Position numbers and translations under genes: made by a program. A DNA stretch of 64,000 nucleotides from a virus: positions 1-64,000 of IMG/VR virus record IMGVR_UViG_3300033233_000027; one strand, written 5' to 3'. Below, in pieces: positions 1 through 64,000 of the stretch (position 1 is the first letter of the stretch; each line of letters opens with the position of its first letter). Under the pieces are notes generated by a model. The model was not told the DNA's origin, searched no databases, and worked only from the letters and a program-made list of their open reading frames with translations.

Positions 1-547
1 CGCCTTGTGATCCTTGGAAGCCCTGGTTTCCTTGGTTTCCCTGGTTCCCTTGCGGCCCTTGCTCTCCTTGTGGCCCCTGTTCGCCTTGTGGCCCCTGTTC
101 GCCTTGTGGTCCCTGGAAGCCTTGGTTGCCTTGGTTCCCCTGATTTCCCTGCGGCCCCTGAACGCCTTGTGATCCTTGGAAGCCCTGATTGCCTTGATTT
201 CCTTGCGGACCTTGAACTCCTTGGAAGCCTTGGTTCCCTTGCGGCCCTTGCTCTCCCTGTGGCCCTTGTTCGCCTTGTGGTCCCTGGAAGCCCTGGTTGC
301 CTTGATTCCCTTGTGGACCTTGGACTCCTTGGTTGCCTTGATTACCCTGCGGCCCCTGAACGCCTTGAGGGCCTTGCGGGCCAATTGGCCCACGACTACC
401 TCCACCTCCAACTCGGAACCCACCCCCACCGCCTGTGGGTTGCTGACATTCAATCACGTCCCTGAGTCTGGCGGCATCATCTGGAGCGGATGGAGCTCCA
501 AGGTTGTGGATCTGGGCCCCGCCCATGTTGATGTCTTGATCTGACAT
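1..547 (-). CDS. Collagen-like fibre protein, cut by window edge
   Basis: Reading from the ATG at 547 towards position 1, the frame stays open to the window edge, so the C-terminus is missing. The first ~35 residues are non-repetitive, then comes a glycine-rich hinge of the form [12 protein letters not shown], and then uninterrupted Gly-X-Y triplets dominated by GPQ, GNQ, GEQ and GFQ. Gly-X-Y repeats are known to form trimeric collagen-like shafts in phage fibres and spikes, so a host-contacting fibre is the likely role. The same hinge occurs in the fibres at 1513-2565 and 62305-63177. Plus-strand open frames here are shadows of the repeat. Confidence 0.85.
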
Positions 548-554
548 CGCAGAC

Positions 555-1091
555 TTATCCGGCGAGGAGAGCCAATAGCAGAATCAACCCACCGAACCCA
601 AGCAATACAAATGTCGAGTCTGTCGGAGTTGCTCCAAGACTACCAGTGCCGCCCATTACACTGTTCGCATTTGATGACTTCTGCGCAGAACCCAGATGCG
701 ATCCCTTACGGCGGTCGGAATCTGAAAGGAGCAATTCAAGTCGGATCACCGTATCCATTCCATCTGGGCTGATCTCAGATTTGCGTCCCTCCGATGTGGA
801 GCGTTGAAGTTCGCTTGCAACTCTGTCGAGCTTCCCAGAATCCAGAATTGATCCGACCTCAATCCCGATCGTCTCGACTCCTACCGCGCCTGCCTCGTCT
901 CTATACTCATCTACGAACTTCACGAGAGACTGAGCTCGAGTGCGCATAGAAGCCAAGCTCTGGCTCATCCTAGAGGCTGCGGGGTTATCAAGAGAGGCGA
1001 ATTGAGGCTGTGGGATGATGGCAGCAGGTAGCCCACTAGGCCGTAACGAAAATTTAAGCTGGCCGGCTGGGCAGATACTCCCCTTATTCAC
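555..1091 (-). CDS. C-terminally anchored membrane protein, possible virion protein
   Basis: 178 residues from a GTG start. The N-terminal tail ([13 protein letters not shown], then hydrophobic and proline residues) resembles tails of plus-strand proteins at 30745, 31549 and 36772. The middle is helical and charged. The last ~20 residues are a strong membrane helix ending in LLLALLAG right at the stop. This tail-anchored form recurs across the 25-42 kb module, so I infer a virion membrane protein. The GTG start lies inside a CGTGA...GGGGAG junction motif (1078-1092), so the true start could be slightly downstream. Function unknown. Confidence 0.7.
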
Positions 1092-1205
1092 GATCCCCCT
1101 CTGGTTCCACGGGCTGCGCTGAGATCCTCTTCCAGCACCTTCAGTCTACAGAATTTCCTCAATTTCGCAAGATTGGCGTTCAGTCACCATGCAGCACATT
1201 CGCGG

Positions 1206-1499
1206 CTAGTAGTTATTCGCAGACTTGGAACTCACGAACTGCTCCATGGTCTGGGTTGCCTTATCCTCGTGCTCCTGAGCCTTGGCAAGCATCGCCAATC
1301 CAAGCTGCCTATACTCTGAAGCTACGCCCCTGTGTATCTGGGCGATTCTGATGAAAGTTTCAGCCGCATCCATTACTTTCGTTTCTATGTCTTCCTGCTT
1401 ACCCACCGTAGCCTCCTTTTCTTTTTCACCTGAGAACGCTTCTTGGAGTGCCTGTTTGGCACGCCAGAATAGTCCCTCAGCAGTTCTGTTGAAATCCAT
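1206..1499 (-). CDS. Small helical protein of unknown function
   Basis: 97 residues from the ATG at 1499, 14 bases after the stop of the collagen gene at 1513. A longer frame begins inside that gene, but the internal start MDFNRTAEG fits the gene boundary better. The sequence is rich in Ala, Glu, Lys and Gln, and predicts long amphipathic helices. There is no signal peptide or membrane segment. Its place in the fibre operon suggests a small structural or assembly protein; that is inference. Confidence 0.6.
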   Translation of the reverse strand: MDFNRTAEGLFWRAKQALQEAFSGEKEKEATVGKQEDIETKVMDAAETFIRIAQIHRGVASEYRQLGLAMLAKAQEHEDKATQTMEQFVSSKSANNY

Positions 1500-1512
1500 C
1501 CGTTCACACCGA

Positions 1513-2565
1513 TTAGTCAGGGATGTATTCAAACGAGCCCGTCCAATTGATGTCATCCCCAGCCGTCGAAGCTGAGGTGTCGACCTGGACGCTGAATCCA
1601 TCTCCGACAGCCGCAGAAACTCCGATGGTGGCGAGCAGGGAGTCGATGGATTGCAAGCCCGTCGTCGCCGCTGCGAACGTAAGGGTTAGGGGAGTGGCCG
1701 CCCCATCCGCAAGAACGGTGAAGATCGTATCGTTGTCCGTAGTGTTGCTCGTCACGAGGATGACGAGCCTCCGCAGCTTTCCAGCCTGCGCGACTGGAAT
1801 TCTCGCCAAGGGATTCGGAAACGATGGGCTGTTGTGTATATCCGTGCCGGGATTGATTTCGCGTACCTCAGCTGATGCTGTATTTGCCGCATCTGGAGCG
1901 GCGAGCGAGTAGAGCGTACCGCCGCTCTCGCACCCACTAGGACTGAACAGAGAAGACATATCGATGCTTTGCACGTTTCCCGATGTAGCATCGGTCGTGT
2001 CCATGACAAAGCTGATTTGGTCGTTGGCGGCAAAAGCTACATCCGTGGCGAGCGACATGGCGCCATCCGTTCCCGCAGGGTATGTTAGGGTTAGTGCTGT
2101 AGCCACTCCATTCTTGAAAACCGTGACAACAAAATCACCATCCAAGGTGTTTTGGCCAGTCTGGATGAAGGTTCGAAAGTCTTTGGCCGTTCCAACTGGA
2201 AGCGGAATCCGAGTCGATGGAGTTGGGAATGTTTGAAGCGACCCGTTGTCCTGAAGAGTTCCCTCAAATACTCCACCCGAAGTAACCGAAGATTCGAATA
2301 CAGTGAACGGGATGATCCCTCCGCATCCGCCCCCGCCCCCACCACCACCAGTTCCTGCTGGCCCCTGCACCCCTTGAGTACCAGATGAGCCCTGTGGGCC
2401 AGAGGATCCTCGCCCACCACCGCCAAGCCTGAAGCCCCCACCTGAGACTGGCTGCGGCTGGCAAAGGGCTGCGAGTTCGCACATGGCCTGGACTGATTCC
2501 TCGTTTGGATTCAGCAACCTTCCATCGCTAAGTTCGATGAAGCCATCAGGTCGCCTACGGGCCAT
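1513..2565 (-). CDS. Collagen-like fibre with two beta-rich head domains
   Basis: 350 residues with an SD-like GAGAGGAAGG before the ATG. Domains in order: ~45-residue N-terminal segment; glycine hinge GGGFRLGGGGRG; a short Gly-X-Y stretch (GPQGSSGTQGVQGPAG); a poly-Gly linker; then two successive beta-rich domains (about 110-230 and 235-350). The first domain is clearly homologous to the C-terminus of the fibre at 63282, sharing GDFVVTVF, NGVATAL and TYPAGTDG. The second repeats the pattern more weakly (FTVLADGAATPLTLTF), which points to internal duplication. Probably a receptor-binding fibre. Confidence 0.85.
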   Translation of the reverse strand: MARRRPDGFIELSDGRLLNPNEESVQAMCELAALCQPQPVSGGGFRLGGGGRGSSGPQGSSGTQGVQGPAGTGGGGGGGGCGGIIPFTVFESSVTSGGVFEGTLQDNGSLQTFPTPSTRIPLPVGTAKDFRTFIQTGQNTLDGDFVVTVFKNGVATALTLTYPAGTDGAMSLATDVAFAANDQISFVMDTTDATSGNVQSIDMSSLFSPSGCESGGTLYSLAAPDAANTASAEVREINPGTDIHNSPSFPNPLARIPVAQAGKLRRLVILVTSNTTDNDTIFTVLADGAATPLTLTFAAATTGLQSIDSLLATIGVSAAVGDGFSVQVDTSASTAGDDINWTGSFEYIPD

Positions 2566-2632
2566 GAAGCCTTCCTCTCTCTTGTAATAAGTAGGTCAAT
2601 ATTCAGATTGTCACCAACTTCACAATATGCCG

Positions 2633-2968
2633 TTATGAGAAAGCGACCCAATAGTAGTCTTGGCCAGTGGTGTTTACGTCTGCCGATCCAACAACGCCGT
2701 CCACCGTGAAATCGGAGCCGCTGAGTGTAACTCCAGTGCGGAACACTCCACTATTGGCTTCTAATACGGCATCCCCAGCCATATCAATCTGTTTGATGTA
2801 CTCTGGATTGTTGGGGGATGGCTGTATCCGCACATACCTGACCTGACCAGAAAGCCCAGTGACAATTGTACGGAGCGTGTCGTCCCCGCTGTACACTCCC
2901 GTCTTTGTAAATGCCCCACCTCCACCGCCACCGCCACTGGATCCCAAAGGCTGAATCAGATCTCCCAC
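2633..2968 (-). CDS. Small glycine-hinge beta protein, possible fibre tip
   Basis: 111 residues from a GTG start with SD AGAGGTGG. After ten residues comes a run of seven glycines, then a beta-rich domain with many Thr, Val and Gly and a final aromatic strand (YYWVAF). The Gly linker followed by a beta head resembles the fibre heads without the collagen part. It lies between two presumed virion genes, so a fibre tip or decoration protein is likely. No family recognised. Confidence 0.65.
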   Translation of the reverse strand: MGDLIQPLGSSGGGGGGGAFTKTGVYSGDDTLRTIVTGLSGQVRYVRIQPSPNNPEYIKQIDMAGDAVLEANSGVFRTGVTLSGSDFTVDGVVGSADVNTTGQDYYWVAFS

Positions 2969-3102
2969 AATTCCACCTCTTACATTTTTCCTACTATCAA
3001 ATACATAACCTACTTGGCTCTCTACTATAGGAAGAAACTCAGACTTCGATGGCGATTACCAATGGAGTCTTGAGATTCACTATTATGCCACGAGTCTACT
3101 TC

Positions 3103-3492
3103 CTACGAGTTCCCCCCAGTGACTCCAAGCATAGAGACAGCCACTAACGCTGCTCCACCTGGGGTTTCGACCAGAACGCGCACCGCAACCGAAGGACCGC
3201 CCTTTATAACCAGGGGAGATCCGAGATCGATTCCTCCAGAATTCCCAGATGCACCAACGATTGAGTTGAACTCGGTTACGAATCCAGAGCCACGATTTAT
3301 CTGTACCTGGAATATGGCTTCTTGCCTAGAAGAGCAGACAATGTCGGTGATCTGCATTTTCTGTGGTCTAGGAATCAAGATGGAAGGCGCTGGGGCTCCC
3401 CCGTTCAATCCTATATTGAGCGTTTCTTCTGCTGCGCCAGCGGTCGTTTGACGGCCAGCAATCGCCACATCTGGAAGATTCTCAACTGACAT
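3103..3492 (-). CDS. Beta-rich probable virion protein
   Basis: 129 residues preceded by a very strong SD (AGGAGGACC, six bases before ATG). Pro/Gly/Val-rich with alternating hydrophobic residues, predicting a beta sandwich, and no membrane segment. It is the promoter-proximal gene of the leftmost minus-strand fibre group; the 144 bases upstream are AT-rich and could hold a promoter, though I could not fix clear -35 and -10 boxes. The strong SD suggests high expression, consistent with a structural role. Confidence 0.65.
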   Translation of the reverse strand: MSVENLPDVAIAGRQTTAGAAEETLNIGLNGGAPAPSILIPRPQKMQITDIVCSSRQEAIFQVQINRGSGFVTEFNSIVGASGNSGGIDLGSPLVIKGGPSVAVRVLVETPGGAALVAVSMLGVTGGNS

Positions 3493-3636
3493 ACGGTCCT
3501 CCTATGATGAATTGAAACAAGTCTTCATTTAACGGCACAGATTTAATCCTATCGTCTGTTTGGAATAAATCCACCACATTTACTGTATTTTTATAAGTCG
3601 GTTATTCACGATTCCAGCATTTCGTGACTTGGCATT

Positions 3637-4194
3637 CTACCTATGGATCAGTTCGGAACGATAGCGTTCCTCAACTTCCTGACGATCAAATACTATAGGA
3701 TCTGGGTCTAACTCGTGAAGACCGTAATAGGAACCGATGGCTTCATAGGCCCGTGCCCGAACCAACGGATCTGCCGATGTGAAGGCGAGTTCTAATTCTG
3801 CAAGATCAGTATCTACTGCCGCAGTTCGAGCAACAGAATCCAATTCTTCATGGAACCAAGCGTCATAGCGATCAACTGGATGTGGCCAGCTTGAGTCATA
3901 GTTGATCGGTACGAGCCATCCATCTACCAGCTTCAGGCGGTCTAGGAGAAAACGATATACAATGTATCCGTTTTCTGGTTCGTCTGGGTCGTTTATAAGG
4001 AGCGCCTCACCTTCTTCTGGATAAACGCCGGTTGCATCTTGATAGATGAAATACCCTCCGTATTCCAACGGATTCCGATCACCGAGATTAGCGATGAATT
4101 GCCAGTCTGGCTGGCGCGTCCTAGGGATGGGGTGGGAGGTAACATCCCTTTCTGGCCTACCTCCTCTAGGATACCAACTCATCTCTCCAGCCAT
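3637..4194 (-). CDS. Phage accessory protein with MAGEMSW start
   Basis: 185 residues starting MAGEMSWYPRG, the motif shared with genes at 4638, 5873 and 11824. The middle (NPLEYGGYFIYQDATGVYP) and C-terminus (RAYEAIGSYYG...EVEERYR) match a family I remember as widespread among phage accessory genes. It is acidic and soluble, with no catalytic motif evident. Function is unknown. No search was run. Confidence 0.75.
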   Translation of the reverse strand: MAGEMSWYPRGGRPERDVTSHPIPRTRQPDWQFIANLGDRNPLEYGGYFIYQDATGVYPEEGEALLINDPDEPENGYIVYRFLLDRLKLVDGWLVPINYDSSWPHPVDRYDAWFHEELDSVARTAAVDTDLAELELAFTSADPLVRARAYEAIGSYYGLHELDPDPIVFDRQEVEERYRSELIHR

Positions 4195-4227
4195 AGTCGC
4201 CTTTCACGTCTTCTACGACCTAGTCAT

Positions 4228-4410
4228 TCAGTTCATGATCGCGCCTAGCCAGTATACGGGATCATGCTCTTCTGGATCAAAGGTCCAGAGATGCCAGACC
4301 TCCATCCCGAAGTTGGACCACATCCTATCATCGGCTTCTCCGCACTTCTTACAAAACGGATCCTCAATCTGATCTGGATGAACTTCGCATCTGGGCCACT
4401 TGTTCGTCAT
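4228..4410 (-). CDS. Small protein with one CxxC knuckle
   Basis: 60 residues. The start at 4410 is chosen over a longer frame because it has AAGGAGG at ideal spacing. The sequence has CEVH near residue 8, FCKKC near residue 20 and many aromatic residues (MWSNFGMEVWHLWTF), suggesting a small zinc-binding fold. Function unknown. Confidence 0.6.
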   Translation of the reverse strand: MTNKWPRCEVHPDQIEDPFCKKCGEADDRMWSNFGMEVWHLWTFDPEEHDPVYWLGAIMN

Positions 4411-4475
4411 TAGGCCTCCTTCCACTACCCTCTCTACCGAAGGAAGGAGCCGAGTGCTGGATGGAAAAGCGAGAG

Positions 4476-4532
4476 CGGGCCCAGGAAGTTGTGTTGTAGG
4501 GGAAGGGCAAAACCACAACTGGCCTAGGCCCG
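4476..4532. other. Nested intergenic hairpin
   Basis: Two nested inverted repeats, CGGGCC with GGCCCG outside and AGTTGTG with CACAACT inside, lie in the 227-base gap between the genes at 4638 and 4228. A second, smaller hairpin (CCCGT/ACGGG) follows at about 4550-4575. No T tract follows either one, so a leader or RNA-processing structure is as likely as a terminator. Confidence 0.45.
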
Positions 4533-4637
4533 TTCCTCACTTGGCCCGTTCCGCTTGCCCACGGACGGGAATTTTGCTCATCGTTCATCTTGTCGTCAAT
4601 CTGCCCTATTGCGCCATCACGTCACTAATCCTACGAT

Positions 4638-4907
4638 TTACGCCTGCTCCTCAGCCCACTTCAGCAATCCGCGGTACTCCTGGTACGTCGTGGCGAATCT
4701 CGCACCGCCAAGAAGTCCTGGATACTTCCCCTCGAAGCCCCGCCTTCCAGTGTAGCCCTCGTCGATCGCATCCATCACGGAGCCAGTGTCATCAAAGACA
4801 ACGAAGACCCTTCTTGGGTTTCCGTTCGGATCATGCGGTGCGGAGAGGCTGATGTAGAAGACCGCCACCCTTTCCTGTCTCGGTGCCCAGTTCATTTCCC
4901 CAGCCAT
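4638..4907 (-). CDS. Phage accessory protein with MAGEMNW start
   Basis: 89 residues. The internal start at 4907 (MAGEMNWAPRQ) has SD AGGAAAGGTGAAG and matches the shared N-terminal motif, so the longer frame is rejected. The core (RRVFVVFDDTG, DEGYTGRRGF, TTYQEYRGLL) resembles a small family I recall from phage accessory regions. No membrane segment. Function unknown. Confidence 0.7.
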   Translation of the reverse strand: MAGEMNWAPRQERVAVFYISLSAPHDPNGNPRRVFVVFDDTGSVMDAIDEGYTGRRGFEGKYPGLLGGARFATTYQEYRGLLKWAEEQA

Positions 4908-4939
4908 CACTTCACCTTTCCTGTGAATCACGCCATCGC

Positions 4940-5170
4940 TCAATAGTTTTCCCAGTAAACGTGCGTGAGGAACGCATCAATATCTTCGTCGTTTTTGATC
5001 GATCCGAATACAGCCTCAGCTTCTTCCTGATCTTCGGTCTCGAAAGTAGCCTCGAATGGCTCACCACCGTACGGATCAGTTCTGTGGATCTTCAAGATCC
5101 ACAGGCCATCGTCTTCTTTCAGGTCGAGCTTCACCAGCCCAACCATTCGGCTCCGTGCCTTCGAAGTCAT
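4940..5170 (-). CDS. Small acidic protein of unknown function
   Basis: 76 residues from the ATG at 5170, with SD TATAGGA eight bases upstream. Very acidic second half (ETEDQEEAEAVFG...KNDEDIDAF), no cysteines and no membrane helix. Acidic small phage proteins are sometimes inhibitors of DNA-binding host proteins, but nothing specific supports that here. Confidence 0.6.
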   Translation of the reverse strand: MTSKARSRMVGLVKLDLKEDDGLWILKIHRTDPYGGEPFEATFETEDQEEAEAVFGSIKNDEDIDAFLTHVYWENY

Positions 5171-5186
5171 GCGCACATCCTATAAA

Positions 5187-5477
5187 TCACGATGTCCGAC
5201 AACCGAATGGCTTGAATTCCTGCGCCGCAAATTCGACATTTGCGCAGGGTTCACTACAGAATTCGTGATCCCAGCAGTTTACAAATCCCCTGCGTAAGAT
5301 CGGCTTGTCTGGAAGCGGACGTCTGCATTCGTAGCACACCCCATATGTGGCACCCTTAATACAGGACAACGCTAATGCCCAAACTGCCAGCTGGAACTCC
5401 ATCCACTTTTCTTGTGGAAGAAATGGTGCCCATGTTTTGCAGAACCGTTCTACGTCGTCTTTTGATTTGCGACTCAT
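5187..5477 (-). CDS. Small treble-clef-like zinc protein
   Basis: 96 residues, start at 5477 chosen for the SD ACAGGAG. The N-terminal half is helical. The C-terminal half has CYECRRPLP, then CWDHEFCSEPCANVEF, giving two Cys pairs typical of a treble-clef zinc finger. The next gene (5497-5670) is a shorter paralogue of this C-terminal half: a tandem duplication. The stop codon TGA sits in a CGTGATTTATAGGA junction. Confidence 0.7.
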   Translation of the reverse strand: MSRKSKDDVERFCKTWAPFLPQEKWMEFQLAVWALALSCIKGATYGVCYECRRPLPDKPILRRGFVNCWDHEFCSEPCANVEFAAQEFKPFGCRTS

Positions 5478-5496
5478 GCTGTTCAGCTCCTGTAAT

Positions 5497-5670
5497 TCAC
5501 GAAGGAATACGGACGTTTGGATTGAAATACTTCCACCCATACTCCACGTTCGCACAACGCGTACTACAGAAGTCGTGCGTCCATTCGTGAATGACGCTGC
5601 GACGTATTACTGGCTTTTTGGGAAGCGGGCCACGGCATTCATGGCAACTGTTTTTTTTGCGGCTCGGCAT
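5497..5670 (-). CDS. Short zinc-finger paralogue of the downstream gene
   Basis: 57 residues. It aligns with the C-terminal half of the 5187-5477 protein: CHECRGPLPKKP versus CYECRRPLPDKP, and DFCSTRCANVEY versus EFCSEPCANVEF. That makes it a real gene despite its size. Its stop codon lies within CGTGAATTACAGGAG, which also supplies the SD for the next gene. Function unknown. Confidence 0.7.
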   Translation of the reverse strand: MPSRKKNSCHECRGPLPKKPVIRRSVIHEWTHDFCSTRCANVEYGWKYFNPNVRIPS

Positions 5671-5701
5671 ATCCCCTCTTCACATTTCGTTTCTTTCGCG
5701 A

Positions 5702-5872
5702 CTAGAATCTCTCGACCCACCTAGCCTTGCTAAACGGCGGTAGTGCAACTCCAATCTTCTTCAGGATTTCTGTGAGCTGACTGTACTCTTCGTCTGCGAT
5801 GGACTTTAGGTATTCTCGGTCAGAGTCGGACTCAATACCGTACAGCCCTCCGCTCCTAACCGTCTGTTCCAC
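5702..5872 (-). CDS. C-terminal half of an amber-split phage accessory protein
   Basis: Starts with a GTG immediately after the TAG of the upstream frame, in the same frame, and encodes 56 residues. The sequence GGLYGIESDSDREYL then IADEEYSQL is the conserved C-terminal signature of a family I recall as one ~130-residue protein, whose N-terminal half is encoded at 5873-6109. The GTG has no good SD. Either TAG is read through, or this half restarts, or the gene is decayed. Confidence 0.6.
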   Translation of the reverse strand: MEQTVRSGGLYGIESDSDREYLKSIADEEYSQLTEILKKIGVALPPFSKARWVERF

Positions 5873-6109
5873 CTAGTTGACCTCAAAATCTGCCTCAGCC
5901 CACAAGCCGATCATGTGCCAGTCGGAGCCATACGAATCCAGTCTTTCGCGATCTTCTTTTCGGTAGCGAGCAGCCTCTTGTCTTGAAACCCCCTCATAGC
6001 GGCCCTCATCTTCAAGGAAGGACAGATCTGGATCATCGTCTGTATCCTCTACGATTCGTAGGCTGTATGCCTTAATCCTTCCTGGGCCCCAACTCAGCTC
6101 TCCAGCCAT
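5873..6109 (-). CDS. N-terminal half of an amber-split phage accessory protein
   Basis: 78 residues starting MAGELSWGPG, the shared motif of this region, then DDDPDLSFLEDEG and SYGSDWHMIGLWAEADFEVN followed by TAG. As I remember the family, the end of this frame should continue into a segment like GGLYGIESDSDREYL, and exactly that follows in frame. The TAG therefore interrupts a conserved gene. SD and spacing look normal, so expression is likely. Confidence 0.65.
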   Translation of the reverse strand: MAGELSWGPGRIKAYSLRIVEDTDDDPDLSFLEDEGRYEGVSRQEAARYRKEDRERLDSYGSDWHMIGLWAEADFEVN

Positions 6110-6121
6110 CTGTTTGTCTCC

Positions 6122-6457
6122 CTACCTTACGCGCTCAAGTTCGGAGGCGAGAGTATCCAGAGCAGAACTAAGAGTATCCTTTGATCCACTCCCAGACAGT
6201 TTTGCCTGGCCGTGCCCGTTACTTGTTTTGCTGCGGGCCGTTCTGATTCGAAAGAGAATGGCGTCGTGGATTTCTACGAATGCCTGCTGATCTTCTTCAG
6301 TTGGGTCAACCTCACCCGCATTCAGCATTCCACGAAACGCATCTATTAGGGCACTAGCCTGAGCGTATCGCATCCCAGCCATGTAGTAAAAGCCGATGCG
6401 TTCTGAATTCGCTCCAGCCTCCAAGCATTCGCTCGCCTTCACTAACAATGAGTGCAT
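6122..6457 (-). CDS. Small helical protein of unknown function
   Basis: 111 residues, rich in Ala, Ser, Glu and Arg, predicting an all-alpha fold with a low-complexity Ser/Gly segment near residue 85 (SGSGSKDTLSS). The ATG is preceded by AGAAGCG. It lies between the amber-split gene and the 904-residue protein, 12 bases from the former. No family recognised. Confidence 0.6.
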   Translation of the reverse strand: MHSLLVKASECLEAGANSERIGFYYMAGMRYAQASALIDAFRGMLNAGEVDPTEEDQQAFVEIHDAILFRIRTARSKTSNGHGQAKLSGSGSKDTLSSALDTLASELERVR

Positions 6458-6522
6458 CGCTTCTCTCCATTCACATTTCTGTCGTTTCGGACTTCACAAA
6501 ATCGTCCTTTCATGACAAAGAA

Positions 6523-9237
6523 TCAATGATGGATACCACCACCACCACCGCCGCCAACTGCCCTACGGCCACACGATAGCCTAGTCCCATTCGTGAGGCC
6601 ATGCTGGCATAGTTTAGAAGGACCTGGTTGGATAGAAACCAACCGAAGAGGTTCAATCTCAATCGGGACTAGAGGAGGAGTCGGCCCAGGAGGAAGCGAA
6701 GGTGGCTTCACTGGTAGACGCTGTGGAATGCGTTTGATGATCCCGTTTGCCTTATCAATGAGCTTTCGTATCCCGCGGTTGATGATCGCAATAAGGAGAT
6801 CTCTCCATTCACGATATCCAGCCTCGTCACGATATGGAATGGCAAGAACGATCTTCTTGTATTCCTCTGTAGGAGCAAATGGCAGCGCATTATCAGACAA
6901 CTTCTTGTCTTCTGCCTCAATCTTTTTGCTCGGCTTGGAAGGAGCCTCTGCGGGTTCATTCCAATTGGACAGAATGAACTCAATCAGCATACTCGTACCA
7001 GTCTTCTCACCTTCAATCCGTACGTTTGGTTTAGACAACCAATCAAGGAGCGTTTCGTAGGATGGAAGGGTGCTCCCCTTTTTTGGATTCCTAAAGACTT
7101 CCGTAGCTTTGTTCCATAGTGCTACGGTTGTAAGAAGAGCAAGTTCTTCTTTTGTCGGCTTCTCACCACCTGATGGCGTTGGAGCTGGTGCTGGGGGAGG
7201 GGTTGGGCTTGGGGGTGACGGAGGAAAAGCCTCTGCCGCAGCACGAAGGGCAGATCCGCCTTCTCCTCTTCTCTTCCTTTCAACCGCCCACGCCATGTCT
7301 TTGAGCAATTCACGGAATCTCTTCACGTATTCAGTGAAACTAATTTTATTCATAGCGTCGAGCAGAGTCATTAGCAAATCATGGAATGCACCGGTTAGCT
7401 CAGTCCACATACCACCAAAAAACAAACCCTTCTCTAGTAGTTGTTCCCTATATTCATTGTACTGAGAATATAGGGCGTCCCTGACCATTACCTCATACGG
7501 ATAAATCTCATCCATGAAGGATATATCCATACCGTTCTTCGCAAATTCCATCTTCGCGGCAAGCAGGGCTCTATACGGCGTAGGCACTACTGCTAGGATT
7601 TCGGTTGCCTCTTCCCACCAATATGGAAGATGTCCCGTTGGAGGAGTCGGGCTTGGGAGCATAGGTATAGGACTTGTCATTAATTCTTGAGCTCGCCGAA
7701 TGTGTTCTTTTGCCCACCTTATCCGATATTCAACATTTTCTGGGCGTACTCCATTAGCTATTAGCTGTTCTGCTTCAAGAATATACTGCTGCGCTAGACT
7801 CAGCCACTCAGAAGGCGTGTAAGGTTTGACGGGCGTGCCCTGGAACAAAGGGGCCCATGTAGTAGTTTCTTTATTGGTGTACAACATCCTTGGAAAGCGG
7901 GGGGTCCGGTTTACGGTTTTGCCTATTGGGGCCAGAGCAAACGGTTGCACAAGAAAAGCTACGGGCCCCTCAAACGGCATATCTCCGCATCGTTCACCTT
8001 TGGAACGATCACATGGGACAGGCTTGGGAAGGCTTTCAACAATCCCCTTCGCCTTCGCGAGGAGTTCCTCCACGTCCTGATGGCCGCTTGTTGGACTCAC
8101 TGTAGTAAAGATCACTGAGTCGTCGATTCCAACAAATTCACGCACGGGCGCGGGCGGCTTAGGAGCAAACAGCCTAGGCCATGGGCGTTGATTCAGCACA
8201 GTGCCGGTTGGCGCAATTCTTACTGGCCCAAGCTCTGTTTCACTTACTGACGTAACTGTTAGGGAGCCGGGTTGGAAATGTACCGGAGCGGGAGGTTTTG
8301 GTATTCCTTCAGCTGATGGAGGCGGCAGTATTGAAGATGGCTGCCGATACGGCTCGCGGGTTGGTTGTATGGTTGGTTGGATTCTCTGTTGGATTCTTGG
8401 TTTGATTGGGTGCGTTCTTTCTTCAAATTCAGTACGACGGAATCCAAGGAAGTTATATGCGAACGAATCCAGCTGCTCCGCGATACCCATTAGCAGTATC
8501 CACGATGGTTCGTTCTGTTCTTTCAACGCAAGGCTTCTGGTCAAATCGGACGTGATGGCAAATAGATCACTTGCCTTTCTCATGGCTTCCTTGTCAGCCA
8601 TCAACTCTGGATTCTCTGCCAGATGAAGAAGATAAGCTGCGTTAGCTAGGAAGTTTGCCGCCAGTGATTCTATATCCTCTCGATTACTCACCTCCTGTGT
8701 ACGCAACCAGTGATAGAGCTTTGCAGCTTCCACTTCCAGCTTTTCTGAGGCTTTGGTAAACGCGTTTGATTGAGAGGAAACCAGAGGCAAGGAAATAAGC
8801 TCAATTGGAACTGGCGATGGATGCGGAGTCGGGCTTGGGGGCATTTGAATTGGGCGGGGGGCCTTCTGCAAGCTCCGATATGGATTCCCCCTCTCCGTAA
8901 CTTCCTGTAGTATTCCAGGCGGTATATCTTTTAATTCTAATGCATCTAGTACGATTGGCAAATCGTATAAAGCTATAGGTACGGCAATCGGATGTGGGGC
9001 CGTTTGCTTAATCTGTACACGAGGAGGCACTCCTCGACCCTGATAGGCAGACTCAAGCTGCAAAGGGCGACGGTTGAGTATGGCCTTTGCATCCTGGATA
9101 AGTTCTTTTACGGTATTCTGCTGGCCAGCAGTAGGGCAGACAACAACGCATGAACCTATTGCGGGCCCATCAACTCCACTTGAGATGCTTGAAGCAGCAG
9201 TGGCCCCGATACGTTTTCCGGTAAAGTGTTTGGCCAT
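6523..9237 (-). CDS. Large proline-rich repeat protein, possible virion protein
   Basis: 904 residues with no recognised domain. It is built as helical blocks separated by proline-rich linkers (PPSPTPHPSPVPIEL near 130, LPSPTPPTG near 535, PPSPTPPPAPAPTPSGG near 680, PPSLPPGPTPPLVPIEIE near 865). An internal repeat is visible: CPTAG...ELIQDAKAILNRRP near the N-terminus matches SPTSG...ELLAKAKGIVESLP near 375. The N-terminus is basic and the C-terminus ends GGGGGGGIHH. No signal peptide. The length and modular build suggest a structural, scaffold or adhesive protein; inference only. Confidence 0.75.
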   Translation of the reverse strand: MAKHFTGKRIGATAASSISSGVDGPAIGSCVVVCPTAGQQNTVKELIQDAKAILNRRPLQLESAYQGRGVPPRVQIKQTAPHPIAVPIALYDLPIVLDALELKDIPPGILQEVTERGNPYRSLQKAPRPIQMPPSPTPHPSPVPIELISLPLVSSQSNAFTKASEKLEVEAAKLYHWLRTQEVSNREDIESLAANFLANAAYLLHLAENPELMADKEAMRKASDLFAITSDLTRSLALKEQNEPSWILLMGIAEQLDSFAYNFLGFRRTEFEERTHPIKPRIQQRIQPTIQPTREPYRQPSSILPPPSAEGIPKPPAPVHFQPGSLTVTSVSETELGPVRIAPTGTVLNQRPWPRLFAPKPPAPVREFVGIDDSVIFTTVSPTSGHQDVEELLAKAKGIVESLPKPVPCDRSKGERCGDMPFEGPVAFLVQPFALAPIGKTVNRTPRFPRMLYTNKETTTWAPLFQGTPVKPYTPSEWLSLAQQYILEAEQLIANGVRPENVEYRIRWAKEHIRRAQELMTSPIPMLPSPTPPTGHLPYWWEEATEILAVVPTPYRALLAAKMEFAKNGMDISFMDEIYPYEVMVRDALYSQYNEYREQLLEKGLFFGGMWTELTGAFHDLLMTLLDAMNKISFTEYVKRFRELLKDMAWAVERKRRGEGGSALRAAAEAFPPSPPSPTPPPAPAPTPSGGEKPTKEELALLTTVALWNKATEVFRNPKKGSTLPSYETLLDWLSKPNVRIEGEKTGTSMLIEFILSNWNEPAEAPSKPSKKIEAEDKKLSDNALPFAPTEEYKKIVLAIPYRDEAGYREWRDLLIAIINRGIRKLIDKANGIIKRIPQRLPVKPPSLPPGPTPPLVPIEIEPLRLVSIQPGPSKLCQHGLTNGTRLSCGRRAVGGGGGGGIHH

Positions 9238-9284
9238 CTTCTCTTCCCCCTATTTCCTGTAGTCACATTTTGTTCGTAAGACGA

Positions 9285-9605
9285 CTAATCTCCTCTGTCT
9301 GCCTCTTCAACGGTCACATTCTCTTCGTCATGACCGCTCTCAGAAACATACTCCTGCCAAGATTCGTACGCATCTCTCAATACGTCAATGTCGGCCTTTG
9401 GATTCTTGGCGTCCTTGAGCCGTACTGCTGTATCATTCAGGAGTTCGAGCAGTTCATCGCCTTCTTCCCACTCAAGCCCCTCACGTTCATCCTTATGGAG
9501 AGTCTCAATCAGGCGCAATGCCTCCAGTAGGGCATTCTTTTCGCTCTTGAAAACAGCGTGGCTGTCTTCTCGGGCAGGGTTGTTGTACGTCACTATCCAT
9601 GCCAT
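9285..9605 (-). CDS. Acidic helical protein of unknown function
   Basis: 106 residues; start MAWIVTY at 9605 chosen for SD GAGAGGGAGAG. A short beta N-terminus (AWIVTYNNPA) leads into a strongly acidic helical body (EGLEWEEGDELLELL) and an acidic tail. No cysteine or membrane segment. Function unknown. Confidence 0.6.
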   Translation of the reverse strand: MAWIVTYNNPAREDSHAVFKSEKNALLEALRLIETLHKDEREGLEWEEGDELLELLNDTAVRLKDAKNPKADIDVLRDAYESWQEYVSESGHDEENVTVEEADRGD

Positions 9606-9664
9606 AGTCTCTCCCTCTCTTACTTGCGCATTTCTATCATATTGCGCAGCGCACTTTAGTTCTT

Positions 9665-9853
9665 TTACGCCACCAATTTGATCTTGATAGTCCACGTTCT
9701 AACTCTTGACGAGAACGATTTGGTAAATTGCCTCGCATCATACAGTCTTTCAAATAGACCATAAAAATCTGCCTCATCAAGAGTCTTCCCAATCGCTACG
9801 ATATACATCGGATTCTCCTTTATTCCAAAACGATCATAGTATTCATCGTTCAT
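9665..9853 (-). CDS. Small protein of unknown function
   Basis: 62 residues; its ATG overlaps the stop of the upstream gene by four bases (ATGA), implying translational coupling. Mixed alpha/beta composition with a basic C-terminus (RTWTIKIKLVA). No motif recognised. Confidence 0.55.
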   Translation of the reverse strand: MNDEYYDRFGIKENPMYIVAIGKTLDEADFYGLFERLYDARQFTKSFSSRVRTWTIKIKLVA

Positions 9854-10188
9854 GTAGTCCGAATGTCATGTTGATACTGTGCGTATACCTGCTCCTTGAG
9901 TTCGTCTGTCGGCTTGAGAAGGATGCGCAGGTCATTCGCAAGACCCACGAATCCTTCCGGGCTCTCTTCCAGCACCTTCTTCACGATCAGTCTCTTTAGC
10001 GAGGAGATTCTGGCCGCGATCTCCAGCTCGACAATGCCCCTCTTTTCGGCTTCCCGCTTTTCGCTTCTCCGAGGAAGGTGACGACGGCACCAAGGACGGT
10101 TAAGCTCTTCCGCGACAGCTTTGTTTTGGCATTGAGGCGAACCGAAAACACGAAGCCTTCCTGAGCATTTCCCAAGATCAGGATTCAT
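9850..10188 (-). CDS. Small Cys/His N-terminal domain protein
   Basis: 112 residues; start MNPDLGKC at 10188 chosen because GAGGAAAGGGAAGCG precedes it and it overlaps the previous stop. The N-terminal ~45 residues contain C8, a second Cys in SPQCQNKA and CRRHLPRR, a spacing suggesting one zinc site. The rest is helical with a leucine-rich segment. Function unknown. Confidence 0.6.
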   Translation of the reverse strand: MNPDLGKCSGRLRVFGSPQCQNKAVAEELNRPWCRRHLPRRSEKREAEKRGIVELEIAARISSLKRLIVKKVLEESPEGFVGLANDLRILLKPTDELKEQVYAQYQHDIRTT

Positions 10189-10484
10189 CGCTTCCCTTTC
10201 CTCGCACGAGGCATCCGCACAGGACGAGCCGCCAGCTCCTCCTGCGCCTGTTCGTAGGTGATGCCACTCGCTTCTGAGTAGCGACTGATTAGGCCCATCT
10301 CGTAGTTGTCCAGCCAATCGTAGAATTCAGAATCCGTCAGTTCCCTGTCGGTAAAGTTAGCCATCCCCTTCCAATAGGCTACCGTGCGCGGATCGCCCAT
10401 CTGGGTATTTAAGAACGTCCAATATTGGTCCCACGCTTCCAACGCTTCCAGAATGTCACGCTCTCTCTTCATACTTTTCATCAT
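10185..10484 (-). CDS. Small helical protein in an overlapping operon
   Basis: 99 residues. The start at 10484 overlaps the upstream stop as ATGA, and the frame ends in basic MPRARKGKR. The content is aromatic and acidic (WDQYWTFLNTQMGD, SEFYDWLDNYEMG). No family recognised. It belongs to the tightly coupled run from 9665 to 12315. Confidence 0.6.
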   Translation of the reverse strand: MMKSMKRERDILEALEAWDQYWTFLNTQMGDPRTVAYWKGMANFTDRELTDSEFYDWLDNYEMGLISRYSEASGITYEQAQEELAARPVRMPRARKGKR

Positions 10485-10891
10485 TTCGCGACTGGTCCAA
10501 CGGCACCGTACGCCTGCGGCAGTGCCTGAGCTTTTGCCTGTGGCAGAGCGGGCGTTCCTCCGTGTAATCCCCACATACCAACGCCGAACATGGAAGCTGC
10601 CGCGAGCTCGGACAGTAGGGCCGGCAACCAACTTTTGAATGCGAGGAGGAGAGCAGCTGAGGCCAGCGTAGAGAATCCGAATACGACCCAGAGACCACGA
10701 TCTGCCTCGGCAGTCGCAGTAGGATCTCCGCGTTCAGCGAGTGATCGGAGGGCCGTCCAGCTTGGACTCATGCTGGCACTCAAAGAGGCGACGGCAATGG
10801 CAGAGAGGATGCCTGGCGCGGATGTGTCCTGTGGCGAGAGGTGAACCAGCCCTAGACTCGTTCTCTTTCCAGACCAAGGCATCTGCTTCAT
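10481..10891 (-). CDS. Two-helix membrane protein
   Basis: 136 residues with hydrophobic stretches at about 26-42 (ILSAIAVASLSASM) and 68-105 (LWVVFGFSTLASAALLLAF, then LLSELAAASMFGVGMWGL). Overlaps its downstream neighbour by four bases. The C-terminal tail is Ala/Gln/Pro-rich. It could be a virion membrane or host-envelope protein. Function unknown. Confidence 0.6.
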   Translation of the reverse strand: MKQMPWSGKRTSLGLVHLSPQDTSAPGILSAIAVASLSASMSPSWTALRSLAERGDPTATAEADRGLWVVFGFSTLASAALLLAFKSWLPALLSELAAASMFGVGMWGLHGGTPALPQAKAQALPQAYGAVGPVAK

Positions 10892-11151
10892 GTTTTTACG
10901 TTGTCTACAAGGCTGATGAGATCCATCAAGGCCCCGAGCCCGCTCAGGATCCCTACGCCAGTGCCGATATAGGACACAGCACCTTTCTCCCGCGCCGCAA
11001 TCCAGAATCCAAGGAAGGACATCGATCCGTGCGTGAGGAGCCTGAGAGAATCACCGAGCGGTGCAGGGAAACCGAGCATCGCATCGAAGGCCTGCCCCAT
11101 CTTAGGGCTGGAAGGTTCTAGTGCGGACATGCCGATTGGTTGCTCAATATT
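10888..11151 (-). CDS. Small membrane protein
   Basis: 87 residues; start MNIEQPIGMS at 11151 chosen for SD AGAGGAAGAGG. One or two hydrophobic helices follow residue 40 (SMSFLGFWIAA and IGTGVGILSGLGALMDLISL). It overlaps both neighbours, suggesting co-expression with the membrane protein at 10481. No family recognised. Confidence 0.6.
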   Translation of the reverse strand, partial: NIEQPIGMSALEPSSPKMGQAFDAMLGFPAPLGDSLRLLTHGSMSFLGFWIAAREKGAVSYIGTGVGILSGLGALMDLISLVDNVKT

Positions 11152-11827
11152 CATCGGCCTCTTCCTCCTCTTCTCGCGCTTCTCCACGTTCTTCCGCATC
11201 CACGAGCAGCTGTTCGAAGGCTTTGATCCACTCCTCTCCTTCTAGGTCGGTCGACAGGAGGCCGCCAGAGAAGATGTACTCAATGAGTTGATCTGCCTCC
11301 TCCTCGAGTGCGGCCAGTTCATACTGCTCTGGAGAGTCATAGTCGCGGCTCATCTCTCTCGCGTCGTATACGCCTGGGCCATTATAGTCCCGTTCCACTT
11401 CGGCCCATTGAGGATACGATTCGTGGTGTGACTCAAGGAGTCTATCAAAATCCTTTCGGTTCTGGACATTGACGAACGGATACTCCTCGTAGACGTACGC
11501 CGCTCTGCCATCTGGAATGTCGCTGATCTCCATTACGTCCAAGCCTTGCGGCTCGTTGTATTGGATCTCCTTGATCTGCGTCTTGTCCCTTATCCGTCCG
11601 TCTACGACAAGGGCCACGCCGATGCTGGCGCGTTCGGAGCTTAGGAATTCTGCGTATGGATAGATCCCAGCTCGTGGCCCCATCTTGTCCAGCCAGGAGA
11701 TGATCGTCTTCGTCTTCGGATTCCACTTCATCGATACGCTGCGTTTTCTTTCGCTCCAGTCCTTCGGAGTTATCGGATGGTCGTCTATGAAGATGGCGTT
11801 TCCGATGTGCTTCGCGCCCAAGATCAA
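11144..11827 (-). CDS. Acidic protein of unknown function
   Basis: 227 residues. The N-terminal ~110 residues are mixed alpha/beta with HIGNAIFIDDHPI and GPRAGIYPYAEFL; the C-terminal half becomes very acidic and ends in a glutamate run. The start overlaps the upstream MAGEMKW gene as ATGA, so the two are coupled. No catalytic motif is recognisable. Confidence 0.65.
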   Translation of the reverse strand: MILGAKHIGNAIFIDDHPITPKDWSERKRSVSMKWNPKTKTIISWLDKMGPRAGIYPYAEFLSSERASIGVALVVDGRIRDKTQIKEIQYNEPQGLDVMEISDIPDGRAAYVYEEYPFVNVQNRKDFDRLLESHHESYPQWAEVERDYNGPGVYDAREMSRDYDSPEQYELAALEEEADQLIEYIFSGGLLSTDLEGEEWIKAFEQLLVDAEERGEAREEEEEADEY

Positions 11828-12315
11828 TCCTCCTCAACGATCTTTCGCAGGGAGGAAAGGACAGAGTAGTAGACCTCTTCCTTCTCACGCATTTGCCCTA
11901 AGCCTATATCGCCTACGATGCCTTGGTCGCTATGGCCAAATTCTCCTGTGGCTTCGTCCACATAGCCCATGCGCTCAAGATTCGAACTGAGCCATGAGGT
12001 CAATCTATGGTTGTAGACATCTGGCTCAATCTGGGGACTATCCAACTCTTCTTCGCTCGAATTGGAGATCGCATCCAAGGATTGGTAGATGAATTCGTAC
12101 TTCCAGTCATCTGGCATCATTTCGCCGTGTGCTGGATGCACGATCAGATCATTCACCCATTCTTGGGCATCCTTCGCGTACCAGTATTCTTCTCCAGAAT
12201 CCCGTTTGCCTAGATGAAAGTAGCGGGCGATCTTATCGGCAAGTTCCTGGACGGTCAGGTTCCTAAATGCCGCCCCTGGGGTCTTTCCAGGACTCCACTT
12301 CATCTCTCCAGCCAT
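11824..12315 (-). CDS. Accessory protein with MAGEMKW start
   Basis: 163 residues; start at 12315 (MAGEMKWSPG) matches the N-terminal motif of genes at 3637, 4638 and 5873. The body is helical and acidic with WVNDLIVHPAHGEMMPDDW. A run of ten G residues precedes the start and could act as an unusual SD or slip site. Promoter-proximal gene of a coupled run. Confidence 0.65.
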   Translation of the reverse strand: MAGEMKWSPGKTPGAAFRNLTVQELADKIARYFHLGKRDSGEEYWYAKDAQEWVNDLIVHPAHGEMMPDDWKYEFIYQSLDAISNSSEEELDSPQIEPDVYNHRLTSWLSSNLERMGYVDEATGEFGHSDQGIVGDIGLGQMREKEEVYYSVLSSLRKIVEED

Positions 12316-12407
12316 TCCCCCCCCCACGAAATGCGCTTGTGTCGTTCGCGGAATGATGATACCATCTTGGCTGAATAGATCAAGCGACTAACCCTCTCTC
12401 CACGAAT

Positions 12408-12440
12408 GCGCCCCGTCTCGGGCCTCTCTGAGCGGGGCGC
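12408..12440 (-). terminator. GC-rich hairpin after the glycosyltransferase gene
   Basis: Perfect 8-base stem GCGCCCCG/CGGGGCGC with an inner CTC/GAG pairing, starting 9 bases beyond the stop of the glycosyltransferase gene. No long T tract follows on the minus strand, so termination may be inefficient or factor-assisted. It separates the glycosyltransferase group from the 11824 operon. Confidence 0.6.
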
Positions 12441-12448
12441 TTCCCTAA

Positions 12449-13453
12449 CTACGAGCCTAGGCGTGATATCTCATCCCTGATTGTCGCCAAGGCGACTTCA
12501 GGGGCGTTTGAGTAAGCTGCTCGGTCATTGAACGCGTAGTCTGGGGCAGATTTTATCGCACAGGCTGCTGCAAACTCCTTCTCAGCCTCCCTGAGTCTTC
12601 CGGTCTTGGCCAGATGGGCTCCGATGGCGATCAGCGGTTCGCGTCTAGCTGGACAGCATCGATTAGCCGCCTGGAATGCCGCCACGGCCTCGCTTTGCAT
12701 CCCCATATCCCGAAATGCCCAGCCGATCGTTAGATGCGCCTGTGAGGAGTCCATATCAGTGCATTGAGCGGAAGAAAGCCATCGTCGAAGCTCTCGGATG
12801 CAGCCTCGATAATTTCCCATCCCGTAGAATTCCATCCCTAGGTTCCAGTGCGCTGCAATGTGGGATGGGTCGACCTGCACTTCCTCAAGCAGGAGTTCCA
12901 GATTCTGCTTCCTTCTTTCTTCAATCTTTTCAGGGGACTTTGGAACGTGGAATATGAAAGCGTCCTTGATGACATGGACAAGAGCTTTCTTCTCTTCTAG
13001 TGGGATCAACTCCTCATGGATTCGGAATCGCCATTCCCACAGCTTTCTCTTCCAGACTATTCTCCGGTTGTATTCGCGCTCTTCCGTGTTTCGGAAACGC
13101 ACTGTACCGGCGTTGGCCTTCAGTCTGTCTGCTGTCGCTATGCTGGCCCGCAGTGTCCGCTCCGAACCATCCGCGAGTCTCTCATCGCAATCAACACTCA
13201 ACAGCCAGTCGGAGGTGGCGAACTCAGCCGCTGCGTTTCTGGCGTTCGCAAAGTGGAATGGGTCTTCGAACTTTTCTGAGTGCGTATGGAGATTCGGAAA
13301 CCCGAGTTCTTCAGCAATGCGCAATGTGCCATCAGAGGATCCAGTGTCCAGAAGGACGATCTCATCCAGTTCCCGCAGTGACTTCAGGCAGTCTCCTATC
13401 AGCGTCTCTTCGTTCTTTGAGATCAGGACTGCCCCGATGGTCGGTTTCTTCAC
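12449..13453 (-). CDS. Family-2 glycosyltransferase with helical repeat tail
   Basis: 334 residues. The N-terminal ~110 residues are a GT-A glycosyltransferase domain: IGAVLISKNEE, EIVLLDTGSSDGT (UDP-sugar region) and the metal-binding SVDCDERL near residue 88. The following region (HVPKSPEKIEERR, then TPR-like helices such as HIAAHWNLGMEFYGMGNY) resembles the SunS-like GT2 enzymes that carry tetratricopeptide repeats. It would transfer a sugar to a protein, surface polymer or modified DNA; the acceptor is unknown. Collagen-like or tail-anchored virion proteins are possible acceptors (inference). Confidence 0.85.
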   Translation of the reverse strand: MKKPTIGAVLISKNEETLIGDCLKSLRELDEIVLLDTGSSDGTLRIAEELGFPNLHTHSEKFEDPFHFANARNAAAEFATSDWLLSVDCDERLADGSERTLRASIATADRLKANAGTVRFRNTEEREYNRRIVWKRKLWEWRFRIHEELIPLEEKKALVHVIKDAFIFHVPKSPEKIEERRKQNLELLLEEVQVDPSHIAAHWNLGMEFYGMGNYRGCIRELRRWLSSAQCTDMDSSQAHLTIGWAFRDMGMQSEAVAAFQAANRCCPARREPLIAIGAHLAKTGRLREAEKEFAAACAIKSAPDYAFNDRAAYSNAPEVALATIRDEISRLGS

Positions 13454-13462
13454 GGCTTCGAC

Positions 13463-13831
13463 TCAAACTGTATCTGGGAATATCCGTTCTGCGAGGCCAT
13501 GGAGCAGATAGCAAGCTGCGCTTGCGACAAGTCCGTCCACGACTGAGGCCAGCAGATGGCGGTGAACAAACACTGAGGCGGGAGAGAACGCATACCAAGA
13601 AAGTGCGAGTCCGATCCAGAACCCAATGCAGGGGGGGCACCCAACGAGGTCAAGCCACAGAGATCGAGGCTCCTCTTCTTGAGTACCGTCTTTCGCCTTC
13701 TTGATTCGAACGTAACTGGGCGGAATCTTCCTTGCAAGAGAGCGCAATGGCTGCCCTAATTTTAGAACAGCGATGGCGTTTGCAAGTCCGTAGGATGCGA
13801 GAACGAACCAAAGCGCAGCGATCCAATACAC
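13463..13831 (-). CDS. DUF1360-like membrane protein
   Basis: 122 residues with an N-terminal membrane helix (YWIAALWFVLASYGLANAI), a conserved-looking CPPCIGFWIGL motif at the second helix and a third hydrophobic segment (VDGLVASAACYLL). The CPxC-GFW motif after a short loop is what I remember of DUF1360, related to Bacillus YjcA. Function is unknown in that family. It sits just upstream of the glycosyltransferase, 9 bases away. Confidence 0.65.
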   Translation of the reverse strand: MYWIAALWFVLASYGLANAIAVLKLGQPLRSLARKIPPSYVRIKKAKDGTQEEEPRSLWLDLVGCPPCIGFWIGLALSWYAFSPASVFVHRHLLASVVDGLVASAACYLLHGLAERIFPDTV

Positions 13832-13890
13832 TCAGCACCCCCCTCGGCAATGTGCCGTCGCCGGCAGCATCCATTTCCCTGTCCACACCA

Positions 13891-14247
13891 TCACGCACCT
13901 CCCGTTTTCGGTTCCCGCTTCAACAGATCGAATGTGCCTTTGTCACTCTTCGGAATGATCGCCACTGGAAGCCTGATGCCTTTGGATACTTCCGAGACAG
14001 CTGGCGCAATCTGAGCCATTAGTAGCCATGGCGATGCCCCGCAGATCCTTGAGCCATCCTCTCCGAACAACTCAAACGCCGAAGTTGCGCCATTGGACAT
14101 CGCGACCATTCCAAGGAGGCTGATTGCGGCCGACAGGTCATTATCGAACTGAAGATTGACTTGGACAGACTCCTTTCCGCATTGAAGTACGGCCCTGTAC
14201 TTCTTTAGGTTCGTCGCCGCTGCGATAGGCAATAGTGCTTCAATCAC
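13891..14247 (-). CDS. Protein of unknown function
   Basis: 118 residues with alternating beta and helical segments (KYRAVLQCGKESVQVNLQF; AAISLLGMVAMSNGATSAFEL). The start overlaps the upstream gene as GTGA/ATGA. No signal peptide or motif recognised. Confidence 0.6.
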   Translation of the reverse strand: MIEALLPIAAATNLKKYRAVLQCGKESVQVNLQFDNDLSAAISLLGMVAMSNGATSAFELFGEDGSRICGASPWLLMAQIAPAVSEVSKGIRLPVAIIPKSDKGTFDLLKREPKTGGA

Positions 14248-14741
14248 AGTAGGCCTCCATCCCTGAGTAGCCTGCCCAATCCTTTGGCCAACTCACCGCG
14301 GACGACCATTCCGTTCGTACCAGGCATCTTGAGAATGAGGGATGGTTTTTCTCCGTTACCTTCCTCGTAGTAGGAGATATTTACGATGTCTCCAAGAGGT
14401 GTGCTGATGCTGGTCTGTCGGCGGGCCTCAGGCTCTACGCCATCGTCCTGGACGCGTTCAAAAAATTCTACCGGATGGCCAGCACAGAGATATTGGCCAG
14501 TCGCAGGATTCTTCATGTGCCAGCAACATTCCCAGAGAACCAGTGTTTCCACGAGTTCACCCGATATGGCGTCCTTGCCTTCAGATCGTTCGATGACATG
14601 ATATTCGTTCGGCCACCCGACTCGCTTCAAAGTGAATGGGGTGAAGTCTCCCTCTGGCTTTGCGTTCTTCTTGACTCGCACGACATCGCCAGGATTGATT
14701 ACCATCTGCTCCGCATCAGCGGCGTTCGGCTGATTTTCCAC
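14244..14741 (-). CDS. Protein of unknown function with SH3-like N-terminus
   Basis: 165 residues. The N-terminal ~95 residues (NPGDVVRVKKNAKPEGDFTPFTLKRV...YHVIERSEGKDA...ETLVLWECCWHMKNPATG) look like a small beta-barrel, as in DUF2158-type phage proteins, with two adjacent cysteines. The C-terminal ~50 residues form a second beta unit. Assignment is by pattern only. Confidence 0.55.
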   Translation of the reverse strand: MENQPNAADAEQMVINPGDVVRVKKNAKPEGDFTPFTLKRVGWPNEYHVIERSEGKDAISGELVETLVLWECCWHMKNPATGQYLCAGHPVEFFERVQDDGVEPEARRQTSISTPLGDIVNISYYEEGNGEKPSLILKMPGTNGMVVRGELAKGLGRLLRDGGLL

Positions 14742-14886
14742 GCTTCCCTCCGTTCACTCTTAGGAGTCGGCACAGCAACTCATCCATCGTCTCTGCAACC
14801 TGAATTCTTTCTGCCAGCCAGGAATGGAGTTCTGGCGACACCATGACGGTTTTCTTTCCCTTGCTCTCGCTCTTGATGTACGGCAT
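14716..14886 (-). CDS. Small ribbon-helix-helix-like DNA-binding candidate
   Basis: 56 residues from the ATG at 14886 (MPYIKSESKGKKTVMVSPEL). A short beta strand (KTVMVSPE) followed by two helices (LHSWLAERIQV, MDELLCRLLRV) and a basic tail is the layout of ribbon-helix-helix repressors. It is the first gene leftward of the divergent region, and the predicted transcription start is within about two bases of its ATG, so its message may be leaderless. A role as switch regulator is inference. Confidence 0.5.
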   Translation of the reverse strand: MPYIKSESKGKKTVMVSPELHSWLAERIQVAETMDELLCRLLRVNGGKRGKSAERR

Positions 14887-14894
14887 ACGGGGAG

Positions 14895-14923
14895 TTTTTA
14901 CGCGCAATACGCACATCAGTCAA
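14895..14923 (-). promoter_or_regulatory. Leftward sigma70-like promoter
   Basis: On the minus strand TTGACT, a 17-base spacer, then TAAAAA. The predicted start site lies about two bases before the ATG of the small DNA-binding candidate at 14886. It would drive the leftward accessory operon. Confidence 0.5.
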
Positions 14924-14930
14924 GAGGAAC

Positions 14931-14959
14931 TTGCGCGAGGAAAATACAGTTGGTATCGT
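14931..14959 (+). promoter_or_regulatory. Weak rightward promoter candidate
   Basis: TTGCGC, 17-base spacer, TATCGT. Four of six -10 positions match, and the predicted start falls at the ATG of the next gene (14966), which has no SD. Weak evidence. Confidence 0.3.
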
Positions 14960-14965
14960 CTCGCG

Positions 14966-15217
14966 ATGGAATATACTTCAGGCGAACTGAGACCGTCTCC
15001 AGGTGAAGTGCGCTGGTCGAAGAAAACTTCTGGAGATTGGGGATACGTTGACGGCGCAGCAAAGGTCACGACCAAGATCGGGCCGTTCTCCACGGAACTT
15101 GACTTCTGGATTGAACCGAATGAGATAAAGTTCCTGAGAGAGTTCGCGAATAAGGCTGAGGCGTGGCTGGCTCTTTCGGAAGAGGAGCGAAAGCTACGAG
15201 GAAAGAAGAGAAAGTGA
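14966..15217 (+). CDS. Small protein next to the divergent promoter
   Basis: 83 residues from the ATG at 14966; the longer upstream frame would run through the divergent promoters. Beta-rich (VRWSKKTSGDWGYVDGAAKVTTKIG) then helical with a basic Lys-rich tail (KLRGKKRK). No SD is visible; leaderless translation is possible. Function unknown; the position suggests an early gene. Confidence 0.55.
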   Translation: MEYTSGELRPSPGEVRWSKKTSGDWGYVDGAAKVTTKIGPFSTELDFWIEPNEIKFLREFANKAEAWLALSEEERKLRGKKRK

Positions 15218-15245
15218 TTTATGAGTTCGCAGAATATTTTTGTGC

Positions 15246-15274
15246 TTGACATCGCGTAGCGAGTTAAGATAAAG
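15246..15274 (+). promoter_or_regulatory. Sigma70-like promoter of the replication operon
   Basis: A perfect -35 box TTGACA, 17-base spacer and ATAAAG as -10 (a TAAGAT alternative overlaps). It lies ~140 bases before the first replication-operon gene, leaving room for the structured leader at 15305-15398. Confidence 0.6.
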
Positions 15275-15304
15275 TTCCGACCGTGCAGCTAAGGAAAATG
15301 AATC

Positions 15305-15398
15305 CGACCACTAGAGCCCGGCGCCTGCCCATCAGCCCGCACTCCTTGCTGCACACAAGATCGCGAGCGGGATGACAGGCGCCGTCCTCAGGTGGTCG
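15305..15398 (+). ncRNA. Structured 5' leader with three nested stems
   Basis: Three inverted repeats nest inside one another: CGACCAC/GTGGTCG (15305-15311 with 15392-15398), CGGCGCCTG/CAGGCGCCG (15319-15327 with 15376-15384) and CCCGC/GCGGG (15336-15340 with 15367-15371). Together they form one long interrupted hairpin between the promoter and the SD (GAGGGG) of the first gene. Candidate roles are riboswitch, attenuator, RNA stabiliser or replication-origin structure. No known riboswitch consensus is recognised. Confidence 0.6.
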
Positions 15399-15417
15399 TT
15401 GGTAAGAGGGGTTAACC

Positions 15418-15726
15418 ATGCCGTACAACTGGGGATTCATAAAGGCGTATCCACCACCAGACGACTCTCCACATAGATACCGTTACGACTGGACGGACCC
15501 TAAGGACTCAGATGCCTGGCCGTGCGCCTACTGTGGAGAACTACAAGGCTCTGGTTGGCCAAGTTTCGATATCGGCTCAGAACGGATTTGTCGTAACTGT
15601 CCATTTCGGATGCTTTTCGAACTGCAAAAAGCAAGCCCGCCTGGATGTGGTCTGGTAGTTCCTAGAGAATTCTCAAGTATCCTCCGCTCCATTCACCGAG
15701 GTACGGCTCGTACGAAGAGGGGCTAG
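15418..15726 (+). CDS. Small zinc-ribbon protein at head of replication operon
   Basis: 102 residues with SD GAGGGG. Two CxxC pairs (CAYCGE near residue 36, CRNC near residue 59) predict a zinc ribbon. The N-terminus is Pro/Tyr-rich and the C-terminus basic. It is the first gene after the structured leader and precedes the helicase-loader candidate, so a role in replication or early control is plausible but unproven. Confidence 0.65.
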   Translation: MPYNWGFIKAYPPPDDSPHRYRYDWTDPKDSDAWPCAYCGELQGSGWPSFDIGSERICRNCPFRMLFELQKASPPGCGLVVPREFSSILRSIHRGTARTKRG

Positions 15727-15759
15727 TAACGTAAGCGTAAGGCGAGAGAGGGGTCGGTC

Positions 15760-16569
15760 GTGGAGGGATGGATAAAGCTCTGGCGCAAAATAAGAGAGAA
15801 CGAGATCTGGGCGTTCAAGCCATGGTCATTTGGGCAGGCTTGGGCAGAGATGGTTATGTGCGCCAAGTTTTCTGATTGCGCTATCACGTTCCAAGGCAAC
15901 GTGTTCGATATAAAAAGAGGTCAACTGGTAACTACACTTCGCCAGCTTTCTAGGGACTTTGGGTGGGGGGATCACAGGGTAAAGAGGTACATCGAACTAC
16001 TCAAAAAACGACGCATGATCGACGCACATAACGACGCAGGCTGTATAATTGTAACTATATGCAGATACGATACTTACCAAGGCTCAGACTCAGACTCGAC
16101 GCACCAGTATGTTCAAAGTCGACGCACTGACGACGCACTGACGACGCACGACATAAGAAGGGAAGAAGGAGAAGAAGAGAAGAAGGGAGAAGAGGCGCAC
16201 GAAACACGTATAGGCGCCAGTGAGTCAAACCCGCCGAACGGAGCTCATCCTACCTCCCCAGATTTTATCGACTCTCTAAAGAAGGCAATCCCTGGGTCAT
16301 CGCCTGAAGAAGAGGTCGAACGGCAGCTATTCCAGTTGGCTAAGCGGACGTGCGTTTGCCCAGCCAAGGACGATACCATTCGGAGAACGATCCGTGCCCT
16401 ACGGAAACGTGAGGATGTTGGTACTGCTAGACTGCAACAGTATCTGATGTCTAGGGAATCGGTCGGTCGTCATACGAATGACTGGTTAGACCACTTCAAG
16501 CCACAGAAGAATTTAAGCAACGGAGATATCCAGCATGAGCGAGCGCCAAAGATTGACAAGCGTTACTGA
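15760..16569 (+). CDS. DnaD-like replication initiation / helicase loader
   Basis: 269 residues from GTG with SD GAGAGAGGGG. The N-terminal ~110 residues are the winged-helix domain found in phage replication proteins: WIKLWRKIRENEIW, then RGQLVTTLRQLSRDFGWGDHRVKRYIELLKKRRMI and IITICRYDTYQ. A low-complexity hydrophilic linker follows (Asp/Ser, then Glu/Lys), then a C-terminal helical domain ending in a basic tail. In known phages such proteins bind the origin and load the DnaB helicase, which here is the next gene and overlaps by 35 bases. Confidence 0.85.
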   Translation: MEGWIKLWRKIRENEIWAFKPWSFGQAWAEMVMCAKFSDCAITFQGNVFDIKRGQLVTTLRQLSRDFGWGDHRVKRYIELLKKRRMIDAHNDAGCIIVTICRYDTYQGSDSDSTHQYVQSRRTDDALTTHDIRREEGEEEKKGEEAHETRIGASESNPPNGAHPTSPDFIDSLKKAIPGSSPEEEVERQLFQLAKRTCVCPAKDDTIRRTIRALRKREDVGTARLQQYLMSRESVGRHTNDWLDHFKPQKNLSNGDIQHERAPKIDKRY

Positions 16570-17857
16570 TTCTCCTTGGATCGACGCAGAGCTTGGTGTC
16601 ATTGGAAGCCTTCTGGTCTGGCCAGAAAACCTAGCTGAAGTTGCTGTAATCCTACGGCCAGATGATTTCCTGCATCCACAGTGCAAGGCATTATTCGAAG
16701 CGATGTTGGATACGGATCTAGTTGTTAAGAACGGAAATAAAGAAGAAATCTACGCAACCCGAGTGTGGAATAGGCTATTCGAAAAAGGTAGAGGAGATTT
16801 TGTTGCTAAAGCGTTCATCGCACAATTGATGCAAGACTCCGTACACTCCACCACCGCAGTAGATTATTGTCAGGTCATAATCCGATGGGGAAGAGCCAGA
16901 GCTATGCGCGAGGTGTTTCAGAAAGCCTCTTCTGAAATCGAGATGGCGGCAGAACTTTCTGACGAGTCTCTGGCGGCTTGGGAATCAAAGATACACGAAT
17001 ACGCCGCCAACCGACTCTCACGTACCCCACTTGAGGCTAACGCACTCATGAGGAAGTTGGGTGAGATCCTTGACTCCCCTGCTCCGGAGGCTTCCATCAC
17101 TACTGGACTATTGGACTTAGACCGTGACAGTGATCTGTTTGAGCCAGGCGCGTTCACGGTCATTGCTGGGCGTCCGTCCATGGGGAAGTCAACGCTCATG
17201 CGGAATCTGGTTCACCACATTTCTCCGAACTACAGCACATTGGTCTTCAGCCTAGAAGAATCCAAGGAGATGTTTAGTACGAAGCTCGCCTGTTCCCTTG
17301 CGAAGCTTCCGTACAAAAAAGTTTCAAGGCGGGAACTGTCTGAGATCGATAGGCAGCGGGTTCTCCTTGCGATGGGCATGGTCAGTGAATACAAGCTTCG
17401 AACATCGGACGACTGCCTTTCAACCCGAGAGATCATTGGTGCCATCAAGATGCTCCGCGCAAAGAGCCAGCCTCCTCGAGTAGTCTTAATCGATCATTTC
17501 CAGGCAATGCATCACGAGCGCACCAAGGGCGAAAACGATGTTTCAATGTATACCAGGACGGTTCATAAACTGGCTAGGGCTGCGGTCGAAAATAACTGCG
17601 CTATAGTTCTATTCTGCCAGCTGAATCGTAACTGCGAATACCGGACGGAGCCGCGCCCATATCTCAGCGACCTCCGTGATACGGGTGCGCTTGAGCAGGC
17701 TGCGTGGAATGCCTTATTCATCTGGGCTGAGGATAGGAAAGAGCCGCACCGTTACATCTACGTGGCGAAGCAGCGCAACGGTCCTACGTTTGAGGTAAAA
17801 CTATACTTCGATGGAGAGTACGGGTTATTTGGAAATTCTGTTAAGGAGGGGTTATGA
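16535..17857 (+). CDS. dnaB: Replicative DnaB-family DNA helicase
   Basis: 440 residues. N-terminal DnaB domain (ELGVIGSLLVWPENLAEVAVILRPDDF), then a RecA-fold ATPase: Walker A GRPSMGKST near residue 211, Walker B VVLIDHFQAM near 312, and FCQLNR near 365. Length is close to cellular DnaB. It would act as the ring helicase at the viral fork, unwinding 5' to 3' with ATP. It overlaps the presumed loader upstream and the small gene at 17854, so expression is coupled. Confidence 0.92.
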   Translation: MSERQRLTSVTDSPWIDAELGVIGSLLVWPENLAEVAVILRPDDFLHPQCKALFEAMLDTDLVVKNGNKEEIYATRVWNRLFEKGRGDFVAKAFIAQLMQDSVHSTTAVDYCQVIIRWGRARAMREVFQKASSEIEMAAELSDESLAAWESKIHEYAANRLSRTPLEANALMRKLGEILDSPAPEASITTGLLDLDRDSDLFEPGAFTVIAGRPSMGKSTLMRNLVHHISPNYSTLVFSLEESKEMFSTKLACSLAKLPYKKVSRRELSEIDRQRVLLAMGMVSEYKLRTSDDCLSTREIIGAIKMLRAKSQPPRVVLIDHFQAMHHERTKGENDVSMYTRTVHKLARAAVENNCAIVLFCQLNRNCEYRTEPRPYLSDLRDTGALEQAAWNALFIWAEDRKEPHRYIYVAKQRNGPTFEVKLYFDGEYGLFGNSVKEGL

Positions 17858-18069
17858 CCAAGGAACATCACTTGAAAGTCCTGCGCTCCATTCTGAAAGA
17901 AACAACCGACATGGAGAAAAGGCGTTCCTTGAACACCGCTCTGCTCGCGGTGGATATTTACTATCTTGTTCAAGCAGCACGTATGCAGGAAAAACTGGAT
18001 GCTTCACAAAAAAAGGATGGACAATGTCACGCGCAAAAGATGAAAAAGAATTCGGTGGATCTGAATTGA
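17854..18069 (+). CDS. Small helical protein after dnaB
   Basis: 71 residues; the start overlaps the helicase stop (ATGA), with SD AAGGAGGGG. All-helical and charged, with HHLKVLRSILKETTDMEKRRSL and a basic tail. It overlaps the next coiled-coil gene by 46 bases. Function unknown. Confidence 0.6.
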   Translation: MTKEHHLKVLRSILKETTDMEKRRSLNTALLAVDIYYLVQAARMQEKLDASQKKDGQCHAQKMKKNSVDLN

Positions 18070-18557
18070 AAAATGAGTTGGATGCCACACTGGATAGGGC
18101 GACGGCACTTGCGAAGCAACTGGAGGATGCGAAGCGGACTCTTGAGATTGAGAGATCAAGGGCCCATGGGATGATTACGGCGATGAACAAGGAGGTTCAG
18201 AGATGGAAATCCAGAAAGAGCAGCTCAGGTGAGGAGTGGCGTTCCGCTCACGGATCCGTAAAGCTTGAGAACGGAACCCTGCGTGATGCGCTTGCGAATG
18301 CTGAGGCCCAGTTGGCTGCGGCAAAGTCTGAACTGGCGCAAACCAAGGACGCCCTGTCCAAGGCCTCGCACACGGAGAACGCAATGCGGTCGACGCTTGA
18401 TATCCTTGAGAGAAGATCGAAGAGCGCAGAGACAGAAGCTGCGAAGGTTAGGCAACAGGAAGAGGCTAGGAAGGCTAGAGCGACGGAAAAGCTGGAGCGC
18501 AAGGCTGATCCAGTTGGCGATGCGAGGCCGGTTACGAAAGATGTTGCGCGAAATTAG
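18024..18557 (+). CDS. Coiled-coil protein
   Basis: 177 residues from the ATG at 18024, preceded by AAAGGATGG. Nearly the whole length is coiled coil (ATLDRATALAKQLEDAKRTL; LRDALANAEAQLAAAKSEL), with a basic middle and tail. No catalytic motif. Its place in the replication operon suggests a structural or DNA-associated role. Confidence 0.65.
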   Translation: MSRAKDEKEFGGSELKNELDATLDRATALAKQLEDAKRTLEIERSRAHGMITAMNKEVQRWKSRKSSSGEEWRSAHGSVKLENGTLRDALANAEAQLAAAKSELAQTKDALSKASHTENAMRSTLDILERRSKSAETEAAKVRQQEEARKARATEKLERKADPVGDARPVTKDVARN

Positions 18558-18568
18558 GATTAAACGCA

Positions 18569-18832
18569 GTGCTAAAGAAAACGAGACCGAAGCGTGCTGT
18601 GTCCAAGGCAAAGCGGATCGCCCCAGACATAAATGCTTTTGTTGGGAAGCTAAATCTTGAACAGCGCATGGTTCTGATATCTGGCATACTTACCGTATTC
18701 AAGATACTCACTGGGCCCGCACTCATTTCTGAATGGCTGAATGGGGCACCCACGATCAACACGAAAGTCGCTGGGCCGTGGAGAGGGAAGGGATCTTTCG
18801 GAAAAGGTTTTGGGCCTCAAGGGAGAAGGTAG
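18569..18832 (+). CDS. Small basic protein with one hydrophobic helix
   Basis: 87 residues from GTG. Basic N-terminus (KKTRPKRAVSKAKR), one hydrophobic segment (QRMVLISGILTVFKILTGPAL) and a Gly/Lys/Arg C-terminal tail. It ends exactly one base before the lipid-hydroxylase gene. Could be a small membrane-associated partner of that enzyme (inference). Confidence 0.55.
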   Translation: MLKKTRPKRAVSKAKRIAPDINAFVGKLNLEQRMVLISGILTVFKILTGPALISEWLNGAPTINTKVAGPWRGKGSFGKGFGPQGRR

Positions 18833-19381
18833 ATGGCATCACTGCATGGTGGTTCCGTATGGTGGTATGCGTTCTGGACGGTAGCTGCATTCGTTGGATC
18901 AATTCCGTGGCTTTCCTGTGCGGAATATCTGGTTCACCGTTTCCTGATGCACAGGAAGTTTGTTCCAAAGTTCGCGTGGGAACTCCACAGCCAACACCAC
19001 AAGATTTTCGGATCCGACTATACGTATCACGCACTCGACGATGAGATGGCGCGGCACATCACGTTCGATCCTCGGGACTACATCCTCCTGACCCTAGCGA
19101 ATCTTCCGATATATTGTGCCGTTGAATTCCTGATCCATCGGCCCATTGTGGTCGGGTGCGTTCTGGCCACACTCGCCTATCTGCACAGTTTCCAAGTCTT
19201 GCATCTAGCCTGGCATAGCCCCGCAGATCGTTTCTACGAAGAGCATCGGTGGTTTCTCTGGATGAAGGAGCGCCATCGTCTTCATCACGCAGATACGTCG
19301 AGCCGGTACAACCTGATCGTTCCGATTGTGGACGGTACGCTGATTGCTATCAAGGCACTTCGCAGCAAGAAGTCTGCGTAG
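18833..19381 (+). CDS. Fatty-acid hydroxylase / sterol-desaturase family membrane enzyme
   Basis: 182 residues with four hydrophobic segments and the histidine clusters of the membrane di-iron hydroxylase superfamily: EYLVHRFLMH near residue 27, HSQHHKIF near 48, and HRWFLWMKERHRLHH near 140, with a further HxxxH-like pair between. Family members hydroxylate or desaturate sterols, fatty acids or carotenoids in membranes using O2. The protein is short, like bacterial CrtZ/Cer2-like members. A lipid-modifying enzyme in a viral replication operon is unusual and would fit a virus that alters host lipid or carries its own membrane (inference). Confidence 0.85.
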   Translation: MASLHGGSVWWYAFWTVAAFVGSIPWLSCAEYLVHRFLMHRKFVPKFAWELHSQHHKIFGSDYTYHALDDEMARHITFDPRDYILLTLANLPIYCAVEFLIHRPIVVGCVLATLAYLHSFQVLHLAWHSPADRFYEEHRWFLWMKERHRLHHADTSSRYNLIVPIVDGTLIAIKALRSKKSA

Positions 19382-19407
19382 AACAGATCGTAGGATATCT
19401 CAGAGGC

Positions 19408-19617
19408 ATGATGAAGACAGCGCGAGAAAATGAATGCCCGAATTGCGTCCCGCATAGGATGCACTATGATGGATGTATGGGGGCCGTGTTTGAAAATGGA
19501 GAGATCACCGTCTGCGCATGTAAGCGACCTGAATGCGTGAAGCAACAGAGGGCGTCGGTTAGAGGGATTAAAATCTCCGTAGGTAAATCAAAACAGCGTA
19601 CTTCAAACCAATCATGA
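19408..19617 (+). CDS. Small Cys-rich zinc-binding protein
   Basis: 69 residues; start at 19408 (or 19411), behind CAGAGG. Contains CPNC, then HYDGC and CACKRPEC, enough ligands for one or two zinc sites. It overlaps the next gene as ATGA. Function unknown. Confidence 0.6.
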   Translation: MMKTARENECPNCVPHRMHYDGCMGAVFENGEITVCACKRPECVKQQRASVRGIKISVGKSKQRTSNQS

Positions 19618-19760
19618 ACCACAAATTCAAGCGTCCGAGGACGCAACGTGCAGGCTGTAAAATGTGCAAGGCTTGGAAGTCTAGTCGTCAGGCTGCGCAT
19701 CGGTTACGCGACAAGAGGCAGGACGAACCGAGAGATGAACACCTTTCATACAAATCGTGA
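19614..19760 (+). CDS. Tiny basic CKMC protein
   Basis: 48 residues, starting in the ATGA overlap with the previous stop. Very basic (KFKRPRTQRAGCKMCKAWKS), one CxxC pair, with an Arg-rich helical tail. This RxxGCxxC form is one I recall in small phage proteins. Likely nucleic-acid binding; function unknown. Confidence 0.55.
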   Translation: MNHKFKRPRTQRAGCKMCKAWKSSRQAAHRLRDKRQDEPRDEHLSYKS

Positions 19761-19945
19761 ATGACCAAGAGGGGAACTTTCCACTCATCTGGTTCTGGAA
19801 TCCTCAGCCATTCCCAGGTAGAACCGTGAACCGGAAAGGACAGAGATGTAGAGTGCTGGCGAGAGGAGCGAAGAACAATGTGCTGGTGGAGTTTGTTGAC
19901 GGTTTTAGAGTATGCGCAAGTAGATATGCCGTAAGAAAAGCGTGA
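19757..19945 (+). CDS. Small beta-barrel-like protein
   Basis: 62 residues from GTG, overlapping the upstream stop. RKGQRCRVLARGAKNNVLVEFVDGFRVCASRYAVRK reads like an SH3-type strand pattern. Basic. The next gene overlaps by four bases. Function unknown. Confidence 0.55.
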   Translation: MNDQEGNFPLIWFWNPQPFPGRTVNRKGQRCRVLARGAKNNVLVEFVDGFRVCASRYAVRKA

Positions 19946-20124
19946 AGCAGATGAAGAAAGATCAGATATGGATTAGAATTCCTCTGAGAGAACGCCGCGA
20001 GCGGATCATGTGGATGAAGGCGTGCCTCAGGGTATGGCGGGGGGCGACCAAGAAGAGAGATCATGGACTTGCCCATTTCGCATCGAACGTAGCCTTTGGT
20101 TGCGGTTTGCTCAAGGTCAGTTGA
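19942..20124 (+). CDS. Small basic protein
   Basis: 60 residues, GTG start in a GTGA overlap (an ATG at 19951 is an alternative). Arg/Lys-rich (RIPLRERRERIMWMKACLRVWRG). No motif; included because it continues the chain of overlapping genes. Confidence 0.45.
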   Translation: MKQMKKDQIWIRIPLRERRERIMWMKACLRVWRGATKKRDHGLAHFASNVAFGCGLLKVS

Positions 20125-20141
20125 GGGAGGATAAGCCGCGC

Positions 20142-20387
20142 ATGATAAAGACTGTTTTCTTGTTCGCAAACGGAAACGTAGCCTGCTGCGATGAACATGG
20201 CCAGCAAGTTCCAGAAGAGAACAACTCTGCGTGGTTTCATGTACTCCAGGATAAGCTGGATCGAGGGGTGATTTCTGAGGATACAGAACTGTATATGGCT
20301 GGCTGGGAATCCAGAGATGGGAAGAAGTCCATGACCGTCTTTGATCTTATGGTGCGAGGAAATCTTGAGAAAAAGGAGAATGGATGA
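20142..20387 (+). CDS. Small protein of unknown function
   Basis: 81 residues, start at 20142 behind GGGAGGATAAG. Beta N-terminus (IKTVFLFANGNVACCDEHG) and an acidic helical body. Overlaps the next gene as ATGA. No family recognised. Confidence 0.55.
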   Translation: MIKTVFLFANGNVACCDEHGQQVPEENNSAWFHVLQDKLDRGVISEDTELYMAGWESRDGKKSMTVFDLMVRGNLEKKENG

Positions 20388-20629
20388 ATCCGCTCGCGCA
20401 ATCTAGGGGCAACGAAAAGAAGATGGGAGCAGAGGAGTTCATGGGGAAAAGGCTGGCTAGGCTAGTGGTCCACTCTTCCATCGATGATGATGGCTACCCC
20501 ACGTCCAACATCGTTGGTGGAATATGCTGGAACTGCTGGAAGACGGCACGAGAAATTATGGATTGCAAGATGGGAGATGTCTGCAACGAGTCCAATAAGA
20601 AGTGGGCAGCTATGGGGAATACCCAGTAG
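20384..20629 (+). CDS. Small protein with CWNCW motif
   Basis: 81 residues; a single CWNC pair near residue 49 and two further cysteines (MDCKMGDVC) suggest one zinc site. SD AAAAAGGAG. It ends the first part of the operon before a 318-base gap. Confidence 0.55.
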   Translation: MNPLAQSRGNEKKMGAEEFMGKRLARLVVHSSIDDDGYPTSNIVGGICWNCWKTAREIMDCKMGDVCNESNKKWAAMGNTQ

Positions 20630-20947
20630 CCTCTAGGCAAGCATTCCCTTGCGTCAACCCCGTGGTACTGGTGTACGATGCGTTGCCACTGCACATTTCT
20701 AATGAATTGTGCAGTGACTGCATAGAAGAACTGAAATGTGCAGTGTACTTGCCTGTGGCCTAGCCTATACCCCGGTGCCACGCATCGGACGCGGAGCTCG
20801 CCAGTTTGAATCTGTCTATGCCAACTCCTTTCTCAGTTTCCAGTCTGGACAGGACCGTCCGTTCTCGGTATAACTTCCGAAAATCTGGTAGATCAGGAGT
20901 CAGCCACCTGCAATAGGAACAGCTTCTCTTTTGAAGAACTGAATTTT
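20630..20947. promoter_or_regulatory. 318-base gap with repeated TGTGCAGT sites
   Basis: No credible gene here. An inverted pair ACTGCACA (20688-20695) and TGTGCAGT (20708-20715) can form an 8-base stem with a 12-base loop, and a third copy sits in AAATGTGCAGTG at 20734-20745; the first copy read on the minus strand also gives AAATGTGCAGTG. Three copies in 60 bases suggest binding sites for a regulator or initiator, or an origin. No promoter boxes could be fixed. Confidence 0.5.
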
Positions 20948-21202
20948 ATGCCAAGCCGAACATTTGAAATCGTAGTCGAGGCCGTGTACCCAGGGATGTC
21001 TTCCATCATCATTTCTGTGAACGGAAGAAGGCATCTCATGCCATCCGCGCTCTTGCCGGCCACGCAGGAATGGTTCAACGAGATGACTGGCCGACCACTG
21101 GTCTTCTCCATTTCTGCGGAGGAACAGCGTAGCACGACCGAGAGAACCATTGAGGGTGCTGGATCCTCTTCATCCAACGAAGTCACCGTGAGCGCAACAT
21201 GA
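20948..21202 (+). CDS. Small beta-rich protein
   Basis: 84 residues beginning PSRTFEIVVEAVYPGMSSIIISVNGRRHLMPSALLP, a beta pattern, then a Ser/Glu-rich tail. Weak SD. The stop overlaps the next start (ATGA). Function unknown. Confidence 0.55.
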   Translation: MPSRTFEIVVEAVYPGMSSIIISVNGRRHLMPSALLPATQEWFNEMTGRPLVFSISAEEQRSTTERTIEGAGSSSSNEVTVSAT

Positions 21203-21357
21203 AGACTGCGAAATGCGAGAAAACTGGCGACAGGGAATACTGGTCAAGTATAGCCGTAGGTGCGGCAGAAGTACGATCTCAGGCTTTTGCGAACTCCGTG
21301 AAATTTTCTTTGTGGCTGAACAAGTCGAGGGAGAGACGTAAGCCAACGAAGAAATAG
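21199..21357 (+). CDS. Tiny basic protein
   Basis: 52 residues starting in the ATGA overlap. Lys/Arg-rich ends with a short hydrophobic centre (YWSSIAVGAAEV) and C-terminal KSRERRKPTKK. Function unknown. Confidence 0.45.
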   Translation: MKTAKCEKTGDREYWSSIAVGAAEVRSQAFANSVKFSLWLNKSRERRKPTKK

Positions 21358-21381
21358 CTTTGGCGAATCGGAGCGGGAGGG

Positions 21382-22083
21382 GTGGTGGATCAGCTCGTAC
21401 TAATCATGGCTCAAGGCAAACAGGAAAGGCTTCCGATCTCCACCTACGGATACAAACAACTCCTCCGCATCGGAAACGAAAGCATCATCGTAAGGCAGAT
21501 TAGGCTTCTACGGGAAGCGGGCGCGTCGGACATTCGCATCGTGGCTGAGGAGACGCGCCCATGGCGTGAAGTGTCCAAATTGCTGTGCGTTCAGTTGTAT
21601 CCGCTGCGCATACCAGGCGACTGCATTCTCAGCGGAGTGAGCGCGTGTCTGGATAGGCTGGCACCATCTGAACGTCGCCCAATTCTTTTCATGCTTGGCG
21701 ATGTCATATTCTCTCGGGCTTTGATGCATTCCGTGTTGAGTGATCGCGGTGAGATCAGGATCTTTGCCAGAAAGGGCCCGAATCCCGCGACGGACAAATT
21801 GGATGGAGAAGCGTTTGCATTGCGTGTATCTGATGCGGCAAAGAAACCAGTGGCCGCATTGTCTCAGTCTCGCTCACACGCCTCTGGTTCCAACGGAAAA
21901 CTATTTGATCTCGCAGCAGCACTGGTCATCTCCAGATTGTTCGGTGGAGAACCGATTCATCCGACGCAGCCAACAGACTGGAGCGATGACGTGGATTGCG
22001 TTGAAGACCTTGCGCGGCTTCCGGTTTTGGAGAAATTAGCAGTAGAAGATGACGCAGCATTCATCAATGCGCGAATCGCTTGA
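21382..22083 (+). CDS. GT-A-fold nucleotidyltransferase
   Basis: 233 residues from GTG with SD GGGAGGG. The start LVLIMAQGKQERLP is a variant of the LAGGxGxRL nucleotide-binding loop of sugar-phosphate and MobA-like nucleotidyltransferases; KQLLRIGNESIIVRQIRLLREAGASDIRIV and MLGDVIFS (the metal-binding region) follow as expected. It would make an activated sugar or cofactor from NTP. Glycans attached by the family-2 enzyme at 12449 are one possible destination (inference). Length is normal for the family core. Confidence 0.8.
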   Translation: MVDQLVLIMAQGKQERLPISTYGYKQLLRIGNESIIVRQIRLLREAGASDIRIVAEETRPWREVSKLLCVQLYPLRIPGDCILSGVSACLDRLAPSERRPILFMLGDVIFSRALMHSVLSDRGEIRIFARKGPNPATDKLDGEAFALRVSDAAKKPVAALSQSRSHASGSNGKLFDLAAALVISRLFGGEPIHPTQPTDWSDDVDCVEDLARLPVLEKLAVEDDAAFINARIA

Positions 22084-22115
22084 TTCTCGCCTACTATTGT
22101 GTGTCCGTTTTTATA

Positions 22116-22144
22116 TTGACAATACCTCTCCATGGGCGTAGAAA
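22116..22144 (+). promoter_or_regulatory. Sigma70-like promoter of the virion module
   Basis: TTGACA, 17-base spacer, TAGAAA, in the 152-base gap after the nucleotidyltransferase and ~90 bases before the 700-residue gene. Perfect -35 and 4 of 6 at -10. A GC-rich segment follows in the leader. Confidence 0.6.
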
Positions 22145-22235
22145 TGACACATCGGAACCACTGGCTCCTCCCCGGGCCGACCGATCTAGTCCGACCTGCG
22201 AGCCAGCCCTTGCGAGAGAGAAACGAGAGGGCTGG

Positions 22236-24338
22236 ATGAGACGGCGAAAGTACGAGCGGTTCTCTGAAGACGACAAGGCAGCGATGCTATCGCTGTCGAA
22301 AGAAGGTCTGCGGTCAAAGGAGATCCAGACTCATCTTCCACATCTGCCAACCCAGCGAATCAGCGGATTCCTTCGAATGCACAAGGCCCCAGGAGCGAAT
22401 CCAAATCCTCGATCGACCGTTCTAGTACGAACGACGGCTGAGGCCGCACCGCAAGTCAGGGCCGCTGCTGCCGCAGCCGCTTCTGGTAATGTGCAGGCTT
22501 CATCCAACCCACTTCCGTTTGCTGCTCAACCTACAACCGCAGCGCACCATCAATCGCAGCCATCTGCGGAATATGACTTCCGGCCGACGCAGACCCCGAT
22601 GGTGACGAGCGGAGGAATTCCGGTATCATCTGGTCAGGGTCAGAGACTGGAAGTCGAACGAATCATTCCGCAAGATGGGCTTCTTGGCGTTCACCCGATG
22701 TCGTTCTTGAAAGATGATATCGGTCGTGTTTATGGTTCTGGAACATACAGAATCACGACGCGCTCAAATAGTGGACAAATAATGACCGCAGAAGTTCCTA
22801 TTGCGGCCACCTATGGTCCTCCGCTTTCACCGAAGCGTTATTCTGGGCGAGAAGGACAGCCTGATCGGTCACAACCGAAGCTATGGAACGATCCACAAGA
22901 TCAGCAGTATCGCTTTGAACGCGCAGAGGCGCTTCGCGCTTCTCATAGTCCAGCTGAAGATCTCAAGAACACCGTCCAAGCTACGAAGGAACTCATGACG
23001 CTTGCGAAGGAAAACGGCCAGGACAGTTCTGGCGGTTACGCTAGAGCCATGGAGACGCTGGCTGCCGCCGCATCGCAGCCGAAGTCTCAGGAATCTGGGG
23101 TGCTTGAGAAATGGTTCATTGCGGACGCAGAACGCCGTTCGATAGAGCGCAAAGAATCTGAGGAACGTCGGGAACGCGAACGTCGTGAGGACATGGAGCG
23201 CCGAGATCGTGATCGGAAGGACGACCAGACGCGTTTCGATCAGATAATGGAACTTGATCGCCAGCGGGCTGTGAGTTCCAACAAAGAAAAAGATGACGCA
23301 CACAAGCGAGAAATGGAAAGGCTGAAGGAAGAGAACTCCGCTCGAGTTGCTTGGGAAGCAGAACAGAGAAAAACGCTCCTAGAACTCGAGGCGAAGAAGA
23401 TCGAACTCGTGACCAAGGCGCAAGAGGCTAGGGAGAAGGAACTTGATCGCCGTATTGAAGAAGTAAAAGCTGAGGCAGAGTCTGGCAGGGATTCGATCCA
23501 GGGAGAGCTAGAAAAAGAGCGCGATCACCAGACGGCAATGTTCGATCTTCGGTCAAAGCAACTCGACATACAGGAAAAGTTCCAGAATGAAAAGCTGGAT
23601 ATGCAGCGCCAGCAGATCACTTCCTCTAGTGCGGATAGCGTCCTCTGGGGGACGGTAAAGGATCTGGTAGACAAGGGCTCTAAGGCATTTGAGAGATACA
23701 CGGAGACTGAACAGCTCAAGATGGTTGTCGAAGAGGCTAAAAAGAACGGCGTTAGTCCTGGAACTGTAGCAGACCTCGGGCGGGCAGCCATGGCTGGGAA
23801 TATGCAGCCTGAGGCAAAACACACTTCCACGGGCCAAGCCTCCAATACAAACGGAAATGGGAATGGAAAGGGGGCGGAAGTGGGCCTACTCGACCGATTC
23901 TTCAAGGATCCGATCTTTGCTGAAGTCGTGGAGGAGTGGGGCCTTGCGGTCTCTGTCAAGGCAAAGCCGAGTACATTCGCCAACACTTTCCTAGTCTGGA
24001 TGAACGATCCAGAAAACACGACATACAAGAAGGCGACATCGACCTTTGCTCTGTTCCTTGAGAACAGAGACTGGCCATCGATGTTTGAAGCCATGCAGAG
24101 AAATCTTTCTGCCAAGATCACGGAGCCATTCAAGTCTCCGTATGCGGCTGAATTCTATGAGGCATTCCGCGTCATCGTCGTGGAGAGTACGCGTTATCTC
24201 TACGCGGAGTTCATGCAACAGCGGGCTGACCAAGAGGCTCGTGTTGCGCAAGAAGCGGCAGCGAACAACGGATCTTCTGAACCTGTAGCGGAAGAGTCGT
24301 CTCAGCCCCTGAAGGAAACGGAGCGCATCAGGGCATGA
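22236..24338 (+). CDS. Large coiled-coil protein with HTH-like N-terminus
   Basis: 700 residues from the ATG at 22236 (SD GAGAGGG); a TTG 156 bases upstream is less likely. N-terminal ~50 residues are basic and helix-turn-helix/SANT-like (YERFSEDDKAAMLSLSKEGLRSKEIQTHL). Then comes a ~150-residue Ala/Pro/Gln-rich linker, a conserved-looking beta segment, a long highly charged coiled coil (about 300-500) and a helical C-terminal domain. First gene of the presumed virion module; a DNA-to-shell linker, scaffold or core protein would fit, but nothing is proven. Confidence 0.75.
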   Translation: MRRRKYERFSEDDKAAMLSLSKEGLRSKEIQTHLPHLPTQRISGFLRMHKAPGANPNPRSTVLVRTTAEAAPQVRAAAAAAASGNVQASSNPLPFAAQPTTAAHHQSQPSAEYDFRPTQTPMVTSGGIPVSSGQGQRLEVERIIPQDGLLGVHPMSFLKDDIGRVYGSGTYRITTRSNSGQIMTAEVPIAATYGPPLSPKRYSGREGQPDRSQPKLWNDPQDQQYRFERAEALRASHSPAEDLKNTVQATKELMTLAKENGQDSSGGYARAMETLAAAASQPKSQESGVLEKWFIADAERRSIERKESEERRERERREDMERRDRDRKDDQTRFDQIMELDRQRAVSSNKEKDDAHKREMERLKEENSARVAWEAEQRKTLLELEAKKIELVTKAQEAREKELDRRIEEVKAEAESGRDSIQGELEKERDHQTAMFDLRSKQLDIQEKFQNEKLDMQRQQITSSSADSVLWGTVKDLVDKGSKAFERYTETEQLKMVVEEAKKNGVSPGTVADLGRAAMAGNMQPEAKHTSTGQASNTNGNGNGKGAEVGLLDRFFKDPIFAEVVEEWGLAVSVKAKPSTFANTFLVWMNDPENTTYKKATSTFALFLENRDWPSMFEAMQRNLSAKITEPFKSPYAAEFYEAFRVIVVESTRYLYAEFMQQRADQEARVAQEAAANNGSSEPVAEESSQPLKETERIRA

Positions 24339-25036
24339 CCGAACACAAAAGGCTGCGGAGGCTTGGCATCGCGATTGATGCCGCCCCACCAGCCTATGGT
24401 GAAGTATTACGGACTCCTCTGGAGGACGACTTCGGGGGCATCCGGTTTGAAGTCGGTCGTGCTGTCCAATACGTAAAGGAAGGTGGCGCAGATCCGCTTG
24501 TGGTTGACACGGCGAGATATTGCGCGATGCTCGCGAGAGATACGGCAGAACAGCTTGGTTTTCCCGTAACTCCTGAGAACGCAAAGTTGATTGACCTGGA
24601 GGGGGTATTCCTTTGGGTCCAGGCCAACTTCGTTTACGTTGATGATCCAACTGGAGTGGAAGTGATGCAGACAGCACCTCGTATGCTCCGTCAGAAGATG
24701 ACGCCGCATGAAGTGCTGGAATGGATGTGGGCTCCGATTCGAGATGGAATGGCTCTTGCCCGCGGTATTGATCCATCGGAATTAAGCTGTCCTGAAGGAA
24801 AAGTGATCGGAGATTGCGAAGAGGCTGCCTGTCTTCTGTTGGCCATGGCTGCCGCTCTTGATATCGGTCCTCTGAAGTTCCGCTTCGGCGGGAATGATGG
24901 CCAACTCCACCATGTTTGGGCTTCTGCTATGGCTGGTGGAGAGTGGCGCGACATGGATGCTACTCAGCGCCAGTTAGGGTTCGATCAGTTTCTGCCATTC
25001 GACCACTTCGATGAACTGGAGGTCGAACTTCCGTGA
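24335..25036 (+). CDS. Transglutaminase-like cysteine protein
   Basis: 233 residues, starting in the ATGA overlap. The C-terminal half carries the transglutaminase/papain-like triad: Cys161 in IGDCEEAACLLLAMAAALDIG, His193 in QLHHVWAS and Asp208 in WRDMDATQ. Upstream DPLVVDTARYCAML and VQANFVYVDDPTGVEVMQTAP match the form I recall for phage transglutaminase-like proteins. It may cleave or cross-link virion proteins or peptidoglycan peptides. A paralogue at 44699 has Ser in place of the Cys. Confidence 0.8.
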   Translation: MTEHKRLRRLGIAIDAAPPAYGEVLRTPLEDDFGGIRFEVGRAVQYVKEGGADPLVVDTARYCAMLARDTAEQLGFPVTPENAKLIDLEGVFLWVQANFVYVDDPTGVEVMQTAPRMLRQKMTPHEVLEWMWAPIRDGMALARGIDPSELSCPEGKVIGDCEEAACLLLAMAAALDIGPLKFRFGGNDGQLHHVWASAMAGGEWRDMDATQRQLGFDQFLPFDHFDELEVELP

Positions 25037-25653
25037 TCCTAGGAAAATGGTCTGATGGGCCACGCCTCGGCGCGGTTGAGCTGGTTGAGCTAGGCTCAAT
25101 TCGTCGTCACGCCTCCATGGGTGGCTTCCTAGACTTCTTAGGTGGGTTCGCTGGAGAGGTTGCTGGATTCTTCGGGAGTGCTGTTGGCGCTGGGTTGGGA
25201 TTCCTTAAGGATGCGCTGAATGTCGGGCTGAAGCCGCTGATGGATGGGGTTGCGTCTGCCTTCACTGGGCTGGCAGATATCCTTCGGGAGATCCCGCTCA
25301 TCGGGGAAATCGTTGGTGGCCTCATCCTAGTTATCAACGCGGCCATTCAGACGCTGCTCTCTCTTCCGGGGCTCTTGATTGACGCGCTTCCGAAGATTCT
25401 TAAAGGACTGACCAGTTCGTTCTTTGGGGCGTACGGTAAGGATGAGCAGAGTTCAATCCTAAGCACGGTTCTGCCGAAAGTGGCCGCCAGAGCTCCAGAG
25501 CCGATTCGGAATGTCGTCAAGACCACGCTGGCTGAAACTAGGCCAGCGATTGACGGTTCGGTACAGCCACCCGAATCTGCGGGTGGAATTGATCCGCTTG
25601 TAATCGCCGGGGTCTCTGCCGCGGTTGTTGCCGCAGCTCTGATCGCGGCTTGA
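25033..25653 (+). CDS. Hydrophobic C-terminally anchored protein
   Basis: 206 residues from GTG in a GTGA overlap. The N-terminal tail has RLGAVELVELGSIRR, a motif shared with the small basic protein at 39647. The middle (30-135) is Gly/Leu-rich and amphipathic to hydrophobic, suited to lying in or on a membrane. The C-terminus is a single helix of Ala, Val and Ile running to the stop (DPLVIAGVSAAVVAAALIAA). Probable virion membrane protein. Confidence 0.7.
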   Translation: MILGKWSDGPRLGAVELVELGSIRRHASMGGFLDFLGGFAGEVAGFFGSAVGAGLGFLKDALNVGLKPLMDGVASAFTGLADILREIPLIGEIVGGLILVINAAIQTLLSLPGLLIDALPKILKGLTSSFFGAYGKDEQSSILSTVLPKVAARAPEPIRNVVKTTLAETRPAIDGSVQPPESAGGIDPLVIAGVSAAVVAAALIAA

Positions 25654-25688
25654 CCTATCCAAGGCCTATTTTTTTTGGAGAAGACACG

Positions 25689-26393
25689 ATGGCGGAGAAG
25701 AAGGGGGCGGGCACCAAGCCTGCCGGTTCCCGCCGCGGCGGGAACGTCGTGGTGGATCTCGGCGAGACGATTGACGACGTGATCGACGCCGCAGTCGAAG
25801 CTGGCTACAAACCAAAGCAGGGTTTGGGAGCGGCTGGTAACACGAAGCCAGGTGGGTATCGCCCTGGTTTCCTCGGTTCGAATTTCCGACCTGGTATCGG
25901 ATTCCGTCCGAGCGGTATTCATCCATCCAAGCTGGGTATGGCCCTCAATATCCAGAGGACCGTGGACACGATGAAGGTTTTGGGTGGGTCCATTGCGGGC
26001 ATGGCGTTCAACCGTGTTCTGTATCGAGCCATCCCGAAGGTGTCCACGTCCGTCACGTCGGAGCTGCTGGTCAATGGAGCGGCTGCCGTTCTTGGAGTCG
26101 CGCCCTACTTCCTTTTCAAGAAGGAAGGTCATGGAAGCGATTTCCTCGTCGGATTCGCGATCCCAGGCGTCGTGACATTCGCTGGATCGCTCTTCGACAA
26201 GCTCCTTGGCGCGGTCGCCTCCAGCGTCCTTCCGAAGCCGATGCTGTCTGGCCCGGATGCGTCCCGGCCAGCGACGGACGCGCATCGTGCTTTGGCGGAA
26301 GCCAACCGTACGCTTGACGCGCTCAAGGGCCGGATGGGCCTACAGCGTCAGACGGTTGTGTCTCTGCCACGGGTTCAGGGGGTGGCTTCTTAA
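25689..26393 (+). CDS. Glycine-rich membrane-associated virion candidate
   Basis: 234 residues, start at 25689 with SD TTGGAGAAG. Basic Lys/Gly/Arg N-terminal tail (KKGAGTKPAGSRRGGN), a Gly/Pro/Arg segment (KPGGYRPGFLGSNFRPGIGF), then three hydrophobic helices (VLGGSIAGMAFNRVLY, NGAAAVLGVAPYFLF, FLVGFAIPGVVTFAG) and a hydrophilic C-terminus. Last gene before the GC-rich hairpins upstream of the shell candidate. Confidence 0.7.
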   Translation: MAEKKGAGTKPAGSRRGGNVVVDLGETIDDVIDAAVEAGYKPKQGLGAAGNTKPGGYRPGFLGSNFRPGIGFRPSGIHPSKLGMALNIQRTVDTMKVLGGSIAGMAFNRVLYRAIPKVSTSVTSELLVNGAAAVLGVAPYFLFKKEGHGSDFLVGFAIPGVVTFAGSLFDKLLGAVASSVLPKPMLSGPDASRPATDAHRALAEANRTLDALKGRMGLQRQTVVSLPRVQGVAS

Positions 26394-26553
26394 TAAACAT
26401 CCGCAGAGGGGGAAGGCGCCAACCCGTCCCCCGGGGAGGGGGCGCAGGGCGCCCCAAGGGTCGGACGCGGGTGGCGCCTACCCCGTGCGCGGTGAAGTGT
26501 GTTTGTGAACGAACTGTAACTGTGAATAACTGAAACGAACGAAAGGGAAGACA
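26394..26553 (+). promoter_or_regulatory. GC-rich hairpin region and possible promoter before shell candidate
   Basis: A perfect 7-base stem GGGGCGC/GCGCCCC with a 3-base loop sits at 26439-26455, inside a very GC-rich stretch where further G/C arms pair. It could terminate the upstream operon. Downstream the sequence turns AT-richer, with TTGTGA (26503-26508), a 17-base spacer and ATAACT, a weak promoter match, then SD AAAGGGAAG. Independent control of the 26554 gene is likely. Confidence 0.5.
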
Positions 26554-27312
26554 ATGGGCGAAACGATGCGCGATTACATTCCGCAACGTCCTCAACGTAT
26601 CGGCATTTACGACAACAGCACCGGAAAGGTGACTGAGGCCGTCTATTCCGAGTGCGCTGACCAGACGCAGAGTGTTACTATCGCTTCTGGTACTGGCACG
26701 TACGATGTTACTCTCGAATTTCCCCAGACGCAAAACTCGGACTGCGATGCGACTCTTGGTCATGGAGTGGAGATCTCGTATCTCTCCGGTGGTGGTGCGA
26801 CCGGCATGACGATTGGAGATCTCGCCAAAGTCCTTACTTCGGGCACGATTGAAATCACTCGTGCTGGCCAGAAGTGCGTCGATCAGCGCGAGATGGCTCA
26901 GGCGAATTTCCTTGTTCAGTTCCAGGCTGAAGCTGCGTTGGCTGCTGGCCGCGTGGCTGCTGGATGGAATAATGAGCAGATTTATCGTGCTGGCCAGTGC
27001 ACGCCTATCATGCTCTATACGAATAGGGATGTGATTCTGGTCAGGCTCCGTGGAGCTCAGCCAGATGAAACCCAGGTTGTTGTCGTGAAGCTCATCTTTA
27101 CCCGCTACACGACGCAGCCAACGACTCCTTCCTGCGCACTCCTGCCGCTCGCTATCTTCCAGGGCTCTGCTTTCCCTGTGAAGTTCTACGAGAGTCTCCC
27201 AACCAGGGAAGCGCAGCCTTGGGATGTCGCTGATCTTTCTGGGGCTAACCAGGTGGCTACGCTTACGCATGGGGTTCAGCAGGGTCTTAGCGCGGAGCGT
27301 GGAATCGCGTAA
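26554..27312 (+). CDS. Candidate major shell or virion protein
   Basis: 252 residues, beta-rich, no signal or membrane segment. The region GVEISYLSGGGATGMTIGDLAKVLTSG...ITRAGQKCVDQREM and the strand-rich TPIMLYTNRDVILVRLRG plus VVVVKLIFTRY suggest a jelly-roll-like or beta-sandwich fold. Its own hairpin region upstream and a strong 14-bp terminator right after set it apart from its neighbours, as expected for the most abundant virion protein. No sequence match to a known capsid protein is recognised, so the capsid role is inference. Confidence 0.6.
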   Translation: MGETMRDYIPQRPQRIGIYDNSTGKVTEAVYSECADQTQSVTIASGTGTYDVTLEFPQTQNSDCDATLGHGVEISYLSGGGATGMTIGDLAKVLTSGTIEITRAGQKCVDQREMAQANFLVQFQAEAALAAGRVAAGWNNEQIYRAGQCTPIMLYTNRDVILVRLRGAQPDETQVVVVKLIFTRYTTQPTTPSCALLPLAIFQGSAFPVKFYESLPTREAQPWDVADLSGANQVATLTHGVQQGLSAERGIA

Positions 27313-27344
27313 CGTCTTCAGGGCGACCAGAAGGAACGTATTAC

Positions 27345-27375
27345 CCGGCGTGCGCCGATTGTCGGCGTACGCCGG
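27345..27375 (+). terminator. Strong hairpin terminator after shell candidate
   Basis: 14-base stem CCGGCGTGCGCCGA/TCGGCGTACGCCGG with one G-T pair, loop TTG, then TTT. It starts 32 bases after the stop of the 26554 gene. Confidence 0.8.
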
Positions 27376-27404
27376 TTTCCATCACCTTCTGACGGTGTTG
27401 CTAG

Positions 27405-28013
27405 ATGACCGAACAACTAAATACAGATATTCCGTTCCTGCGACTAAAGGGGCAGCATGAAGTGCAAGGAGATTGCTTCATACGCCCATCGGACTTCTTT
27501 TTTGCAGAGAGATTCCAAAAGAAGGTAGAGGCACTAAAGAAATCGTCTCCACTCCTTGCTGAGGCGATCTGTTTTGCCCAGGCCTTGGGCCTGATGGAGC
27601 CTGCGGAAGCTCGTAGACCAGGGGCTGGCAATGCAGTAACCAGAACAAGGGTTGGAGTTACGGTTCCTCGAGCGACAGTAAATCCAGCTCAGCCTAATAT
27701 AATCATACCTGGGGTATTTGAAGCGTTCTCTACCTGTCCACCAATGGGCACGTTAGGAATCGCCGGTAAGATTGATGTTATTCCGGCGAATACGACTGCG
27801 ATCAGCTTCGGGCGTGTCTTCTATCAGCATATGATCGTTGGCGTAGGTAAAGATCTCTGTGTGGATTGGAATTTCCCAGACTGCCCAGGTTTTGTCACGA
27901 CGGCAGAAAACTTCTTCATATCCCCTACGGGGATCAGGGTTTTCCTTCAGAATAGGTCTAGGACAGGAGAGGCGCTGTTCTCCGTTGAGGCAGAAATATG
28001 GCCAGTGCTGTGA
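27405..28013 (+). CDS. Beta-rich probable virion protein
   Basis: 202 residues. Short helical N-terminal part (FFFAERFQKKVEALKK) and a beta-rich C-terminal domain of ~130 residues ending in VEAEIWPVL. No SD is evident. It follows the shell candidate, and with the 28051 protein forms a set of three beta-rich proteins; a minor shell or vertex protein is possible. No family recognised. Confidence 0.65.
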   Translation: MTEQLNTDIPFLRLKGQHEVQGDCFIRPSDFFFAERFQKKVEALKKSSPLLAEAICFAQALGLMEPAEARRPGAGNAVTRTRVGVTVPRATVNPAQPNIIIPGVFEAFSTCPPMGTLGIAGKIDVIPANTTAISFGRVFYQHMIVGVGKDLCVDWNFPDCPGFVTTAENFFISPTGIRVFLQNRSRTGEALFSVEAEIWPVL

Positions 28014-28050
28014 TCTTGTTCCGTCGCGCCGATATGAATAAGGTGAGAAA

Positions 28051-28446
28051 ATGGGGGTCGTAAGCGGAGGACCGATACCGTACATGATTCCCACCAGCCA
28101 GGACACGCTGAAGGTGGTTGAGTCGGATGTACCGCTCGCATTTGGCGGCGTGTTTAGTTCTGAGATAACCATCTTCCGTGGGTATTCGGTCTTATGTGCA
28201 TTGGTCATCACCGATCAGTCAACTTTGTTAGAAGTTACTGAACGGTGCGACTCAGACGCAGCAGATTTGAAAGATGGGGTAGTAACTGAGTCTGCATTGA
28301 CCGCAGTGGATCCAGTCACGGGGAAGAATTTCCTCTGCAAGCGATTTGAGCCATGCGGCAAATTCGGGAGTATCACGATCACAAACAAAGGCCTCATCGC
28401 TCAAACTTTCCTGCGACTGTGCGTCTACTTACTCCCTATCCGATAG
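28051..28446 (+). CDS. Small beta-rich probable virion protein
   Basis: 131 residues, SD AAGGTGAG. Strand pattern throughout (DTLKVVESDVPLAFGGVFSSEITIF...SITITNKGLIAQTFLRLCVYLLPI). Similar size and build to the 3103-3492 protein. Probably a shell-decoration or vertex protein (inference). Confidence 0.6.
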   Translation: MGVVSGGPIPYMIPTSQDTLKVVESDVPLAFGGVFSSEITIFRGYSVLCALVITDQSTLLEVTERCDSDAADLKDGVVTESALTAVDPVTGKNFLCKRFEPCGKFGSITITNKGLIAQTFLRLCVYLLPIR

Positions 28447-28459
28447 TGCGGAGTCGATC

Positions 28460-28741
28460 ATGGCGTCCTTGGCGGCAAGAATCGCGACTCTGGTAACGGA
28501 GCAGCAGAACGTCAAGCACGCCATCGAGAAAGAGGTTGAGGAGCGCCGTCGCGATCACGATGAACTCACGAAAGTAATAGGATCCGTGAGCAATCTGAAG
28601 GAAAAGATCGATACGTTGGATGGAGAGAAGAAGGAGAGGGACAAGGAGTCCCGCTCAAGAAACTGGCAGGCATGGTTCGCGATAGCTACGGCCCTTCTCG
28701 GGATTGTATTGACGCTCCTGAAAATCAAAGGGGCAGTCTGA
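28460..28741 (+). CDS. Coiled coil with C-terminal membrane helix
   Basis: 93 residues; the internal start MASLAARIA at 28460 lies 11 bases after the previous stop. Residues 10-65 form a coiled coil (EKEVEERRRDHDEL, VSNLKEKIDTLDGEKKERDK). A single hydrophobic helix ends the protein (WFAIATALLGIVLTLLKIKGAV). A tail-anchored coiled coil. This resembles some phage lysis-accessory or virion proteins; function unknown. Confidence 0.7.
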   Translation: MASLAARIATLVTEQQNVKHAIEKEVEERRRDHDELTKVIGSVSNLKEKIDTLDGEKKERDKESRSRNWQAWFAIATALLGIVLTLLKIKGAV

Positions 28742-28748
28742 GGTAGTC

Positions 28749-29240
28749 ATGAGTAAGAACATTCTCGTGGTTGAAGACGACGCGAAGCAGGCGCGGGAAA
28801 TGACTACCCTTCTCAGAAAATGCGGGTACAAGGCTTCCTATGTCTTGTCGTCTGAAGAGGCGATCTGTGTCTGCGGAGCAGAGAAATTCGACTGCCTCGT
28901 AGTGGATTACTGCATGCCGCAGATTGATGGCGTGAAGTTTGTTCGTACCCTACGCCAGTCTGGGGCGCATACTCCAGTAGTCATACTTACAGCCTCAGAT
29001 AAGGTAAAGGTGGAGGCGGCAGTTGACGACCTTGAGGTGTGGAACGTACTGGAAAAGCCTACGGGCATGAAAGAGCTCGGAGAGAGCATCGAAGAGGCGT
29101 GCGAGTGGTTTGAGATGCCTCCAGAGGTCGTAAACGAGCTTGAGAAGCAACTAGAAGAAGAAACGAAGCACATAGGCGAAATGCGTCGTGATCTGGACGA
29201 TGAAACGAAAATCCTTCCTCCTTTTGGGAGAGTTCTATGA
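28749..29240 (+). CDS. Response-regulator receiver protein
   Basis: 163 residues. CheY-like receiver domain with all phosphorylation residues: acidic pair E9-D10-D11, phospho-acceptor Asp53 (LVVDYCMP), Thr81 (ILTASD) and Lys103 (VLEKPTG). The C-terminal ~45 residues are an acidic coiled coil, not a DNA-binding domain. Receivers normally take phosphate from a histidine kinase. One embedded in a virus structural/lysis operon, start 8 bases after the previous stop, is unusual. It could tap a host signalling pathway; target unknown. Confidence 0.88.
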   Translation: MSKNILVVEDDAKQAREMTTLLRKCGYKASYVLSSEEAICVCGAEKFDCLVVDYCMPQIDGVKFVRTLRQSGAHTPVVILTASDKVKVEAAVDDLEVWNVLEKPTGMKELGESIEEACEWFEMPPEVVNELEKQLEEETKHIGEMRRDLDDETKILPPFGRVL

Positions 29241-29548
29241 TCGGACAGTGGGATCTCGTGTCGTATCCTGGCCTGATCGCTGCGGTGGTCGCATTGATCG
29301 GAGTCACGAAGAAGCTGTGGAAGCCATGGGTCAAGGGGAAGGAACCGATGCTTGCGGTTGCTCTCTCTTATGTTCTCGGCATATCCTCCAAGCTGACGAT
29401 CCCCAAGGCGTTCCAAGGAATCTACTGGGTTCCATTCCTAGTTACGCTCGTGTTCGTGGCGATGGCGGCGATGTCAGCGCATGACCGCATCGTGAATCAA
29501 GTTCTGGCTGGCAAGCCAGCGCCAGATTCGTCAAAACGAACCCCCTGA
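29237..29548 (+). CDS. Holin-like three-helix membrane protein
   Basis: 103 residues starting in the ATGA overlap. Three hydrophobic segments: PGLIAAVVALIGV, MLAVALSYVLGISS and WVPFLVTLVFVAMAAM, with a charged tail. Size and topology fit a class I holin, and the following gene is a small lipoprotein. No endolysin is adjacent, so lysis function is inference. Confidence 0.55.
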   Translation: MIGQWDLVSYPGLIAAVVALIGVTKKLWKPWVKGKEPMLAVALSYVLGISSKLTIPKAFQGIYWVPFLVTLVFVAMAAMSAHDRIVNQVLAGKPAPDSSKRTP

Positions 29549-29587
29549 TCGTGTACTTTTTTTGAAATGCGGAATAGGATGTCGCAG

Positions 29588-29830
29588 ATGAGAAGAATTG
29601 TGACTGCGCTGGCGATCTGTGCAGTGCTTTCCTTCGCGGGCTGCTCCACGGTGGATCGTAACGCCGTGAACCAGATTGAAGTCACCCACGCCCAGATCCT
29701 ACCGAAGTACCTTGAGTACGTATCCAAAGATGCCACGCTCTCTGATCCTCAAAAAGAGGATCGCAAGAAGCTGGTAGAAAGCCTCCAGCGAATCGTGGCA
29801 GCACTCAAGAAGTCAGCGGGAGGGGAGTAA
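29588..29830 (+). CDS. Small lipoprotein, possible spanin-like
   Basis: 80 residues from the ATG at 29588 (in-frame ATGs lie 9 and 21 bases upstream). N-terminal RRIVTALAICAVLSFAGC is a lipoprotein signal with lipobox FAGC, so it would be lipid-attached at that Cys. The mature part is ~62 residues, helical. Size and position after a holin-like gene suit an outer-membrane spanin subunit, but it lacks the usual proline content. A diderm host is implied weakly. Confidence 0.65.
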   Translation: MRRIVTALAICAVLSFAGCSTVDRNAVNQIEVTHAQILPKYLEYVSKDATLSDPQKEDRKKLVESLQRIVAALKKSAGGE

Positions 29831-29831
29831 C

Positions 29832-30164
29832 GTGGATTGGGTAGCGATCAAGGATGCCGTAGTCGCCACCGCAAAATCCAGACTCGGTAAGTTTCTGGAT
29901 CAGAACAAAGATGCGGCCGACTTCCTTCGCGAACGTGCGGAGAGATTCGCGAAGCTGACCGTGGCGTGGGGGGGTGCCTCGACTGAGGAAGAGCGATCTT
30001 CCTTCGCAAATGATATGTCGATCGTGAGGATATCCATCGACAATGAGATCGCCTCCGTAGCGGTTGCGGCTGCGGCAGAGACGCGAGCTTTGTTCAAGAG
30101 CATCCTTTCTACGGCTCTGGAGACTCTGGCGCGTTCTCTTCCTGGGCTTCTAGGGGCCCTGTGA
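29832..30164 (+). CDS. Helical protein of unknown function
   Basis: 110 residues from GTG with SD GGGAGGGGAG. All-helical, Ala-rich, with an amphipathic C-terminal stretch (LFKSILSTALETLARSLPGLLGAL) that may associate with a membrane. It directly follows the lipoprotein gene. Confidence 0.55.
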   Translation: MDWVAIKDAVVATAKSRLGKFLDQNKDAADFLRERAERFAKLTVAWGGASTEEERSSFANDMSIVRISIDNEIASVAVAAAAETRALFKSILSTALETLARSLPGLLGAL

Positions 30165-30178
30165 TTGGTGGGGGGAAA

Positions 30179-30742
30179 ATGGGAGTCCTGACTATCGTGG
30201 ACGGAGAAGGTATCTCGAAGAGGGCTCTCCGGTTCATGATCTCCATGTTCGGTGTCGGGATCATCCTAGGCCTGATTGCCTCCTTCTGTTATTCGGCCTA
30301 TCTGATGTCTGTCGGCGGATGGGACAAATCGACGAGCCTATTCCATGCAGTCGTGCTTCTTTTCGGACTAGGCGTGACTGTGCCGGCGCTTTCCACAAGC
30401 CTGCGGATGCTTTATCATGGCCTGGTCCTGAGCGAGAGGGGATTGCAGAACGCTGAGAAGCTGTCGAACGCCGTTGACCGCGCTGAGGAGAAGGCGGGGC
30501 CAATGGTCGACAGGTTCGAGCGGATGGTGGGCAGATTCGAGCGGTTACTGGACATCGCAGAATCTGAACGAGCTAAGGCGATGTTGGCTAGGGTGGAGAA
30601 GGCACTGGAGTCTGGGCTTCTTGAGAATCTGGCTGATGAGTTTGAGCCCCGTGGAACACCTCCATCAATCCGTGCTGCGCTGCCAACTCTTGTAGCACGC
30701 GGGAACGGTGGAGTGAAGAGTCTTCCTCGCAAGGAAGAGTGA
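30179..30742 (+). CDS. Two-helix membrane protein with coiled-coil tail
   Basis: 187 residues; start MGVLTI at 30179 behind GGTGGGGGG. Two membrane helices (RFMISMFGVGIILGLIASFCY; LFHAVVLLFGLGVTVPALS) followed by a long charged coiled coil (AVDRAEEKAGPMVDRFERMVGRFERLLD) and a basic tail. Topology resembles an i-spanin or a membrane scaffold. Function unknown. Confidence 0.65.
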   Translation: MGVLTIVDGEGISKRALRFMISMFGVGIILGLIASFCYSAYLMSVGGWDKSTSLFHAVVLLFGLGVTVPALSTSLRMLYHGLVLSERGLQNAEKLSNAVDRAEEKAGPMVDRFERMVGRFERLLDIAESERAKAMLARVEKALESGLLENLADEFEPRGTPPSIRAALPTLVARGNGGVKSLPRKEE

Positions 30743-30744
30743 AG

Positions 30745-31536
30745 ATGCAGAAACACAGATTGCTGTTTCCTGCGGGTAGGCTTCTTGGTCCAATTCCAGT
30801 GTCCCGACCACATAGCGTTCTAGTCAAGTATCAGATGGGACAGGTGGATTACGGAGATGAATCTCCACCTCCAGATCAGCCCGCAGAACCTACTCCACCA
30901 GTAGAGACGCCCCCTGACTACAGCTGGGATGTTCCACCTGGCCAAGAGATATCTCCATACTATCCACCAGAAGGGGCACCTCCCGACTACAGTTGGGATG
31001 TTCCACCTGGCCAAGAGGTATCGCCATACTATCCACCAGAAGAGCCCCCTAAAGATTACTGGAGTGATCCATGGGCTGAGGAGCCGCCTACATCTCCATA
31101 CGAGCCGATAGGTGTAGAGCCAGTTACAAGCGAACAAAAAAAAGCAGATGAGCAAATAAAAGCTGAGAAGACTACTGGAAAAAAGACGGCGTTGGTTATC
31201 AAGGATCTCCTTGCTGGGGTTCCGGCTGGGTCGTCTGCCTGGGCTTCCTATGCAACCCAGTTAGACAAATGTATGACGATGCTCAATTCCAGCGATGCCA
31301 TCAAAGTGATTGGTGGAGGGGCGTGTCTCTACTCGCTCTATCAAAGCGTCCATGACTATGTGAACAAGAGGGATGACGACGAAGCTGCGGCTAGGAAAGC
31401 TAAAGAAGACATTGAACGCGCTGCGGCAGCGGCCAGAGCTGCCGGCAATGCGGCAGCTGATCGGGCGAATCCTAGCGAATGGATGTGGATCTTGGCGGGA
31501 GGGGCCGTGGCTGCTGCTATAGTGGCCATCGCGTAA
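30745..31536 (+). CDS. Tail-anchored virion candidate with proline-rich repeats
   Basis: 263 residues. The basic N-terminal tail reads MQKHRLLFPAGRLLGPIPVSR; then comes a proline-rich region with two near-identical 23-residue repeats (DYSWDVPPGQE, SPYYPPE), a conserved domain also present in the next gene (SAWASYATQLDKC...GGGACLYSLYQSVHDY), an Ala-rich charged helix and a C-terminal membrane helix (WMWILAGGAVAAAIVAIA). The ATG at 30745 is preferred because the paralogue's SD spacing requires the equivalent ATG. Tandem duplicate of 31549. Confidence 0.72.
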   Translation: MQKHRLLFPAGRLLGPIPVSRPHSVLVKYQMGQVDYGDESPPPDQPAEPTPPVETPPDYSWDVPPGQEISPYYPPEGAPPDYSWDVPPGQEVSPYYPPEEPPKDYWSDPWAEEPPTSPYEPIGVEPVTSEQKKADEQIKAEKTTGKKTALVIKDLLAGVPAGSSAWASYATQLDKCMTMLNSSDAIKVIGGGACLYSLYQSVHDYVNKRDDDEAAARKAKEDIERAAAAARAAGNAAADRANPSEWMWILAGGAVAAAIVAIA

Positions 31537-31548
31537 GGAGGAATGAAG

Positions 31549-32043
31549 ATGCAGAGATCAAGAATGCTGTCTCAAGCGGGTAGGTTTCTTGGATCCATTC
31601 CTATTGCCAGCAAACGCATCCTTCCAATCCACTATCGGCTTGGACAATTGGATTACGGAACGGATGAACAGTCCGCTGGTGCTCAAACTGCTTCTGCGGT
31701 CAGGCAACTCCTCAGTGCGCTACCGCAGGGTTCGGCGGCCTGGATTTCGTATACGAATCAATTAGACAACTGCCTGTCGATGCTAAACTCAAACACACTG
31801 ACTGGGGTGGTCGCTGGAGGTACGTGCCTTTACTCGCTATATCAGAGCGTACGTGACTACCTTGACAGGAAGAACGAAGAAGAAGCTGCCGCACAGAGAG
31901 CTAAAGATGCAGAACGTATTGCCGCAGAAGCAAAAGCTAAAGCAGACGCCGCAGCCGCAGCAGCTCGGGCGAGTGCCAGTAGCGACTGGCCTTGGATCTT
32001 GGCTGGAGGAGCTGTGGTTGCCGCAGTAGTTGCCTTTACGTAA
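31549..32043 (+). CDS. Tail-anchored virion candidate, paralogue of previous gene
   Basis: 164 residues, SD AAGGAGG ending seven bases before the ATG. Same architecture as the 30745 protein without the proline repeats: basic tail RMLSQAGRFLGSIPIASKR, shared domain AAWISYTNQLDNCLSMLNS and GGTCLYSLYQSVRDYLD, Ala/Lys/Glu helix and C-terminal anchor WPWILAGGAVVAAVVAFT. The duplication then diverged by gain or loss of the repeat block. Confidence 0.72.
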   Translation: MQRSRMLSQAGRFLGSIPIASKRILPIHYRLGQLDYGTDEQSAGAQTASAVRQLLSALPQGSAAWISYTNQLDNCLSMLNSNTLTGVVAGGTCLYSLYQSVRDYLDRKNEEEAAAQRAKDAERIAAEAKAKADAAAAAARASASSDWPWILAGGAVVAAVVAFT

Positions 32044-32049
32044 CTTTCA

Positions 32050-32068
32050 GGTGGAATATTATTCCACC
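32050..32068 (+). terminator. Small perfect hairpin
   Basis: GGTGGAAT/ATTCCACC with loop ATT, then ATTTCTT. It lies between the tail-anchored gene and the 46-residue cationic gene. May act as terminator or RNA 3' end. Confidence 0.5.
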
Positions 32069-32088
32069 ATTTCTTACTGGAGGATGCC

Positions 32089-32229
32089 ATGGCGAAGGTT
32101 GTAGCGACTGGTTCGAAGCTGGGGAAGTTTGTCAAGGCTGGTCACAAGTGCGCCAAAGGCTGGAAGAAGAAAGTCGTACGCGTCAAGGGACATGGCAAGC
32201 GTACGATGTGCGTACGCAGGAAGAAGTAG
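32089..32229 (+). CDS. 46-residue cationic protein
   Basis: Starts ATGGCGAAGG behind GGAGG. About one third Lys/Arg with two cysteines (GHKCAKGWKKKVVRVKGHGKR, then TMCVRRKK). It has hairpins on both sides, so it is probably expressed as its own unit. The composition suits a DNA-condensing core protein or an antimicrobial-like peptide. It resembles in style the cationic Cys proteins at 38028, 39279 and 39647. Confidence 0.6.
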   Translation: MAKVVATGSKLGKFVKAGHKCAKGWKKKVVRVKGHGKRTMCVRRKK

Positions 32230-32246
32230 AGTAAGGAACAGAGGGG

Positions 32247-32279
32247 GAACGGGGCGTATCCATGCGCCCCGCCCCGTTC
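32247..32279 (+). terminator. Hairpin terminator after cationic gene
   Basis: Perfect 10-base stem GAACGGGGCG/CGCCCCGTTC with a 13-base loop, followed by TAATTT, 17 bases after the stop at 32229. Confidence 0.7.
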
Positions 32280-32288
32280 TAATTTCAT

Positions 32289-34046
32289 ATGCCTTACCAG
32301 ACTCCCTATTCACAGCCACCGCCTCAGCAGCCTGGATCTGTTGGGGTTCCGCTTCCTGGGCTAGTTCCGATTGGAACACTAGCAAATGTCCCTACCTATT
32401 TTGTCGGAGTCTCTAAGGCGATGGCCAATGTGGACGCGCTTGTGGCAACACCAGATGGGCAATACAGACGCCCTATTGCTGGAGAACTTGCTGCGGCAGT
32501 CTTCTTATCTAAACCAGGCCAGTCGATGGAGCCAGATGGGTCTGATCTGATTCCCCAGGCCGTTGCGGCAGTTGCTGGAATGAAGCCTCCAGCAACTGCT
32601 GAATCTGCCTCTTGGGCACCTCCATCCTCTCCTAGTTGGTCGTGCGGCTCAGCTTTGTATCCGATCATAGGAGCAGGAGCATCGTTCTCTGTAGCGGATG
32701 GAACTCCAGCGACATGCCCAGATGGATCCGTTGCGGATCGATGTGTGGTTGCTTTCATATCAGGGGATGGTCTTGAGGTATTTCCTAAGGGCTTTTCTTT
32801 CACGCTCATGGCCCCGGTGCAGTGGAATATACAGCAATTCGACTTCATGGCCGCCCAATCCGTTGCCGTACTGTTCCCATCCAATGTCAGTCAGATCGTA
32901 AAAGATGTGCTCTCTACCCGAGGTATGAAGGAGGCGTTCAGAACGAGAGCCCCATCTCCGCTTGGAACAACACCGCCATTTGCTCAATCAATCTACGCAA
33001 TATCAGTTCCTCCAACTCCAGCATTCCACCGCGGGGACAACATAGATGAGATCCCTGTATTGGATATGGAGGAGGTAGAATCGAGATGGAATCAACTTCA
33101 CTCAGTTCTGGATGAAGTTCCGTGGTTCAAGATCGGTTCCTACGACTTGATTTTCGACTGTTCAGGGAATGTGCCTATCGGGACGCTCCGTGATGGGCGG
33201 AAGGTCGTATGGGATGAGCCGAGACTCTACGCTCCAAGCCTGAGCGATTACTTCCCGAAGTCAAAGGCAGAAATACACGCTTCGCTCGCTACGGCGATCG
33301 GTGCTTCCCTTGAAAGCATCTTCGGGTGCGTAGCTTCTAGCCTGAAAGTGAAAGCGGAGCGTGCGGAAAAACAGGGGAAAATGATCGGTACGATTGAAGT
33401 AATCGTCGGTGGTACACTAATGATCTTCGGGGCGATCCCACCAAACTTCACCATGCTCGGGCATGGGGCTGGTCTAGTATTTCCTCAATACGCAAACTGG
33501 ATTGGGATCGTCTCAAAAGCAATGGATACTGCCATCGGATTCGCTTTAGCTGGATTGGGAACAGCTGTCACGTCACTGGTCGAGCAGGTGAATTCTGGAA
33601 TGGTGAAGGATCTGATGGGTCAATTGTCTAAATTGATAGACTCCGGTGTTGGAGATAGCGCAAAGAAACTAATGGAAGCGGCGCTAAGCATCCAATCCAT
33701 TGAGGGAATTTCTGCTCCGTTTCTTTTGTGGACCATCATGGCCCCAAAGCTCGGTCCTGTCCTTGCCATGGGTTCTTCCCTGCTCGGCATAGACGTGGAT
33801 CTGAAGAAGGACGTGATCGATCCGCTCATTGCCAAGGCAGAGGCAAGCGGGATGAGCGTTCCAGACTATCTCAGATCGATGGCGGCTGAGAACGCAGCTG
33901 GTGCGGAGCGGGCCAAGCAAGTTGCCAAGGGTGAAGCCTCTCTGGAAGAATCGGATCTTGGAACTGGGGAAGGACTCGGAACATTCGGAACCGCAGCTCT
34001 TGTCGGTGGAGGATTGGCTGCGGTCTATTTCTCTGGATTGCTGTGA
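32289..34046 (+). CDS. 585-residue probable virion protein with hydrophobic C-terminal half
   Basis: Proline-rich N-terminus, then a soluble domain to ~330 containing IFDCSGNVPIGTLRDG, then alternating hydrophobic and amphipathic helices (TIEVIVGGTLMIFGAIPP, AIGFALAGLGTAVTSL, FLLWTIMAPKLGPVLAMGSSLL) and a final anchor TAALVGGGLAAVYFSGLL. No SD is seen before the ATG. Size and membrane character suggest a vertex, spike base or membrane pore. No homologue recognised. Confidence 0.7.
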   Translation: MPYQTPYSQPPPQQPGSVGVPLPGLVPIGTLANVPTYFVGVSKAMANVDALVATPDGQYRRPIAGELAAAVFLSKPGQSMEPDGSDLIPQAVAAVAGMKPPATAESASWAPPSSPSWSCGSALYPIIGAGASFSVADGTPATCPDGSVADRCVVAFISGDGLEVFPKGFSFTLMAPVQWNIQQFDFMAAQSVAVLFPSNVSQIVKDVLSTRGMKEAFRTRAPSPLGTTPPFAQSIYAISVPPTPAFHRGDNIDEIPVLDMEEVESRWNQLHSVLDEVPWFKIGSYDLIFDCSGNVPIGTLRDGRKVVWDEPRLYAPSLSDYFPKSKAEIHASLATAIGASLESIFGCVASSLKVKAERAEKQGKMIGTIEVIVGGTLMIFGAIPPNFTMLGHGAGLVFPQYANWIGIVSKAMDTAIGFALAGLGTAVTSLVEQVNSGMVKDLMGQLSKLIDSGVGDSAKKLMEAALSIQSIEGISAPFLLWTIMAPKLGPVLAMGSSLLGIDVDLKKDVIDPLIAKAEASGMSVPDYLRSMAAENAAGAERAKQVAKGEASLEESDLGTGEGLGTFGTAALVGGGLAAVYFSGLL

Positions 34047-34059
34047 ACGGAACTTCCAT

Positions 34060-34617
34060 ATGAAACTCGGGGCTGCGGTCGATCCATCCTTCATTGCTGG
34101 ACTGGACGATCTAGCTGACGCCGCTCTCTATGAGGGTGCGCAGGCCTCAATGGTGTACGCAAAGCAAGTGGAGGCTTATCTCTCCAATCAATCTTCTACG
34201 GTAGCTGTCCCAGGAGTAACGCCGCCACTCTATTACCTAGAGGCTCGGCCTCATCTGAACGAAGTTCGGATGATCCTGGTGGAATGGATGTCACGTTTAG
34301 CGGAAACGGCGAAGTCCTACGGATCGCAACGTCGTGCTTTCGAGGCCATCACCCTGGCTTCGTCGCTACCTAGCATTCCGCAGCCAAAAGATACCATCGG
34401 ACAACTAGCGTCCGTCATCACTCCTGAGCATGCGGCGATCAGTGCCCAGTTAGTCGCATCAGAGACAGGGGCGCTCCGTGATGCGGTGGCGGGGCTTCAG
34501 GCGCGACTCGCATCTGCACAAGGAGCTATTGCAGCTCCGATTGAAGAACCGATTAGCACGGCGACAATTGGCCTGGCCGCAGGACTTGTCGCCATAGTCC
34601 TTTGGGCGATATCATAA
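34060..34617 (+). CDS. Tail-anchored helical protein
   Basis: 185 residues from the ATG at 34060, 13 bases after the previous stop; the longer frame starts inside the 32289 gene. Helical body with HLNEVRMILVEWMSRLAETAKSYG and a coiled segment near residue 145, then a membrane helix reaching the stop (ATIGLAAGLVAIVLWAIS). Virion membrane protein by context. Confidence 0.7.
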   Translation: MKLGAAVDPSFIAGLDDLADAALYEGAQASMVYAKQVEAYLSNQSSTVAVPGVTPPLYYLEARPHLNEVRMILVEWMSRLAETAKSYGSQRRAFEAITLASSLPSIPQPKDTIGQLASVITPEHAAISAQLVASETGALRDAVAGLQARLASAQGAIAAPIEEPISTATIGLAAGLVAIVLWAIS

Positions 34618-34631
34618 GCGAGGAGGAAAAT

Positions 34632-35003
34632 ATGGCAGCAGGAGCCAGTTCGATTTCATGGGGAAAGAAGATACCACTTGGGGCGGCAAACCAGAAGAAG
34701 GCTGGAGAGCCTTTACGGGTCGTCCCGCCCGCGCCTAGTGTTGCACTGATCCCTATGGTTTCACTTGGAACAACAACGCATCCGCTGACTCTTGGCAAAG
34801 CGGAGACTCCGATTCAGGCAGCGCAGATATCGGCTCCTCCCGTTGAGATGGGGGCGGCTCACGGGGAAGCTGTTGTCCTAGAATCTGTCTGGACTGTGTC
34901 CATCGTTGCTGTTGATCCAAGCGGCAAAAAGTACGTTGCTGAATTCGATGCAGTCTTTCCAGAGGGCTCCTGCTTGACTGCATTGACTACCAAGAAACAG
35001 TAG
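34632..35003 (+). CDS. Small beta-rich protein with proline-rich tail
   Basis: 123 residues, start at 34632 chosen for SD GCGAGGAGG. N-terminal half is extended and Pro/Lys-rich (GKKIPLGAANQKK), C-terminal half forms strands (ESVWTVSIVAVDPSGKKYVAEFDAVF). No membrane helix. Likely a peripheral virion protein. Confidence 0.6.
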   Translation: MAAGASSISWGKKIPLGAANQKKAGEPLRVVPPAPSVALIPMVSLGTTTHPLTLGKAETPIQAAQISAPPVEMGAAHGEAVVLESVWTVSIVAVDPSGKKYVAEFDAVFPEGSCLTALTTKKQ

Positions 35004-35014
35004 AGATTACCGAC

Positions 35015-35317
35015 GTGAATGCGATACTTGGAGCTGATGCCGTGATAGGATTCGCCCAATCCTGGCCTGGATGGGCTGAAAAGGCCGGCATCTACTCCTT
35101 GGCGCATGAGTTGCAATCGGAAATCGATAGGGGCGCGTGGGGGAGGGATGGAGAAAGATCGGCGCGGATAGGGAGGATCCTCGGGCTCGCAGAAGCGAGG
35201 CTTGAGGCGGCAGTTGCGAAAGAAAGTTCGGCTGGTACAGAGCCCTCAATGGAGGGCATGGCAACCATGATGTCAATGCTCAGCAGCGCAGTCTGGATCT
35301 GCGTTCTCGTGCTCTGA
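35015..35317 (+). CDS. Small tail-anchored protein
   Basis: 100 residues from GTG. Amphipathic and charged body (ELQSEIDRGAWGRDGERSARIGRILG) and a C-terminal hydrophobic helix MMSMLSSAVWICVLVL ending at the stop. Continues the series of C-terminally anchored proteins. Confidence 0.6.
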   Translation: MNAILGADAVIGFAQSWPGWAEKAGIYSLAHELQSEIDRGAWGRDGERSARIGRILGLAEARLEAAVAKESSAGTEPSMEGMATMMSMLSSAVWICVLVL

Positions 35318-35337
35318 TTCGTCTCTGGGGAGGATAC

Positions 35338-35442
35338 ATGAGTAATATGCCTGACGGAGGGATCCCGCTCAAAGAGGGAGCCACGCTCGGCTCCTGTTCT
35401 ACGAAGCGCAAAGATGGGATGAAAGTCTCATCGATGGGCTGA
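35338..35442 (+). CDS. 34-residue protein
   Basis: ATG behind GGGGAGGA at ideal spacing. Encodes SNMPDGGIPLKEGATLGSCS and ends KVSSMG. It lies in the 128-base gap between two virion genes. Short, so uncertain; the SD is the main support. Confidence 0.4.
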   Translation: MSNMPDGGIPLKEGATLGSCSTKRKDGMKVSSMG

Positions 35443-35445
35443 GGG

Positions 35446-36159
35446 ATGGCTATGGCAAGTATCCCCTCCGGTGGAGGTGGACTAAGGCTTGAGTCGTATG
35501 CGGCTCCAAAACAGAGCGTCCAGATTCAGCAGAGGTCGATGGCTAAAAACTCTTCTGAGGACTCGTGCCCAGAATGCGGAATCGGTAATGGTTGCGGGTG
35601 CTTGGCCAAGGTAACTATGGGCAAGGCGAAGTGTGACGGAAAATGGGGGGAGGGCGGGGCAGTACCGGAGATCAGTAGAAAAGTGCCGATTATAGTTCGA
35701 GCCAAGCCGATGCCTGGAACCGAACGGAGCGGAATCAACTACCCTCCGATGGGTCAGCCATCGAAGAAAGGTATCGCGCTAGGACAGAATGCTTACGGCT
35801 TCAGTCATGCGGCCACAACGGAAGAAGTTACATCGCTCCTGCGGTCCCTAGAAAAGGCACTCGCAGATGTGGCCGCTGCGGCTGACGGACAGAACGCCCC
35901 AGCTTGTGTCCGCGACATCATGGCGGGATCGTATCTGCTGGCTAAGAAGACCGCAGAAAAGATGCGCAACTTCATCATGGCAAATGTGCCAAAAGTAGAG
36001 TGGCTATTGACTGATGGTGAGGCGGCAGTTGCTGGTGAAGTCCTGAAATGTGCAGCAACCTTGCAGTCATCCAGCACTAAGATGGAATCGGATGACACTG
36101 GGATGGCTGCTGCCATCGCTCTTGGGCTTGGGGCCCTCGTTCTTTTCTTCGTCGTGTGA
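35446..36159 (+). CDS. Tail-anchored protein with N-terminal Cys cluster
   Basis: 237 residues. The N-terminal region has SCPECGIGNGCGCLAK with a later Cys (AKCDGKW), a possible zinc or disulfide knot, after a basic tail. The middle is helical (SLLRSLEKALADVAAAADG, LAKKTAEKMRNFIMANV). C-terminal anchor GMAAAIALGLGALVLFFVV ends at the stop. Probable virion membrane protein. Confidence 0.65.
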   Translation: MAMASIPSGGGGLRLESYAAPKQSVQIQQRSMAKNSSEDSCPECGIGNGCGCLAKVTMGKAKCDGKWGEGGAVPEISRKVPIIVRAKPMPGTERSGINYPPMGQPSKKGIALGQNAYGFSHAATTEEVTSLLRSLEKALADVAAAADGQNAPACVRDIMAGSYLLAKKTAEKMRNFIMANVPKVEWLLTDGEAAVAGEVLKCAATLQSSSTKMESDDTGMAAAIALGLGALVLFFVV

Positions 36160-36173
36160 TGGGAGAAAGTTCC

Positions 36174-36473
36174 ATGGGTCAACAACTGCGTCTCATGAAT
36201 AATAGGATACTTGGACAGGAAGCCCTACGGATCGGTCCTATTCAGATCAAGACGCCAAGCCCAGCCATCTCCGAACTTCAGAAAGCAGCTGTTCAGGAGT
36301 CTACGGACAAAGTAGAGATGGTGACTAGGGTAACATCAGCATTGACGAACCATTTTGAGGAATTGTCTGCGTTCTTGCTCGGAACGGACACGACCGCTGA
36401 GGTGGTGAAACAGGCGACTCAGAGCCTGACCTCTGCCGTTGACAAGAGAGACGCTGTGATCGGATCTGTCTGA
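36174..36473 (+). CDS. Helical protein with PI-x-I tail
   Basis: 99 residues; start MGQQLRL at 36174 behind GGGAGAAAG. The tail RIGPIQIKTPSP matches the recurrent basic Pro/Ile N-terminal motif of the module; the rest is a helical bundle. No membrane segment. Probable virion component. Confidence 0.6.
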   Translation: MGQQLRLMNNRILGQEALRIGPIQIKTPSPAISELQKAAVQESTDKVEMVTRVTSALTNHFEELSAFLLGTDTTAEVVKQATQSLTSAVDKRDAVIGSV

Positions 36474-36508
36474 TGAAAAAAAGCCTACCGCCCTGACAGC
36501 TTGGAGCG

Positions 36509-36775
36509 ATGAAACGTCCAACGGGTTCCGTTGGAGTATCCAAGACTTTCAAGGTGTCCAAGAAGATCAGAGGAGCAGAGGTGTCCGCTCCTGGCTTGGG
36601 AAGGGCCCTAGTTGCGGTAGTGAAGGTATCGAAATATAGATATGTGGTGGCGGCTCCGAAGGAGCTCGGAGGAGCGAAGTCCGTTCCTGCTGACTCTTTC
36701 ACGGATGCGCTGCACTGGACCGTGTCGCAAATGAACACAAAGGCGAAGAGAGAGGCGAAGGGGAAAAAACGATGA
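36509..36775 (+). CDS. Small basic protein
   Basis: 88 residues, Lys-rich at both ends (KTFKVSKKIRG; MNTKAKREAKGKKR) with a beta centre (RALVAVVKVSKYRYVVAA). SD-like GGAG. Overlaps the next gene as ATGA. A DNA-binding or core protein is plausible. Confidence 0.55.
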   Translation: MKRPTGSVGVSKTFKVSKKIRGAEVSAPGLGRALVAVVKVSKYRYVVAAPKELGGAKSVPADSFTDALHWTVSQMNTKAKREAKGKKR

Positions 36776-37245
36776 ATCAACCAATGCCAATCATGCTCCG
36801 TCCGTCCGGTATACGACTTCCAGTCATGCTTCCATCTACGGTAAGGTCCTCAGCTAACCCGATTATCAGGTCCGCAGCGCGGCCACCAGCTCTGGCTGGT
36901 GTCAAGCTCGGACAGGCATGGAAAGAAGCAGGCCTCCTTGACTTTCCTATATTTGCCATTGCCCGAGATGGCGGTGCCACCATGTTGGGTCTCTTGGTGG
37001 CCATGCAGCATCGGGGTATCAATACAGTCATGGGCGTAATCGGCCTTGTGACTGGAGCTCTCGGTGGGATTGGATTGGCGAATGACTTGTGGAAAGTAGC
37101 ATTTGATAAGCCGCTCATCGGAATGGAATCAAAAGATTTTGGAGCCCTCTTCATCACCGCGGGCGTTGTAGGAGCCCTCGGCTATCTCATGTTCGGAAAC
37201 CCAGGATCGACAGCCTCAAGGGCCCTCAAGAAGGTGACTGCGTGA
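36772..37245 (+). CDS. Multi-helix membrane protein with basic N-terminal tail
   Basis: 157 residues. N-terminal 45 residues are Pro/Arg/Ile-rich (MLRPSGIRLPVMLPS), matching the module's tail motif. Then three hydrophobic helices (GGATMLGLLVAMQ, VMGVIGLVTGALGGIGLA, GALFITAGVVGALGYLMFG) and a short basic end. It may form a membrane channel in the virion. Confidence 0.65.
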   Translation: MNQPMPIMLRPSGIRLPVMLPSTVRSSANPIIRSAARPPALAGVKLGQAWKEAGLLDFPIFAIARDGGATMLGLLVAMQHRGINTVMGVIGLVTGALGGIGLANDLWKVAFDKPLIGMESKDFGALFITAGVVGALGYLMFGNPGSTASRALKKVTA

Positions 37246-37994
37246 TCCAAAGAACCACCCTGCCGATCCGTCTGGCCAGACCGAAGATGGCGATGCCGGC
37301 TTTGCTTGGGTTCGTTCCCCCGAAATCACATCCACAGTTAGGTGCCGGACTCATCTCTGACCTACTTGGGGTGGATGTCCCAAAAATAGGAGTAGCGGCG
37401 ATCTTGGCTGCTGGAGGCGTAGGAGCCTTGTTCGCTACTAAGATACTTCCTGAACCATTCAATACAGTAGCCGCTATCGGTGGCGTTGGCTTACTGGGTA
37501 TTTCAATATACGAGTTGATCGATTCCTTTGGTGGTCCATCGGAAGCATCAAAAATACAAAGCGGTGAGACCGTGGATCTCACCACGCATCCGAGGGTAAC
37601 TCCGCAGGAGGTTCAGGATAAAAAGGTAGACGCTCGCTTCATTGAGCCACTTGAGAATGCGAATGTCTTGAAAAATCCGTTCAGATCTGGCGCATACGTA
37701 CCAACGAAGCTGATCGTAACAAATGATACAGGCAGATTGGTCACGGTTCGCCTTCTGTTCCAGGTAGTTGAGGGTGATGGATCTGTAAACTCCTATCACG
37801 AAGACAGGATGGCCGATCAAGGAACAAACACAAGAACATTTGATGCCCCGATAACTTCATACAGTGCTTTCTCGTGGCCACCCTGGCAACCAACAAGTGC
37901 GTGTGTCCAGGTTCGTGCAACGACGATAGAAAATGGGGTGGAGATTAAATATCCAGGTGGATGGGACGATCAGCGGTGCTTCAATGTCATATAG
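37242..37994 (+). CDS. Membrane protein with C-terminal beta-sandwich domain
   Basis: 250 residues, GTG start in a GTGA overlap. Tail LPIRLARPKMAMP, two hydrophobic helices (VAAILAAGGVGALFA; TVAAIGGVGLLGISIYELI), then a ~150-residue soluble domain with an Ig-like strand pattern (KLIVTNDTGRLVTVRLLFQVVEG...CVQVRATTIENGVEIKY). A membrane-mounted spike or vertex protein is a reasonable guess. Confidence 0.65.
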   Translation: MIQRTTLPIRLARPKMAMPALLGFVPPKSHPQLGAGLISDLLGVDVPKIGVAAILAAGGVGALFATKILPEPFNTVAAIGGVGLLGISIYELIDSFGGPSEASKIQSGETVDLTTHPRVTPQEVQDKKVDARFIEPLENANVLKNPFRSGAYVPTKLIVTNDTGRLVTVRLLFQVVEGDGSVNSYHEDRMADQGTNTRTFDAPITSYSAFSWPPWQPTSACVQVRATTIENGVEIKYPGGWDDQRCFNVI

Positions 37995-38027
37995 ACCTAG
38001 AGCAGAGCCAATGTTTAGGGTAAACAG

Positions 38028-38300
38028 GTGAAGTTGAAGTTCGTGGATGTCCCTGAAGGCGGCTGCTTCGCATCAGGCAGCGGACGGCCATCAAAGAAGT
38101 TGGTCGACGGTCGCTGTGCCTCCATCACCAAGAAGGGGAAGCAGCGCATCGTGCGATGCCCGAAGCAGGAGAGGGACGTGCAGACAACGACGTGCCCGCT
38201 CTCTCTCCTTGGGGCTGGCCTGTCTGGTCCAAAGCGCGGCCTCGTGGAAATCGGACGCGCATTGCCGCATGAGCCTGAAAAGCGAAAAGGACGGCGATGA
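38028..38300 (+). CDS. Small cationic Cys protein
   Basis: 90 residues from GTG. KFVDVPEGGCFASGSGRPSK, then DGRCASITKKGKQRIVRCPK: about a quarter Lys/Arg with four Cys. The stop overlaps the next start (ATGA). Similar in character to the proteins at 32089 and 39279, so possibly a genome-condensing core protein. Confidence 0.6.
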   Translation: MKLKFVDVPEGGCFASGSGRPSKKLVDGRCASITKKGKQRIVRCPKQERDVQTTTCPLSLLGAGLSGPKRGLVEIGRALPHEPEKRKGRR

Positions 38301-39220
38301 GCGATTTCCTGAGAGATCCAGAAGGCCTGATCGATGCCTTGCGGGACTACTCGCCAGATGGCGTTCATGTCCTATCCCCGCTAGGTGGAGGAACGATCCG
38401 CCATCAGATCTATGGTAGGGAATTGGATATCAGCAAAACGCTTCCTGTCGCTTCGTTCCGAGTGGATCTGGACGATCCAATTCCGTTTGAAGAACACGCC
38501 GCAAAACTGAGGCTCTCTCCAGAAAAGATGACCGAGAAAGAACTACGAAAACTCTGGCGGGGCCATGAGCCTCCATTTCCAAGCGAAGTTCTGGAGCGCG
38601 GACTGAGCATGATGGACATCGAAGAGATGTCTTTCAGGAACATGGAATGTCTGGATGACGAAAGACGGATCGTCTGCTATGTCTTCGGCTGGAGAGACCT
38701 TGTCGTGGATCCTCTATTCCCTGGGGCCATGGTGGAATACGAAGAGGGCCGCAGTGGTGTTGCCTCCAAAGGAATATTGCCTGGAAGAGTCGCTGGAGGT
38801 GACAAGTCAATCGTCTTCCTGGAACTGTTCGAGCCGATGACTGCATCGGAAGCTAACCAACTCAATACCGCGCCATCAGCTATTCAATCTGGATTCTACA
38901 GTAAAAAAACTGTAGCGATCGGCGGAAATACATGGGATGCATGGACGGTTTCAGATCCAGATTCCCTCCCAAAGGGAGATAGAGTTGAGATCGGTGGAGG
39001 AGAATACGAGGTCAGGCTGGACGAGCCTCTTGATCTATCCAAGATTGCTGAATTCTGCTCCAAGCACTACCCAGATGAGCCTGCCTGTGTCTGGCAGTCG
39101 CTCCTCTTCTTCGTACTTCCGCTCAACGCCAACAAAGGGGGAAGATTCCATCCGCTTCGTGCTGGTCAGGAAGGTACGTACATGGATGCGCTGGAATGGG
39201 AGATCGGGCACGGATTATGA
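38297..39220 (+). CDS. Protein of unknown function in the virion module
   Basis: 307 residues, soluble, alpha/beta, with RHQIYGRELDISKTLPVASFRVDLDD, EEMSFRNMECLDDERRIVCYVFG and a C-terminal CVWQSLLFFVLPLNANKGGRFHPLR. No catalytic signature recognised. Start in the ATGA overlap with the cationic gene. Confidence 0.65.
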   Translation: MSDFLRDPEGLIDALRDYSPDGVHVLSPLGGGTIRHQIYGRELDISKTLPVASFRVDLDDPIPFEEHAAKLRLSPEKMTEKELRKLWRGHEPPFPSEVLERGLSMMDIEEMSFRNMECLDDERRIVCYVFGWRDLVVDPLFPGAMVEYEEGRSGVASKGILPGRVAGGDKSIVFLELFEPMTASEANQLNTAPSAIQSGFYSKKTVAIGGNTWDAWTVSDPDSLPKGDRVEIGGGEYEVRLDEPLDLSKIAEFCSKHYPDEPACVWQSLLFFVLPLNANKGGRFHPLRAGQEGTYMDALEWEIGHGL

Positions 39221-39278
39221 GAGAGGAATTCTTTGAGCGAGCGGGGGTGCGTGGTATCATCCCCGCTGGGAGAGACGC

Positions 39279-39650
39279 ATGAAGGTATCGGCTAGGCTTG
39301 GCACAGGTGGATGCCCCTCTGGGAAGATTCGCAGGAAGGCCTACACGACGCGTAAGGGCGTTCATGTCAAGTCATCATGCGTTCCTGACAAGGGAACGAA
39401 AGGAAAGGGTCCAAAAACTCTTCCAACACCGAGGCCTGGCTCGCTCGAGGGCTGGAAGAAGGATCTCCCATCAACGGAGCGCCACGCCATCCTGCACGAT
39501 ATCACCAAGCGCGAAGGGTGCGGCGTAGCCATAAAAAAGCTGACGCTTCTCCAGAACATCACGGCTGATGCGGCAACGAAGCGCACAGCCAAGACAGACA
39601 AGAAGTGGCTGAGAGGCCAGGGATTCTGCGAGCTTGCGAGGGGAAAATGA
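39279..39650 (+). CDS. Cationic protein resembling a giant-virus basic family (DUF5771-like)
   Basis: 123 residues. The pattern IRRKAYTTRKGVHVKSSCVPDKGTKGKGPKTLP, here in pieces KIRRKAYTTRKG, VKSSCVPDKG and KGKGPKTLP, then RHAILHDITKREGCGVAIKKLTLLQN, closely follows what I recall of DUF5771, a small basic family of nucleocytoplasmic large DNA viruses: RKAYTRK, a VP..KDRGKPGKG loop, a RHxAL helix and a C-terminal KLNAL. The match is from memory, not a search. A DNA-packing or core role would fit the charge. It overlaps the next basic gene as ATGA. Confidence 0.6.
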   Translation: MKVSARLGTGGCPSGKIRRKAYTTRKGVHVKSSCVPDKGTKGKGPKTLPTPRPGSLEGWKKDLPSTERHAILHDITKREGCGVAIKKLTLLQNITADAATKRTAKTDKKWLRGQGFCELARGK

Positions 39651-39904
39651 AAACGAAGCTCGGGGCCATAGAACTGGTGGAACTCGGTCGCGCCTCAAAG
39701 CGCGTCTGCGCTAGGGCAGTCAAGAGCGGTAAGCGGTGGGTCGTGCGCACCTCAGATGCGGGTTCCGGTGCCGGCAGGAACTGGATTGAGGCTCCGTGCC
39801 TTCGCAGCAAGAAGAAGTCGAAGGCGCGTACGTTCCTGACTCGCTCCATCGCAGAAGCCCATGCGCGAAAGTGCGGAATCATGCTGTGCCGAAAAGGAAA
39901 ATGA
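39647..39904 (+). CDS. Small basic protein with LGAIELVELG motif
   Basis: 85 residues; start at 39647 in the ATGA overlap. N-terminus TKLGAIELVELGRASKR shares LGA[IV]ELVELG with the membrane protein at 25033. The remainder is cationic with three or four Cys (RVCARAVKSGKRWVVR, APCLRSKKKSKARTF, CGIMLCRKGK). Probable core protein; the shared motif may be a docking signal. Confidence 0.6.
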   Translation: MKTKLGAIELVELGRASKRVCARAVKSGKRWVVRTSDAGSGAGRNWIEAPCLRSKKKSKARTFLTRSIAEAHARKCGIMLCRKGK

Positions 39905-39946
39905 GTCGGTAATATACTTTTGACTAGGACGAAAGGGGGGATAGGA

Positions 39947-40726
39947 ATGCAAGCGAGACCACTGGGGTATTATGGGCGTATCAAGCCTTCACCAATCAGG
40001 ATCCCGCAAGGTGCCCGCTCAGCGGCACTTGGAGCTGCGATCATTCTGGATCAGCAACTTGCCGCAAGCGTAATCCAGCGATGGAATGGGGCGAATCAGG
40101 GAAAGAACGAAGCCCTAGCTGTACTCACTAACTTCCCGTACGATACAGCTCCAGTAGGTTCATATTCGCAACTGGATGGGGCCGTTACCAACTTTGAGAC
40201 GCTCAACGGATCGGCTGGAATCGTAAGCCTTGTAGGAAAAGCTACCCTAGTTCTTCAAAACAACGCACCCTCCTTCACGTCACAGGAAGAACTACAGGCT
40301 CTTAATGCGCTGGAGAACATGGGGCATCTGCTACAGAAAGCAGCTCAGGCGCTGATGAGTATTCCTCCTCCGACCCCAGCCCAACCGCCACAAGGCATTC
40401 TCCTGTCGGCCGCAGAGGCTAATGGATACAACGCTGCCGTGCAGTCGCTTCTCGAGGCTATCGGACTGCTTGGAACCCCAGCCATCTTGGTGCCGCATAA
40501 GGCTGCATTGCAGGCGCTTTCTGGCAACTTGCAGACATCCCCAGTCTATGTGCCACCCAACTTTGCCTCCACAATCCAGGCGGCTTCTGATGCGGTTACG
40601 ACTGAGAGGAATAGACAGGCTGCGTTGGCCCAAACAGGACAGACTCCAGTTGCTGGAGATCAGACCGCGCTCTACGTTGGCGGTGGCGTTGCGCTTACTG
40701 CCTTGCTCCTTATTGCGTTTGCCTAA
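39947..40726 (+). CDS. Tail-anchored virion candidate
   Basis: 259 residues; start MQARPLGYYGRIKPSPIRIPQG at 39947 with SD GAAAGGGGGG. Helical body containing two related segments (NALENMGHLLQKAAQALMS and AAVQSLLEAIGLLGTPAILVPHKAALQALS), the second shared with the next gene. C-terminal anchor TALYVGGGVALTALLLIAFA ends at the stop. A 6-base hairpin (40736-40750) follows. Paralogue of 40772. Confidence 0.7.
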   Translation: MQARPLGYYGRIKPSPIRIPQGARSAALGAAIILDQQLAASVIQRWNGANQGKNEALAVLTNFPYDTAPVGSYSQLDGAVTNFETLNGSAGIVSLVGKATLVLQNNAPSFTSQEELQALNALENMGHLLQKAAQALMSIPPPTPAQPPQGILLSAAEANGYNAAVQSLLEAIGLLGTPAILVPHKAALQALSGNLQTSPVYVPPNFASTIQAASDAVTTERNRQAALAQTGQTPVAGDQTALYVGGGVALTALLLIAFA

Positions 40727-40771
40727 ACCTATGATGCGGGCTATGCCCGCAATATGAATTGGAGAATAGCG

Positions 40772-41428
40772 ATGAATCAGCCGATCAGACTCGCACGACA
40801 ATTTTCTCCCATCGGAAAGTCGATCCGCCTTGCTGGTGCCCGTCTTGGGAATCCAGATACATTCCTGTCGGATTCTCAGGCATCTGCGGTCAGGCAGGGC
40901 GCACAGACGCTTCTGCAAGCGATCGGGGCGTTGGGAAATCCAGCTAGTCTTTCTTCCTGGAAAAACTGGCTTGAGACCTTCTCGTACAGGCTTCAGCAGC
41001 CACCAGTTTATGTGGCAGATGACTACACCTCCACTCTCCAGGGGGCGTCCGATGCAATTGCGGCAGAGAACGCTAAGCAGGGTGGCCAGGTCCCGACGAT
41101 GTTCCTCTACGCCGAAGAGGCGGCTCCATGGTCTGAGGCAGCTAAAGCGATTCTAGCTGAGATGGGAAATATCGGTAATCCAGCATCCTTGGCCCAGCAT
41201 AGGAGTAATCTGGAATCCCTAGTCTCGCAGTTCTCAGATGTCAAGCAGGATACCACGGGTCGAAATTATGTCGTGGTTCGATCTGATTATGGCCAGAGGA
41301 TTGAAAACGCCAGAGCTGCTACGCAGCAGGCAAAGGCTTCTCCAACCGCCTCAACTGGTCCATCTACGGTCGAAGTGGCTGGTGTAATTGGAGTGATCGG
41401 CCTCGGCCTCTGGCTCGCGTTGGGTTAA
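40772..41428 (+). CDS. Tail-anchored virion candidate, paralogue of previous gene
   Basis: 218 residues, start MNQPIRLARQFSPIGKSIRL at 40772 with SD TTGGAGAAT. Two internal repeats (GAQTLLQAIGALGNPASLSSWKNWLETFS and AAKAILAEMGNIGNPASLAQHRSNLESLVS) resemble the repeat in the 39947 protein. C-terminal helix VEVAGVIGVIGLGLWLALG ends at the stop. Another tandem pair in the module. Confidence 0.7.
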   Translation: MNQPIRLARQFSPIGKSIRLAGARLGNPDTFLSDSQASAVRQGAQTLLQAIGALGNPASLSSWKNWLETFSYRLQQPPVYVADDYTSTLQGASDAIAAENAKQGGQVPTMFLYAEEAAPWSEAAKAILAEMGNIGNPASLAQHRSNLESLVSQFSDVKQDTTGRNYVVVRSDYGQRIENARAATQQAKASPTASTGPSTVEVAGVIGVIGLGLWLALG

Positions 41429-41480
41429 AAACTGCGGCACACCAATGGTAGGCAGCGTCTGAATAGCGAGGAGAGTAAAG

Positions 41481-41918
41481 TTGCCTGATACGGCCCCGCA
41501 TCCAGCAAGATATCTGGATGCTACTAAGGAGGAGGCCCAGGCCTTCACTACTGCCGCCAAGCATGTGCTGGACTATGTGGCGCAGCATCTGGACAGTTCC
41601 CACGTCGCCTGCGACCCAGGAATTGCCGTATGGGCCAATAGGCTCTCTGCCGCTGTGGCACGCCTAGACCAGGATAAATCTGGCTTCTACAAGATCCCGT
41701 CAGAGGCTATTGAGGCCATTGCCAGAATATCAGAATGCGCCACAGCCATCTCCAGACACGTCGATCTGGTACGTCTGATTGCCTTCGTGGGCAGTTCTGC
41801 CGGCACATTCGGGCTTTTGGCCCTGAAACTGCCCATTCTGGCCTGGGTTGGCTACGGGGCCGCAGTGGCAGCCACGGTAATCGGCCCTTCCGTACGCATA
41901 CCGCTCCTAGAGGATTGA
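41481..41918 (+). CDS. Membrane protein with helical head
   Basis: 145 residues from TTG with a clear SD GCGAGGAGAG. Helical head (AFTTAAKHVLDYVAQHL) and two hydrophobic helices near the C-terminus (RLIAFVGSSAGTFGLLAL; LAWVGYGAAVAATVIG). Probable virion or host-envelope protein. Confidence 0.6.
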   Translation: MPDTAPHPARYLDATKEEAQAFTTAAKHVLDYVAQHLDSSHVACDPGIAVWANRLSAAVARLDQDKSGFYKIPSEAIEAIARISECATAISRHVDLVRLIAFVGSSAGTFGLLALKLPILAWVGYGAAVAATVIGPSVRIPLLED

Positions 41919-41924
41919 GCCGTG

Positions 41925-42386
41925 ATGTCGAAGAAGCGGATCCTCTACATCGTGCTCCCTGATCCGACCTTGGCGGGAGAAAGACACCTCTGGGGCTGGA
42001 CCATCCTGACTGGGAGAGGTGGCCCAGATGTCCATGTGGTCGACGGAAATGAGATGGCTAAGATCGTTGGGGGAGGGGTTGTGGTTCCAGCGGTCGGCTG
42101 GAAGAGAAAGGCTCGAGTGTCTTTCCAGGAAGAACTGACCATACCAGTCGGACCTGAACGTGCCTGGAATGAACTGGCCAAAACACTCAACCCTCAACCC
42201 AGCGAAGGTTCCGTCTCGGCAAAATACTCTGGTCCTTGGACTGGTGGTCGCTGGAGGATCGCTGGTCCATTCTGTTGTCCAGCAGATGCGTCTGGATTTG
42301 CGGCCGACGATGCGGGCCATACAGGGGCCAGCATCGCCGTGGAGCTCTGGACGATGACTTCAGGGAAGTGGAAGAGAACGGGTTGA
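41925..42386 (+). CDS. Protein of unknown function ending the virion module
   Basis: 153 residues (GTG three bases upstream also possible). Beta-rich, soluble: KKRILYIVLPDPTLAGERHLWG and GGRWRIAGPFCCPADASG. Stops one base before the bidirectional terminator. Faces the ubiquitin-like gene across the convergent junction. Function unknown. Confidence 0.6.
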   Translation: MSKKRILYIVLPDPTLAGERHLWGWTILTGRGGPDVHVVDGNEMAKIVGGGVVVPAVGWKRKARVSFQEELTIPVGPERAWNELAKTLNPQPSEGSVSAKYSGPWTGGRWRIAGPFCCPADASGFAADDAGHTGASIAVELWTMTSGKWKRTG

Positions 42387-42413
42387 GCCGCAGCTGGAAT
42401 TGCCAGCTGCGGC
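42387..42413. terminator. Bidirectional hairpin between convergent operons
   Basis: Perfect 11-base stem GCCGCAGCTGG/CCAGCTGCGGC with loop AATTG, exactly in the 47-base gap between the last plus-strand gene and the first minus-strand gene of the right arm. Likely stops transcription from both sides. Confidence 0.8.
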
Positions 42414-42433
42414 CACAATCTGAAGCGCAGCGG

Positions 42434-42712
42434 CTAGATCACGACCCCAGCCACGATTTCAGGAAAGACCACAAGATGATCTCCATCGGCCACCCCAGCC
42501 TGCGGCAAAGTCTGCGTTTCAAGCAGACGTCGCCCCTTTTCCTTGTGGTCTAGGCTGTAGACCATCGGGGAGCCATCTGGAGAAACGGCTGGGAGCAACA
42601 TCTTCGTGATGATGTTCGGGAGGATCTTGGACACGGGGACGGAATCCGAGATCCTCGCTTTGACGCTCTTAGCACCCGTCTGATCCAGAAAAATAACCAT
42701 TCGGTCTGCCAT
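42434..42712 (-). CDS. Ubiquitin-like protein (YukD/EsaB-type fold candidate)
   Basis: 92 residues, start MADRMVIF at 42712 (SD AAGGAGG). The pattern MVIFLDQTG...VPVSKILPNIITKMLLP, MVYSLDHKEKGRRL, TLPQAGVADGDHLVVFPE fits the beta-grasp ubiquitin-like fold seen in bacterial YukD/EsaB and phage-defence ubiquitin relatives (resemblance from memory). The C-terminus is IVAGVVI, without a terminal Gly-Gly. No E1, E2 or JAB gene is visible in the window, so conjugation is unproven; it could be a partner, mimic or inhibitor of host systems. Confidence 0.65.
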   Translation of the reverse strand: MADRMVIFLDQTGAKSVKARISDSVPVSKILPNIITKMLLPAVSPDGSPMVYSLDHKEKGRRLLETQTLPQAGVADGDHLVVFPEIVAGVVI

Positions 42713-42760
42713 GGCATCCTCCTTCTGTTGCACAGAATGCGTACTGTGCGTACAACCGAA

Positions 42761-43201
42761 CTAAACCCTTCCTAATTGCTGCAAGAAATCGAACGCCTCT
42801 TTTGTAAAACATTCCCAGAACAGCTTGGCTGCGGCTGGAACCTCATTCGGATCGTGAACTTCGACACGGGCCGTAGGAAGGTGAATCGCCACCTTGGCTA
42901 CGTCCCATGTTTTACCTCCGACGCAGAACCACCCATCTATAGTTACTCGAGCCAGTTCAACTCCGCGGAGTGCGTAAATTAGTTTTGCGCCATCTCCCCG
43001 ATATCTGAACCAGCCTTCGGGAATCATGTCCCCGTACTGGATTTCCGTAACCGACATCTGCCCGTCCCTTCTAATCAGCGTGCGGTATTTATCTATCGCC
43101 TCAGCAGTGGCGGCAGCAGCCCCGATCTTCTCTTCACGGTGCCCGCCATCGCCATGGATAACGGCTAGTACGCATCCTAGGAGTTCCCGGTACTCGTTCA
43201 T
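42761..43201 (-). CDS. Protein of unknown function
   Basis: 146 residues, start MNEYRELLG at 43201. Helical N-terminal half with HGDGGHREEKIGAAAATAEAID, then a beta region (EGWFRYRGDGAKLIYALRGVELARVTIDGWF). No motif. Its start lies in a CGTGAATC junction shared with the upstream stop. Confidence 0.6.
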   Translation of the reverse strand: MNEYRELLGCVLAVIHGDGGHREEKIGAAAATAEAIDKYRTLIRRDGQMSVTEIQYGDMIPEGWFRYRGDGAKLIYALRGVELARVTIDGWFCVGGKTWDVAKVAIHLPTARVEVHDPNEVPAAAKLFWECFTKEAFDFLQQLGRV

Positions 43202-43205
43202 CGAT

Positions 43206-43493
43206 TCACGTCTCATATTTCATAGCCACGCTTGGCTTGTTCAATCCGCTCCCTTGGCACCAAGGACACTTTCCATCAACGGCTCGGAATACGGTTTCAT
43301 CCTTCGTACTCTCCCAGGAGAAATTGCAGTCTGGTCCGTGGCAGTGACGTATCAGCTTAACCGAATCCCCTTCCAGAACTGATCCGAAGTTCGGGGATCC
43401 GCAGGTCGGACACTTGAACGCGTGATGCTTGCCAGTTCCAAAGCAGGCAGGACATTCTTTCGGAACTTTCGGTTTGCTCTTTGCGTCTGTCAC
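43206..43493 (-). CDS. Zinc-binding protein with two DnaJ-type CxxCxGxG knuckles
   Basis: 95 residues from GTG. CPACFGTG near residue 14 and CPWCQGSG near residue 77 are DnaJ-like zinc knuckles; between them lie KCPTCG and HCHGPDC. Four Cys pairs, so two zinc sites are likely. SD AGGAAAGG. Function unknown; such proteins may bind unfolded protein or nucleic acid. Confidence 0.7.
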   Translation of the reverse strand: MTDAKSKPKVPKECPACFGTGKHHAFKCPTCGSPNFGSVLEGDSVKLIRHCHGPDCNFSWESTKDETVFRAVDGKCPWCQGSGLNKPSVAMKYET

Positions 43494-43563
43494 GAATAAC
43501 CCTTTCCTGAATCACCCCCACTTTGTACCAAAATACCCAACTACGGTGGCCTCGTTTCGCACA

Positions 43564-43602
43564 CTTACCCATGGGTACGTGGGCAATCTATGGCTTTGTT
43601 TT
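43564..43602. repeat. Copy 1 of a ~39-base intergenic repeat
   Basis: Shares TTACCCATGGGTACG, then GGCAA-TCTA and GGCTTTGTTTT with 55205-55243. The core TACCCATGGGTA is a perfect palindrome. Possibly a regulator site or recombination scar. Confidence 0.6.
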
Positions 43603-43704
43603 ACATCGAACATCGACCGGCCGTACCTGTGTCCAGAATCCGTATATGGCCATCAGGAAAAAGGCTGAAGAAAGTATCGTGATGAATACCCAGTAGGCAG
43701 ACAT
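43588..43704 (-). CDS. 38-residue single-pass membrane protein
   Basis: Starts behind AAGGTGAG. One hydrophobic helix (AYWVFITILSSAFFLMAIYGFW) then a short basic tail, ending in the repeat at 43564. Function unknown. Confidence 0.55.
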   Translation of the reverse strand: MSAYWVFITILSSAFFLMAIYGFWTQVRPVDVRCKTKP

Positions 43705-43712
43705 GGCTCACC

Positions 43713-44069
43713 TTACGTTTTCGGACGTGTCTTTATCTTCTCGCGCATTCTATCTGCGTCTTCTTGCACATCAGCGTTGAAGCTGGACCAATCAGATAGG
43801 TGCCCAAAAATAATATGGCAATCGTGCGAATTCTCATCACAGAGAGAGATGAGGTTCGTTTGATCGAGTTCCAGCGCAGGATTCAAATGAAACGGCTTCT
43901 TATGGTGGACCTGGACATCCTTCGTAACGCCGCAGACAGCACACATCGGGTTCTTCTCGAGATGCTTCTTGCGAACTGTCGGCCATTGTGGACTTCTTTT
44001 CAAGCCAGCAGCCTTGATCGGTTTGTCCTGTGGGCGACCTAGGATGGCATTCCGAATTGCGTTTAGCAT
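43713..44069 (-). CDS. HNH endonuclease
   Basis: 118 residues. HNH signature: CAVCG (first zinc pair), VHHKKPFHLNP, then NLISLCDENSHDCHIIFGH, with His-His and the second Cys region placed as in phage HNH nucleases. Basic N-terminus. Such enzymes cut DNA at packaging ends or act as free-standing homing nucleases. Its start overlaps the upstream gene. Two other HNH genes lie at 49759 and 56603 but are of a different subtype. Confidence 0.85.
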   Translation of the reverse strand: MLNAIRNAILGRPQDKPIKAAGLKRSPQWPTVRKKHLEKNPMCAVCGVTKDVQVHHKKPFHLNPALELDQTNLISLCDENSHDCHIIFGHLSDWSSFNADVQEDADRMREKIKTRPKT

Positions 44070-44236
44070 TGCGTCTCTTTCTTATTGGAGGAACTCGCTC
44101 TCAGTTCATCAACCAAGATCTCAAGTTCAATGAACTCGTCCTCATACTGAGGCAGGATCGGAGTCTCAAGGCCCCCCATCTTTCCTAGCAACGCTTCTGC
44201 TGCCTTGAGAAGCCGGTTCAGGTTATCATTGCCCAT
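44063..44236 (-). CDS. Small helical protein
   Basis: 57 residues overlapping the HNH start by seven bases. Leucine/alanine helix (LNRLLKAAEALLGKMGG) then an acidic helix. Ends KKETQC. Function unknown. Confidence 0.5.
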   Translation of the reverse strand: MGNDNLNRLLKAAEALLGKMGGLETPILPQYEDEFIELEILVDELRASSSNKKETQC

Positions 44237-44265
44237 CTGGCTTCACCATTTATCTCTTTTACGCA

Positions 44266-44337
44266 CTGCCCCGTCACGATTCGAACGTGAACCTTCCGCA
44301 TCCAAAGTGCGGCGAGCTACCGTTACTCCACGGGGCA
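44266..44337 (-). tRNA. tRNA-Gln (anticodon UUG)
   Basis: Full cloverleaf on the minus strand: acceptor TGCCCCG/CGGGGCA, short D arm GAG/CTC (Gln-like), anticodon stem CCGCA/TGCGG with loop CTTTGGA (anticodon TTG), T arm TCACG/CGTGA with TTCGAAT, discriminator G. No encoded CCA. It reads CAA and, by wobble, CAG; the collagen-like genes use many CAA/CAG Gln codons. Confidence 0.92.
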
Positions 44338-44509
44338 TAGAGGACGGCAGGGGATCATCCCTGTCCCCCTGCCGTCTCTGGAAAGATCGGGGACACACCA
44401 ACCCTAGGTATGTCCGGTTGAAAGAGCGATCCGCAGTGCGCACAAGTGGCGCTGCGGTAGCCGAACCGTGGAGCTCGCGCCCCACGAGGACGGCTAAGAT
44501 TTCGTATAT

Positions 44510-44686
44510 CTACTTTTTCACGACTGGCCTGCATCTACGATGCCGGCGAGCGAACCCATTCAGGAGATCGTTGAACTGGTGTACTAGGAGAGGAAGACCG
44601 ACTGGCTCCTGGGATCCACACCGCTCGCATAGCATCGACGGAGGTTGCTGGTCGTATTTCAGGACGGCCCACCAAATGCTGTTCAT
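44510..44686 (-). CDS. Small Cys protein
   Basis: 58 residues. CERCG near residue 20 and a later Cys in RRHRRCRPV suggest part of a zinc site. Basic C-terminus. Sits between tRNA-Gln and the transglutaminase paralogue. Bases 44338-44509 hold no gene I can support. Confidence 0.5.
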   Translation of the reverse strand: MNSIWWAVLKYDQQPPSMLCERCGSQEPVGLPLLVHQFNDLLNGFARRHRRCRPVVKK

Positions 44687-44698
44687 CGTTCTATCGTT

Positions 44699-45361
44699 TC
44701 ACGCCATCAGCGGTAGTTCGTACTCGTCATAATTCTCGAAGGGATGATGTTCCCCGAATTTTGGATGGAGAATGTCGCAATCCACGAACCGTCGTTGGCA
44801 GCCAATCGAAGCCCAGACGTAGTGCAGGCTTCCTCCAGTTCCTCCAAGCCTCATCTTGAGCGGGCTTAGGCCAATGGCCGCAGCAAGCGTCAGTACGAGA
44901 ATTGTCGCATCGTCTGAGTCGCCGGACATCTTCGGACTCGGACACTGGAGCGGTCCAAGATCATTCAATTTGCTTTGAGCAAATGCCGCTTGGATCGGAT
45001 TCCAGAAGATATCCAGCACTTCCTTTGGCGTACGAAGTCGGCGCAGATTGTTTGCAGCAGTACGAATACATTCCGAGCCGATAGGATCCTGTACGTACAC
45101 AAATCTGTCATGGCACCACGCGTACAGTCCCTGAAGCTGAACGAGATCGCGATTGTCTTCTGAGAGTACCACACCATTTTTACTAGCTGCCTCTGCTGAG
45201 AATGTGGCAATGAGATGCGCTGTATCTATTACCAGCGGATCGGTGTGGCCTTCACAGATGAAGTCTGCCATCCGACCAAGAGTGAATTGGACCGCATCAA
45301 ACTCTGGCAATCTCCTAATTCTTGATTCACCTAGCCCTGGGATGTTGTCCTTACTCTTCAT
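44699..45361 (-). CDS. Transglutaminase-like paralogue lacking the catalytic Cys
   Basis: 220 residues, start MKSKDNI at 45361. It aligns along its length with the 24335 protein: DPLVIDTAHLIATF, FVYVQDPIGSECIRTA, SPLKMRLGGTGGSLHYVWAS. Triad positions: Ser149 (SGDSDDAT) replaces Cys161, His180 remains, Asp194 or Asp196 remains. It is therefore probably not a cysteine enzyme, but may be a decoy, regulator, immunity partner or Ser variant of its paralogue. Confidence 0.75.
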   Translation of the reverse strand: MKSKDNIPGLGESRIRRLPEFDAVQFTLGRMADFICEGHTDPLVIDTAHLIATFSAEAASKNGVVLSEDNRDLVQLQGLYAWCHDRFVYVQDPIGSECIRTAANNLRRLRTPKEVLDIFWNPIQAAFAQSKLNDLGPLQCPSPKMSGDSDDATILVLTLAAAIGLSPLKMRLGGTGGSLHYVWASIGCQRRFVDCDILHPKFGEHHPFENYDEYELPLMA

Positions 45362-45390
45362 GCCTTGGCTCCTTCTAGGATTCCAGAATC

Positions 45391-45636
45391 CTATCGTTCT
45401 ACGACCCCTGCTCCACAACACGTTGGGCAAGTCTTCTGCTTCGTACCACGAATCTCTCTGGCGAATACCACCGGGCTTCCCCAGTCAGCTTTTGTGAGGA
45501 TGGCAACGGCCTCTTGAAATGTCTTTGCGGCAAGAACGGCTCGCATATCCTTAAAGCAGGAAGGCCAGTCATCGCATGGACTCGGTTCAATGTTCAGATA
45601 CATCCGCTGTAGCTGTTTATCGGTATAGGTCTTCAT
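45391..45636 (-). CDS. Small protein with C-terminal CPTCCGAG
   Basis: 81 residues. Helical body (DMRAVLAAKTFQEAVAILTKADWGS), C-terminal zinc-knuckle motif TCPTCCGAG. SD from the CGTGATATTGAGG junction. Function unknown. Confidence 0.55.
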   Translation of the reverse strand: MKTYTDKQLQRMYLNIEPSPCDDWPSCFKDMRAVLAAKTFQEAVAILTKADWGSPVVFAREIRGTKQKTCPTCCGAGVVER

Positions 45637-45648
45637 GATTCCTCAATA

Positions 45649-45930
45649 TCACGCAGGCTCGTACGTCATCTCGAAAATGTCAGGCTTGCACGGGTACTTC
45701 TCGCCCTTGACCCCGGTGATGATCCAGTCGCCAACCCTGACCTCCATCACACCTTCCAAGGTGTCGATGAAGAATCCGTAGATTGGGCCGTACTTCCGGT
45801 TCAGGTCAATCTGGTACGCATCGCCCCCGCCCCACTTCTTCTCTCCACGGCGCATCCCATCGGGCAGTGGCCCATCTGGATTCGTGAACTGCACGGCCTC
45901 AATCACTACTGGTTTCTTGCGGAATCTCAT
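45649..45930 (-). CDS. Conserved phage protein (MRFRKKPVVIEA type)
   Basis: 93 residues, SD GGGGAGG. MRFRKKPVVIEAVQF at the start and VRVGDWIITGVKGEKYPCKPDIFEMTYE at the end are the hallmarks of a small phage family I know well by pattern. The fold is beta-rich. Function unknown in the family. Confidence 0.85.
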   Translation of the reverse strand: MRFRKKPVVIEAVQFTNPDGPLPDGMRRGEKKWGGGDAYQIDLNRKYGPIYGFFIDTLEGVMEVRVGDWIITGVKGEKYPCKPDIFEMTYEPA

Positions 45931-45946
45931 TTCGCCTCCCCTCCAG

Positions 45947-46135
45947 TTACGCGCCCTTTATTGGAAAGCATTCCGCGATCTCACGAACAAGTTTGAATCC
46001 AGCGCAGAGTCCATACCAAATGACGCCAGCGATGTAACCGAAAAGTAAACCAACTACGTAGAATGGCAACCAGATAAATGCAGTGGCGCATCCAGCCGCC
46101 CGACCACTCCTACGTAGTTCTTCTTTCGCATCCAT
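45947..46135 (-). CDS. Small two-helix membrane protein
   Basis: 62 residues, SD CTGGAGGG. Charged N-terminus then ATAFIWLPFYVVGLLFGYIAGVIWYGLC, one long or two short membrane helices. Function unknown. Confidence 0.6.
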   Translation of the reverse strand: MDAKEELRRSGRAAGCATAFIWLPFYVVGLLFGYIAGVIWYGLCAGFKLVREIAECFPIKGA

Positions 46136-46151
46136 GCTTCACCCTCCAGTA

Positions 46152-46373
46152 TCACGACTTCGGCGCACTCTTTCGCGCCTGCTGAAATTCCGAACACGAG
46201 CCGCACTGGCAGCGTCGTCCATGGTTCAGGTACTTTCTGACTATCTTTCCGCACTCATAGCAGTGAATGCGTCGGAGTCCAACGAAGACCCTTCCAACCG
46301 AGGCCGCGCAGCACAAACAGTAGCCCGACCTCGCCTTTGCTACATTTGTGTGCCTTATGCTGTGCGAGCCCAT
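46152..46373 (-). CDS. Small Cys-rich zinc-binding protein
   Basis: 73 residues. GYCLCCAAS, HCYECGKI and RCQCGSC give three Cys clusters. Basic overall. The stop lies in the TCGTGATACTGGAGG junction. Function unknown. Confidence 0.6.
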   Translation of the reverse strand: MGSHSIRHTNVAKARSGYCLCCAASVGRVFVGLRRIHCYECGKIVRKYLNHGRRCQCGSCSEFQQARKSAPKS

Positions 46374-46403
46374 GCGCGTTCCTCCGGGATTGTGTAGGGA
46401 GAA

Positions 46404-46811
46404 TTACATTCCTTGGTCTATCTGTTGGCGCAGGATTTCTACCAGCCGATGGATAATCTCTGAGAATTCTTCTGTGTAAGACGGGTCCCACCGCGCATCT
46501 TCCAATTCTATATGCTTAACCTTCCTTGCGGTCTTCCACCTCTTCAGAAGCTGCCTTGCCGTCGAGGCTCCATCGGCGTCCAGATAACATTCATCGATTC
46601 TGACGACGGTGTGCATGTATCCGTTTTCGCTTACAAGAAAGACTGGCGTGACTTCACCCAGCCATGCCTTGAGAGATTTAGCCAGGATTTGACAACCACC
46701 AGTCGTCCAATCCTTGGCACCAAAATCATAAAGGATTTGATATGCCTCATCTGACTTTATCACCTCTCGTATCCTCCGACCAAGTTCTTTAAGAACAGGC
46801 GAGCAAGCCAT
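46404..46811 (-). CDS. Predicted papain-like cysteine protein
   Basis: 135 residues. TTGGCQILAKSLKAWLG (Cys40 at a helix start), then YMHTVVRIDECYLDADG (His67 and Asp78 or Asp80) fits the Cys-His-Asp order of papain-like peptidases and related effector domains. It is minimal in size. It may act as protease, amidase or deamidase on a host protein. SD CGGAGGAAGG. Confidence 0.6.
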   Translation of the reverse strand: MACSPVLKELGRRIREVIKSDEAYQILYDFGAKDWTTGGCQILAKSLKAWLGEVTPVFLVSENGYMHTVVRIDECYLDADGASTARQLLKRWKTARKVKHIELEDARWDPSYTEEFSEIIHRLVEILRQQIDQGM

Positions 46812-46829
46812 ATAATCCTTCCTCCGGAA

Positions 46830-47225
46830 TTACGAATTAGGTTCGATCTCCATCGCCTTCGCGACCCGCGCCAGACACGACCCGCAAGTCTTGCAATCTT
46901 CCGGATTCGGACGATCGGTGTACCACCTACTCGGCCCTCGGTATTTCGCCGGCGCGTCTTCCCCTTCCCAAGTAACGCACGGCATCCCTGCGGCCTCGTC
47001 GACAACATCCCGCCTCGCTTCAGCAAGCTTTGCGGCCGGATGAATCTCAAGCGCCATCACGCGTTCAGCTTGGCGCACGGCGTTTCCCCATGAATCGTCT
47101 CGCACATCCGATCCCTCTATCAATACAGCTACCGTAGCCTGGAGTGCCTGCATGAGAGCGTTGCACCGAAGAGCGATTAGCTCCAAGTCTTGGCTGAGAA
47201 TGGCGATGCGTTCTTCTGGAGTCAT
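46830..47225 (-). CDS. Helical protein with C-terminal CKTCGSC
   Basis: 131 residues. Long helical N-terminal half (DLELIALRCNALMQALQATVAVL), then a zinc-type DCKTCGSCLARV near the C-terminus. The stop and the next gene's SD share the CGTAATTCCGGAGG junction. Function unknown. Confidence 0.6.
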   Translation of the reverse strand: MTPEERIAILSQDLELIALRCNALMQALQATVAVLIEGSDVRDDSWGNAVRQAERVMALEIHPAAKLAEARRDVVDEAAGMPCVTWEGEDAPAKYRGPSRWYTDRPNPEDCKTCGSCLARVAKAMEIEPNS

Positions 47226-47252
47226 GCTTCACTAGATTCGCGCTTATGGGTC

Positions 47253-47585
47253 CTATTCGACCCTAAGAAACACAGGCACCGTCTTATAGCCAAGATTGCT
47301 TGCCGCAAAAGCTCTATGATGTCCCTCCATCCACACGTTGTCTTCATCTAGGGTATCCATCAGCATTGGCCTCAGGGTTCCTCCAGCTTCCAGCCCCATC
47401 ATTACGTTGCGCACGCGACTATCAGATATCATGACGCATGAATCCCAAGCGACCTGAACCGCTTCCTCAGTTGGGAATTTGCGCTCAAATTTCCATGCTG
47501 TTTTCACAGCAGATCCGCCAAGGTGGCCCACGATCTCATGCTGATGTTCTGTGGGTAGCTCCGAAAATTTGTAGTATTTCTTCAC
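47253..47585 (-). CDS. ParB/Srx-like domain protein
   Basis: 110 residues; GTG start at 47585 chosen for CTGGAGAAA just upstream. The C-terminal motif DNVWMEGHHRAFAASNLGYKTVPVFL is the G-H-H-R signature of the ParB/sulfiredoxin superfamily, in which the His-Arg motif binds nucleotide (CTP/ATP). N-terminal part helical. A phage ParB-like nuclease or CTPase function is plausible. Confidence 0.7.
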   Translation of the reverse strand: MKKYYKFSELPTEHQHEIVGHLGGSAVKTAWKFERKFPTEEAVQVAWDSCVMISDSRVRNVMMGLEAGGTLRPMLMDTLDEDNVWMEGHHRAFAASNLGYKTVPVFLRVE

Positions 47586-47614
47586 TGGGTTTCTCCAGTC
47601 ATCATTCAGTCGAA

Positions 47615-47842
47615 TTACGCCCTCGGTACGAACAATGGCCCGGCGAGCAGGCGATACATCCGTCGTACACTTCCGCACACATCGCAGATCCTTCCCTCAA
47701 ACTCATTGCCGTGAGCCTGGTCAAGGAAATACTCCGGGGCTCTATAGGACGACTTGTCCTTGCTCTCCGCAAGTCGATCACGGGCGTTCGCATAGACGAT
47801 GCCGCAGTCAGCGCAGGCGCATGGGATGTCGGTGTAGCCCAT
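47615..47842 (-). CDS. Small zinc-binding protein
   Basis: 75 residues. CACADCG near residue 8 and CDVCGS near residue 53, so two Cys pairs. SD GTGAGGAG. Ends in PRA with GCG TAA at a junction. Function unknown. Confidence 0.6.
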   Translation of the reverse strand: MGYTDIPCACADCGIVYANARDRLAESKDKSSYRAPEYFLDQAHGNEFEGRICDVCGSVRRMYRLLAGPLFVPRA

Positions 47843-47869
47843 CAGTCATCTCCTCACTTTCGCTCTGAA

Positions 47870-48136
47870 TCACGCCCTCGGAGGCCAATTCCAATGACCA
47901 CGCTCCGGTTTCTCGCTCCACGAAACGGATGGCATATCGAACTGGCCGGTTGCGTAGAAAATGTGCAACGAGACTCGGTACTTGTTTTCCTCGATGTCGG
48001 GCATCGCCATGCCGGGGCCGAACTGATTGTGAAGTTGAACGGCGGTGATGATCGCCGCCTGTGTTTCAGGCGGATATTTACCGTCCTTGTCCCCGAGGTT
48101 CGTGTAGTGGACGATGCGCCCAATGGTCGGAATCAT
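47870..48136 (-). CDS. Conserved small phage protein (GRIVHYT type)
   Basis: 88 residues; start MIPTIGRIVHYTN at 48136 behind AAAGGAG. This N-terminus, with HIFYATGQFDMPSVSWSEKPERGHWNWP, matches a family I recall as common in phages, usually a beta-barrel. Function unknown. Confidence 0.75.
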   Translation of the reverse strand: MIPTIGRIVHYTNLGDKDGKYPPETQAAIITAVQLHNQFGPGMAMPDIEENKYRVSLHIFYATGQFDMPSVSWSEKPERGHWNWPPRA

Positions 48137-48330
48137 TTCGTCTCCTTTCGTGATTCGCTGGACTTGCGCTTCGCATTCCCCCATCTGAGAATCGGGTGCG
48201 CGCCAGCGCCGTATCCGCACGCAGCATGAGTCCCCCCATGCCCCTCCTTACGGGTGCATCCGTACGTCTGCCGCGATGCACCGCACTGACCATCAGTACA
48301 GCACAGTTTGCAATTCTTCATGGATGTCAT
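48133..48330 (-). CDS. Small Cys/His-rich protein
   Basis: 65 residues, start at 48330 behind GGAAAGGG; ATGA overlap with the next gene. CKLCCTDGQCG, GCTRKEGHGGTHAACGYG: enough Cys and His for two zinc ions. Function unknown. Confidence 0.6.
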   Translation of the reverse strand: MTSMKNCKLCCTDGQCGASRQTYGCTRKEGHGGTHAACGYGAGAHPILRWGNAKRKSSESRKETK

Positions 48331-48367
48331 GATCCGCCCTTTCCGCTGTAAAAACGCATCGTATTCG

Positions 48368-48568
48368 TCATGTAGCACGACGAGGTTGCAGGATCGGCAA
48401 GCTCCGCGCCAGGAGATCCGCAACGCACTCGGTGCAGAACGTACGCCGCTGCCCCTCTCCACCGCCGCTTGGCGTGAAATGCAGGGCATGGCAATCGCCG
48501 TGCTTCTCGCATTCATATTTCTTTGGAGGAGACATGTAGAAATACTCGCCCGTCTCACCCATCTCCAT
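48368..48568 (-). CDS. Small zinc-binding protein
   Basis: 66 residues, start at 48568 behind AGAGGGAG. YECEKHGDCHALH and FCTECVADLLARSL give a treble-clef-like CxxH/CxxC set seen in small phage proteins. Function unknown. Confidence 0.6.
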   Translation of the reverse strand: MEMGETGEYFYMSPPKKYECEKHGDCHALHFTPSGGGEGQRRTFCTECVADLLARSLPILQPRRAT

Positions 48569-48570
48569 TA

Positions 48571-48822
48571 CTACTCCCTCTCTCTAGTAGCACTCGTATC
48601 GTACGGTGTCGTTGGAAGGGGGGCCTGCCTACCCGATGGCTGGTCAGCGTGCGCTCGCACAACACGCGACTCCTCGCCCGTCTTAGGCCCCCAGATGATC
48701 CCCTGCCCACAACAGGATCGACAAGGTTCTGGCGCGGTTGACGAACTCGATCCCGTCCAGAGATAGAAACTGTTCGGCACGGTCCCGCGCCCGAGACATA
48801 CCGGACATTGGAATGGCTGCAT
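48571..48822 (-). CDS. Small protein with DnaJ-type zinc knuckles
   Basis: 83 residues, start MQPFQCPVCLGRG at 48822 behind AGGAGG. CPVCLGRG and PCRSCCGQG are paired CxxCxGxG knuckles. C-terminal tail polar. Function unknown. Confidence 0.65.
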   Translation of the reverse strand: MQPFQCPVCLGRGTVPNSFYLWTGSSSSTAPEPCRSCCGQGIIWGPKTGEESRVVRAHADQPSGRQAPLPTTPYDTSATRERE

Positions 48823-48833
48823 GTTTCCTCCTG

Positions 48834-48935
48834 TCACTTTTGGTTCGAATTACGCTTTCGAAGCGGCCACCTGCAAACACCCTGCGGGGGACGTCGAGTC
48901 CTTCCACAGACAAGGCACGGGCCTCTACCTGCCAT
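48834..48935 (-). CDS. Possible 33-residue CLVC protein
   Basis: ATG at 48935; sequence MAGRGPCLVCGRTRRPP then a basic tail. No strong SD; a longer start at 48974 is possible. It fills a gap in the chain of zinc mini-proteins. Weak. Confidence 0.3.
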   Translation of the reverse strand: MAGRGPCLVCGRTRRPPQGVCRWPLRKRNSNQK

Positions 48936-48970
48936 CGTGTTCGCCAGTCCAGCAGACCACCGATGAATCT

Positions 48971-49192
48971 TCATGGACGGCCCGAATTCCGCTGCGTGCT
49001 CTTGCTTATCTTCATTGGGCTACACGCAGAATATTTCCACCATCGCATGATCCTGCACGTCGTATACGCCGCGCCAGTCGGCTCATGTTCTCTGCGAGGA
49101 TGGCACGGTCTAGCTAGGCTATGCGGATCATGCACTATCAATCCGCAGCACGAGGTTTCGGCAACGTAGACTACCGCTTTCGGCTTCTTCAT
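48971..49192 (-). CDS. Small Cys/His protein
   Basis: 73 residues, start MKKPKAVVYVAETSCCGLIVHD at 49192, overlapping the upstream stop as ATGA. Several Cys and His residues but no clean CxxC pair beyond SCC. Basic C-terminus. Function unknown. Confidence 0.5.
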   Translation of the reverse strand: MKKPKAVVYVAETSCCGLIVHDPHSLARPCHPRREHEPTGAAYTTCRIMRWWKYSACSPMKISKSTQRNSGRP

Positions 49193-49647
49193 ATTCGCCC
49201 CGAACCCTGCTTCGTGATTTGTTTTCGAACCCAATGGAGCACCTCTTCGTACCGCTCCTCCGGGGTCGCGCACGAATCTACGCGCTCATCGTTCGTATAG
49301 GCGATCTCTGCCGCCAACGAACCGACAATCTTTAATTCGTGCTCAGCAAAAGACACGGATGTAGAGGCAGTTGCTCCACGACATTCAAGTTCATCGATGG
49401 CGTCCGAACGAGAAACGCCCTTGGCGATTTTGCGATGCACAGCGAGCGCACCCAATGCGCAGACATCCCCCTCAAAGGCAAGGAACGAAGTTGTCAGCCG
49501 TTTCACCGGCATTGCCAGCAGAGCGGCTTCCAGCTCTCGAAGGACCGCTTGGCCCTTCTTCCCATTCACGGCATTCTTAGTCGCCTGCGCGTACAGCTCT
49601 CCCTGATTCGGGAAGTCTTCCTCGTCTGAATCGTCGAATCTACTCAT
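49189..49647 (-). CDS. Phage protein, paralogue of 54711
   Basis: 152 residues. Shares with the 54711 protein: FPNQGELYAQATKNAVNGKKGQ, ELEAALLAMPVKRL, GDVCALGALAVHRK, and PEERYEEVLHWV. SD GTGAGGAGG. I recall the family in phage accessory regions; function unknown. The two copies are diverged (roughly one third identical by eye), so the duplication is old or the genes came separately. Confidence 0.7.
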   Translation of the reverse strand: MSRFDDSDEEDFPNQGELYAQATKNAVNGKKGQAVLRELEAALLAMPVKRLTTSFLAFEGDVCALGALAVHRKIAKGVSRSDAIDELECRGATASTSVSFAEHELKIVGSLAAEIAYTNDERVDSCATPEERYEEVLHWVRKQITKQGSGRI

Positions 49648-49693
49648 CGGTCCTCCTCACTGCGCAAAAGGGTAGGTCTCTGGGTCACAAAAC

Positions 49694-49751
49694 CCGCCGC
49701 CCCGTCCGCGTCCTACTCTCAGCATCCGCTAAAAGCGCGGCGGGGCGACGG
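49694..49751 (-). terminator. Intrinsic terminator after HNH gene
   Basis: On the minus strand CCGTCGCCCCGCCGCG pairs with CGCGGACGGGGCGGCGG (one mismatch, one bulge), and GGGTTTTG follows. It begins eight bases after the HNH stop. Confidence 0.8.
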
Positions 49752-49758
49752 CGTAAAT

Positions 49759-50298
49759 CTATCGAAGAGCGGGGTCCAGTAAAACACGAAACGTAAGCCC
49801 CTTCTTCGCTCTGTAGATAGTCGCGATAGACACCCCGTACCGCTTCGCGAGAGCCGCGTCAGACTCCGAACTCCTGCGGATCTTCTTGACGTCATCCACC
49901 TTCAGCTTCGCCGTGAAATACCCGTGCCATCGAATCGAATCGTGCAGATTGTCCCTTTGCCGCTGCACTTGCAGGTGATCCGGGTTCACGCAGAGCGGCA
50001 CATCGCAGCGATGCGCCAAGACCATGCTCTTTCCTTTCGGCAACTCTCGGCCAGCGATGATCCAACTGACCTGAGAGGCGTAGAGCGGTTTGTGACCAGG
50101 CCAAGAAGCCTGAGCGCGTTTCGTTACCGGATTCACGAACCCGACCCACATCCAACAGCCGTCAGGACGCTTCTTGACGTACTTGAAAAAGTTGTAGATC
50201 CACCTATCCTTGGTCCCCTGTTTCGGGATGGCACACAGCGAGCATTTGCCGTTCGCCCACTCGTGTTTTTGGCGCCTGACTTCTCCACACTGAACCAT
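49759..50298 (-). CDS. HNH homing-type endonuclease with C-terminal HTH
   Basis: 179 residues. Central HNH_3-like region: GCWMWVGFVNPV, ASQVSWIIAGRELPKGKSMVLAHRCDVPLCVNPDHLQVQRQRDNLHD, the N-P-D-H-L motif being typical. The C-terminal ~45 residues (LKVDDVKKIRRSSESDAALAKRYGVSIATIYRAKKG) are a helix-turn-helix as in phage homing nucleases, giving site recognition. The CALC pair near the N-terminus resembles the 56603 protein. It has its own terminator, as a mobile unit would. Confidence 0.88.
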   Translation of the reverse strand: MVQCGEVRRQKHEWANGKCSLCAIPKQGTKDRWIYNFFKYVKKRPDGCWMWVGFVNPVTKRAQASWPGHKPLYASQVSWIIAGRELPKGKSMVLAHRCDVPLCVNPDHLQVQRQRDNLHDSIRWHGYFTAKLKVDDVKKIRRSSESDAALAKRYGVSIATIYRAKKGLTFRVLLDPALR

Positions 50299-50329
50299 GA
50301 ACAGATCCCTTCATCCACGCTGGACAAAT

Positions 50330-50542
50330 CTAATCAATTACGACCGTCACATCGGACACGTCAGTCGCCCCATCTGGAAGCCCGAGCTTCTTCGCTTCCC
50401 GTGCGGCACGTTCCACTTCGCGCCGGGTGTAATACACCTTGGCGTACTGCTCTTGGGTCCAATCCTGCTGACCATCCCAGTACGCAGGACTGGGCGCGAT
50501 CCATCCCCCGTTGATCGCCACCACGACATAGGCATCACGCAT
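50330..50542 (-). CDS. Small protein behind a structured RNA
   Basis: 70 residues, SD AAAAGGTG. YVVVAINGGWIAPSPAYWDG then a helical part (RREVERAAREAKKLG) and VTVVI end. Its leader carries the folded RNA at 50566-50632, so it may be regulated at the RNA level. Function unknown. Confidence 0.55.
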   Translation of the reverse strand: MRDAYVVVAINGGWIAPSPAYWDGQQDWTQEQYAKVYYTRREVERAAREAKKLGLPDGATDVSDVTVVID

Positions 50543-50565
50543 TACTGCACCTTTTATTCCAAAAG

Positions 50566-50632
50566 TGCTGATGCGGCGGGATCTTTCAATCCCATCCCTC
50601 CGAAGAGGGAAGTTATCAGCACCGCATCAGCA
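50566..50632 (-). ncRNA. Three-way-junction RNA with UUCG tetraloop
   Basis: Closing stem TGCTGATGCGG/CCGCATCAGCA (11 bp, perfect) encloses two hairpins: CCCTC-TTCG-GAGGG, a C(UUCG)G tetraloop only when read on the minus strand, and GGGAT-TGAAAG-ATCCC. A 12-base single-stranded joiner TGCTGATAACTT repeats the start of the stem. It lies 24 bases upstream of the 50542 ATG. Candidate riboswitch, ribozyme or attenuator; no known class recognised. Confidence 0.65.
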
Positions 50633-50645
50633 GGTTTTGAATCAA

Positions 50646-50837
50646 TCACGCCTTCCTTTGACGCTTTTCATCTATGAGGTAAGTGGCTCGAAGAACGATC
50701 CCGAGCGCGTATCCCCACTTCCTGAAGTGTGGGAACTTCTTCTCCATCTTTGCGATGAACGGTTCCCCGGCATCCCAACCGCCCCGCTTTATGAGTTGGC
50801 CGTACTTCGTCAGCGCGTCTTGCATCTTCTTTTCCAT
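50646..50837 (-). CDS. Small basic helical protein
   Basis: 63 residues, start MEKKMQDAL at 50837 behind AGAGGGCG. Helical, Lys/Arg-rich, with FPHFRKWGYALGIVLRATYL. The stop GCG TGA lies at a junction motif. Function unknown. Confidence 0.55.
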   Translation of the reverse strand: MEKKMQDALTKYGQLIKRGGWDAGEPFIAKMEKKFPHFRKWGYALGIVLRATYLIDEKRQRKA

Positions 50838-50854
50838 GTCGCCCTCTTCATCTT

Positions 50855-51283
50855 TCACGACTTGTGAAACATCCTGCACCGATCCGCTTCTGCGATTAGC
50901 CTTGGAATCTCCTTCTCCAGCACGGACAAGTAGGTCCACGTCCAAGCAAGCGACTCCCGGCTCTGGAAGTTCTTGGCACGCTTCTTCCAGTGAGGAGCCC
51001 CGCCCGCCTCAATCCACACCAACCCGAACGGGTCGCTAACCTCATCTGGCTGGATCAGCCCATCCGGACAGGCGATTGCCAAGGAGGAACAGAACCGAGA
51101 ATAGAGTTGCCACTTCTTGTCCTTCAGAAAATCGCCTCGATCAACCTTGATCTCGAAACCCCTGACCCACCTTTGCGTGATGTCGATCAGAACGGCATCA
51201 ACCCGTAACTCGCCATAGGTGAACTCTGGGATGAAGAGGCCACCAAAGCCTCGAATCACGCGCTTGATGTCTTCCGCAGTCAT
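50855..51283 (-). CDS. PD-(D/E)XK-type protein, MmcB-like
   Basis: 142 residues. LRVDAVLIDITQRWVRGFEIKVDRGDFLKDKKWQLYSRFCSSLAIACPDGLI matches the MmcB/phage PD-(D/E)XK family pattern, with Asp29, Glu44 and Lys46 (D...E-x-K) as the likely active site. Bacterial MmcB is linked to mutagenesis and repair. It may nick or repair viral or host DNA. Confidence 0.75.
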   Translation of the reverse strand: MTAEDIKRVIRGFGGLFIPEFTYGELRVDAVLIDITQRWVRGFEIKVDRGDFLKDKKWQLYSRFCSSLAIACPDGLIQPDEVSDPFGLVWIEAGGAPHWKKRAKNFQSRESLAWTWTYLSVLEKEIPRLIAEADRCRMFHKS

Positions 51284-51310
51284 CGTCTTACTCCTGCATG
51301 GCCCACGTTT

Positions 51311-51499
51311 TCACGATTTCCCGCTGCGGATATCCTTCACGATTCCCCGTACGACACCATTGACTACGGTATGCCCATGAATCGCGTAGGACTCCGCGAT
51401 CTTCGCGTCCAGCTCGCGCTGCTCGGCCCGCGCCAGTTCGGCGCAGACATCGCAGAAATGGCCTAGGTGGGATATCTCGAGGCTCTTCGGTGCGTTCAT
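51311..51499 (-). CDS. Small protein with CDVC motif
   Basis: 62 residues, start MNAPKSLE at 51499 behind CTGAGGAAA. HFCDVCAELARAEQRELDAK: one Cys pair with upstream His, then helix. Function unknown. Confidence 0.55.
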   Translation of the reverse strand: MNAPKSLEISHLGHFCDVCAELARAEQRELDAKIAESYAIHGHTVVNGVVRGIVKDIRSGKS

Positions 51500-51506
51500 G
51501 TTTTCC

Positions 51507-51695
51507 TCAGAGAGTGCATGTCTCAGGATCGCTACTGACCTTCCAGCAGTCATCCGTCTTCCCACACTTCGGGCACGGCTTCTCCGTTACCGAGCATCTC
51601 CGGTCCATGTCTAGCTGGGCGCGGGATCGAAACTCGTTTCCGCACCAGCAAAAGCAGGTAGATTCGCCGATCTTCTCCCAAGGCTTCATACCCAC
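51507..51695 (-). CDS. Small zinc-ribbon protein
   Basis: 62 residues. CFCWCGNEF, then PCPKCGKTDDCW: two zinc knuckles. SD GGAAGGTG. Function unknown. Confidence 0.6.
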   Translation of the reverse strand: MGMKPWEKIGESTCFCWCGNEFRSRAQLDMDRRCSVTEKPCPKCGKTDDCWKVSSDPETCTL

Positions 51696-51709
51696 CCATC
51701 ACCTTCCGT

Positions 51710-51931
51710 TCAGTCTGCGACCCCAAGGGCCTTCTTCGCAATTCCATCGATCCGTGCGACATCCACCTTCTTTATTAGCCAGTATTTGCTGGAGAGCCGG
51801 ATCTTCTTCAATGCAGAACGAAGCATCCGCACTTCGTTGACGAGACCTGGAACAAAATCAGCGATCCTGTCGGGTGGCATATATCGGTTGAATGCCGCCA
51901 GCATGGATTCAAGAGTCTTCTCGTCAATCAT
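51710..51931 (-). CDS. Small helical protein (MIDEKTL)
   Basis: 73 residues, start shares MID[ED]K-[TR]L with its upstream neighbour at 51934, whose stop lies just two bases before it. All helical (VNEVRMLRSALKKIR). Possibly a diverged duplicate of the N-terminal part of the neighbour. Function unknown. Confidence 0.55.
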   Translation of the reverse strand: MIDEKTLESMLAAFNRYMPPDRIADFVPGLVNEVRMLRSALKKIRLSSKYWLIKKVDVARIDGIAKKALGVAD

Positions 51932-51933
51932 CT

Positions 51934-52275
51934 CTACACGACCTGCGTATTCACGTACTTTTCGAGGGTTGCCGAAGCCTTACGCTTTACCATCTCTATC
52001 TGAGCTGCGAACCCTATACTGTGGCCTGGATCAGCAACGACGACATCGGAAGCCTCGACGAGAGTGGCTAATGTTGCATTGAGGCCAGCCCAGAGGTTCC
52101 TCTTCGCCTCTTCCAATTCGAGATACGAACCAGAACTCCCGACCATAGGCTTGATCGGCCCACGAAGCCTACGGACCTCTTCGATCAACTCCAGAATTAG
52201 AACTCGATTCCCAACATGACCGTATTGCGCCTTGACCTTCTTCTCAATCTCAACCAATCGTTTGTCGTCGATCAT
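51934..52275 (-). CDS. Helical protein (MIDDKRL)
   Basis: 113 residues, SD AAGGTGAAG. Coiled-coil-like helices (RLVEIEKKVKAQYGHVG, LELEEAKRNLWAGLNATLATLVEASDV). No motif recognised. Confidence 0.55.
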   Translation of the reverse strand: MIDDKRLVEIEKKVKAQYGHVGNRVLILELIEEVRRLRGPIKPMVGSSGSYLELEEAKRNLWAGLNATLATLVEASDVVVADPGHSIGFAAQIEMVKRKASATLEKYVNTQVV

Positions 52276-52294
52276 CTCTTCACCTTCTGCTCAA

Positions 52295-52420
52295 TTAGCG
52301 CATCACAACGGACAGAAATAGCCCAGCCAAACAGTCCTTACAGAGCGTACAGCCACGAAGCCATCCACTAATCACCTTTGAACCGCAACGGCATCGGCGT
52401 ATCTTCTTGAGCTTTTTCAT
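52295..52420 (-). CDS. 41-residue zinc-ribbon-like protein
   Basis: ATG at 52420 behind AAGGTGA. KKLKKIRRCRCGSKV then GCTLCKDCLAG: three Cys pairs and a basic start. The fold would be a single zinc finger. Function unknown. Confidence 0.5.
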   Translation of the reverse strand: MKKLKKIRRCRCGSKVISGWLRGCTLCKDCLAGLFLSVVMR

Positions 52421-52437
52421 CAGTCACCTTCTATTCA

Positions 52438-52626
52438 TTACACGTCTTCTTGCACTTCGTACGATCGCGGCTCTATCTGCACTCGGATATCTTCAAACGC
52501 ATCGACCCAAGGGCCACCCCTGGTGACTTGGTACTCTTTTACGAACGAGTCGCCTTCATTCTTCACGACTACTAGAGTACGATCTGGAAGAACAAGTAAC
52601 CTACGAGCAAGTTCGTGTGATGTCAT
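52438..52626 (-). CDS. Small protein of unknown function
   Basis: 62 residues; start MTSHELARRLL at 52626 chosen because the CGTAATTGGA junction precedes it. Helical start, then strands (RTLVVVKNEGDSFVKEYQVT) and an acidic end. Function unknown. Confidence 0.55.
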   Translation of the reverse strand: MTSHELARRLLVLPDRTLVVVKNEGDSFVKEYQVTRGGPWVDAFEDIRVQIEPRSYEVQEDV

Positions 52627-52638
52627 CGAAGCATCCAA

Positions 52639-53187
52639 TTACGACTCTAACTTCCGCAACTCTGCCAGCGCGTTGTATACAGCATCCACCGCCCCGTCTC
52701 CTGCCCACCACCGAATACCAGCAGCGCAGACCGCTCGCCGTGCCTCCGCGAGCTTGGTTGCGCGGGGAATATCTATGGCTATGGCTCGTTTCAGGCCATC
52801 ATGCTCAGCGTCTGGACAGCTTCGCCAATCGCAAACGGTTACTGGAGCCTTGCTGATTTCTCTCCGCAGTTCGGAGATTATCTCGCCTAGGGCTTCTCGC
52901 TCATCGATGCAACGCATAAGGCTGTCGCAGTTAGTATCACGCATTTGTCCAGCTTCTTCAGCTCGCCGCTTCCATTCGTCTCGTTCCTTCCTCGCCTCAT
53001 CCACGGCATCCCCAGCCTTCTTCGCCTGCTCCTGCATCTCCTGTGCGTGGGCCTTCCACTCGTCTCGTTCCCTCGCCACGCGATCATAGTCCTGCACGGC
53101 CTTTGCCCACTGCTCCGAGGAGAGTTTGGCGAAGGACTGACCTTGAGTGCTAAGGATCTTCATATCAGCGCGTGGTTCTTCCTTCAT
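52639..53187 (-). CDS. Coiled-coil protein
   Basis: 182 residues from the ATG at 53187 (SD GGAAAG; ATGA overlap with the upstream gene). Long charged coiled coil from ~20 to 115 (QDYDRVARERDEWKAHAQEMQEQ), then a helical domain with CDWRSCPDAEHDGLKRAIAID. Function unknown. Confidence 0.6.
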   Translation of the reverse strand: MKEEPRADMKILSTQGQSFAKLSSEQWAKAVQDYDRVARERDEWKAHAQEMQEQAKKAGDAVDEARKERDEWKRRAEEAGQMRDTNCDSLMRCIDEREALGEIISELRREISKAPVTVCDWRSCPDAEHDGLKRAIAIDIPRATKLAEARRAVCAAGIRWWAGDGAVDAVYNALAELRKLES

Positions 53188-53282
53188 CGTTCTTTCCTTC
53201 TCCGCTTGCGGCACAGTGGACATCTTGGCTTTAGCCTTACGTATACCCCGATCCATTCGTGTTTCACGCAGGAGGTTCTCAT
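53184..53282 (-). CDS. 32-residue zinc-finger protein
   Basis: ATG at 53282 behind AGAGAGGA. RTSCVKHEWIGVYVRL then PRCPLCRKRRRKER: a CxxH/CxxC finger plus a basic tail, a form I recall from phages. It overlaps the coiled-coil gene as ATGA. Confidence 0.55.
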   Translation of the reverse strand: MRTSCVKHEWIGVYVRLKPRCPLCRKRRRKER

Positions 53283-53292
53283 CGAATCCTCT

Positions 53293-53532
53293 CTACGGGT
53301 GTCTCGCGTGAACCATCGCATTCGCCATCTCAAAGGCATCATGCGCCAGCTTTTCATATCGCACATCTTTGGCTGCTGGATTTGCCAAAATCCCAACCAA
53401 CGACAGCCCTGCGTAAAAGTCACGAATCGTCAGCCCCTTGTCGGAGAGCATTTCACGCCACCCAGCCTCAGCTTTGTCTCTGATGGCATCCAGATCCGCC
53501 CCTACGGCCCGGCGCGATTCTTCAACATCCAT
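53293..53532 (-). CDS. Small helical protein
   Basis: 79 residues, SD GGGTGAAGAG. SDKGLTIRDFYAGLSLVGILANPAAKDV resembles small phage proteins with a DYFAG-like motif (recalled pattern DxFAAxALxGLLA). Function unknown. Confidence 0.6.
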   Translation of the reverse strand: MDVEESRRAVGADLDAIRDKAEAGWREMLSDKGLTIRDFYAGLSLVGILANPAAKDVRYEKLAHDAFEMANAMVHARHP

Positions 53533-53557
53533 CTCTTCACCCTTTGGCTAAAATGCG

Positions 53558-53842
53558 TTATCGCTTAATGGAAGTCAGCGTAGGATGCTTCTTCAGGAAC
53601 TTTTTTGCCCAAGGCGGGGTGCCTTCATAGTACAGAAGATCTGGGCAGATGTCGGCACCGTTCGGCCAAGCCAAACACCCCCCTTCCCCAACACGCACTT
53701 TTGAGAATCTCCTGTGATCCTTGAGCGGTTCGAAGATTATTCCACTTAGATACGGTTCGAGGTTCATCTCTTTCGTGCTGCCATCCCTGAACGTGATCGC
53801 TACATCGAATCCAGACTTGACAACAACTTTAGTAATTCTCAT
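53558..53842 (-). CDS. DUF2442-like protein
   Basis: 94 residues, SD AGTAGGAG. ITKVVVKSGFDVAITFRDGSTKEMNLEPYL and FSKVRVGEGGCLAWPNGADICPDLLY match the DUF2442 pattern. In bacteria this family is usually paired with a DUF4160 protein, and here the partner is directly upstream at 53853. The pair resembles a toxin-antitoxin or regulatory module; activity unproven. Confidence 0.8.
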   Translation of the reverse strand: MRITKVVVKSGFDVAITFRDGSTKEMNLEPYLSGIIFEPLKDHRRFSKVRVGEGGCLAWPNGADICPDLLYYEGTPPWAKKFLKKHPTLTSIKR

Positions 53843-53852
53843 CTTGTTACTC

Positions 53853-54116
53853 CTACTTTCTCAGCGGATCTATTCCACCTGGATTCTGTCCGCTCATCAC
53901 TAGATTCCACGCTCGAATGAGTTCAGCGCGATGAAGTTCTGCCCAAGCAAGGACAAGCCGCTCGTCCCTTATTTTCAATTCACCAGCCAGAAGCTCTAGC
54001 GTTTCGAGCGAGTATTTTGCCTCATACTCTCCGTGCTCTGCATGAAAATGAGGAGGAAGATGGTCGTTCCAGTTCATCCTGATAATGATTCCGAAGAAGC
54101 GGCTTAGGGTCGGCAT
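53853..54116 (-). CDS. DUF4160-like protein
   Basis: 87 residues, start MPTLSRFFGI at 54116. PTLSRFFGIIIRM, then HLPPHFHAEHGEYEAKYS and RDERLVLAWAELHRAEL are the DUF4160 hallmarks (PHFHA motif). Ten bases from the DUF2442-like gene. A terminator hairpin lies directly upstream of its start, so the pair may depend on readthrough or a local promoter. Confidence 0.85.
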   Translation of the reverse strand: MPTLSRFFGIIIRMNWNDHLPPHFHAEHGEYEAKYSLETLELLAGELKIRDERLVLAWAELHRAELIRAWNLVMSGQNPGGIDPLRK

Positions 54117-54128
54117 AGGGCCTCGCAC

Positions 54129-54176
54129 AAAAAAGGAGCCCCCTGGCTTACCCACGGTTTTGACATGGCAGGGGGC
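54129..54176 (-). terminator. Intrinsic terminator upstream of the DUF4160 gene
   Basis: Minus-strand stem GCCCCCTG/CAGGGGGC with a 32-base loop, then TCC and six T. Very typical Rho-independent form. It could end transcription from 54255 or attenuate the DUF4160/DUF2442 pair. Confidence 0.8.
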
Positions 54177-54254
54177 CCCGCCGAAGATTTCGTAGAACGT
54201 ACCGGGAGTAAGCATCCGAAGACTACCCTAGAACTGAGCTAAGGTCAAGTACGA

Positions 54255-54479
54255 TCACCACTCTTGTCTATATTTCGCCCGCTGTTTTGCCGCCCTTCTA
54301 TACGCCTGGTCATCCGTGTGTGGCATATTCTCTGCTGGCGCAGGGCCTCTGAGGATCAGGGTGGCTAGGCAACTGCGGCAAAGTGGTCGCAATGCTGCGG
54401 CGCACGAACTGTCCTTGCCGTACTCGCATCCCATCTCAGAGATCTTCTCAAGTGCCAGCTTGTAGTTTGGGTTTCCCAT
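54255..54479 (-). CDS. Small Cys protein
   Basis: 74 residues, starting directly after the previous stop. GCEYGKDSSC and PLCRSCLATLI provide three or four ligands. Basic C-terminus (RRAAKQRAKYRQEW). Function unknown. Confidence 0.55.
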   Translation of the reverse strand: MGNPNYKLALEKISEMGCEYGKDSSCAAALRPLCRSCLATLILRGPAPAENMPHTDDQAYRRAAKQRAKYRQEW

Positions 54480-54704
54480 TCAGTCCTTTTTCGCCGGCAT
54501 TGGCCTGAGTTTCATTCGGATTGCAACGCAGGAACAGCATCGCTCCGTCACAGCTTCCGTAGGCCTCTTGTCAGTATCGAGTTCATCCCGCCCGATCTCC
54601 ACCCAGCTTGAGTGCGGACATTGTGTCGCCTTGGATACATCCGAATCGCTTCCAAGATATACTGGGGTAGTTATCTCCCACTCCCCTTCCTGATAGCTTC
54701 TCAT
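54480..54704 (-). CDS. Small protein with Cys cluster
   Basis: 74 residues. TQCPHSSWVEIGRDELD then TERCCSCVAIRMKLRP, suggesting one zinc site. Ends one base from the next start. Function unknown. Confidence 0.55.
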   Translation of the reverse strand: MRSYQEGEWEITTPVYLGSDSDVSKATQCPHSSWVEIGRDELDTDKRPTEAVTERCCSCVAIRMKLRPMPAKKD

Positions 54705-54710
54705 CGCATT

Positions 54711-55163
54711 TCAATCCTTCTGTGAAGCCCCTTTGAGCGCGTTCTCTACCCAACCAAGCATTGCCATGTACCGCTCTTCTGGATTTCGGTATCCGAATCT
54801 GTATTCTCCATCGTTCAGGTACATGATTTCCCAGACGATGTTGAAGGAGGCCCCGAGTCTGTCGGCAACGTAGCCATCCTCCTGTTCATTGAATTCGCGG
54901 GCCACTTCGTCTAAGGCTTCATCTAGCGTCTTACCTTCTTTGAGTCTTCGCTGGAGGGCTAGGGCACCCAGAGCGCATACCTCTCCCTCTTCAGAGAAGG
55001 ATCCTCCGATCAGGCGCTTCTGAGGGAGGGCAAGAAGCGCATCGCGAAGTTCACATAGGAATGATTGTCCACGCTTACCGTTGATCGCTCGTTCGGTGTT
55101 CGCCCGATAGAGCTCAAGCTGGTTTGGGAACTGATCCATGCATCCAGGCTCACCTCGGCTCAT
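54711..55163 (-). CDS. Phage protein, paralogue of 49189
   Basis: 150 residues, SD GAAAGGATTAG. QFPNQLELYRANTERAINGKRGQ, ELRDALLALPQKRL, GEVCALGALALQRR and NPEERYMAMLGWVE align with the 49189 protein. The NPEERYxxMLxWVE end is one I recall in phage accessory genes. Function unknown. Confidence 0.7.
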   Translation of the reverse strand: MSRGEPGCMDQFPNQLELYRANTERAINGKRGQSFLCELRDALLALPQKRLIGGSFSEEGEVCALGALALQRRLKEGKTLDEALDEVAREFNEQEDGYVADRLGASFNIVWEIMYLNDGEYRFGYRNPEERYMAMLGWVENALKGASQKD

Positions 55164-55204
55164 TTCTAATCCTTTCGCTGTTTTCTGATGCGCTAGTTTT
55201 GTCG

Positions 55205-55243
55205 TTTACCCATGGGTACGGAGCAAATCTAAGGGCTTGTTTT
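55205..55243. repeat. Copy 2 of a ~39-base intergenic repeat
   Basis: Shares TTACCCATGGGTACG, GCAAATCTA and GGGCTTGTTTT with 43564-43602. On the minus strand the palindrome contains ATGGGTAA, giving only a 6-codon frame here. Confidence 0.6.
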
Positions 55244-55252
55244 CAGGCCTTT

Positions 55253-55654
55253 TCAGCAATCAACGCCATCGGCGTACTTTTCAACAGCTTTTGCAAGAGT
55301 CAGGTTTCCTTTGCCGTACCAGTAGACGAGTTCGTCTGGCCTCCACCGTTGGAGTGCATCTTTCTTGTGTACTGGCCGAATCTCGACATGAGTTTCCAGT
55401 TCGTTAGGCTCTGCACGCCTAGCCAGCCTACTGGCCTCAGCCTCGCTATCGGCCGCAACGTACATAGTCCGAACCACGCGCACCCAATACAGTTTCATTT
55501 CATCGGCTCCACGGTATTCCTCTCCAAGAGTGTTGAGGATCTCGATTGCTTTCAAGACGCATCGTGGACTGATTGGCTTACCATCGTACGAGTCCCAGCC
55601 ATACTGATACGACGCGAAGCTCTTCAGCTTTTCAATTGCCTCTGCGCGTTCCAT
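55253..55654 (-). CDS. Protein with GWDSYDGKPI N-terminal domain
   Basis: 133 residues. LKSFASYQYGWDSYDGKPISPRCVLKAIEIL is a widespread small domain pattern in bacteria and phages (GWDGYxAxPI). The C-terminal half (RVVRTMYVAADSEAEASRLARRAEP) is a separate alpha/beta unit. Function unknown. Confidence 0.65.
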   Translation of the reverse strand: MERAEAIEKLKSFASYQYGWDSYDGKPISPRCVLKAIEILNTLGEEYRGADEMKLYWVRVVRTMYVAADSEAEASRLARRAEPNELETHVEIRPVHKKDALQRWRPDELVYWYGKGNLTLAKAVEKYADGVDC

Positions 55655-55676
55655 CCATTCACCCTTAGCTACAGTC

Positions 55677-55931
55677 TCACGAATACTTCACTTTTGCTTG
55701 AGCTCGGATCAGGGCATCCATCTCCACGACAACATCCACGCAGCGGTGTAGATGCCTGAGTAGATCATTCCTACATGAGAGAAACGGGCCTTTCTCTTTG
55801 TACTCCGATAGGATTCCCTCAAGTGGTTTCCCACCGAAAACGCTTCCACCGTAGAGATGCGCATGCACATTAGCGATGGATTCTCGTACCATCTTCGCTA
55901 TTTTCGCCCTATCGCTTATTTTCCTCTTCAT
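55677..55931 (-). CDS. Small helical protein
   Basis: 84 residues, SD AGGGAAGTG. Basic N-terminus, then helical with HRCVDVVVEMDALIRAQAKV. Function unknown. Confidence 0.5.
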   Translation of the reverse strand: MKRKISDRAKIAKMVRESIANVHAHLYGGSVFGGKPLEGILSEYKEKGPFLSCRNDLLRHLHRCVDVVVEMDALIRAQAKVKYS

Positions 55932-55940
55932 GTCACTTCC

Positions 55941-56147
55941 CTAAACGCGAATTGTGTCAAACCCTTGCTCCCTAGCGAATTTTGCGCAATCGGCACAGGT
56001 GTAATCCATGTAGTGCCAGATCGTTTTGTGCTCTCCGACTCCAGGGCCCGCAGTCGTGCATGGGGTCTCGCAACGATATCGAACGCGATGCGTAGCTCGA
56101 ATCCGTTTGTATTTTGGTTCAGAAGAACATTGATCGCAGGTACGCAT
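55941..56147 (-). CDS. Small zinc-binding protein
   Basis: 68 residues, start MRTCDQCSSEP at 56147 behind GGGAGG. CDQC near the start, RCETPC in the middle, TCADCAKF near the end: two zinc sites likely. Function unknown. Confidence 0.65.
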   Translation of the reverse strand: MRTCDQCSSEPKYKRIRATHRVRYRCETPCTTAGPGVGEHKTIWHYMDYTCADCAKFAREQGFDTIRV

Positions 56148-56165
56148 GTTTCCTCCCATTCACGA

Positions 56166-56417
56166 CTACAGGTTGTCTTGCACTACTGCGCCAAAGTCGG
56201 CCATGTGGACAAAAGACTTCTCAACGGCTTCCCGATTCGGGAACGTACTCGGGAAGCAATCGAAGATATGTGAGGCCCACCGCTGAACAAACTCGGTACG
56301 TCCGATTTTTACGATGCGGCGCGGTGTCACTAGGTTGATGCGTCCGCACCACGGGCATTTCGGATGCTGTTTCCGGCCCCTGTGTCCGCGCTTCTCAAAA
56401 TGCGCTACGCCGCTCAT
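56166..56417 (-). CDS. Small protein with CPWCG knuckle
   Basis: 83 residues. HPKCPWCGRINLVTPRRIV then ASHIFDCFPSTFPNREAVEKSFVHMADFG. One clear zinc knuckle. Start overlaps the upstream stop. Function unknown. Confidence 0.6.
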   Translation of the reverse strand: MSGVAHFEKRGHRGRKQHPKCPWCGRINLVTPRRIVKIGRTEFVQRWASHIFDCFPSTFPNREAVEKSFVHMADFGAVVQDNL

Positions 56418-56590
56418 CGCTTTCCCCCGATCTGCCTGAACGTGTACCCGTAAAGCACGGCATCTCTGAGTGCGCGTTTGATCTGATTCTGCGGAATCGC
56501 TCTTCCGAATTTCTGCGGGTCGGCTCGCTTTATCAGGTCGGCCAGCGCCGCCTTCGCGAAGGCTTCAGCGTGAATCGTGACTTTGTTCAC
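56414..56590 (-). CDS. Small basic helical protein
   Basis: 58 residues from GTG, SD TGGGAGAG in the CGTAACTGGGAG junction. KVTIHAEAFAKAALADLIKRAD and IPQNQIKRALRDAVLYGYTFRQIGG look DNA-binding-like. ATGA overlap with next gene. Function unknown. Confidence 0.55.
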   Translation of the reverse strand: MNKVTIHAEAFAKAALADLIKRADPQKFGRAIPQNQIKRALRDAVLYGYTFRQIGGKR

Positions 56591-56602
56591 AGTCTCTCCC
56601 AG

Positions 56603-57070
56603 TTACGTAGTCACTTTCGGCATTCTCATGCACGGTTTGCAACGCGAATAGCTCGTCGAAGGAGCGGTATATCGATTCTCCAGTGTCTGCCTGTGCCCGC
56701 GCTTGCAATACGGCCTCTTCAGCGAGCGACCGATGTTCTCTTTGTGAGTCACCACCTCCAAGTGCGCCGGGTTCACGCAAGAATGCACGCGGCATAGATG
56801 GTCAATCTCTTTATCATGCGGGATGTTCTTTCCAGTCGAGAGAGCCCATGAGATTCGATGCGCTCTCCGCTCTCCATTCGTACCGAATTGACCGTAGCCA
56901 TTTCTGTAAATCGTCCCGGCCCACAACCAACAAGTGTCGGTCTTGTTGACCTTGCGCCAGAAATTGTATAGGTATCTCGCCTTTGTTCCGAGCTTAGGAA
57001 TCTGGCAGACAACGCAACGGCCATGCCTCCACTGGTGATATCTATTTACCTGATGCTTTTGCGCAGCCAC
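56603..57070 (-). CDS. HNH homing-type endonuclease
   Basis: 155 residues from GTG behind GGAGGATAG. HNH_3-like core: CWLWAGTIYRNGYGQFG, HRISWALSTGKNIPHDKEIDHLCRVHSCVNPAHLEVVTHKENIGRS, with the N-P-A-H-L motif. C-terminal Cys pair (CKPCMRM) adds a zinc site. It directly follows a tRNA gene on the transcript, a common homing-nuclease location. N-terminus CVVCQIP resembles the 49759 protein. Confidence 0.88.
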   Translation of the reverse strand: MAAQKHQVNRYHQWRHGRCVVCQIPKLGTKARYLYNFWRKVNKTDTCWLWAGTIYRNGYGQFGTNGERRAHRISWALSTGKNIPHDKEIDHLCRVHSCVNPAHLEVVTHKENIGRSLKRPYCKRGHRQTLENRYTAPSTSYSRCKPCMRMPKVTT

Positions 57071-57089
57071 CTATCCTCCATTCACGTAG

Positions 57090-57160
57090 TAGGCCGTAGA
57101 GGAGTCGAACCTCTATCAAGCCCTTATAAAGAGCCCGCTCTACCGTTGAGCTAACAGCCT
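57090..57160 (-). tRNA. tRNA-Ile (anticodon UAU)
   Basis: Cloverleaf on the minus strand: acceptor AGGCTGT/ACGGCCT (one G-T), D arm GCTC/GAGC, anticodon stem GGCTC/GGGCT with two G-T wobbles, loop TTTATAA (anticodon TAT), T arm AGAGG/CCTCT with TTCGACT, discriminator A. No encoded CCA. It would read AUA directly; most bacteria use a lysidine-modified CAU tRNA instead. Confidence 0.85.
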
Positions 57161-57333
57161 GCTCGCTTCCAGTCCATCCCGACACTGAATCTGGCTGGAG
57201 ATCCACCGCGCCTTGCTATGGAGTTCTCCTTTTTTGCTGCCCGCTCTGCGGCAGTAAGGCACTCGTGGCGGGTGAATACCTTCCCCACCCTACCGGGCTG
57301 TTGAATCACCCAGACAATCCACACTTTCTTCAT
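57151..57333 (-). CDS. Small protein overlapping a tRNA gene
   Basis: 60 residues, SD GAAGGAG. KVWIVWVIQQPGRVGKVFTRHEC then a basic helix. Its last codons and stop lie within the first ten bases of tRNA-Ile, so tRNA processing would cut this message. Function unknown. Confidence 0.55.
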   Translation of the reverse strand: MKKVWIVWVIQQPGRVGKVFTRHECLTAAERAAKKENSIARRGGSPARFSVGMDWKRAGC

Positions 57334-57345
57334 AGTCTGCTCCTT

Positions 57346-57642
57346 CTATGACCTTCGGCCTTTGCGGTGCTCAGTGCGATCAAATCCTTCTGCGATCTCA
57401 GCCGCTACGATTAACGCCTTCGATAATGTCCGCATATAAACGGGCGACTGGCCTCCTGTCGCGCAACAGTTTATTTCTGCCACTAATGGCCTGTCGATTA
57501 GGTCGACGTAAGTACGGCGCTGGACTCGTACTGTCGGAAGGGCTCCGTCGCTTGGAAGAAACACCTCAACGTATCCACTGCCATCTTTTTCCAGACGCCA
57601 TTCTGTCTTGAACCCACAGATATTTTTTCGCACTAGGGACAT
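57346..57642 (-). CDS. Small protein of unknown function
   Basis: 98 residues, SD AAGGTGAAG. Beta N-terminal half (TEWRLEKDGSGYVEVFLPSDG), two adjacent Cys (NCC), helical C-terminal part with basic tail. No family recognised. Confidence 0.55.
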   Translation of the reverse strand: MSLVRKNICGFKTEWRLEKDGSGYVEVFLPSDGALPTVRVQRRTYVDLIDRPLVAEINCCATGGQSPVYMRTLSKALIVAAEIAEGFDRTEHRKGRRS

Positions 57643-57654
57643 CTCTTCACCTTC

Positions 57655-57924
57655 CTAGTCTTTGATGTATGGGTTGTAGACGCACTGACACTTCGGCCAT
57701 TCCTCTGTGGTCCAAACCTTCGCGTTGTAGCTAACGCGAGCGATGACCTTGCCTTCTCCGTCACGTACAACGCCATCAGATAGCTGCGAACCGCCTAATC
57801 CAGAACGGTCACGGATCACCTCGTACTTCTTGGATGCGTCGACCATGTTCTCGACTGGGAATCGACGCCCATTCACTTCCATCAGGTACTGGGATGCGCC
57901 ACTCACCTTCATTGCAGCAGCCAT
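57655..57924 (-). CDS. First gene of the GTATAC-controlled operon
   Basis: 89 residues; start MAAAMKVSG at 57924 with SD ACGGAGGGAAG. Beta pattern (SQYLMEVNGRRFPVENMVDASKKYEV, GKVIARVSYNAKVWTTEEW). Directly downstream of a near-consensus promoter with two operator-like dyads, so an early regulated gene. Function unknown. Confidence 0.6.
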   Translation of the reverse strand: MAAAMKVSGASQYLMEVNGRRFPVENMVDASKKYEVIRDRSGLGGSQLSDGVVRDGEGKVIARVSYNAKVWTTEEWPKCQCVYNPYIKD

Positions 57925-57969
57925 GTCGCTTCCCTCCGTTCCGTTCCTTCCGTTCATTCTCTTCACACT

Positions 57970-58020
57970 AATAGTATACGATTAACAGGCCGCAGTGTCA
58001 ACCGAAATCGTATACGATTT
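57970..58020 (-). promoter_or_regulatory. Promoter with two GTATAC dyad operators
   Basis: Minus-strand TTGACA (57996-58001), 17-base spacer, TATACT (57973-57978): a near-consensus sigma70 promoter for the 57924 operon. A perfect 16-base palindrome AAATCGTATACGATTT (58005-58020) lies just upstream of -35, and a related site AATAGTATACGATTAA overlaps the -10, placed as for a repressor. Confidence 0.8.
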
Positions 58021-58035
58021 GTCAGATTGTTTCCG

Positions 58036-58212
58036 CTACTGGCCAGAATGTCCAGCGCGTCCCATCAGACTAACGATCTGTCTGCACCCAGTAGAGCAAT
58101 AGACGCGTGGGCGCCGCTCGTGCCAATGCCGCTGGAATGTGGCACCGCATCCTGGGCGAGCGCACTGTCCCACGCGAGCGTTGTCGTCTTTCTCCGAATC
58201 TCGCTTCTTCAT
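58036..58212 (-). CDS. Small zinc-binding protein
   Basis: 58 residues. GQCARPGCGATFQRHWHERRPRVYCSTGCRQ: C-x4-C and C-x3-C with intervening His, a treble-clef-like arrangement recalled from phage mini-proteins. A GTATAC site (58218-58231) lies just before the start; SD AAGAG is weak. Confidence 0.6.
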   Translation of the reverse strand: MKKRDSEKDDNARVGQCARPGCGATFQRHWHERRPRVYCSTGCRQIVSLMGRAGHSGQ

Positions 58213-58217
58213 CTCTT

Positions 58218-58231
58218 AATAGTATACGTTT
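58218..58231 (-). promoter_or_regulatory. GTATAC operator-like site
   Basis: AATAGTATACGTTT, matching the dyads at 57970 and 58005 in the core AGTATACG. Minus-strand TATACT may be a -10 box; the -35 is weak (TTGGTG at 19 bases). It sits six bases upstream of the 58212 ATG. Confidence 0.5.
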
Positions 58232-58266
58232 CTATCGGTCACTTGCACCAAAAAAATCGATGAGCA

Positions 58267-58491
58267 TCATCGCTTCCTGTGGATCCGCTCAAATCGCTCA
58301 AGATCACGCCCCGAGGCCGTGCGGGCCGTGGATCGGCATGGGCCTATTTCACAGTAGGCGCAGCGTTTTGGAGCCCCATAGGAGCAGCAATCGCATCTCT
58401 TGTAGCCGCAGGGGCCCCGGCCGCAGAGGTGCTTCAGTCGACCGTGACCGCACTTCCTACAAGAATCCGTAGTCTTGGCCACTGACTTCAC
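58267..58491 (-). CDS. Small Cys-rich zinc-binding protein
   Basis: 74 residues, SD AAGGTGAAG. CRKCGHGRLKHLCGRGPC, RCDCCSYG, RCAYCEIGPC: about ten Cys, two or three zinc sites. Basic tail. Function unknown. Confidence 0.6.
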   Translation of the reverse strand: MKSVAKTTDSCRKCGHGRLKHLCGRGPCGYKRCDCCSYGAPKRCAYCEIGPCRSTARTASGRDLERFERIHRKR

Positions 58492-58510
58492 CTTTCAACC
58501 ATTCTGCGAA

Positions 58511-58822
58511 TCATCCCTTCGGTGCCTTGCCTTTTTTGTTCTTACGCACGAAACGGATTCCCCAGGCCGTCAACTGGTACTTTTTCGCTGGCCGACCTCC
58601 AGTGCTCTTTAGTTCGCCGGCCAGCTTGAGATATCCCCATCTCCGAAACGTAGAGATCCACCCAGCCGCAATAGCAGTCGCGCCGCTCTTTTCCGTCCGT
58701 TCAATCCCAAGAGTATCCGTGAGATCCCTAGCAGTGAACGGAACAGGCTCGTTCTGTACGCCATTGGCACCGACTCTGAGCCAATTGGTCCGAATCAGGC
58801 CTAGGATCTCGTACCAGTCCAT
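58511..58822 (-). CDS. Winged-helix-like regulator candidate
   Basis: 103 residues. Helical first part with PFTARDLTDTLGIERTEKSGATAIAAGWISTFRRWGYLKL, then a wing-like segment GGRPAKKYQLTAWGIRFVRK and a basic end: a winged helix-turn-helix layout. The predicted transcription start is one to three bases before its ATG, as in leaderless phage repressor messages, and dyads lie at its promoter, so autoregulation is plausible. Confidence 0.65.
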   Translation of the reverse strand: MDWYEILGLIRTNWLRVGANGVQNEPVPFTARDLTDTLGIERTEKSGATAIAAGWISTFRRWGYLKLAGELKSTGGRPAKKYQLTAWGIRFVRKNKKGKAPKG

Positions 58823-58830
58823 ATAACCCC

Positions 58831-58859
58831 ATTATAGCCGCAAAACAGCCTACTATCAA
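58831..58859 (-). promoter_or_regulatory. Strong sigma70 promoter of the regulator gene
   Basis: Minus-strand TTGATA, exact 17-base spacer, perfect TATAAT. The ATG of the 58511 gene begins nine bases after the -10 box, leaving almost no leader. Confidence 0.82.
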
Positions 58860-58906
58860 GTATTATACTTAAAAGTATACTCCTGCACAGAATTGGAATT
58901 CTGTGC
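58858..58906. promoter_or_regulatory. Three operator-like dyads at the regulator promoter
   Basis: AAGTATTATACTT (58858-58870) overlaps the -35 box, AGTATACT lies at 58874-58881, and a perfect 22-base dyad GCACAGAATT-GG-AATTCTGTGC at 58885-58906. The last differs from the GTATAC family, so a second binding protein is possible. Confidence 0.7.
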
Positions 58907-58989
58907 CGAGATCCTCCCCATGGGCGTCCTTTGGGCTCCGGGGGTGGGGTTTGGGGCCAATGGGGCCTTCCTAGGTAGCCAGACCATGG

Positions 58990-60432
58990 CTAGGACTTCC
59001 TCAGCTGTTCTGCTTGCGTCGGGATCGCGCTTACCGATTCGATTCTCTGACCAATCCAACCCATCACTGGAACGGCCATTGAGTTTCCAAGTGCCTTGTA
59101 TCGCGGTCCATCGGAGGCTGGTTTCTTTCGATAAGGAACATCCGTGTAGTTATCAGGGAATCCCTGGAGTCGTTCGCACTCACGCGGCGTCAGACGGCGT
59201 ACGCTCATTCCAGCTCGCACTCTCGTACCTACTGGGTCATGGCCTGGTCCGTTTGCTCTAAGAGTTCCAGCCGTGCCATATTCTCGGCATCCACTCTGCC
59301 CTTCCTGCATCGCAACTGCTGGTGCATGGGCTCCCGCCGCGAGCGGATGGCATGGACCGCCAACCTTTGGATCTGATCGATTCGCCTTGCTCGTCACTTG
59401 CGTTGTATCAAAAGCCAGAACTCCATTTCCATTATCCTTAGCCCCTAAAGGTTGCGCTAAGTCATGCGAGTCAAGCGAGTGGACGATTATAGGTGTTCCT
59501 CTTCCTGTGCCATCCTCGCTTCCATCGTATCCATCCCCTTTGAGTGCGTGGGTTACATCAGGCACATCTCCAGTCAAAATAGCTCCTGGCCCTTCAGAGG
59601 TTAGCGCATCCGTCACCTGGGCATACGGTTTGATTCCTACTTGGTTGCTGGATTGGCTGTTTCTTATTTGTCTAGGATGGATATAACCAGGTTCTGGAGT
59701 CACCAGTAGCGGCGCCCCGTCCCCGTCCCCGTCCGATGATGGGCCCTTGAAGTCTCTCGACTTGATAGCAGGACTTACTTCTGGGATGTAGGTTGCGCTA
59801 TCTTCTCTGTGACTGTCATTGCTGCGGCCTCTAAGGCTGTGCGCAATGCCATCGGGAGTTCCTTTCCTCGCTTCGCGGCTCGGCGGAGGATTCCCTTGCA
59901 GGCTGTCGCGCTCAAAAAGAACCGCTGCGGCACATCGCCAATCTCCAAGATGTCCGACAACGAACACGCGGCGCCTTCGCTGGGGAACTCCGAAGAATTG
60001 AGCGTCCAGTATTCGGTAGGCCCACCCATACCCGAGTTGCCCCAACCCTCCGACAAAGGAACCAAAGTCCCGTCCTCCCTCGCTTGACAGTACGCCAGGC
60101 ACGTTCTCCCAGACCACCCAGTTGGGGCGTAGGCGGTCAACAATTGCAAGAAAGACGAGGGCCAGGTTGCCACGCGGATCAGCCAGCCCTTTTCTAAGTC
60201 CTGCGACTGAGAAACTTTGACAGGGGGTTCCTCCCACGAGAAGGTCAATTGACTCATGTGGCCACTCCTTGAACTTCGTCATGTCCCCATAGTTCGGCAC
60301 ATTCGGATAGTGACGCTTCAGGACTGCGTTCGGGAAGGCATCAATCTCAGAGAAAAACACTGGAGTCCAGCCTAACGGATGCCAAGCGGAACTCGCCGCC
60401 TCAATGCCAGAGCATACGCTTCCGTATCTCAT
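58990..60432 (-). CDS. Phage DNA cytosine-5 methyltransferase
   Basis: 480 residues, start MRYGSVCSGIEA at 60432, four bases after the recombinase stop. Motif I CSGIEAA, motif IV GGTPCQSFS (catalytic Cys71), motif VI ENVPGV, motif VIII QRRRRVFV, then a ~190-residue target-recognition region with the phage-typical DGYDGSEDGTGRGTPIIV, motif IX RRLTPRECERLQGFP and motif X ALGNSMAVPV. It would methylate C5 of cytosine in a specific site, shielding viral DNA from restriction. All catalytic motifs are intact. Recognition site cannot be read from sequence. Confidence 0.95.
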   Translation of the reverse strand: MRYGSVCSGIEAASSAWHPLGWTPVFFSEIDAFPNAVLKRHYPNVPNYGDMTKFKEWPHESIDLLVGGTPCQSFSVAGLRKGLADPRGNLALVFLAIVDRLRPNWVVWENVPGVLSSEGGRDFGSFVGGLGQLGYGWAYRILDAQFFGVPQRRRRVFVVGHLGDWRCAAAVLFERDSLQGNPPPSREARKGTPDGIAHSLRGRSNDSHREDSATYIPEVSPAIKSRDFKGPSSDGDGDGAPLLVTPEPGYIHPRQIRNSQSSNQVGIKPYAQVTDALTSEGPGAILTGDVPDVTHALKGDGYDGSEDGTGRGTPIIVHSLDSHDLAQPLGAKDNGNGVLAFDTTQVTSKANRSDPKVGGPCHPLAAGAHAPAVAMQEGQSGCREYGTAGTLRANGPGHDPVGTRVRAGMSVRRLTPRECERLQGFPDNYTDVPYRKKPASDGPRYKALGNSMAVPVMGWIGQRIESVSAIPTQAEQLRKS

Positions 60433-60436
60433 CTGA

Positions 60437-61225
60437 CTAATCCGGCATTTCGCCAAGTACCTGGTCGACTCTTCCCTTGTTTGTATGCGTATACACCTTC
60501 GCCATCTCAAGACTAGACCAGCCAAGCCTCGCACGAACGTAATTCCAGTCTGCCCCATGAGCAATCAGTTGGCTCGCGTGGGTATGCCTCAGAATGTGAA
60601 CGAGAGAAGCCCGATCAGGCTTTACTTTGTCCAGGATGGCCTCGAGCTTAGATTGGATCGTCCGCGGAGCCGCCTTGAATATCATCTCTTGCGGATTGAG
60701 CCTAAGACAAATATGGATGAGTTCTATCATCGCAGCAGACTTGTTCCGAAGGTCTACCCGACGCTTTGGCCTCCCTGCCCTCTTGAGCGTAGGGATCCTC
60801 ACGATGGAAAGAGTACCCTTCGTGATGCTAACATCCTCGCGTCTCAGTAGAAGTGCCTCCCGCAGCCGGCATCCCGTAGCCGCGATGAACCGAATCGTCG
60901 AGCCGATTATTTTGCTGAGGGAGTGCGTCTCACGAAGAACGATCTTGAACTCCTGATCCGTCAGCACTTTTCTAGGATCAATGCTTCCATCTAGGAACTG
61001 TGCCGAAGCACCCTGCTTCCATTGGGACTTGCAGCACTTTTCTGAGCACGGAATCTTGTGCCCGTTATTAGACTCTGGCACACATCGATGCGAATGCGGG
61101 GTGCAAACCCTAGCTCTGTCGCCCACATTGAATCTGGCCATGTATTCGGAGCCACAGACATGGCATGTCGACACTTGGTTGTAGTCTGGATCTGTCCCTG
61201 CTGGGAGTCGAGACTTACGGCTCAT
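60437..61225 (-). CDS. Tyrosine recombinase with N-terminal zinc finger
   Basis: 262 residues. Catalytic domain in the second half: Arg in TGCRLREALLL, Lys in the TLKRAGRPKRR beta hairpin, H-x-x-R in VHILRHTHA, His/Trp region in ADWNYVRARLGW, and Tyr in AKVYTHT. The N-terminal ~75 residues hold CHVCGSEYMARF, HRCVP and CSEKCCKSQW, a zinc-finger-like region in place of a usual arm-binding domain. It may integrate the genome or resolve multimers. No att core was identified in the window. Confidence 0.9.
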   Translation of the reverse strand: MSRKSRLPAGTDPDYNQVSTCHVCGSEYMARFNVGDRARVCTPHSHRCVPESNNGHKIPCSEKCCKSQWKQGASAQFLDGSIDPRKVLTDQEFKIVLRETHSLSKIIGSTIRFIAATGCRLREALLLRREDVSITKGTLSIVRIPTLKRAGRPKRRVDLRNKSAAMIELIHICLRLNPQEMIFKAAPRTIQSKLEAILDKVKPDRASLVHILRHTHASQLIAHGADWNYVRARLGWSSLEMAKVYTHTNKGRVDQVLGEMPD

Positions 61226-61536
61226 TGCTTCCTACCCGGCTCCCACATTATCGAACGGCTTGCGGCTATGATCCTGATGGCGAGCCACTCTGGATCCGTA
61301 TGACCATCTTCGGCCGCAATCGTCTCGACCATGTTCTCTGCCTCGTCTTGCTCGATCGCGTACTGGCGAGTCTGCGAGTAGATCCGAAGGATCTTGTCGA
61401 ACGCCTCTCTCGAAACGACGCCATGAAGATTGATCGCCCTTCCCCGTTCCCCATTGGGATCCTTGATCTCGCCCTGCCATTGTCGGGTGATGCGGTAGTG
61501 AGCCAGCACCGTTGGACGCTGGCAGGACGAGGCCAA
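61222..61536 (-). CDS. Small protein upstream of the recombinase
   Basis: 104 residues; stop overlaps the recombinase start (ATGA). VSREAFDKILRIYSQTRQYAIEQDEAENMVETIAAEDGH is acidic and helical; WLAIRIIAASRSIMWEPGRKQ follows. Competing frames overlap here, but the overlap with the recombinase favours this one. Possible directionality or early factor. Confidence 0.55.
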   Translation of the reverse strand: MASSCQRPTVLAHYRITRQWQGEIKDPNGERGRAINLHGVVSREAFDKILRIYSQTRQYAIEQDEAENMVETIAAEDGHTDPEWLAIRIIAASRSIMWEPGRKQ

Positions 61537-61630
61537 GAATCCCGTGGTCTGGCTGGCTCACTGCGGGGGAGTGTATCTGGATGTGCCTGAGCCGTCAAGT
61601 GGGCTGCACAGAATGGCCCAAACGTGAACT

Positions 61631-61840
61631 TCAGAAGGCTCGCCCTCTAGCCACTCTTTTTAGCCCATTCCATCGGAAATGGCCGCACTCTCCAGCTCGA
61701 GCGGAGCGGGCATCATCCCACCGTCTAGCGAGCTCTAGGTCGGCTGGACGCTCCCAGGAACGCCAGCAGGGAATGCAGTACCACACATTCGACTCCTGCG
61801 GCCTCCTGAGGCCTTCCCAGCCACAGCAAGGGCACAACAC
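61631..61840 (-). CDS. Small zinc-ribbon protein
   Basis: 69 residues. MLCPCCGWEGLRR and WYCIPCWRSW: two CxxC pairs ~16 residues apart form a zinc ribbon. Basic C-terminus. Function unknown. Confidence 0.6.
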   Translation of the reverse strand: MLCPCCGWEGLRRPQESNVWYCIPCWRSWERPADLELARRWDDARSARAGECGHFRWNGLKRVARGRAF

Positions 61841-61874
61841 CTCTCCTCCGTGTCGCTAATCTCACCTTTCATGA

Positions 61875-62288
61875 CTACGGCTCATTGCTCATCAGGTAAC
61901 TATTGTAGGAATCGTTGATGTCTTCAGTCCCGCCACATTGTTCCCGCAGTAGAAAGTACGTATCAGTCCACTCCTTTGATGCGCTTGCGGTCAGCCTCAA
62001 TGGACCAGCAGCGTTGATGTCGCAATGGTGAATCGCACAGATAGGCCTTAGATGCGCTGGGGCGGTGCATCGGTTATCTGGACCCATGAGAGGAAACTCT
62101 GGATGCCCCGTGGTTGGAAGAGTTACGCCACGCTTCTTTGCGAACGCCAATGCCATCTTGCAGTATTGGCGCTCGCAGCATCTGTACGTACTTGGGTGCT
62201 TACACAGTTGGTCGCAGGCCGACCGTGTATGTTCCGCAATCCTCTCGTAGGCTTCGGCCTTTCCTCCAAATTCCTCTGAGTTTTTCAT
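61875..62288 (-). CDS. Cys/His-rich protein
   Basis: 137 residues. SACDQLCKHPSTYRCCERQYCKMALAFAKKRG, then HPEFPLMGPDNRCTAPAHLRPICAIHHCDI: ten Cys in two clusters. The form is one I vaguely recall from phage genomes. Function unknown. Confidence 0.65.
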   Translation of the reverse strand: MKNSEEFGGKAEAYERIAEHTRSACDQLCKHPSTYRCCERQYCKMALAFAKKRGVTLPTTGHPEFPLMGPDNRCTAPAHLRPICAIHHCDINAAGPLRLTASASKEWTDTYFLLREQCGGTEDINDSYNSYLMSNEP

Positions 62289-62304
62289 CGCATCGCATCA
62301 CAAA

Positions 62305-63177
62305 CTAGATGAAGTCGTGGGTAAGGACAGCCGTAAGGTTGGAATCAACCAGGGACGAACTTTCAAGGAACATACTCACCAGATCAGTGTCAACAACTGG
62401 AACGATATCAGCAAACGAAAATACCCCCGTGGTTGCGGCTGGAATTGCCAGGCTAGCTTGAGTAACGCCATTAACCCTAACACGAATTGTCCCAGAGACT
62501 GTCGCCGTGTTTATTGCTACGAAGGCACGGAAGTTTTTCAGGTTTCCAGCCCGATTGGTAGGCCATTGGAACTTGGATTCAACCAGATCTCCGCTGGCGC
62601 CGGTTACTCCAGTGACCGTAGTTAAGTAGCTGTTTGTCGTGGTCACAGGGAATGGAGGCTTCGTGCCGATATTGACCGTGGTGGCCCCGCTATAGATGAC
62701 AGGACCGTCGCCACCGCCTGTAGTTCCAGGTCCCTGTACGCCCTGAATTCCCTGCGCTCCTTGGGATCCCTGTGTGCCTTGGGCACCTTGGCTTCCTTGG
62801 GCTCCTTGTGGACCAAGATCACCCTGGGCACCTTGCGGGCCAAGATCCCCCTGAGCGCCCTGAGATCCTTCTGGCCCTTGCGTTCCCTGTGGCCCAAGAT
62901 CGCCTTGTGCGCCTTGCGGACCAAGATCTCCCTGATTGCCTTGTGATCCTTCGGGTCCTTGTATCCCCTGCGGTCCAAAATCGCCTTGTGCGCCTTGCGG
63001 ACCAAGATCTCCCTGATTGCCTTGTGATCCTTCGGGTCCTTGTACTCCTTGTGGACCTCCAGACGGGCCTTGGTTGCCTTGATTGCCTGAAATACCTGGA
63101 GTACCTTGCGCACCGCGGCCACCACCGCCGATCCTGAAGCCGCCACCGCCTACAGGAATTGGAAAACCAGGGCCCAT
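62305..63177 (-). CDS. Collagen-like fibre protein with beta head
   Basis: 290 residues, SD GGGGAGGA. N-terminal hinge [14 protein letters not shown], ~45 uninterrupted Gly-X-Y triplets (GPQ, GDL, GAQ, GSQ), a [10 protein letters not shown] linker and a ~125-residue beta-rich head ([21 protein letters not shown]...LTHDFI). The collagen part is nearly identical in DNA to the next gene; the heads are unrelated. Receptor-binding fibre by architecture. Confidence 0.88.
62716..63040. repeat. Collagen DNA segment duplicated at 63684-64000
   Basis: By eye only a few mismatches separate this segment from the one at 63684-64000, while flanking head domains differ completely. This points to recent duplication or gene conversion of the shaft-coding DNA. 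Confidence 0.75.
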
Positions 63178-63281
63178 AAATCCTCCCCGCCTCTCTTAAT
63201 AACCAGGCTAAAATTCTAAATTATTTCTGCCGAACTCCAACTAGGTCACCTCTCTCGCCTTTCGTTATCTACCTAAAGTGC

Positions 63282-64000
63282 TCAACTCGGAATGAACCTA
63301 GAAGACATCTGAATACTTGTCACGCTCCCCGCCCCAGCAGCCGTCGCATCCATGACAAAGCTGAATTTGTCGTTAGCCGAGACAGCAATATCCGTGGTGA
63401 TAGACAGGTCGCCGTCTGTCCCTGCGGGATACGTCACGGTCAAGGCCGTCGCCACGCCGTTCAAGAAGACAGTAACGACAAAATCGCCGCTTAACGTGTT
63501 GTCGCCAGCTACGATAGAGACAAGGAGATCCTTGAGCGTGCCCATTGGGAGAGGGATTCGGTAACGTGAATATGGAAAGGTTTGGAGACCAAAACCGCCA
63601 TCAAAAAGTGTCCCCTCTACTACTGAACCTGAACTGATAGTTGATACTACGGCAAGAAGCGGAATGATCCCGCCGCCACCGCCTGTAGTGCCAGGTCCCT
63701 GTACGCCCTGAATTCCCTGCGCTCCTTGGGATCCCTGTGCGCCTTGGGCACCTTGGCTCCCTTGGGCTCCTTGCGGACCAAGATCACCCTGAGCACCTTG
63801 CGGGCCAAGATCCCCCTGAGCGCCCTGAGATCCTTCTGGCCCTTGCGTTCCCTGTGGCCCAAGATCGCCTTGTGCGCCTTGCGGACCAAGATCTCCCTGA
63901 TTGCCTTGTGACCCTTCCGGTCCTTGTATCCCCTGCGGTCCAAGATCGCCTTGTGCGCCTTGTGGACCAAGATCTCCCTGATTGCCTTGTGATCCTTCGG
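63282..64000 (-). CDS. Collagen-like fibre protein, N-terminus beyond window
   Basis: Frame is open from 64000 down to the stop at 63282, so its start lies outside the window. Gly-X-Y triplets to ~63690, linker [10 protein letters not shown], then a head domain (GTLFDGGFGLQTF, GDFVVTVFLNGVATALTVTYPAGTDG, FSFVMDATAAG) homologous to the first head domain of the 1513-2565 fibre. The upstream gap of the 62305 gene (63178-63281) shows AT-rich DNA but no clear promoter. Confidence 0.85.
   Translation of the reverse strand, partial: EGSQGNQGDLGPQGAQGDLGPQGIQGPEGSQGNQGDLGPQGAQGDLGPQGTQGPEGSQGAQGDLGPQGAQGDLGPQGAQGSQGAQGAQGSQGAQGIQGVQGPGTTGGGGGIIPLLAVVSTISSGSVVEGTLFDGGFGLQTFPYSRYRIPLPMGTLKDLLVSIVAGDNTLSGDFVVTVFLNGVATALTVTYPAGTDGDLSITTDIAVSANDKFSFVMDATAAGAGSVTSIQMSSRFIPS

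Follow-up and report, generated by a model that had tools for sequence, protein, structure and literature searches.

SSIP-1 is a tailless phage with an internal membrane, a T=49 architecture and a circular dsDNA genome of 43.8 kb (PMC6260650, PMC6356626). Its gp40 is a predicted packaging ATPase (PMC4124505), and the genome was described as having hardly any resemblance to sequences in GenBank (PMC6356626). Other tailless membrane viruses include PRD1 and PM2 (Tectiviridae and Corticoviridae), which have many small membrane proteins, a packaging ATPase and a capsid protein of the double jelly-roll type, and the Helvetiavirae, formerly Sphaerolipoviridae (P23-77, SH1), which have two single jelly-roll capsid proteins, a packaging ATPase and genomes of ~16-30 kb. 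For double jelly-roll viruses of prokaryotes, one survey reported genomes of only ~7-18 kb (PMC5894146).

The window (the whole stretch analysed, 64,000 nucleotides) belongs to the IMG/VR record IMGVR_UViG_3300033233_000027, the ends of which share a 120-base repeat that is unique in the sequence; we therefore take the record to be a complete circular genome of 77,564 bp. Mere collagen repeats were dropped as the cause of this end repeat, the other copies being at most ~84% alike. Judging from its genes, this 77.6-kb circle is very probably a tailless bacterial virus with a membrane in its particle, distantly related to SSIP-1 and much larger. The two genomes have in common circularity, a transglutaminase-like gene, a module in which about one third of the proteins are anchored, and a lack of tailed-phage genes. 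In contrast to SSIP-1, the new genome is almost double in length, its transglutaminase-like protein has a paralogue and no anchor of its own, no gp40-like P-loop ATPase is present, and the capsid proteins are dissimilar in sequence. On our best reading, then, what was known is SSIP-1 as an isolate, and what is new is a much larger cousin without a recognisable DNA-packaging motor gene, which is unusual.

The virion module (22.0-42.4 kb) is intact and comprises more than 30 co-directed genes. It is headed by the transglutaminase-like gene, in the same gene-order position as in SSIP-1. This gene and its paralogue are listed with the neighbouring genes that have positional counterparts or are shell candidates:

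22080-24338, plus strand: coiled-coil- and disorder-rich protein, 752 aa, at the position of SSIP-1 ORF33
24335-25036, plus strand: transglutaminase-like protein with a Cys-His-Asp triad, relative of the SSIP-1 structural protein gp34
26554-27312, plus strand: shell candidate by position and composition, strand-rich, 252 aa
27405-28013, plus strand: shell candidate by position and composition, strand-rich, 202 aa
28051-28446, plus strand: shell candidate by position and composition, strand-rich, 131 aa
29237-29548, plus strand: holin-like protein with two helices, positioned as SSIP-1 ORF49 and R1 19230
29567-29830, plus strand: small lipoprotein with lipobox FAGC, positioned as the lipoproteins SSIP-1 ORF50 and R1 19622
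44699-45430, minus strand: paralogue of the transglutaminase-like protein (38% identity), catalytic Cys replaced by Ser

At the level of sequence, the gene at 24335-25036 appears to be the best marker of kinship with SSIP-1. Its product matches a profile of gp34 and relatives, built with window sequences excluded, at E 4.5e-13, and gp34 itself at E 3e-7 by phmmer; the paralogue matches the same window-free profile at E 4.3e-7. Between the window and its closest relatives, sequence likeness was found in this gene only. When the window's protein was compared with the relatives' genomes, BLAST-type searching was too insensitive; a contig profile search with a three-way core alignment gave no matches, and one with an alignment of R1 and SSIP-1 did. 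Scans of IMG/VR for close relatives found none, either with the transglutaminase-like pair (24335 and 44699) alone or with 22080, 27405, 39279 and the paralogue pair 30745/31549.

The window, SSIP-1 and the uncultured phage R1 share an order of genes for a coiled-coil protein, the transglutaminase-like protein, anchored proteins, small strand-rich proteins, a holin-like protein and a lipoprotein, a likeness judged by position and protein type only. The 22080 protein matched no family in family scans. The three shell candidates had no sequence matches, including none to A8, a predicted single jelly-roll family of the relatives described below, and profile-profile comparisons with families from SSIP-1, R1 and the proviruses gave chance scores only. 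For 27405, single-sequence AlphaFold yielded no usable fold (pLDDT 34).

The remaining listed genes of the module, together with one anchored protein outside it, are mostly distinguished by their hydrophobic segments:

555-1091, minus strand: C-terminally anchored protein encoded away from the main module
25033-25653, plus strand: C-terminally anchored protein, gene overlapping the transglutaminase-like gene by 4 bases
25689-26393, plus strand: weakly hydrophobic protein, 234 aa, no function assigned
28460-28741, plus strand: coiled-coil protein, C-terminally anchored, 93 aa
30745-31536, plus strand: C-terminally anchored, paralogue of 31549
31549-32043, plus strand: C-terminally anchored (marginal), paralogue of 30745
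32289-34046, plus strand: 585-aa protein with a marginal C-terminal anchor
34060-34617, plus strand: C-terminally anchored protein
35015-35317, plus strand: C-terminally anchored protein
35446-36159, plus strand: C-terminally anchored protein
36772-37245, plus strand: two hydrophobic helices
37242-37994, plus strand: two hydrophobic helices at the N-terminus, C-terminal part rich in strands
39947-40726, plus strand: C-terminally anchored, paralogue of 40772
40772-41428, plus strand: C-terminally anchored, paralogue of 39947
41481-41918, plus strand: two hydrophobic helices close to the C-terminus

The first-pass annotation had proposed an array of C-terminally anchored proteins, and all ten module proteins that it named (25033, 28460, 30745, 31549, 32289, 34060, 35015, 35446, 39947 and 40772) do have a hydrophobic segment of 19 residues no more than 5 residues from their end, as does 555-1091, to which the same form had been ascribed; for 31549 and 32289 the segment is a marginal anchor (Kyte-Doolittle below 1.6). 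Random placement of segments would give 1.3 anchored module proteins against the 10 observed (z ~8). The multi-helix proteins of the first-pass annotation were borne out for 36772, 37242 and 41481 but not for 25689, which has a single weak segment. Two database matches in this stretch were rejected: 25033 as a tape measure (PHROG 305, E 0.009), where the match is a hydrophobic stretch and the protein has 206 aa, and homology between 25689 and R1_16303 (phmmer E 0.001), where a helical protein is paired with a strand-rich one.

When genomes were compared with a limit of 10 residues from the C-terminus, 11 of 31 module proteins were anchored (35%, 41481 included), against 5 of 69 in the remainder of the genome (7%). 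The virion half of SSIP-1 (ORF33-57) gave 8/24 (33%), a share that does not differ from that of the module (Fisher p = 1.0), and the tailed controls lambda (1/46) and N4 (1/30) gave 2-3% (Fisher p = 1.4e-5 for the module against both). Among tailless controls the counts were 0/20 in PRD1, 3/18 in PM2 and 5/33 in P23-77. PRD1 and PM2, to which the array had been likened, also have many small membrane proteins, but PRD1 has no C-terminal anchor by this count (PM2 has 3), and neither the double jelly-roll protein nor the packaging ATPase of these phages was recognised in the new genome. The marker gene, the gene order and an anchor share matching that of SSIP-1 support the earlier suggestion of a virion with a lipid bilayer, and from these genes we infer lipid in the virion of the 77.6-kb genome.

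The earlier observation that tail tube, tape measure, portal and terminase are missing from this 20 kb extends to the whole genome. Family scans of all 77,564 bp recognised no gene for a terminase, a portal, an HK97 capsid or a tail. The terminase-portal-tail set that would have spoken against a membrane virion was thus sought genome-wide without being found, and the hallmarks of Caudoviricetes (a large terminase, a portal and an HK97 capsid protein) are not among the families recognised. A tailed phage in which these genes are too divergent and the anchored proteins are membrane proteins of host takeover seems very unlikely to us. Most module proteins are without known relatives, and recognisable homology is therefore not guaranteed, and the collagen-like genes of the genome do resemble tail-fibre families. 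However, the latter matches are driven by collagen repeats, and we dropped these genes as tail fibres; C-terminal anchors are rare in the tailed controls, as given above; the marker gene and the gene order fit a tailless phage; and terminases have a Walker A motif, for which the genome has one convincing protein:

16535-17857, plus strand: DnaB-type helicase, the only convincing Walker A (P-loop) protein of the genome

An FtsK/HerA-type packaging ATPase, which the first-pass annotation had proposed looking for, was likewise not recognisable: the genome has no match to the FtsK family, no counterpart of gp40 among its recognisable genes, and no homologue of the packaging ATPase expected of Helvetiavirae, with which no sequence link was found.

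The missing ATPase and the missing recognised capsid protein would also suit a plasmid-like or satellite element that has old virion genes aboard and forms no particle of its own, as would the integrase, C5 methylase, toxin-antitoxin-like genes and glycosyltransferases that the genome also encodes, which are usual plasmid cargo. We nevertheless hold such an element to be highly improbable, given the long, intact, co-directed module with its SSIP-1-like marker and order, the absence of any match to the marker among 72,556 plasmid records, and Pfam lists in which relaxase and partition families were not seen. The same two gaps, together with the many anchored proteins, could further indicate a pleomorphic or spindle-shaped membrane virus that has no icosahedral shell and uses the anchored proteins as its main coat. 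That reading is very improbable in our view: the marker and order link the genome to SSIP-1, which is icosahedral, and to relatives for which a jelly-roll protein is predicted, the genes for a holin-like protein and a lipoprotein point to release by lysis, and 77.6 kb is large for genomes of pleomorphic and spindle-shaped viruses.

In the tailless, SSIP-1-like virion that we favour, the products of 26554, 27405 and 28051 would form a jelly-roll shell, and the bilayer beneath it would hold about ten proteins, each inserted by one C-terminal helix. The transglutaminase-like protein would likewise belong to the virion, perhaps as a cysteine protease that trims other virion proteins at an N-terminus-proximal (K/R)LG(A/Q) motif. 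That the whole is a 77.6-kb tailless membrane phage without its own packaging motor, matured at (K/R)LG(A/Q) by a transglutaminase-like protease in a manner recalling adenoviruses and giant viruses, is a tentative and rather doubtful proposal; its capsid might be filled by a host motor or by DnaB-coupled filling, or the shell might assemble around condensed DNA. A 77.6-kb member with no recognisable packaging ATPase would call two rules of thumb into question together, the one that ties large phage genomes to tails and terminases and the one by which tailless membrane phages supply a packaging motor of their own.

Uncultured relatives in IMG/VR are R1 (3300032893_000195), V12 (3300030707_000046), V15 (3300028835_001661) and V16 (3300029258_002338), which, like the 77.6-kb genome, are circular (end repeats) and carry the transglutaminase-like gene and C-terminally anchored proteins. 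All four also have A8, a predicted jelly-roll family whose fold is weakly similar to that of SH1 and P23-77 proteins, or a relative of A8, and a small-protein family adjoining it; neither is recognisable in the window. Walker A proteins are present in R1, V12 and V16, and because V15 too has no convincing one, a packaging ATPase may not define the SSIP-1-like lineage. The lineage had been suggested to be undescribed, which is correct only in part, since SSIP-1 is an isolated relative. The related circular phages span 35-70 kb (V16 has 70.2 kb), and in circular relatives and bacterial proviruses alike the transglutaminase-like gene lies close to that of a capsid protein predicted to be a single jelly-roll. 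Proviruses, or loci resembling them, occur in Nitrospira, Acidobacteria, Verrucomicrobia and methanotrophs, among others; together with the 77.6-kb genome and the four circular relatives, they suggest that SSIP-1 stands for a wide lineage barely present in current phage gene libraries.

The C-terminal anchor pattern is real and is a property of the virion module (plus-strand genes at about 22.0-42.4 kb). The first-pass annotation had described an array of C-terminally anchored proteins, and in all ten module proteins that it named a hydrophobic helix ends no more than 5 residues before the C-terminus. The minus-strand protein 555-1091 has the same feature; random placement of hydrophobic segments would be expected to yield 1.3 such anchors in the module. 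The anchors of 31549 and 32289 (proteins are named by start coordinate) are marginal, and 25689 is not convincing as the multi-helix protein it had been taken for. When genomes were compared with a 10-residue limit from the C-terminus, 11 of 31 module proteins were anchored versus 5 of 69 in the remaining genome. The same count gave 1/46 and 1/30 for the tailed phages lambda and N4, 0/20 for PRD1, 3/18 for PM2, 5/33 for P23-77, 5/23 for R1 (an uncultured IMG/VR relative), and 8/24 for ORF33-57 of SSIP-1, an isolated tailless phage with an internal membrane. Among the known phages compared, SSIP-1 is nearest to the module in anchor proportion.

A link to SSIP-1 is also seen in the transglutaminase-like gene at 24335-25036. 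A tblastn search with this gene against 50,697 phage records retrieved SSIP-1 gp34 as its sole match at E 0.8, which carries little weight alone; direct comparison to the SSIP-1 proteome gave a phmmer E of 3e-7. Both proteins are transglutaminase-like, the window protein falling below Pfam's cut-off, and gp34 carries a structural-protein annotation. A gp34-family profile built from SSIP-1 gp34, R1, and relatives, with window sequences excluded, matches 24335 at E 4.5e-13 and its paralogue 44699 at E 4.3e-7, with no other match among 102 window proteins, and the match extends into the region preceding the catalytic core. The triad is intact in 24335 (GDC, LHHVW, RDMD), and its Cys is replaced by Ser in 44699. 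SSIP-1, R1, and the window share a gene order of coiled-coil/disordered protein, transglutaminase-like protein, anchored protein(s), 3-4 small strand-rich proteins, holin-like protein, and lipoprotein, where the equivalences, transglutaminase-like gene excepted, are based on position, size, and type.

Joint searches with R1 and SSIP-1 found the gene in seven viral and 22 bacterial or archaeal contigs. The uncultured phages R1, V12, V15, and V16 (35.4, 35.0, 35.6, and 70.2 kb) have end repeats of 127-144 bases; V15 (L049-L050) is a second complete circular relative with the predicted jelly-roll family described below. In many bacterial loci (Nitrospira, Methylomonas, Bryobacteraceae, Verrucomicrobia, and others), the gene precedes a conserved small-protein set. 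Contigs L018-L036, in which the gene accompanies a conserved capsid-like set in Nitrospira, Acidobacteria, Verrucomicrobia, methanotrophs, KSB1, and actinobacteria, are apparently unlabelled proviruses.

One family of the bacterial small-protein set, A8, is also found in V15, V16, and contig L013, and at lower similarity in R1. Its AlphaFold model is strand-rich and confident (pLDDT 80). Against the PDB, the Sulfolobus polyhedral virus 1 capsid protein ranks first, followed at lower ranks by SH1, PBCV-1, and P23-77 VP17, all at E >0.001, and the best match among viral models is I1ZBH9 (211 residues, E 5e-5), with I1ZBI0 (256 residues) lower. Since the lengths fit and the accessions are consecutive, we infer that these are SSIP-1 gp46 (211 aa) and gp47 (256 aa). 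From these fold matches, the cluster travelling with the transglutaminase-like gene probably includes a single jelly-roll capsid protein. Already known genomes counted, the A8 profile occurs in 3 of 296 Nitrospira-phylum and 2 of 297 Bryobacteraceae-phylum genomes; in cultured phages it retrieved nothing except one weak match (E 0.05). The window's shell candidates (26554, 27405, and 28051) yielded no A8, PHROGs, or credible PDB sequence match, 27405 and 26554 had no match in phage records, and 27405 did not fold when modelled without an alignment.

Genes were called on the entire 77,684-base record, the window being its bases 1-64000. Both record ends share an exact 120-base repeat within a collagen-like gene. 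A collagen-repeat artefact was considered and dropped: other copies of the motif are about 72-79% alike over comparable lengths and at most 84% over short ones. Because these copies are much less alike and joining the ends completes one 443-aa gene with proper N- and C-terminal parts, the record is taken to be a complete 77,564-bp circle, and conclusions about absent genes are therefore meaningful.

The first-pass annotation had proposed a terminase-portal-tail gene set elsewhere in the genome as evidence against its reading. Genome-wide, no terminase, portal, HK97 capsid, tail tube, or credible tape measure was found among the matches listed for called proteins (Pfam, PHROGs, and NCBIfam). 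Since collagen repeats filled the PHROGs matches listed for one genome half, that half was rescanned with these repeats left out, and large unknowns were also scanned singly. Six-frame genome searches for TerL_ATPase, Terminase_6N, and FtsK_SpoIIIE were empty, with control genomes positive, and a six-frame Walker A scan (open frames of at least 60 aa) gave DnaB and five matches unlike P-loops. The suggested search for an FtsK/HerA-type packaging ATPase thus left DnaB alone as a convincing Walker A match, and by these searches the genome has no recognisable terminase or packaging ATPase. V15 likewise has no convincing P-loop/Walker A protein, so part of the lineage may encode no packaging motor of its own. 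In SSIP-1, gp40 is predicted to be a packaging ATPase (PMC4124505), and Walker A proteins of function not established are present in R1, V12, and V16.

The membrane-containing tailless virion inferred in the first-pass annotation is supported by the SSIP-1 link, the anchor share, and the lack of tailed-phage genes among the matches listed. Its suggestion of an undescribed lineage survives in part: SSIP-1 is an isolated relative, so the lineage is not wholly undescribed, and SSIP-1 is itself unclassified. Given the negative result for a packaging ATPase, and with the window capsid proteins being candidates only, the genome is assigned neither to Helvetiavirae nor to any family.

The genome encodes a DnaB-type helicase and a DnaD-like protein, and in the proposed life cycle the circle would be replicated by this helicase with the DnaD-like protein as loader. 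The late module would yield shell proteins and about ten proteins entering the host membrane via a C-terminal helix, an arrangement suited to post-translational insertion, as in tail-anchored proteins. As in other membrane phages, the shell would assemble on the membrane holding these proteins, with a vesicle enclosed inside it. Given an LG-type motif and the transglutaminase-like cysteine enzyme alongside it, maturation cleavage of virion proteins at that motif is the obvious hypothesis. Within the first 70 residues, [LM]G[AQNTI] occurs in 16 of 32 module proteins versus 5.2 expected, and the stricter [KR][LM]G[AQNTI] in 8 of 32 versus 0.6 (shuffled); the genome outside the module has no such excess. 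As the motif was picked after inspecting the sequences and is not seen in SSIP-1 and R1, the (K/R)LG(A/Q/N/T/I) motif of 22000-42400 (+) is only a lead to a possible maturation site. Release may proceed via holin-like 29237 and lipoprotein 29567, and the tyrosine recombinase at 60437-61225 points to a temperate lifestyle.

Further genes in the record (L001 coordinates cover its remainder beyond the window)
18833-19381, plus strand: fatty-acid hydroxylase, shortly ahead of the virion module
21385-22083, plus strand: MobA-like nucleotidyltransferase, shortly ahead of the virion module
28749-29240, plus strand: response-regulator receiver domain protein inside the virion module, flanked by two membrane-protein genes
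42434-42733, minus strand: YukD-like ubiquitin-fold protein
44266-44337, minus strand: tRNA-Gln (TTG)
53558-54215, minus strand: DUF2442/DUF4160 (DhiT-type) toxin-antitoxin-like pair
57089-57160, minus strand: tRNA-Ile (TAT)
L001:7385-7978, minus strand: AbiEii-like nucleotidyltransferase
Record 70220-74380 (L001:10220-14380), minus strand: 1386-aa protein carrying one methyltransferase and several glycosyltransferase domains
1-547 plus record end, 1513-2565, 62305-63177, and record 63282-64142 (minus strand): collagen-like family
Record starts 4194, 4907, 6109, 12315, 69155, 69491, and 69861, and a 25-aa frame at 68220, minus strand: MAGEMxW proteins

The hydroxylase, which had no match in any phage record, and the MobA-like product could alter lipids or sugars. 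Collagen-like family members share a GGGFRxGGGG start and are spike or fibre candidates. The protein at 39279-39650 (+), with no relative in IMG/VR or cultured phages, contains CPSGKIRRKAYTTRKGVHVKSSCVPDKGTKGKG, which resembles a motif found in small basic giant-virus proteins. The MAGEMxW N-terminus (one variant MAEEMSW, one MAGELSW) is common to otherwise unrelated small proteins, and since the DNA upstream of their genes is not alike, it looks like a protein-level tag.
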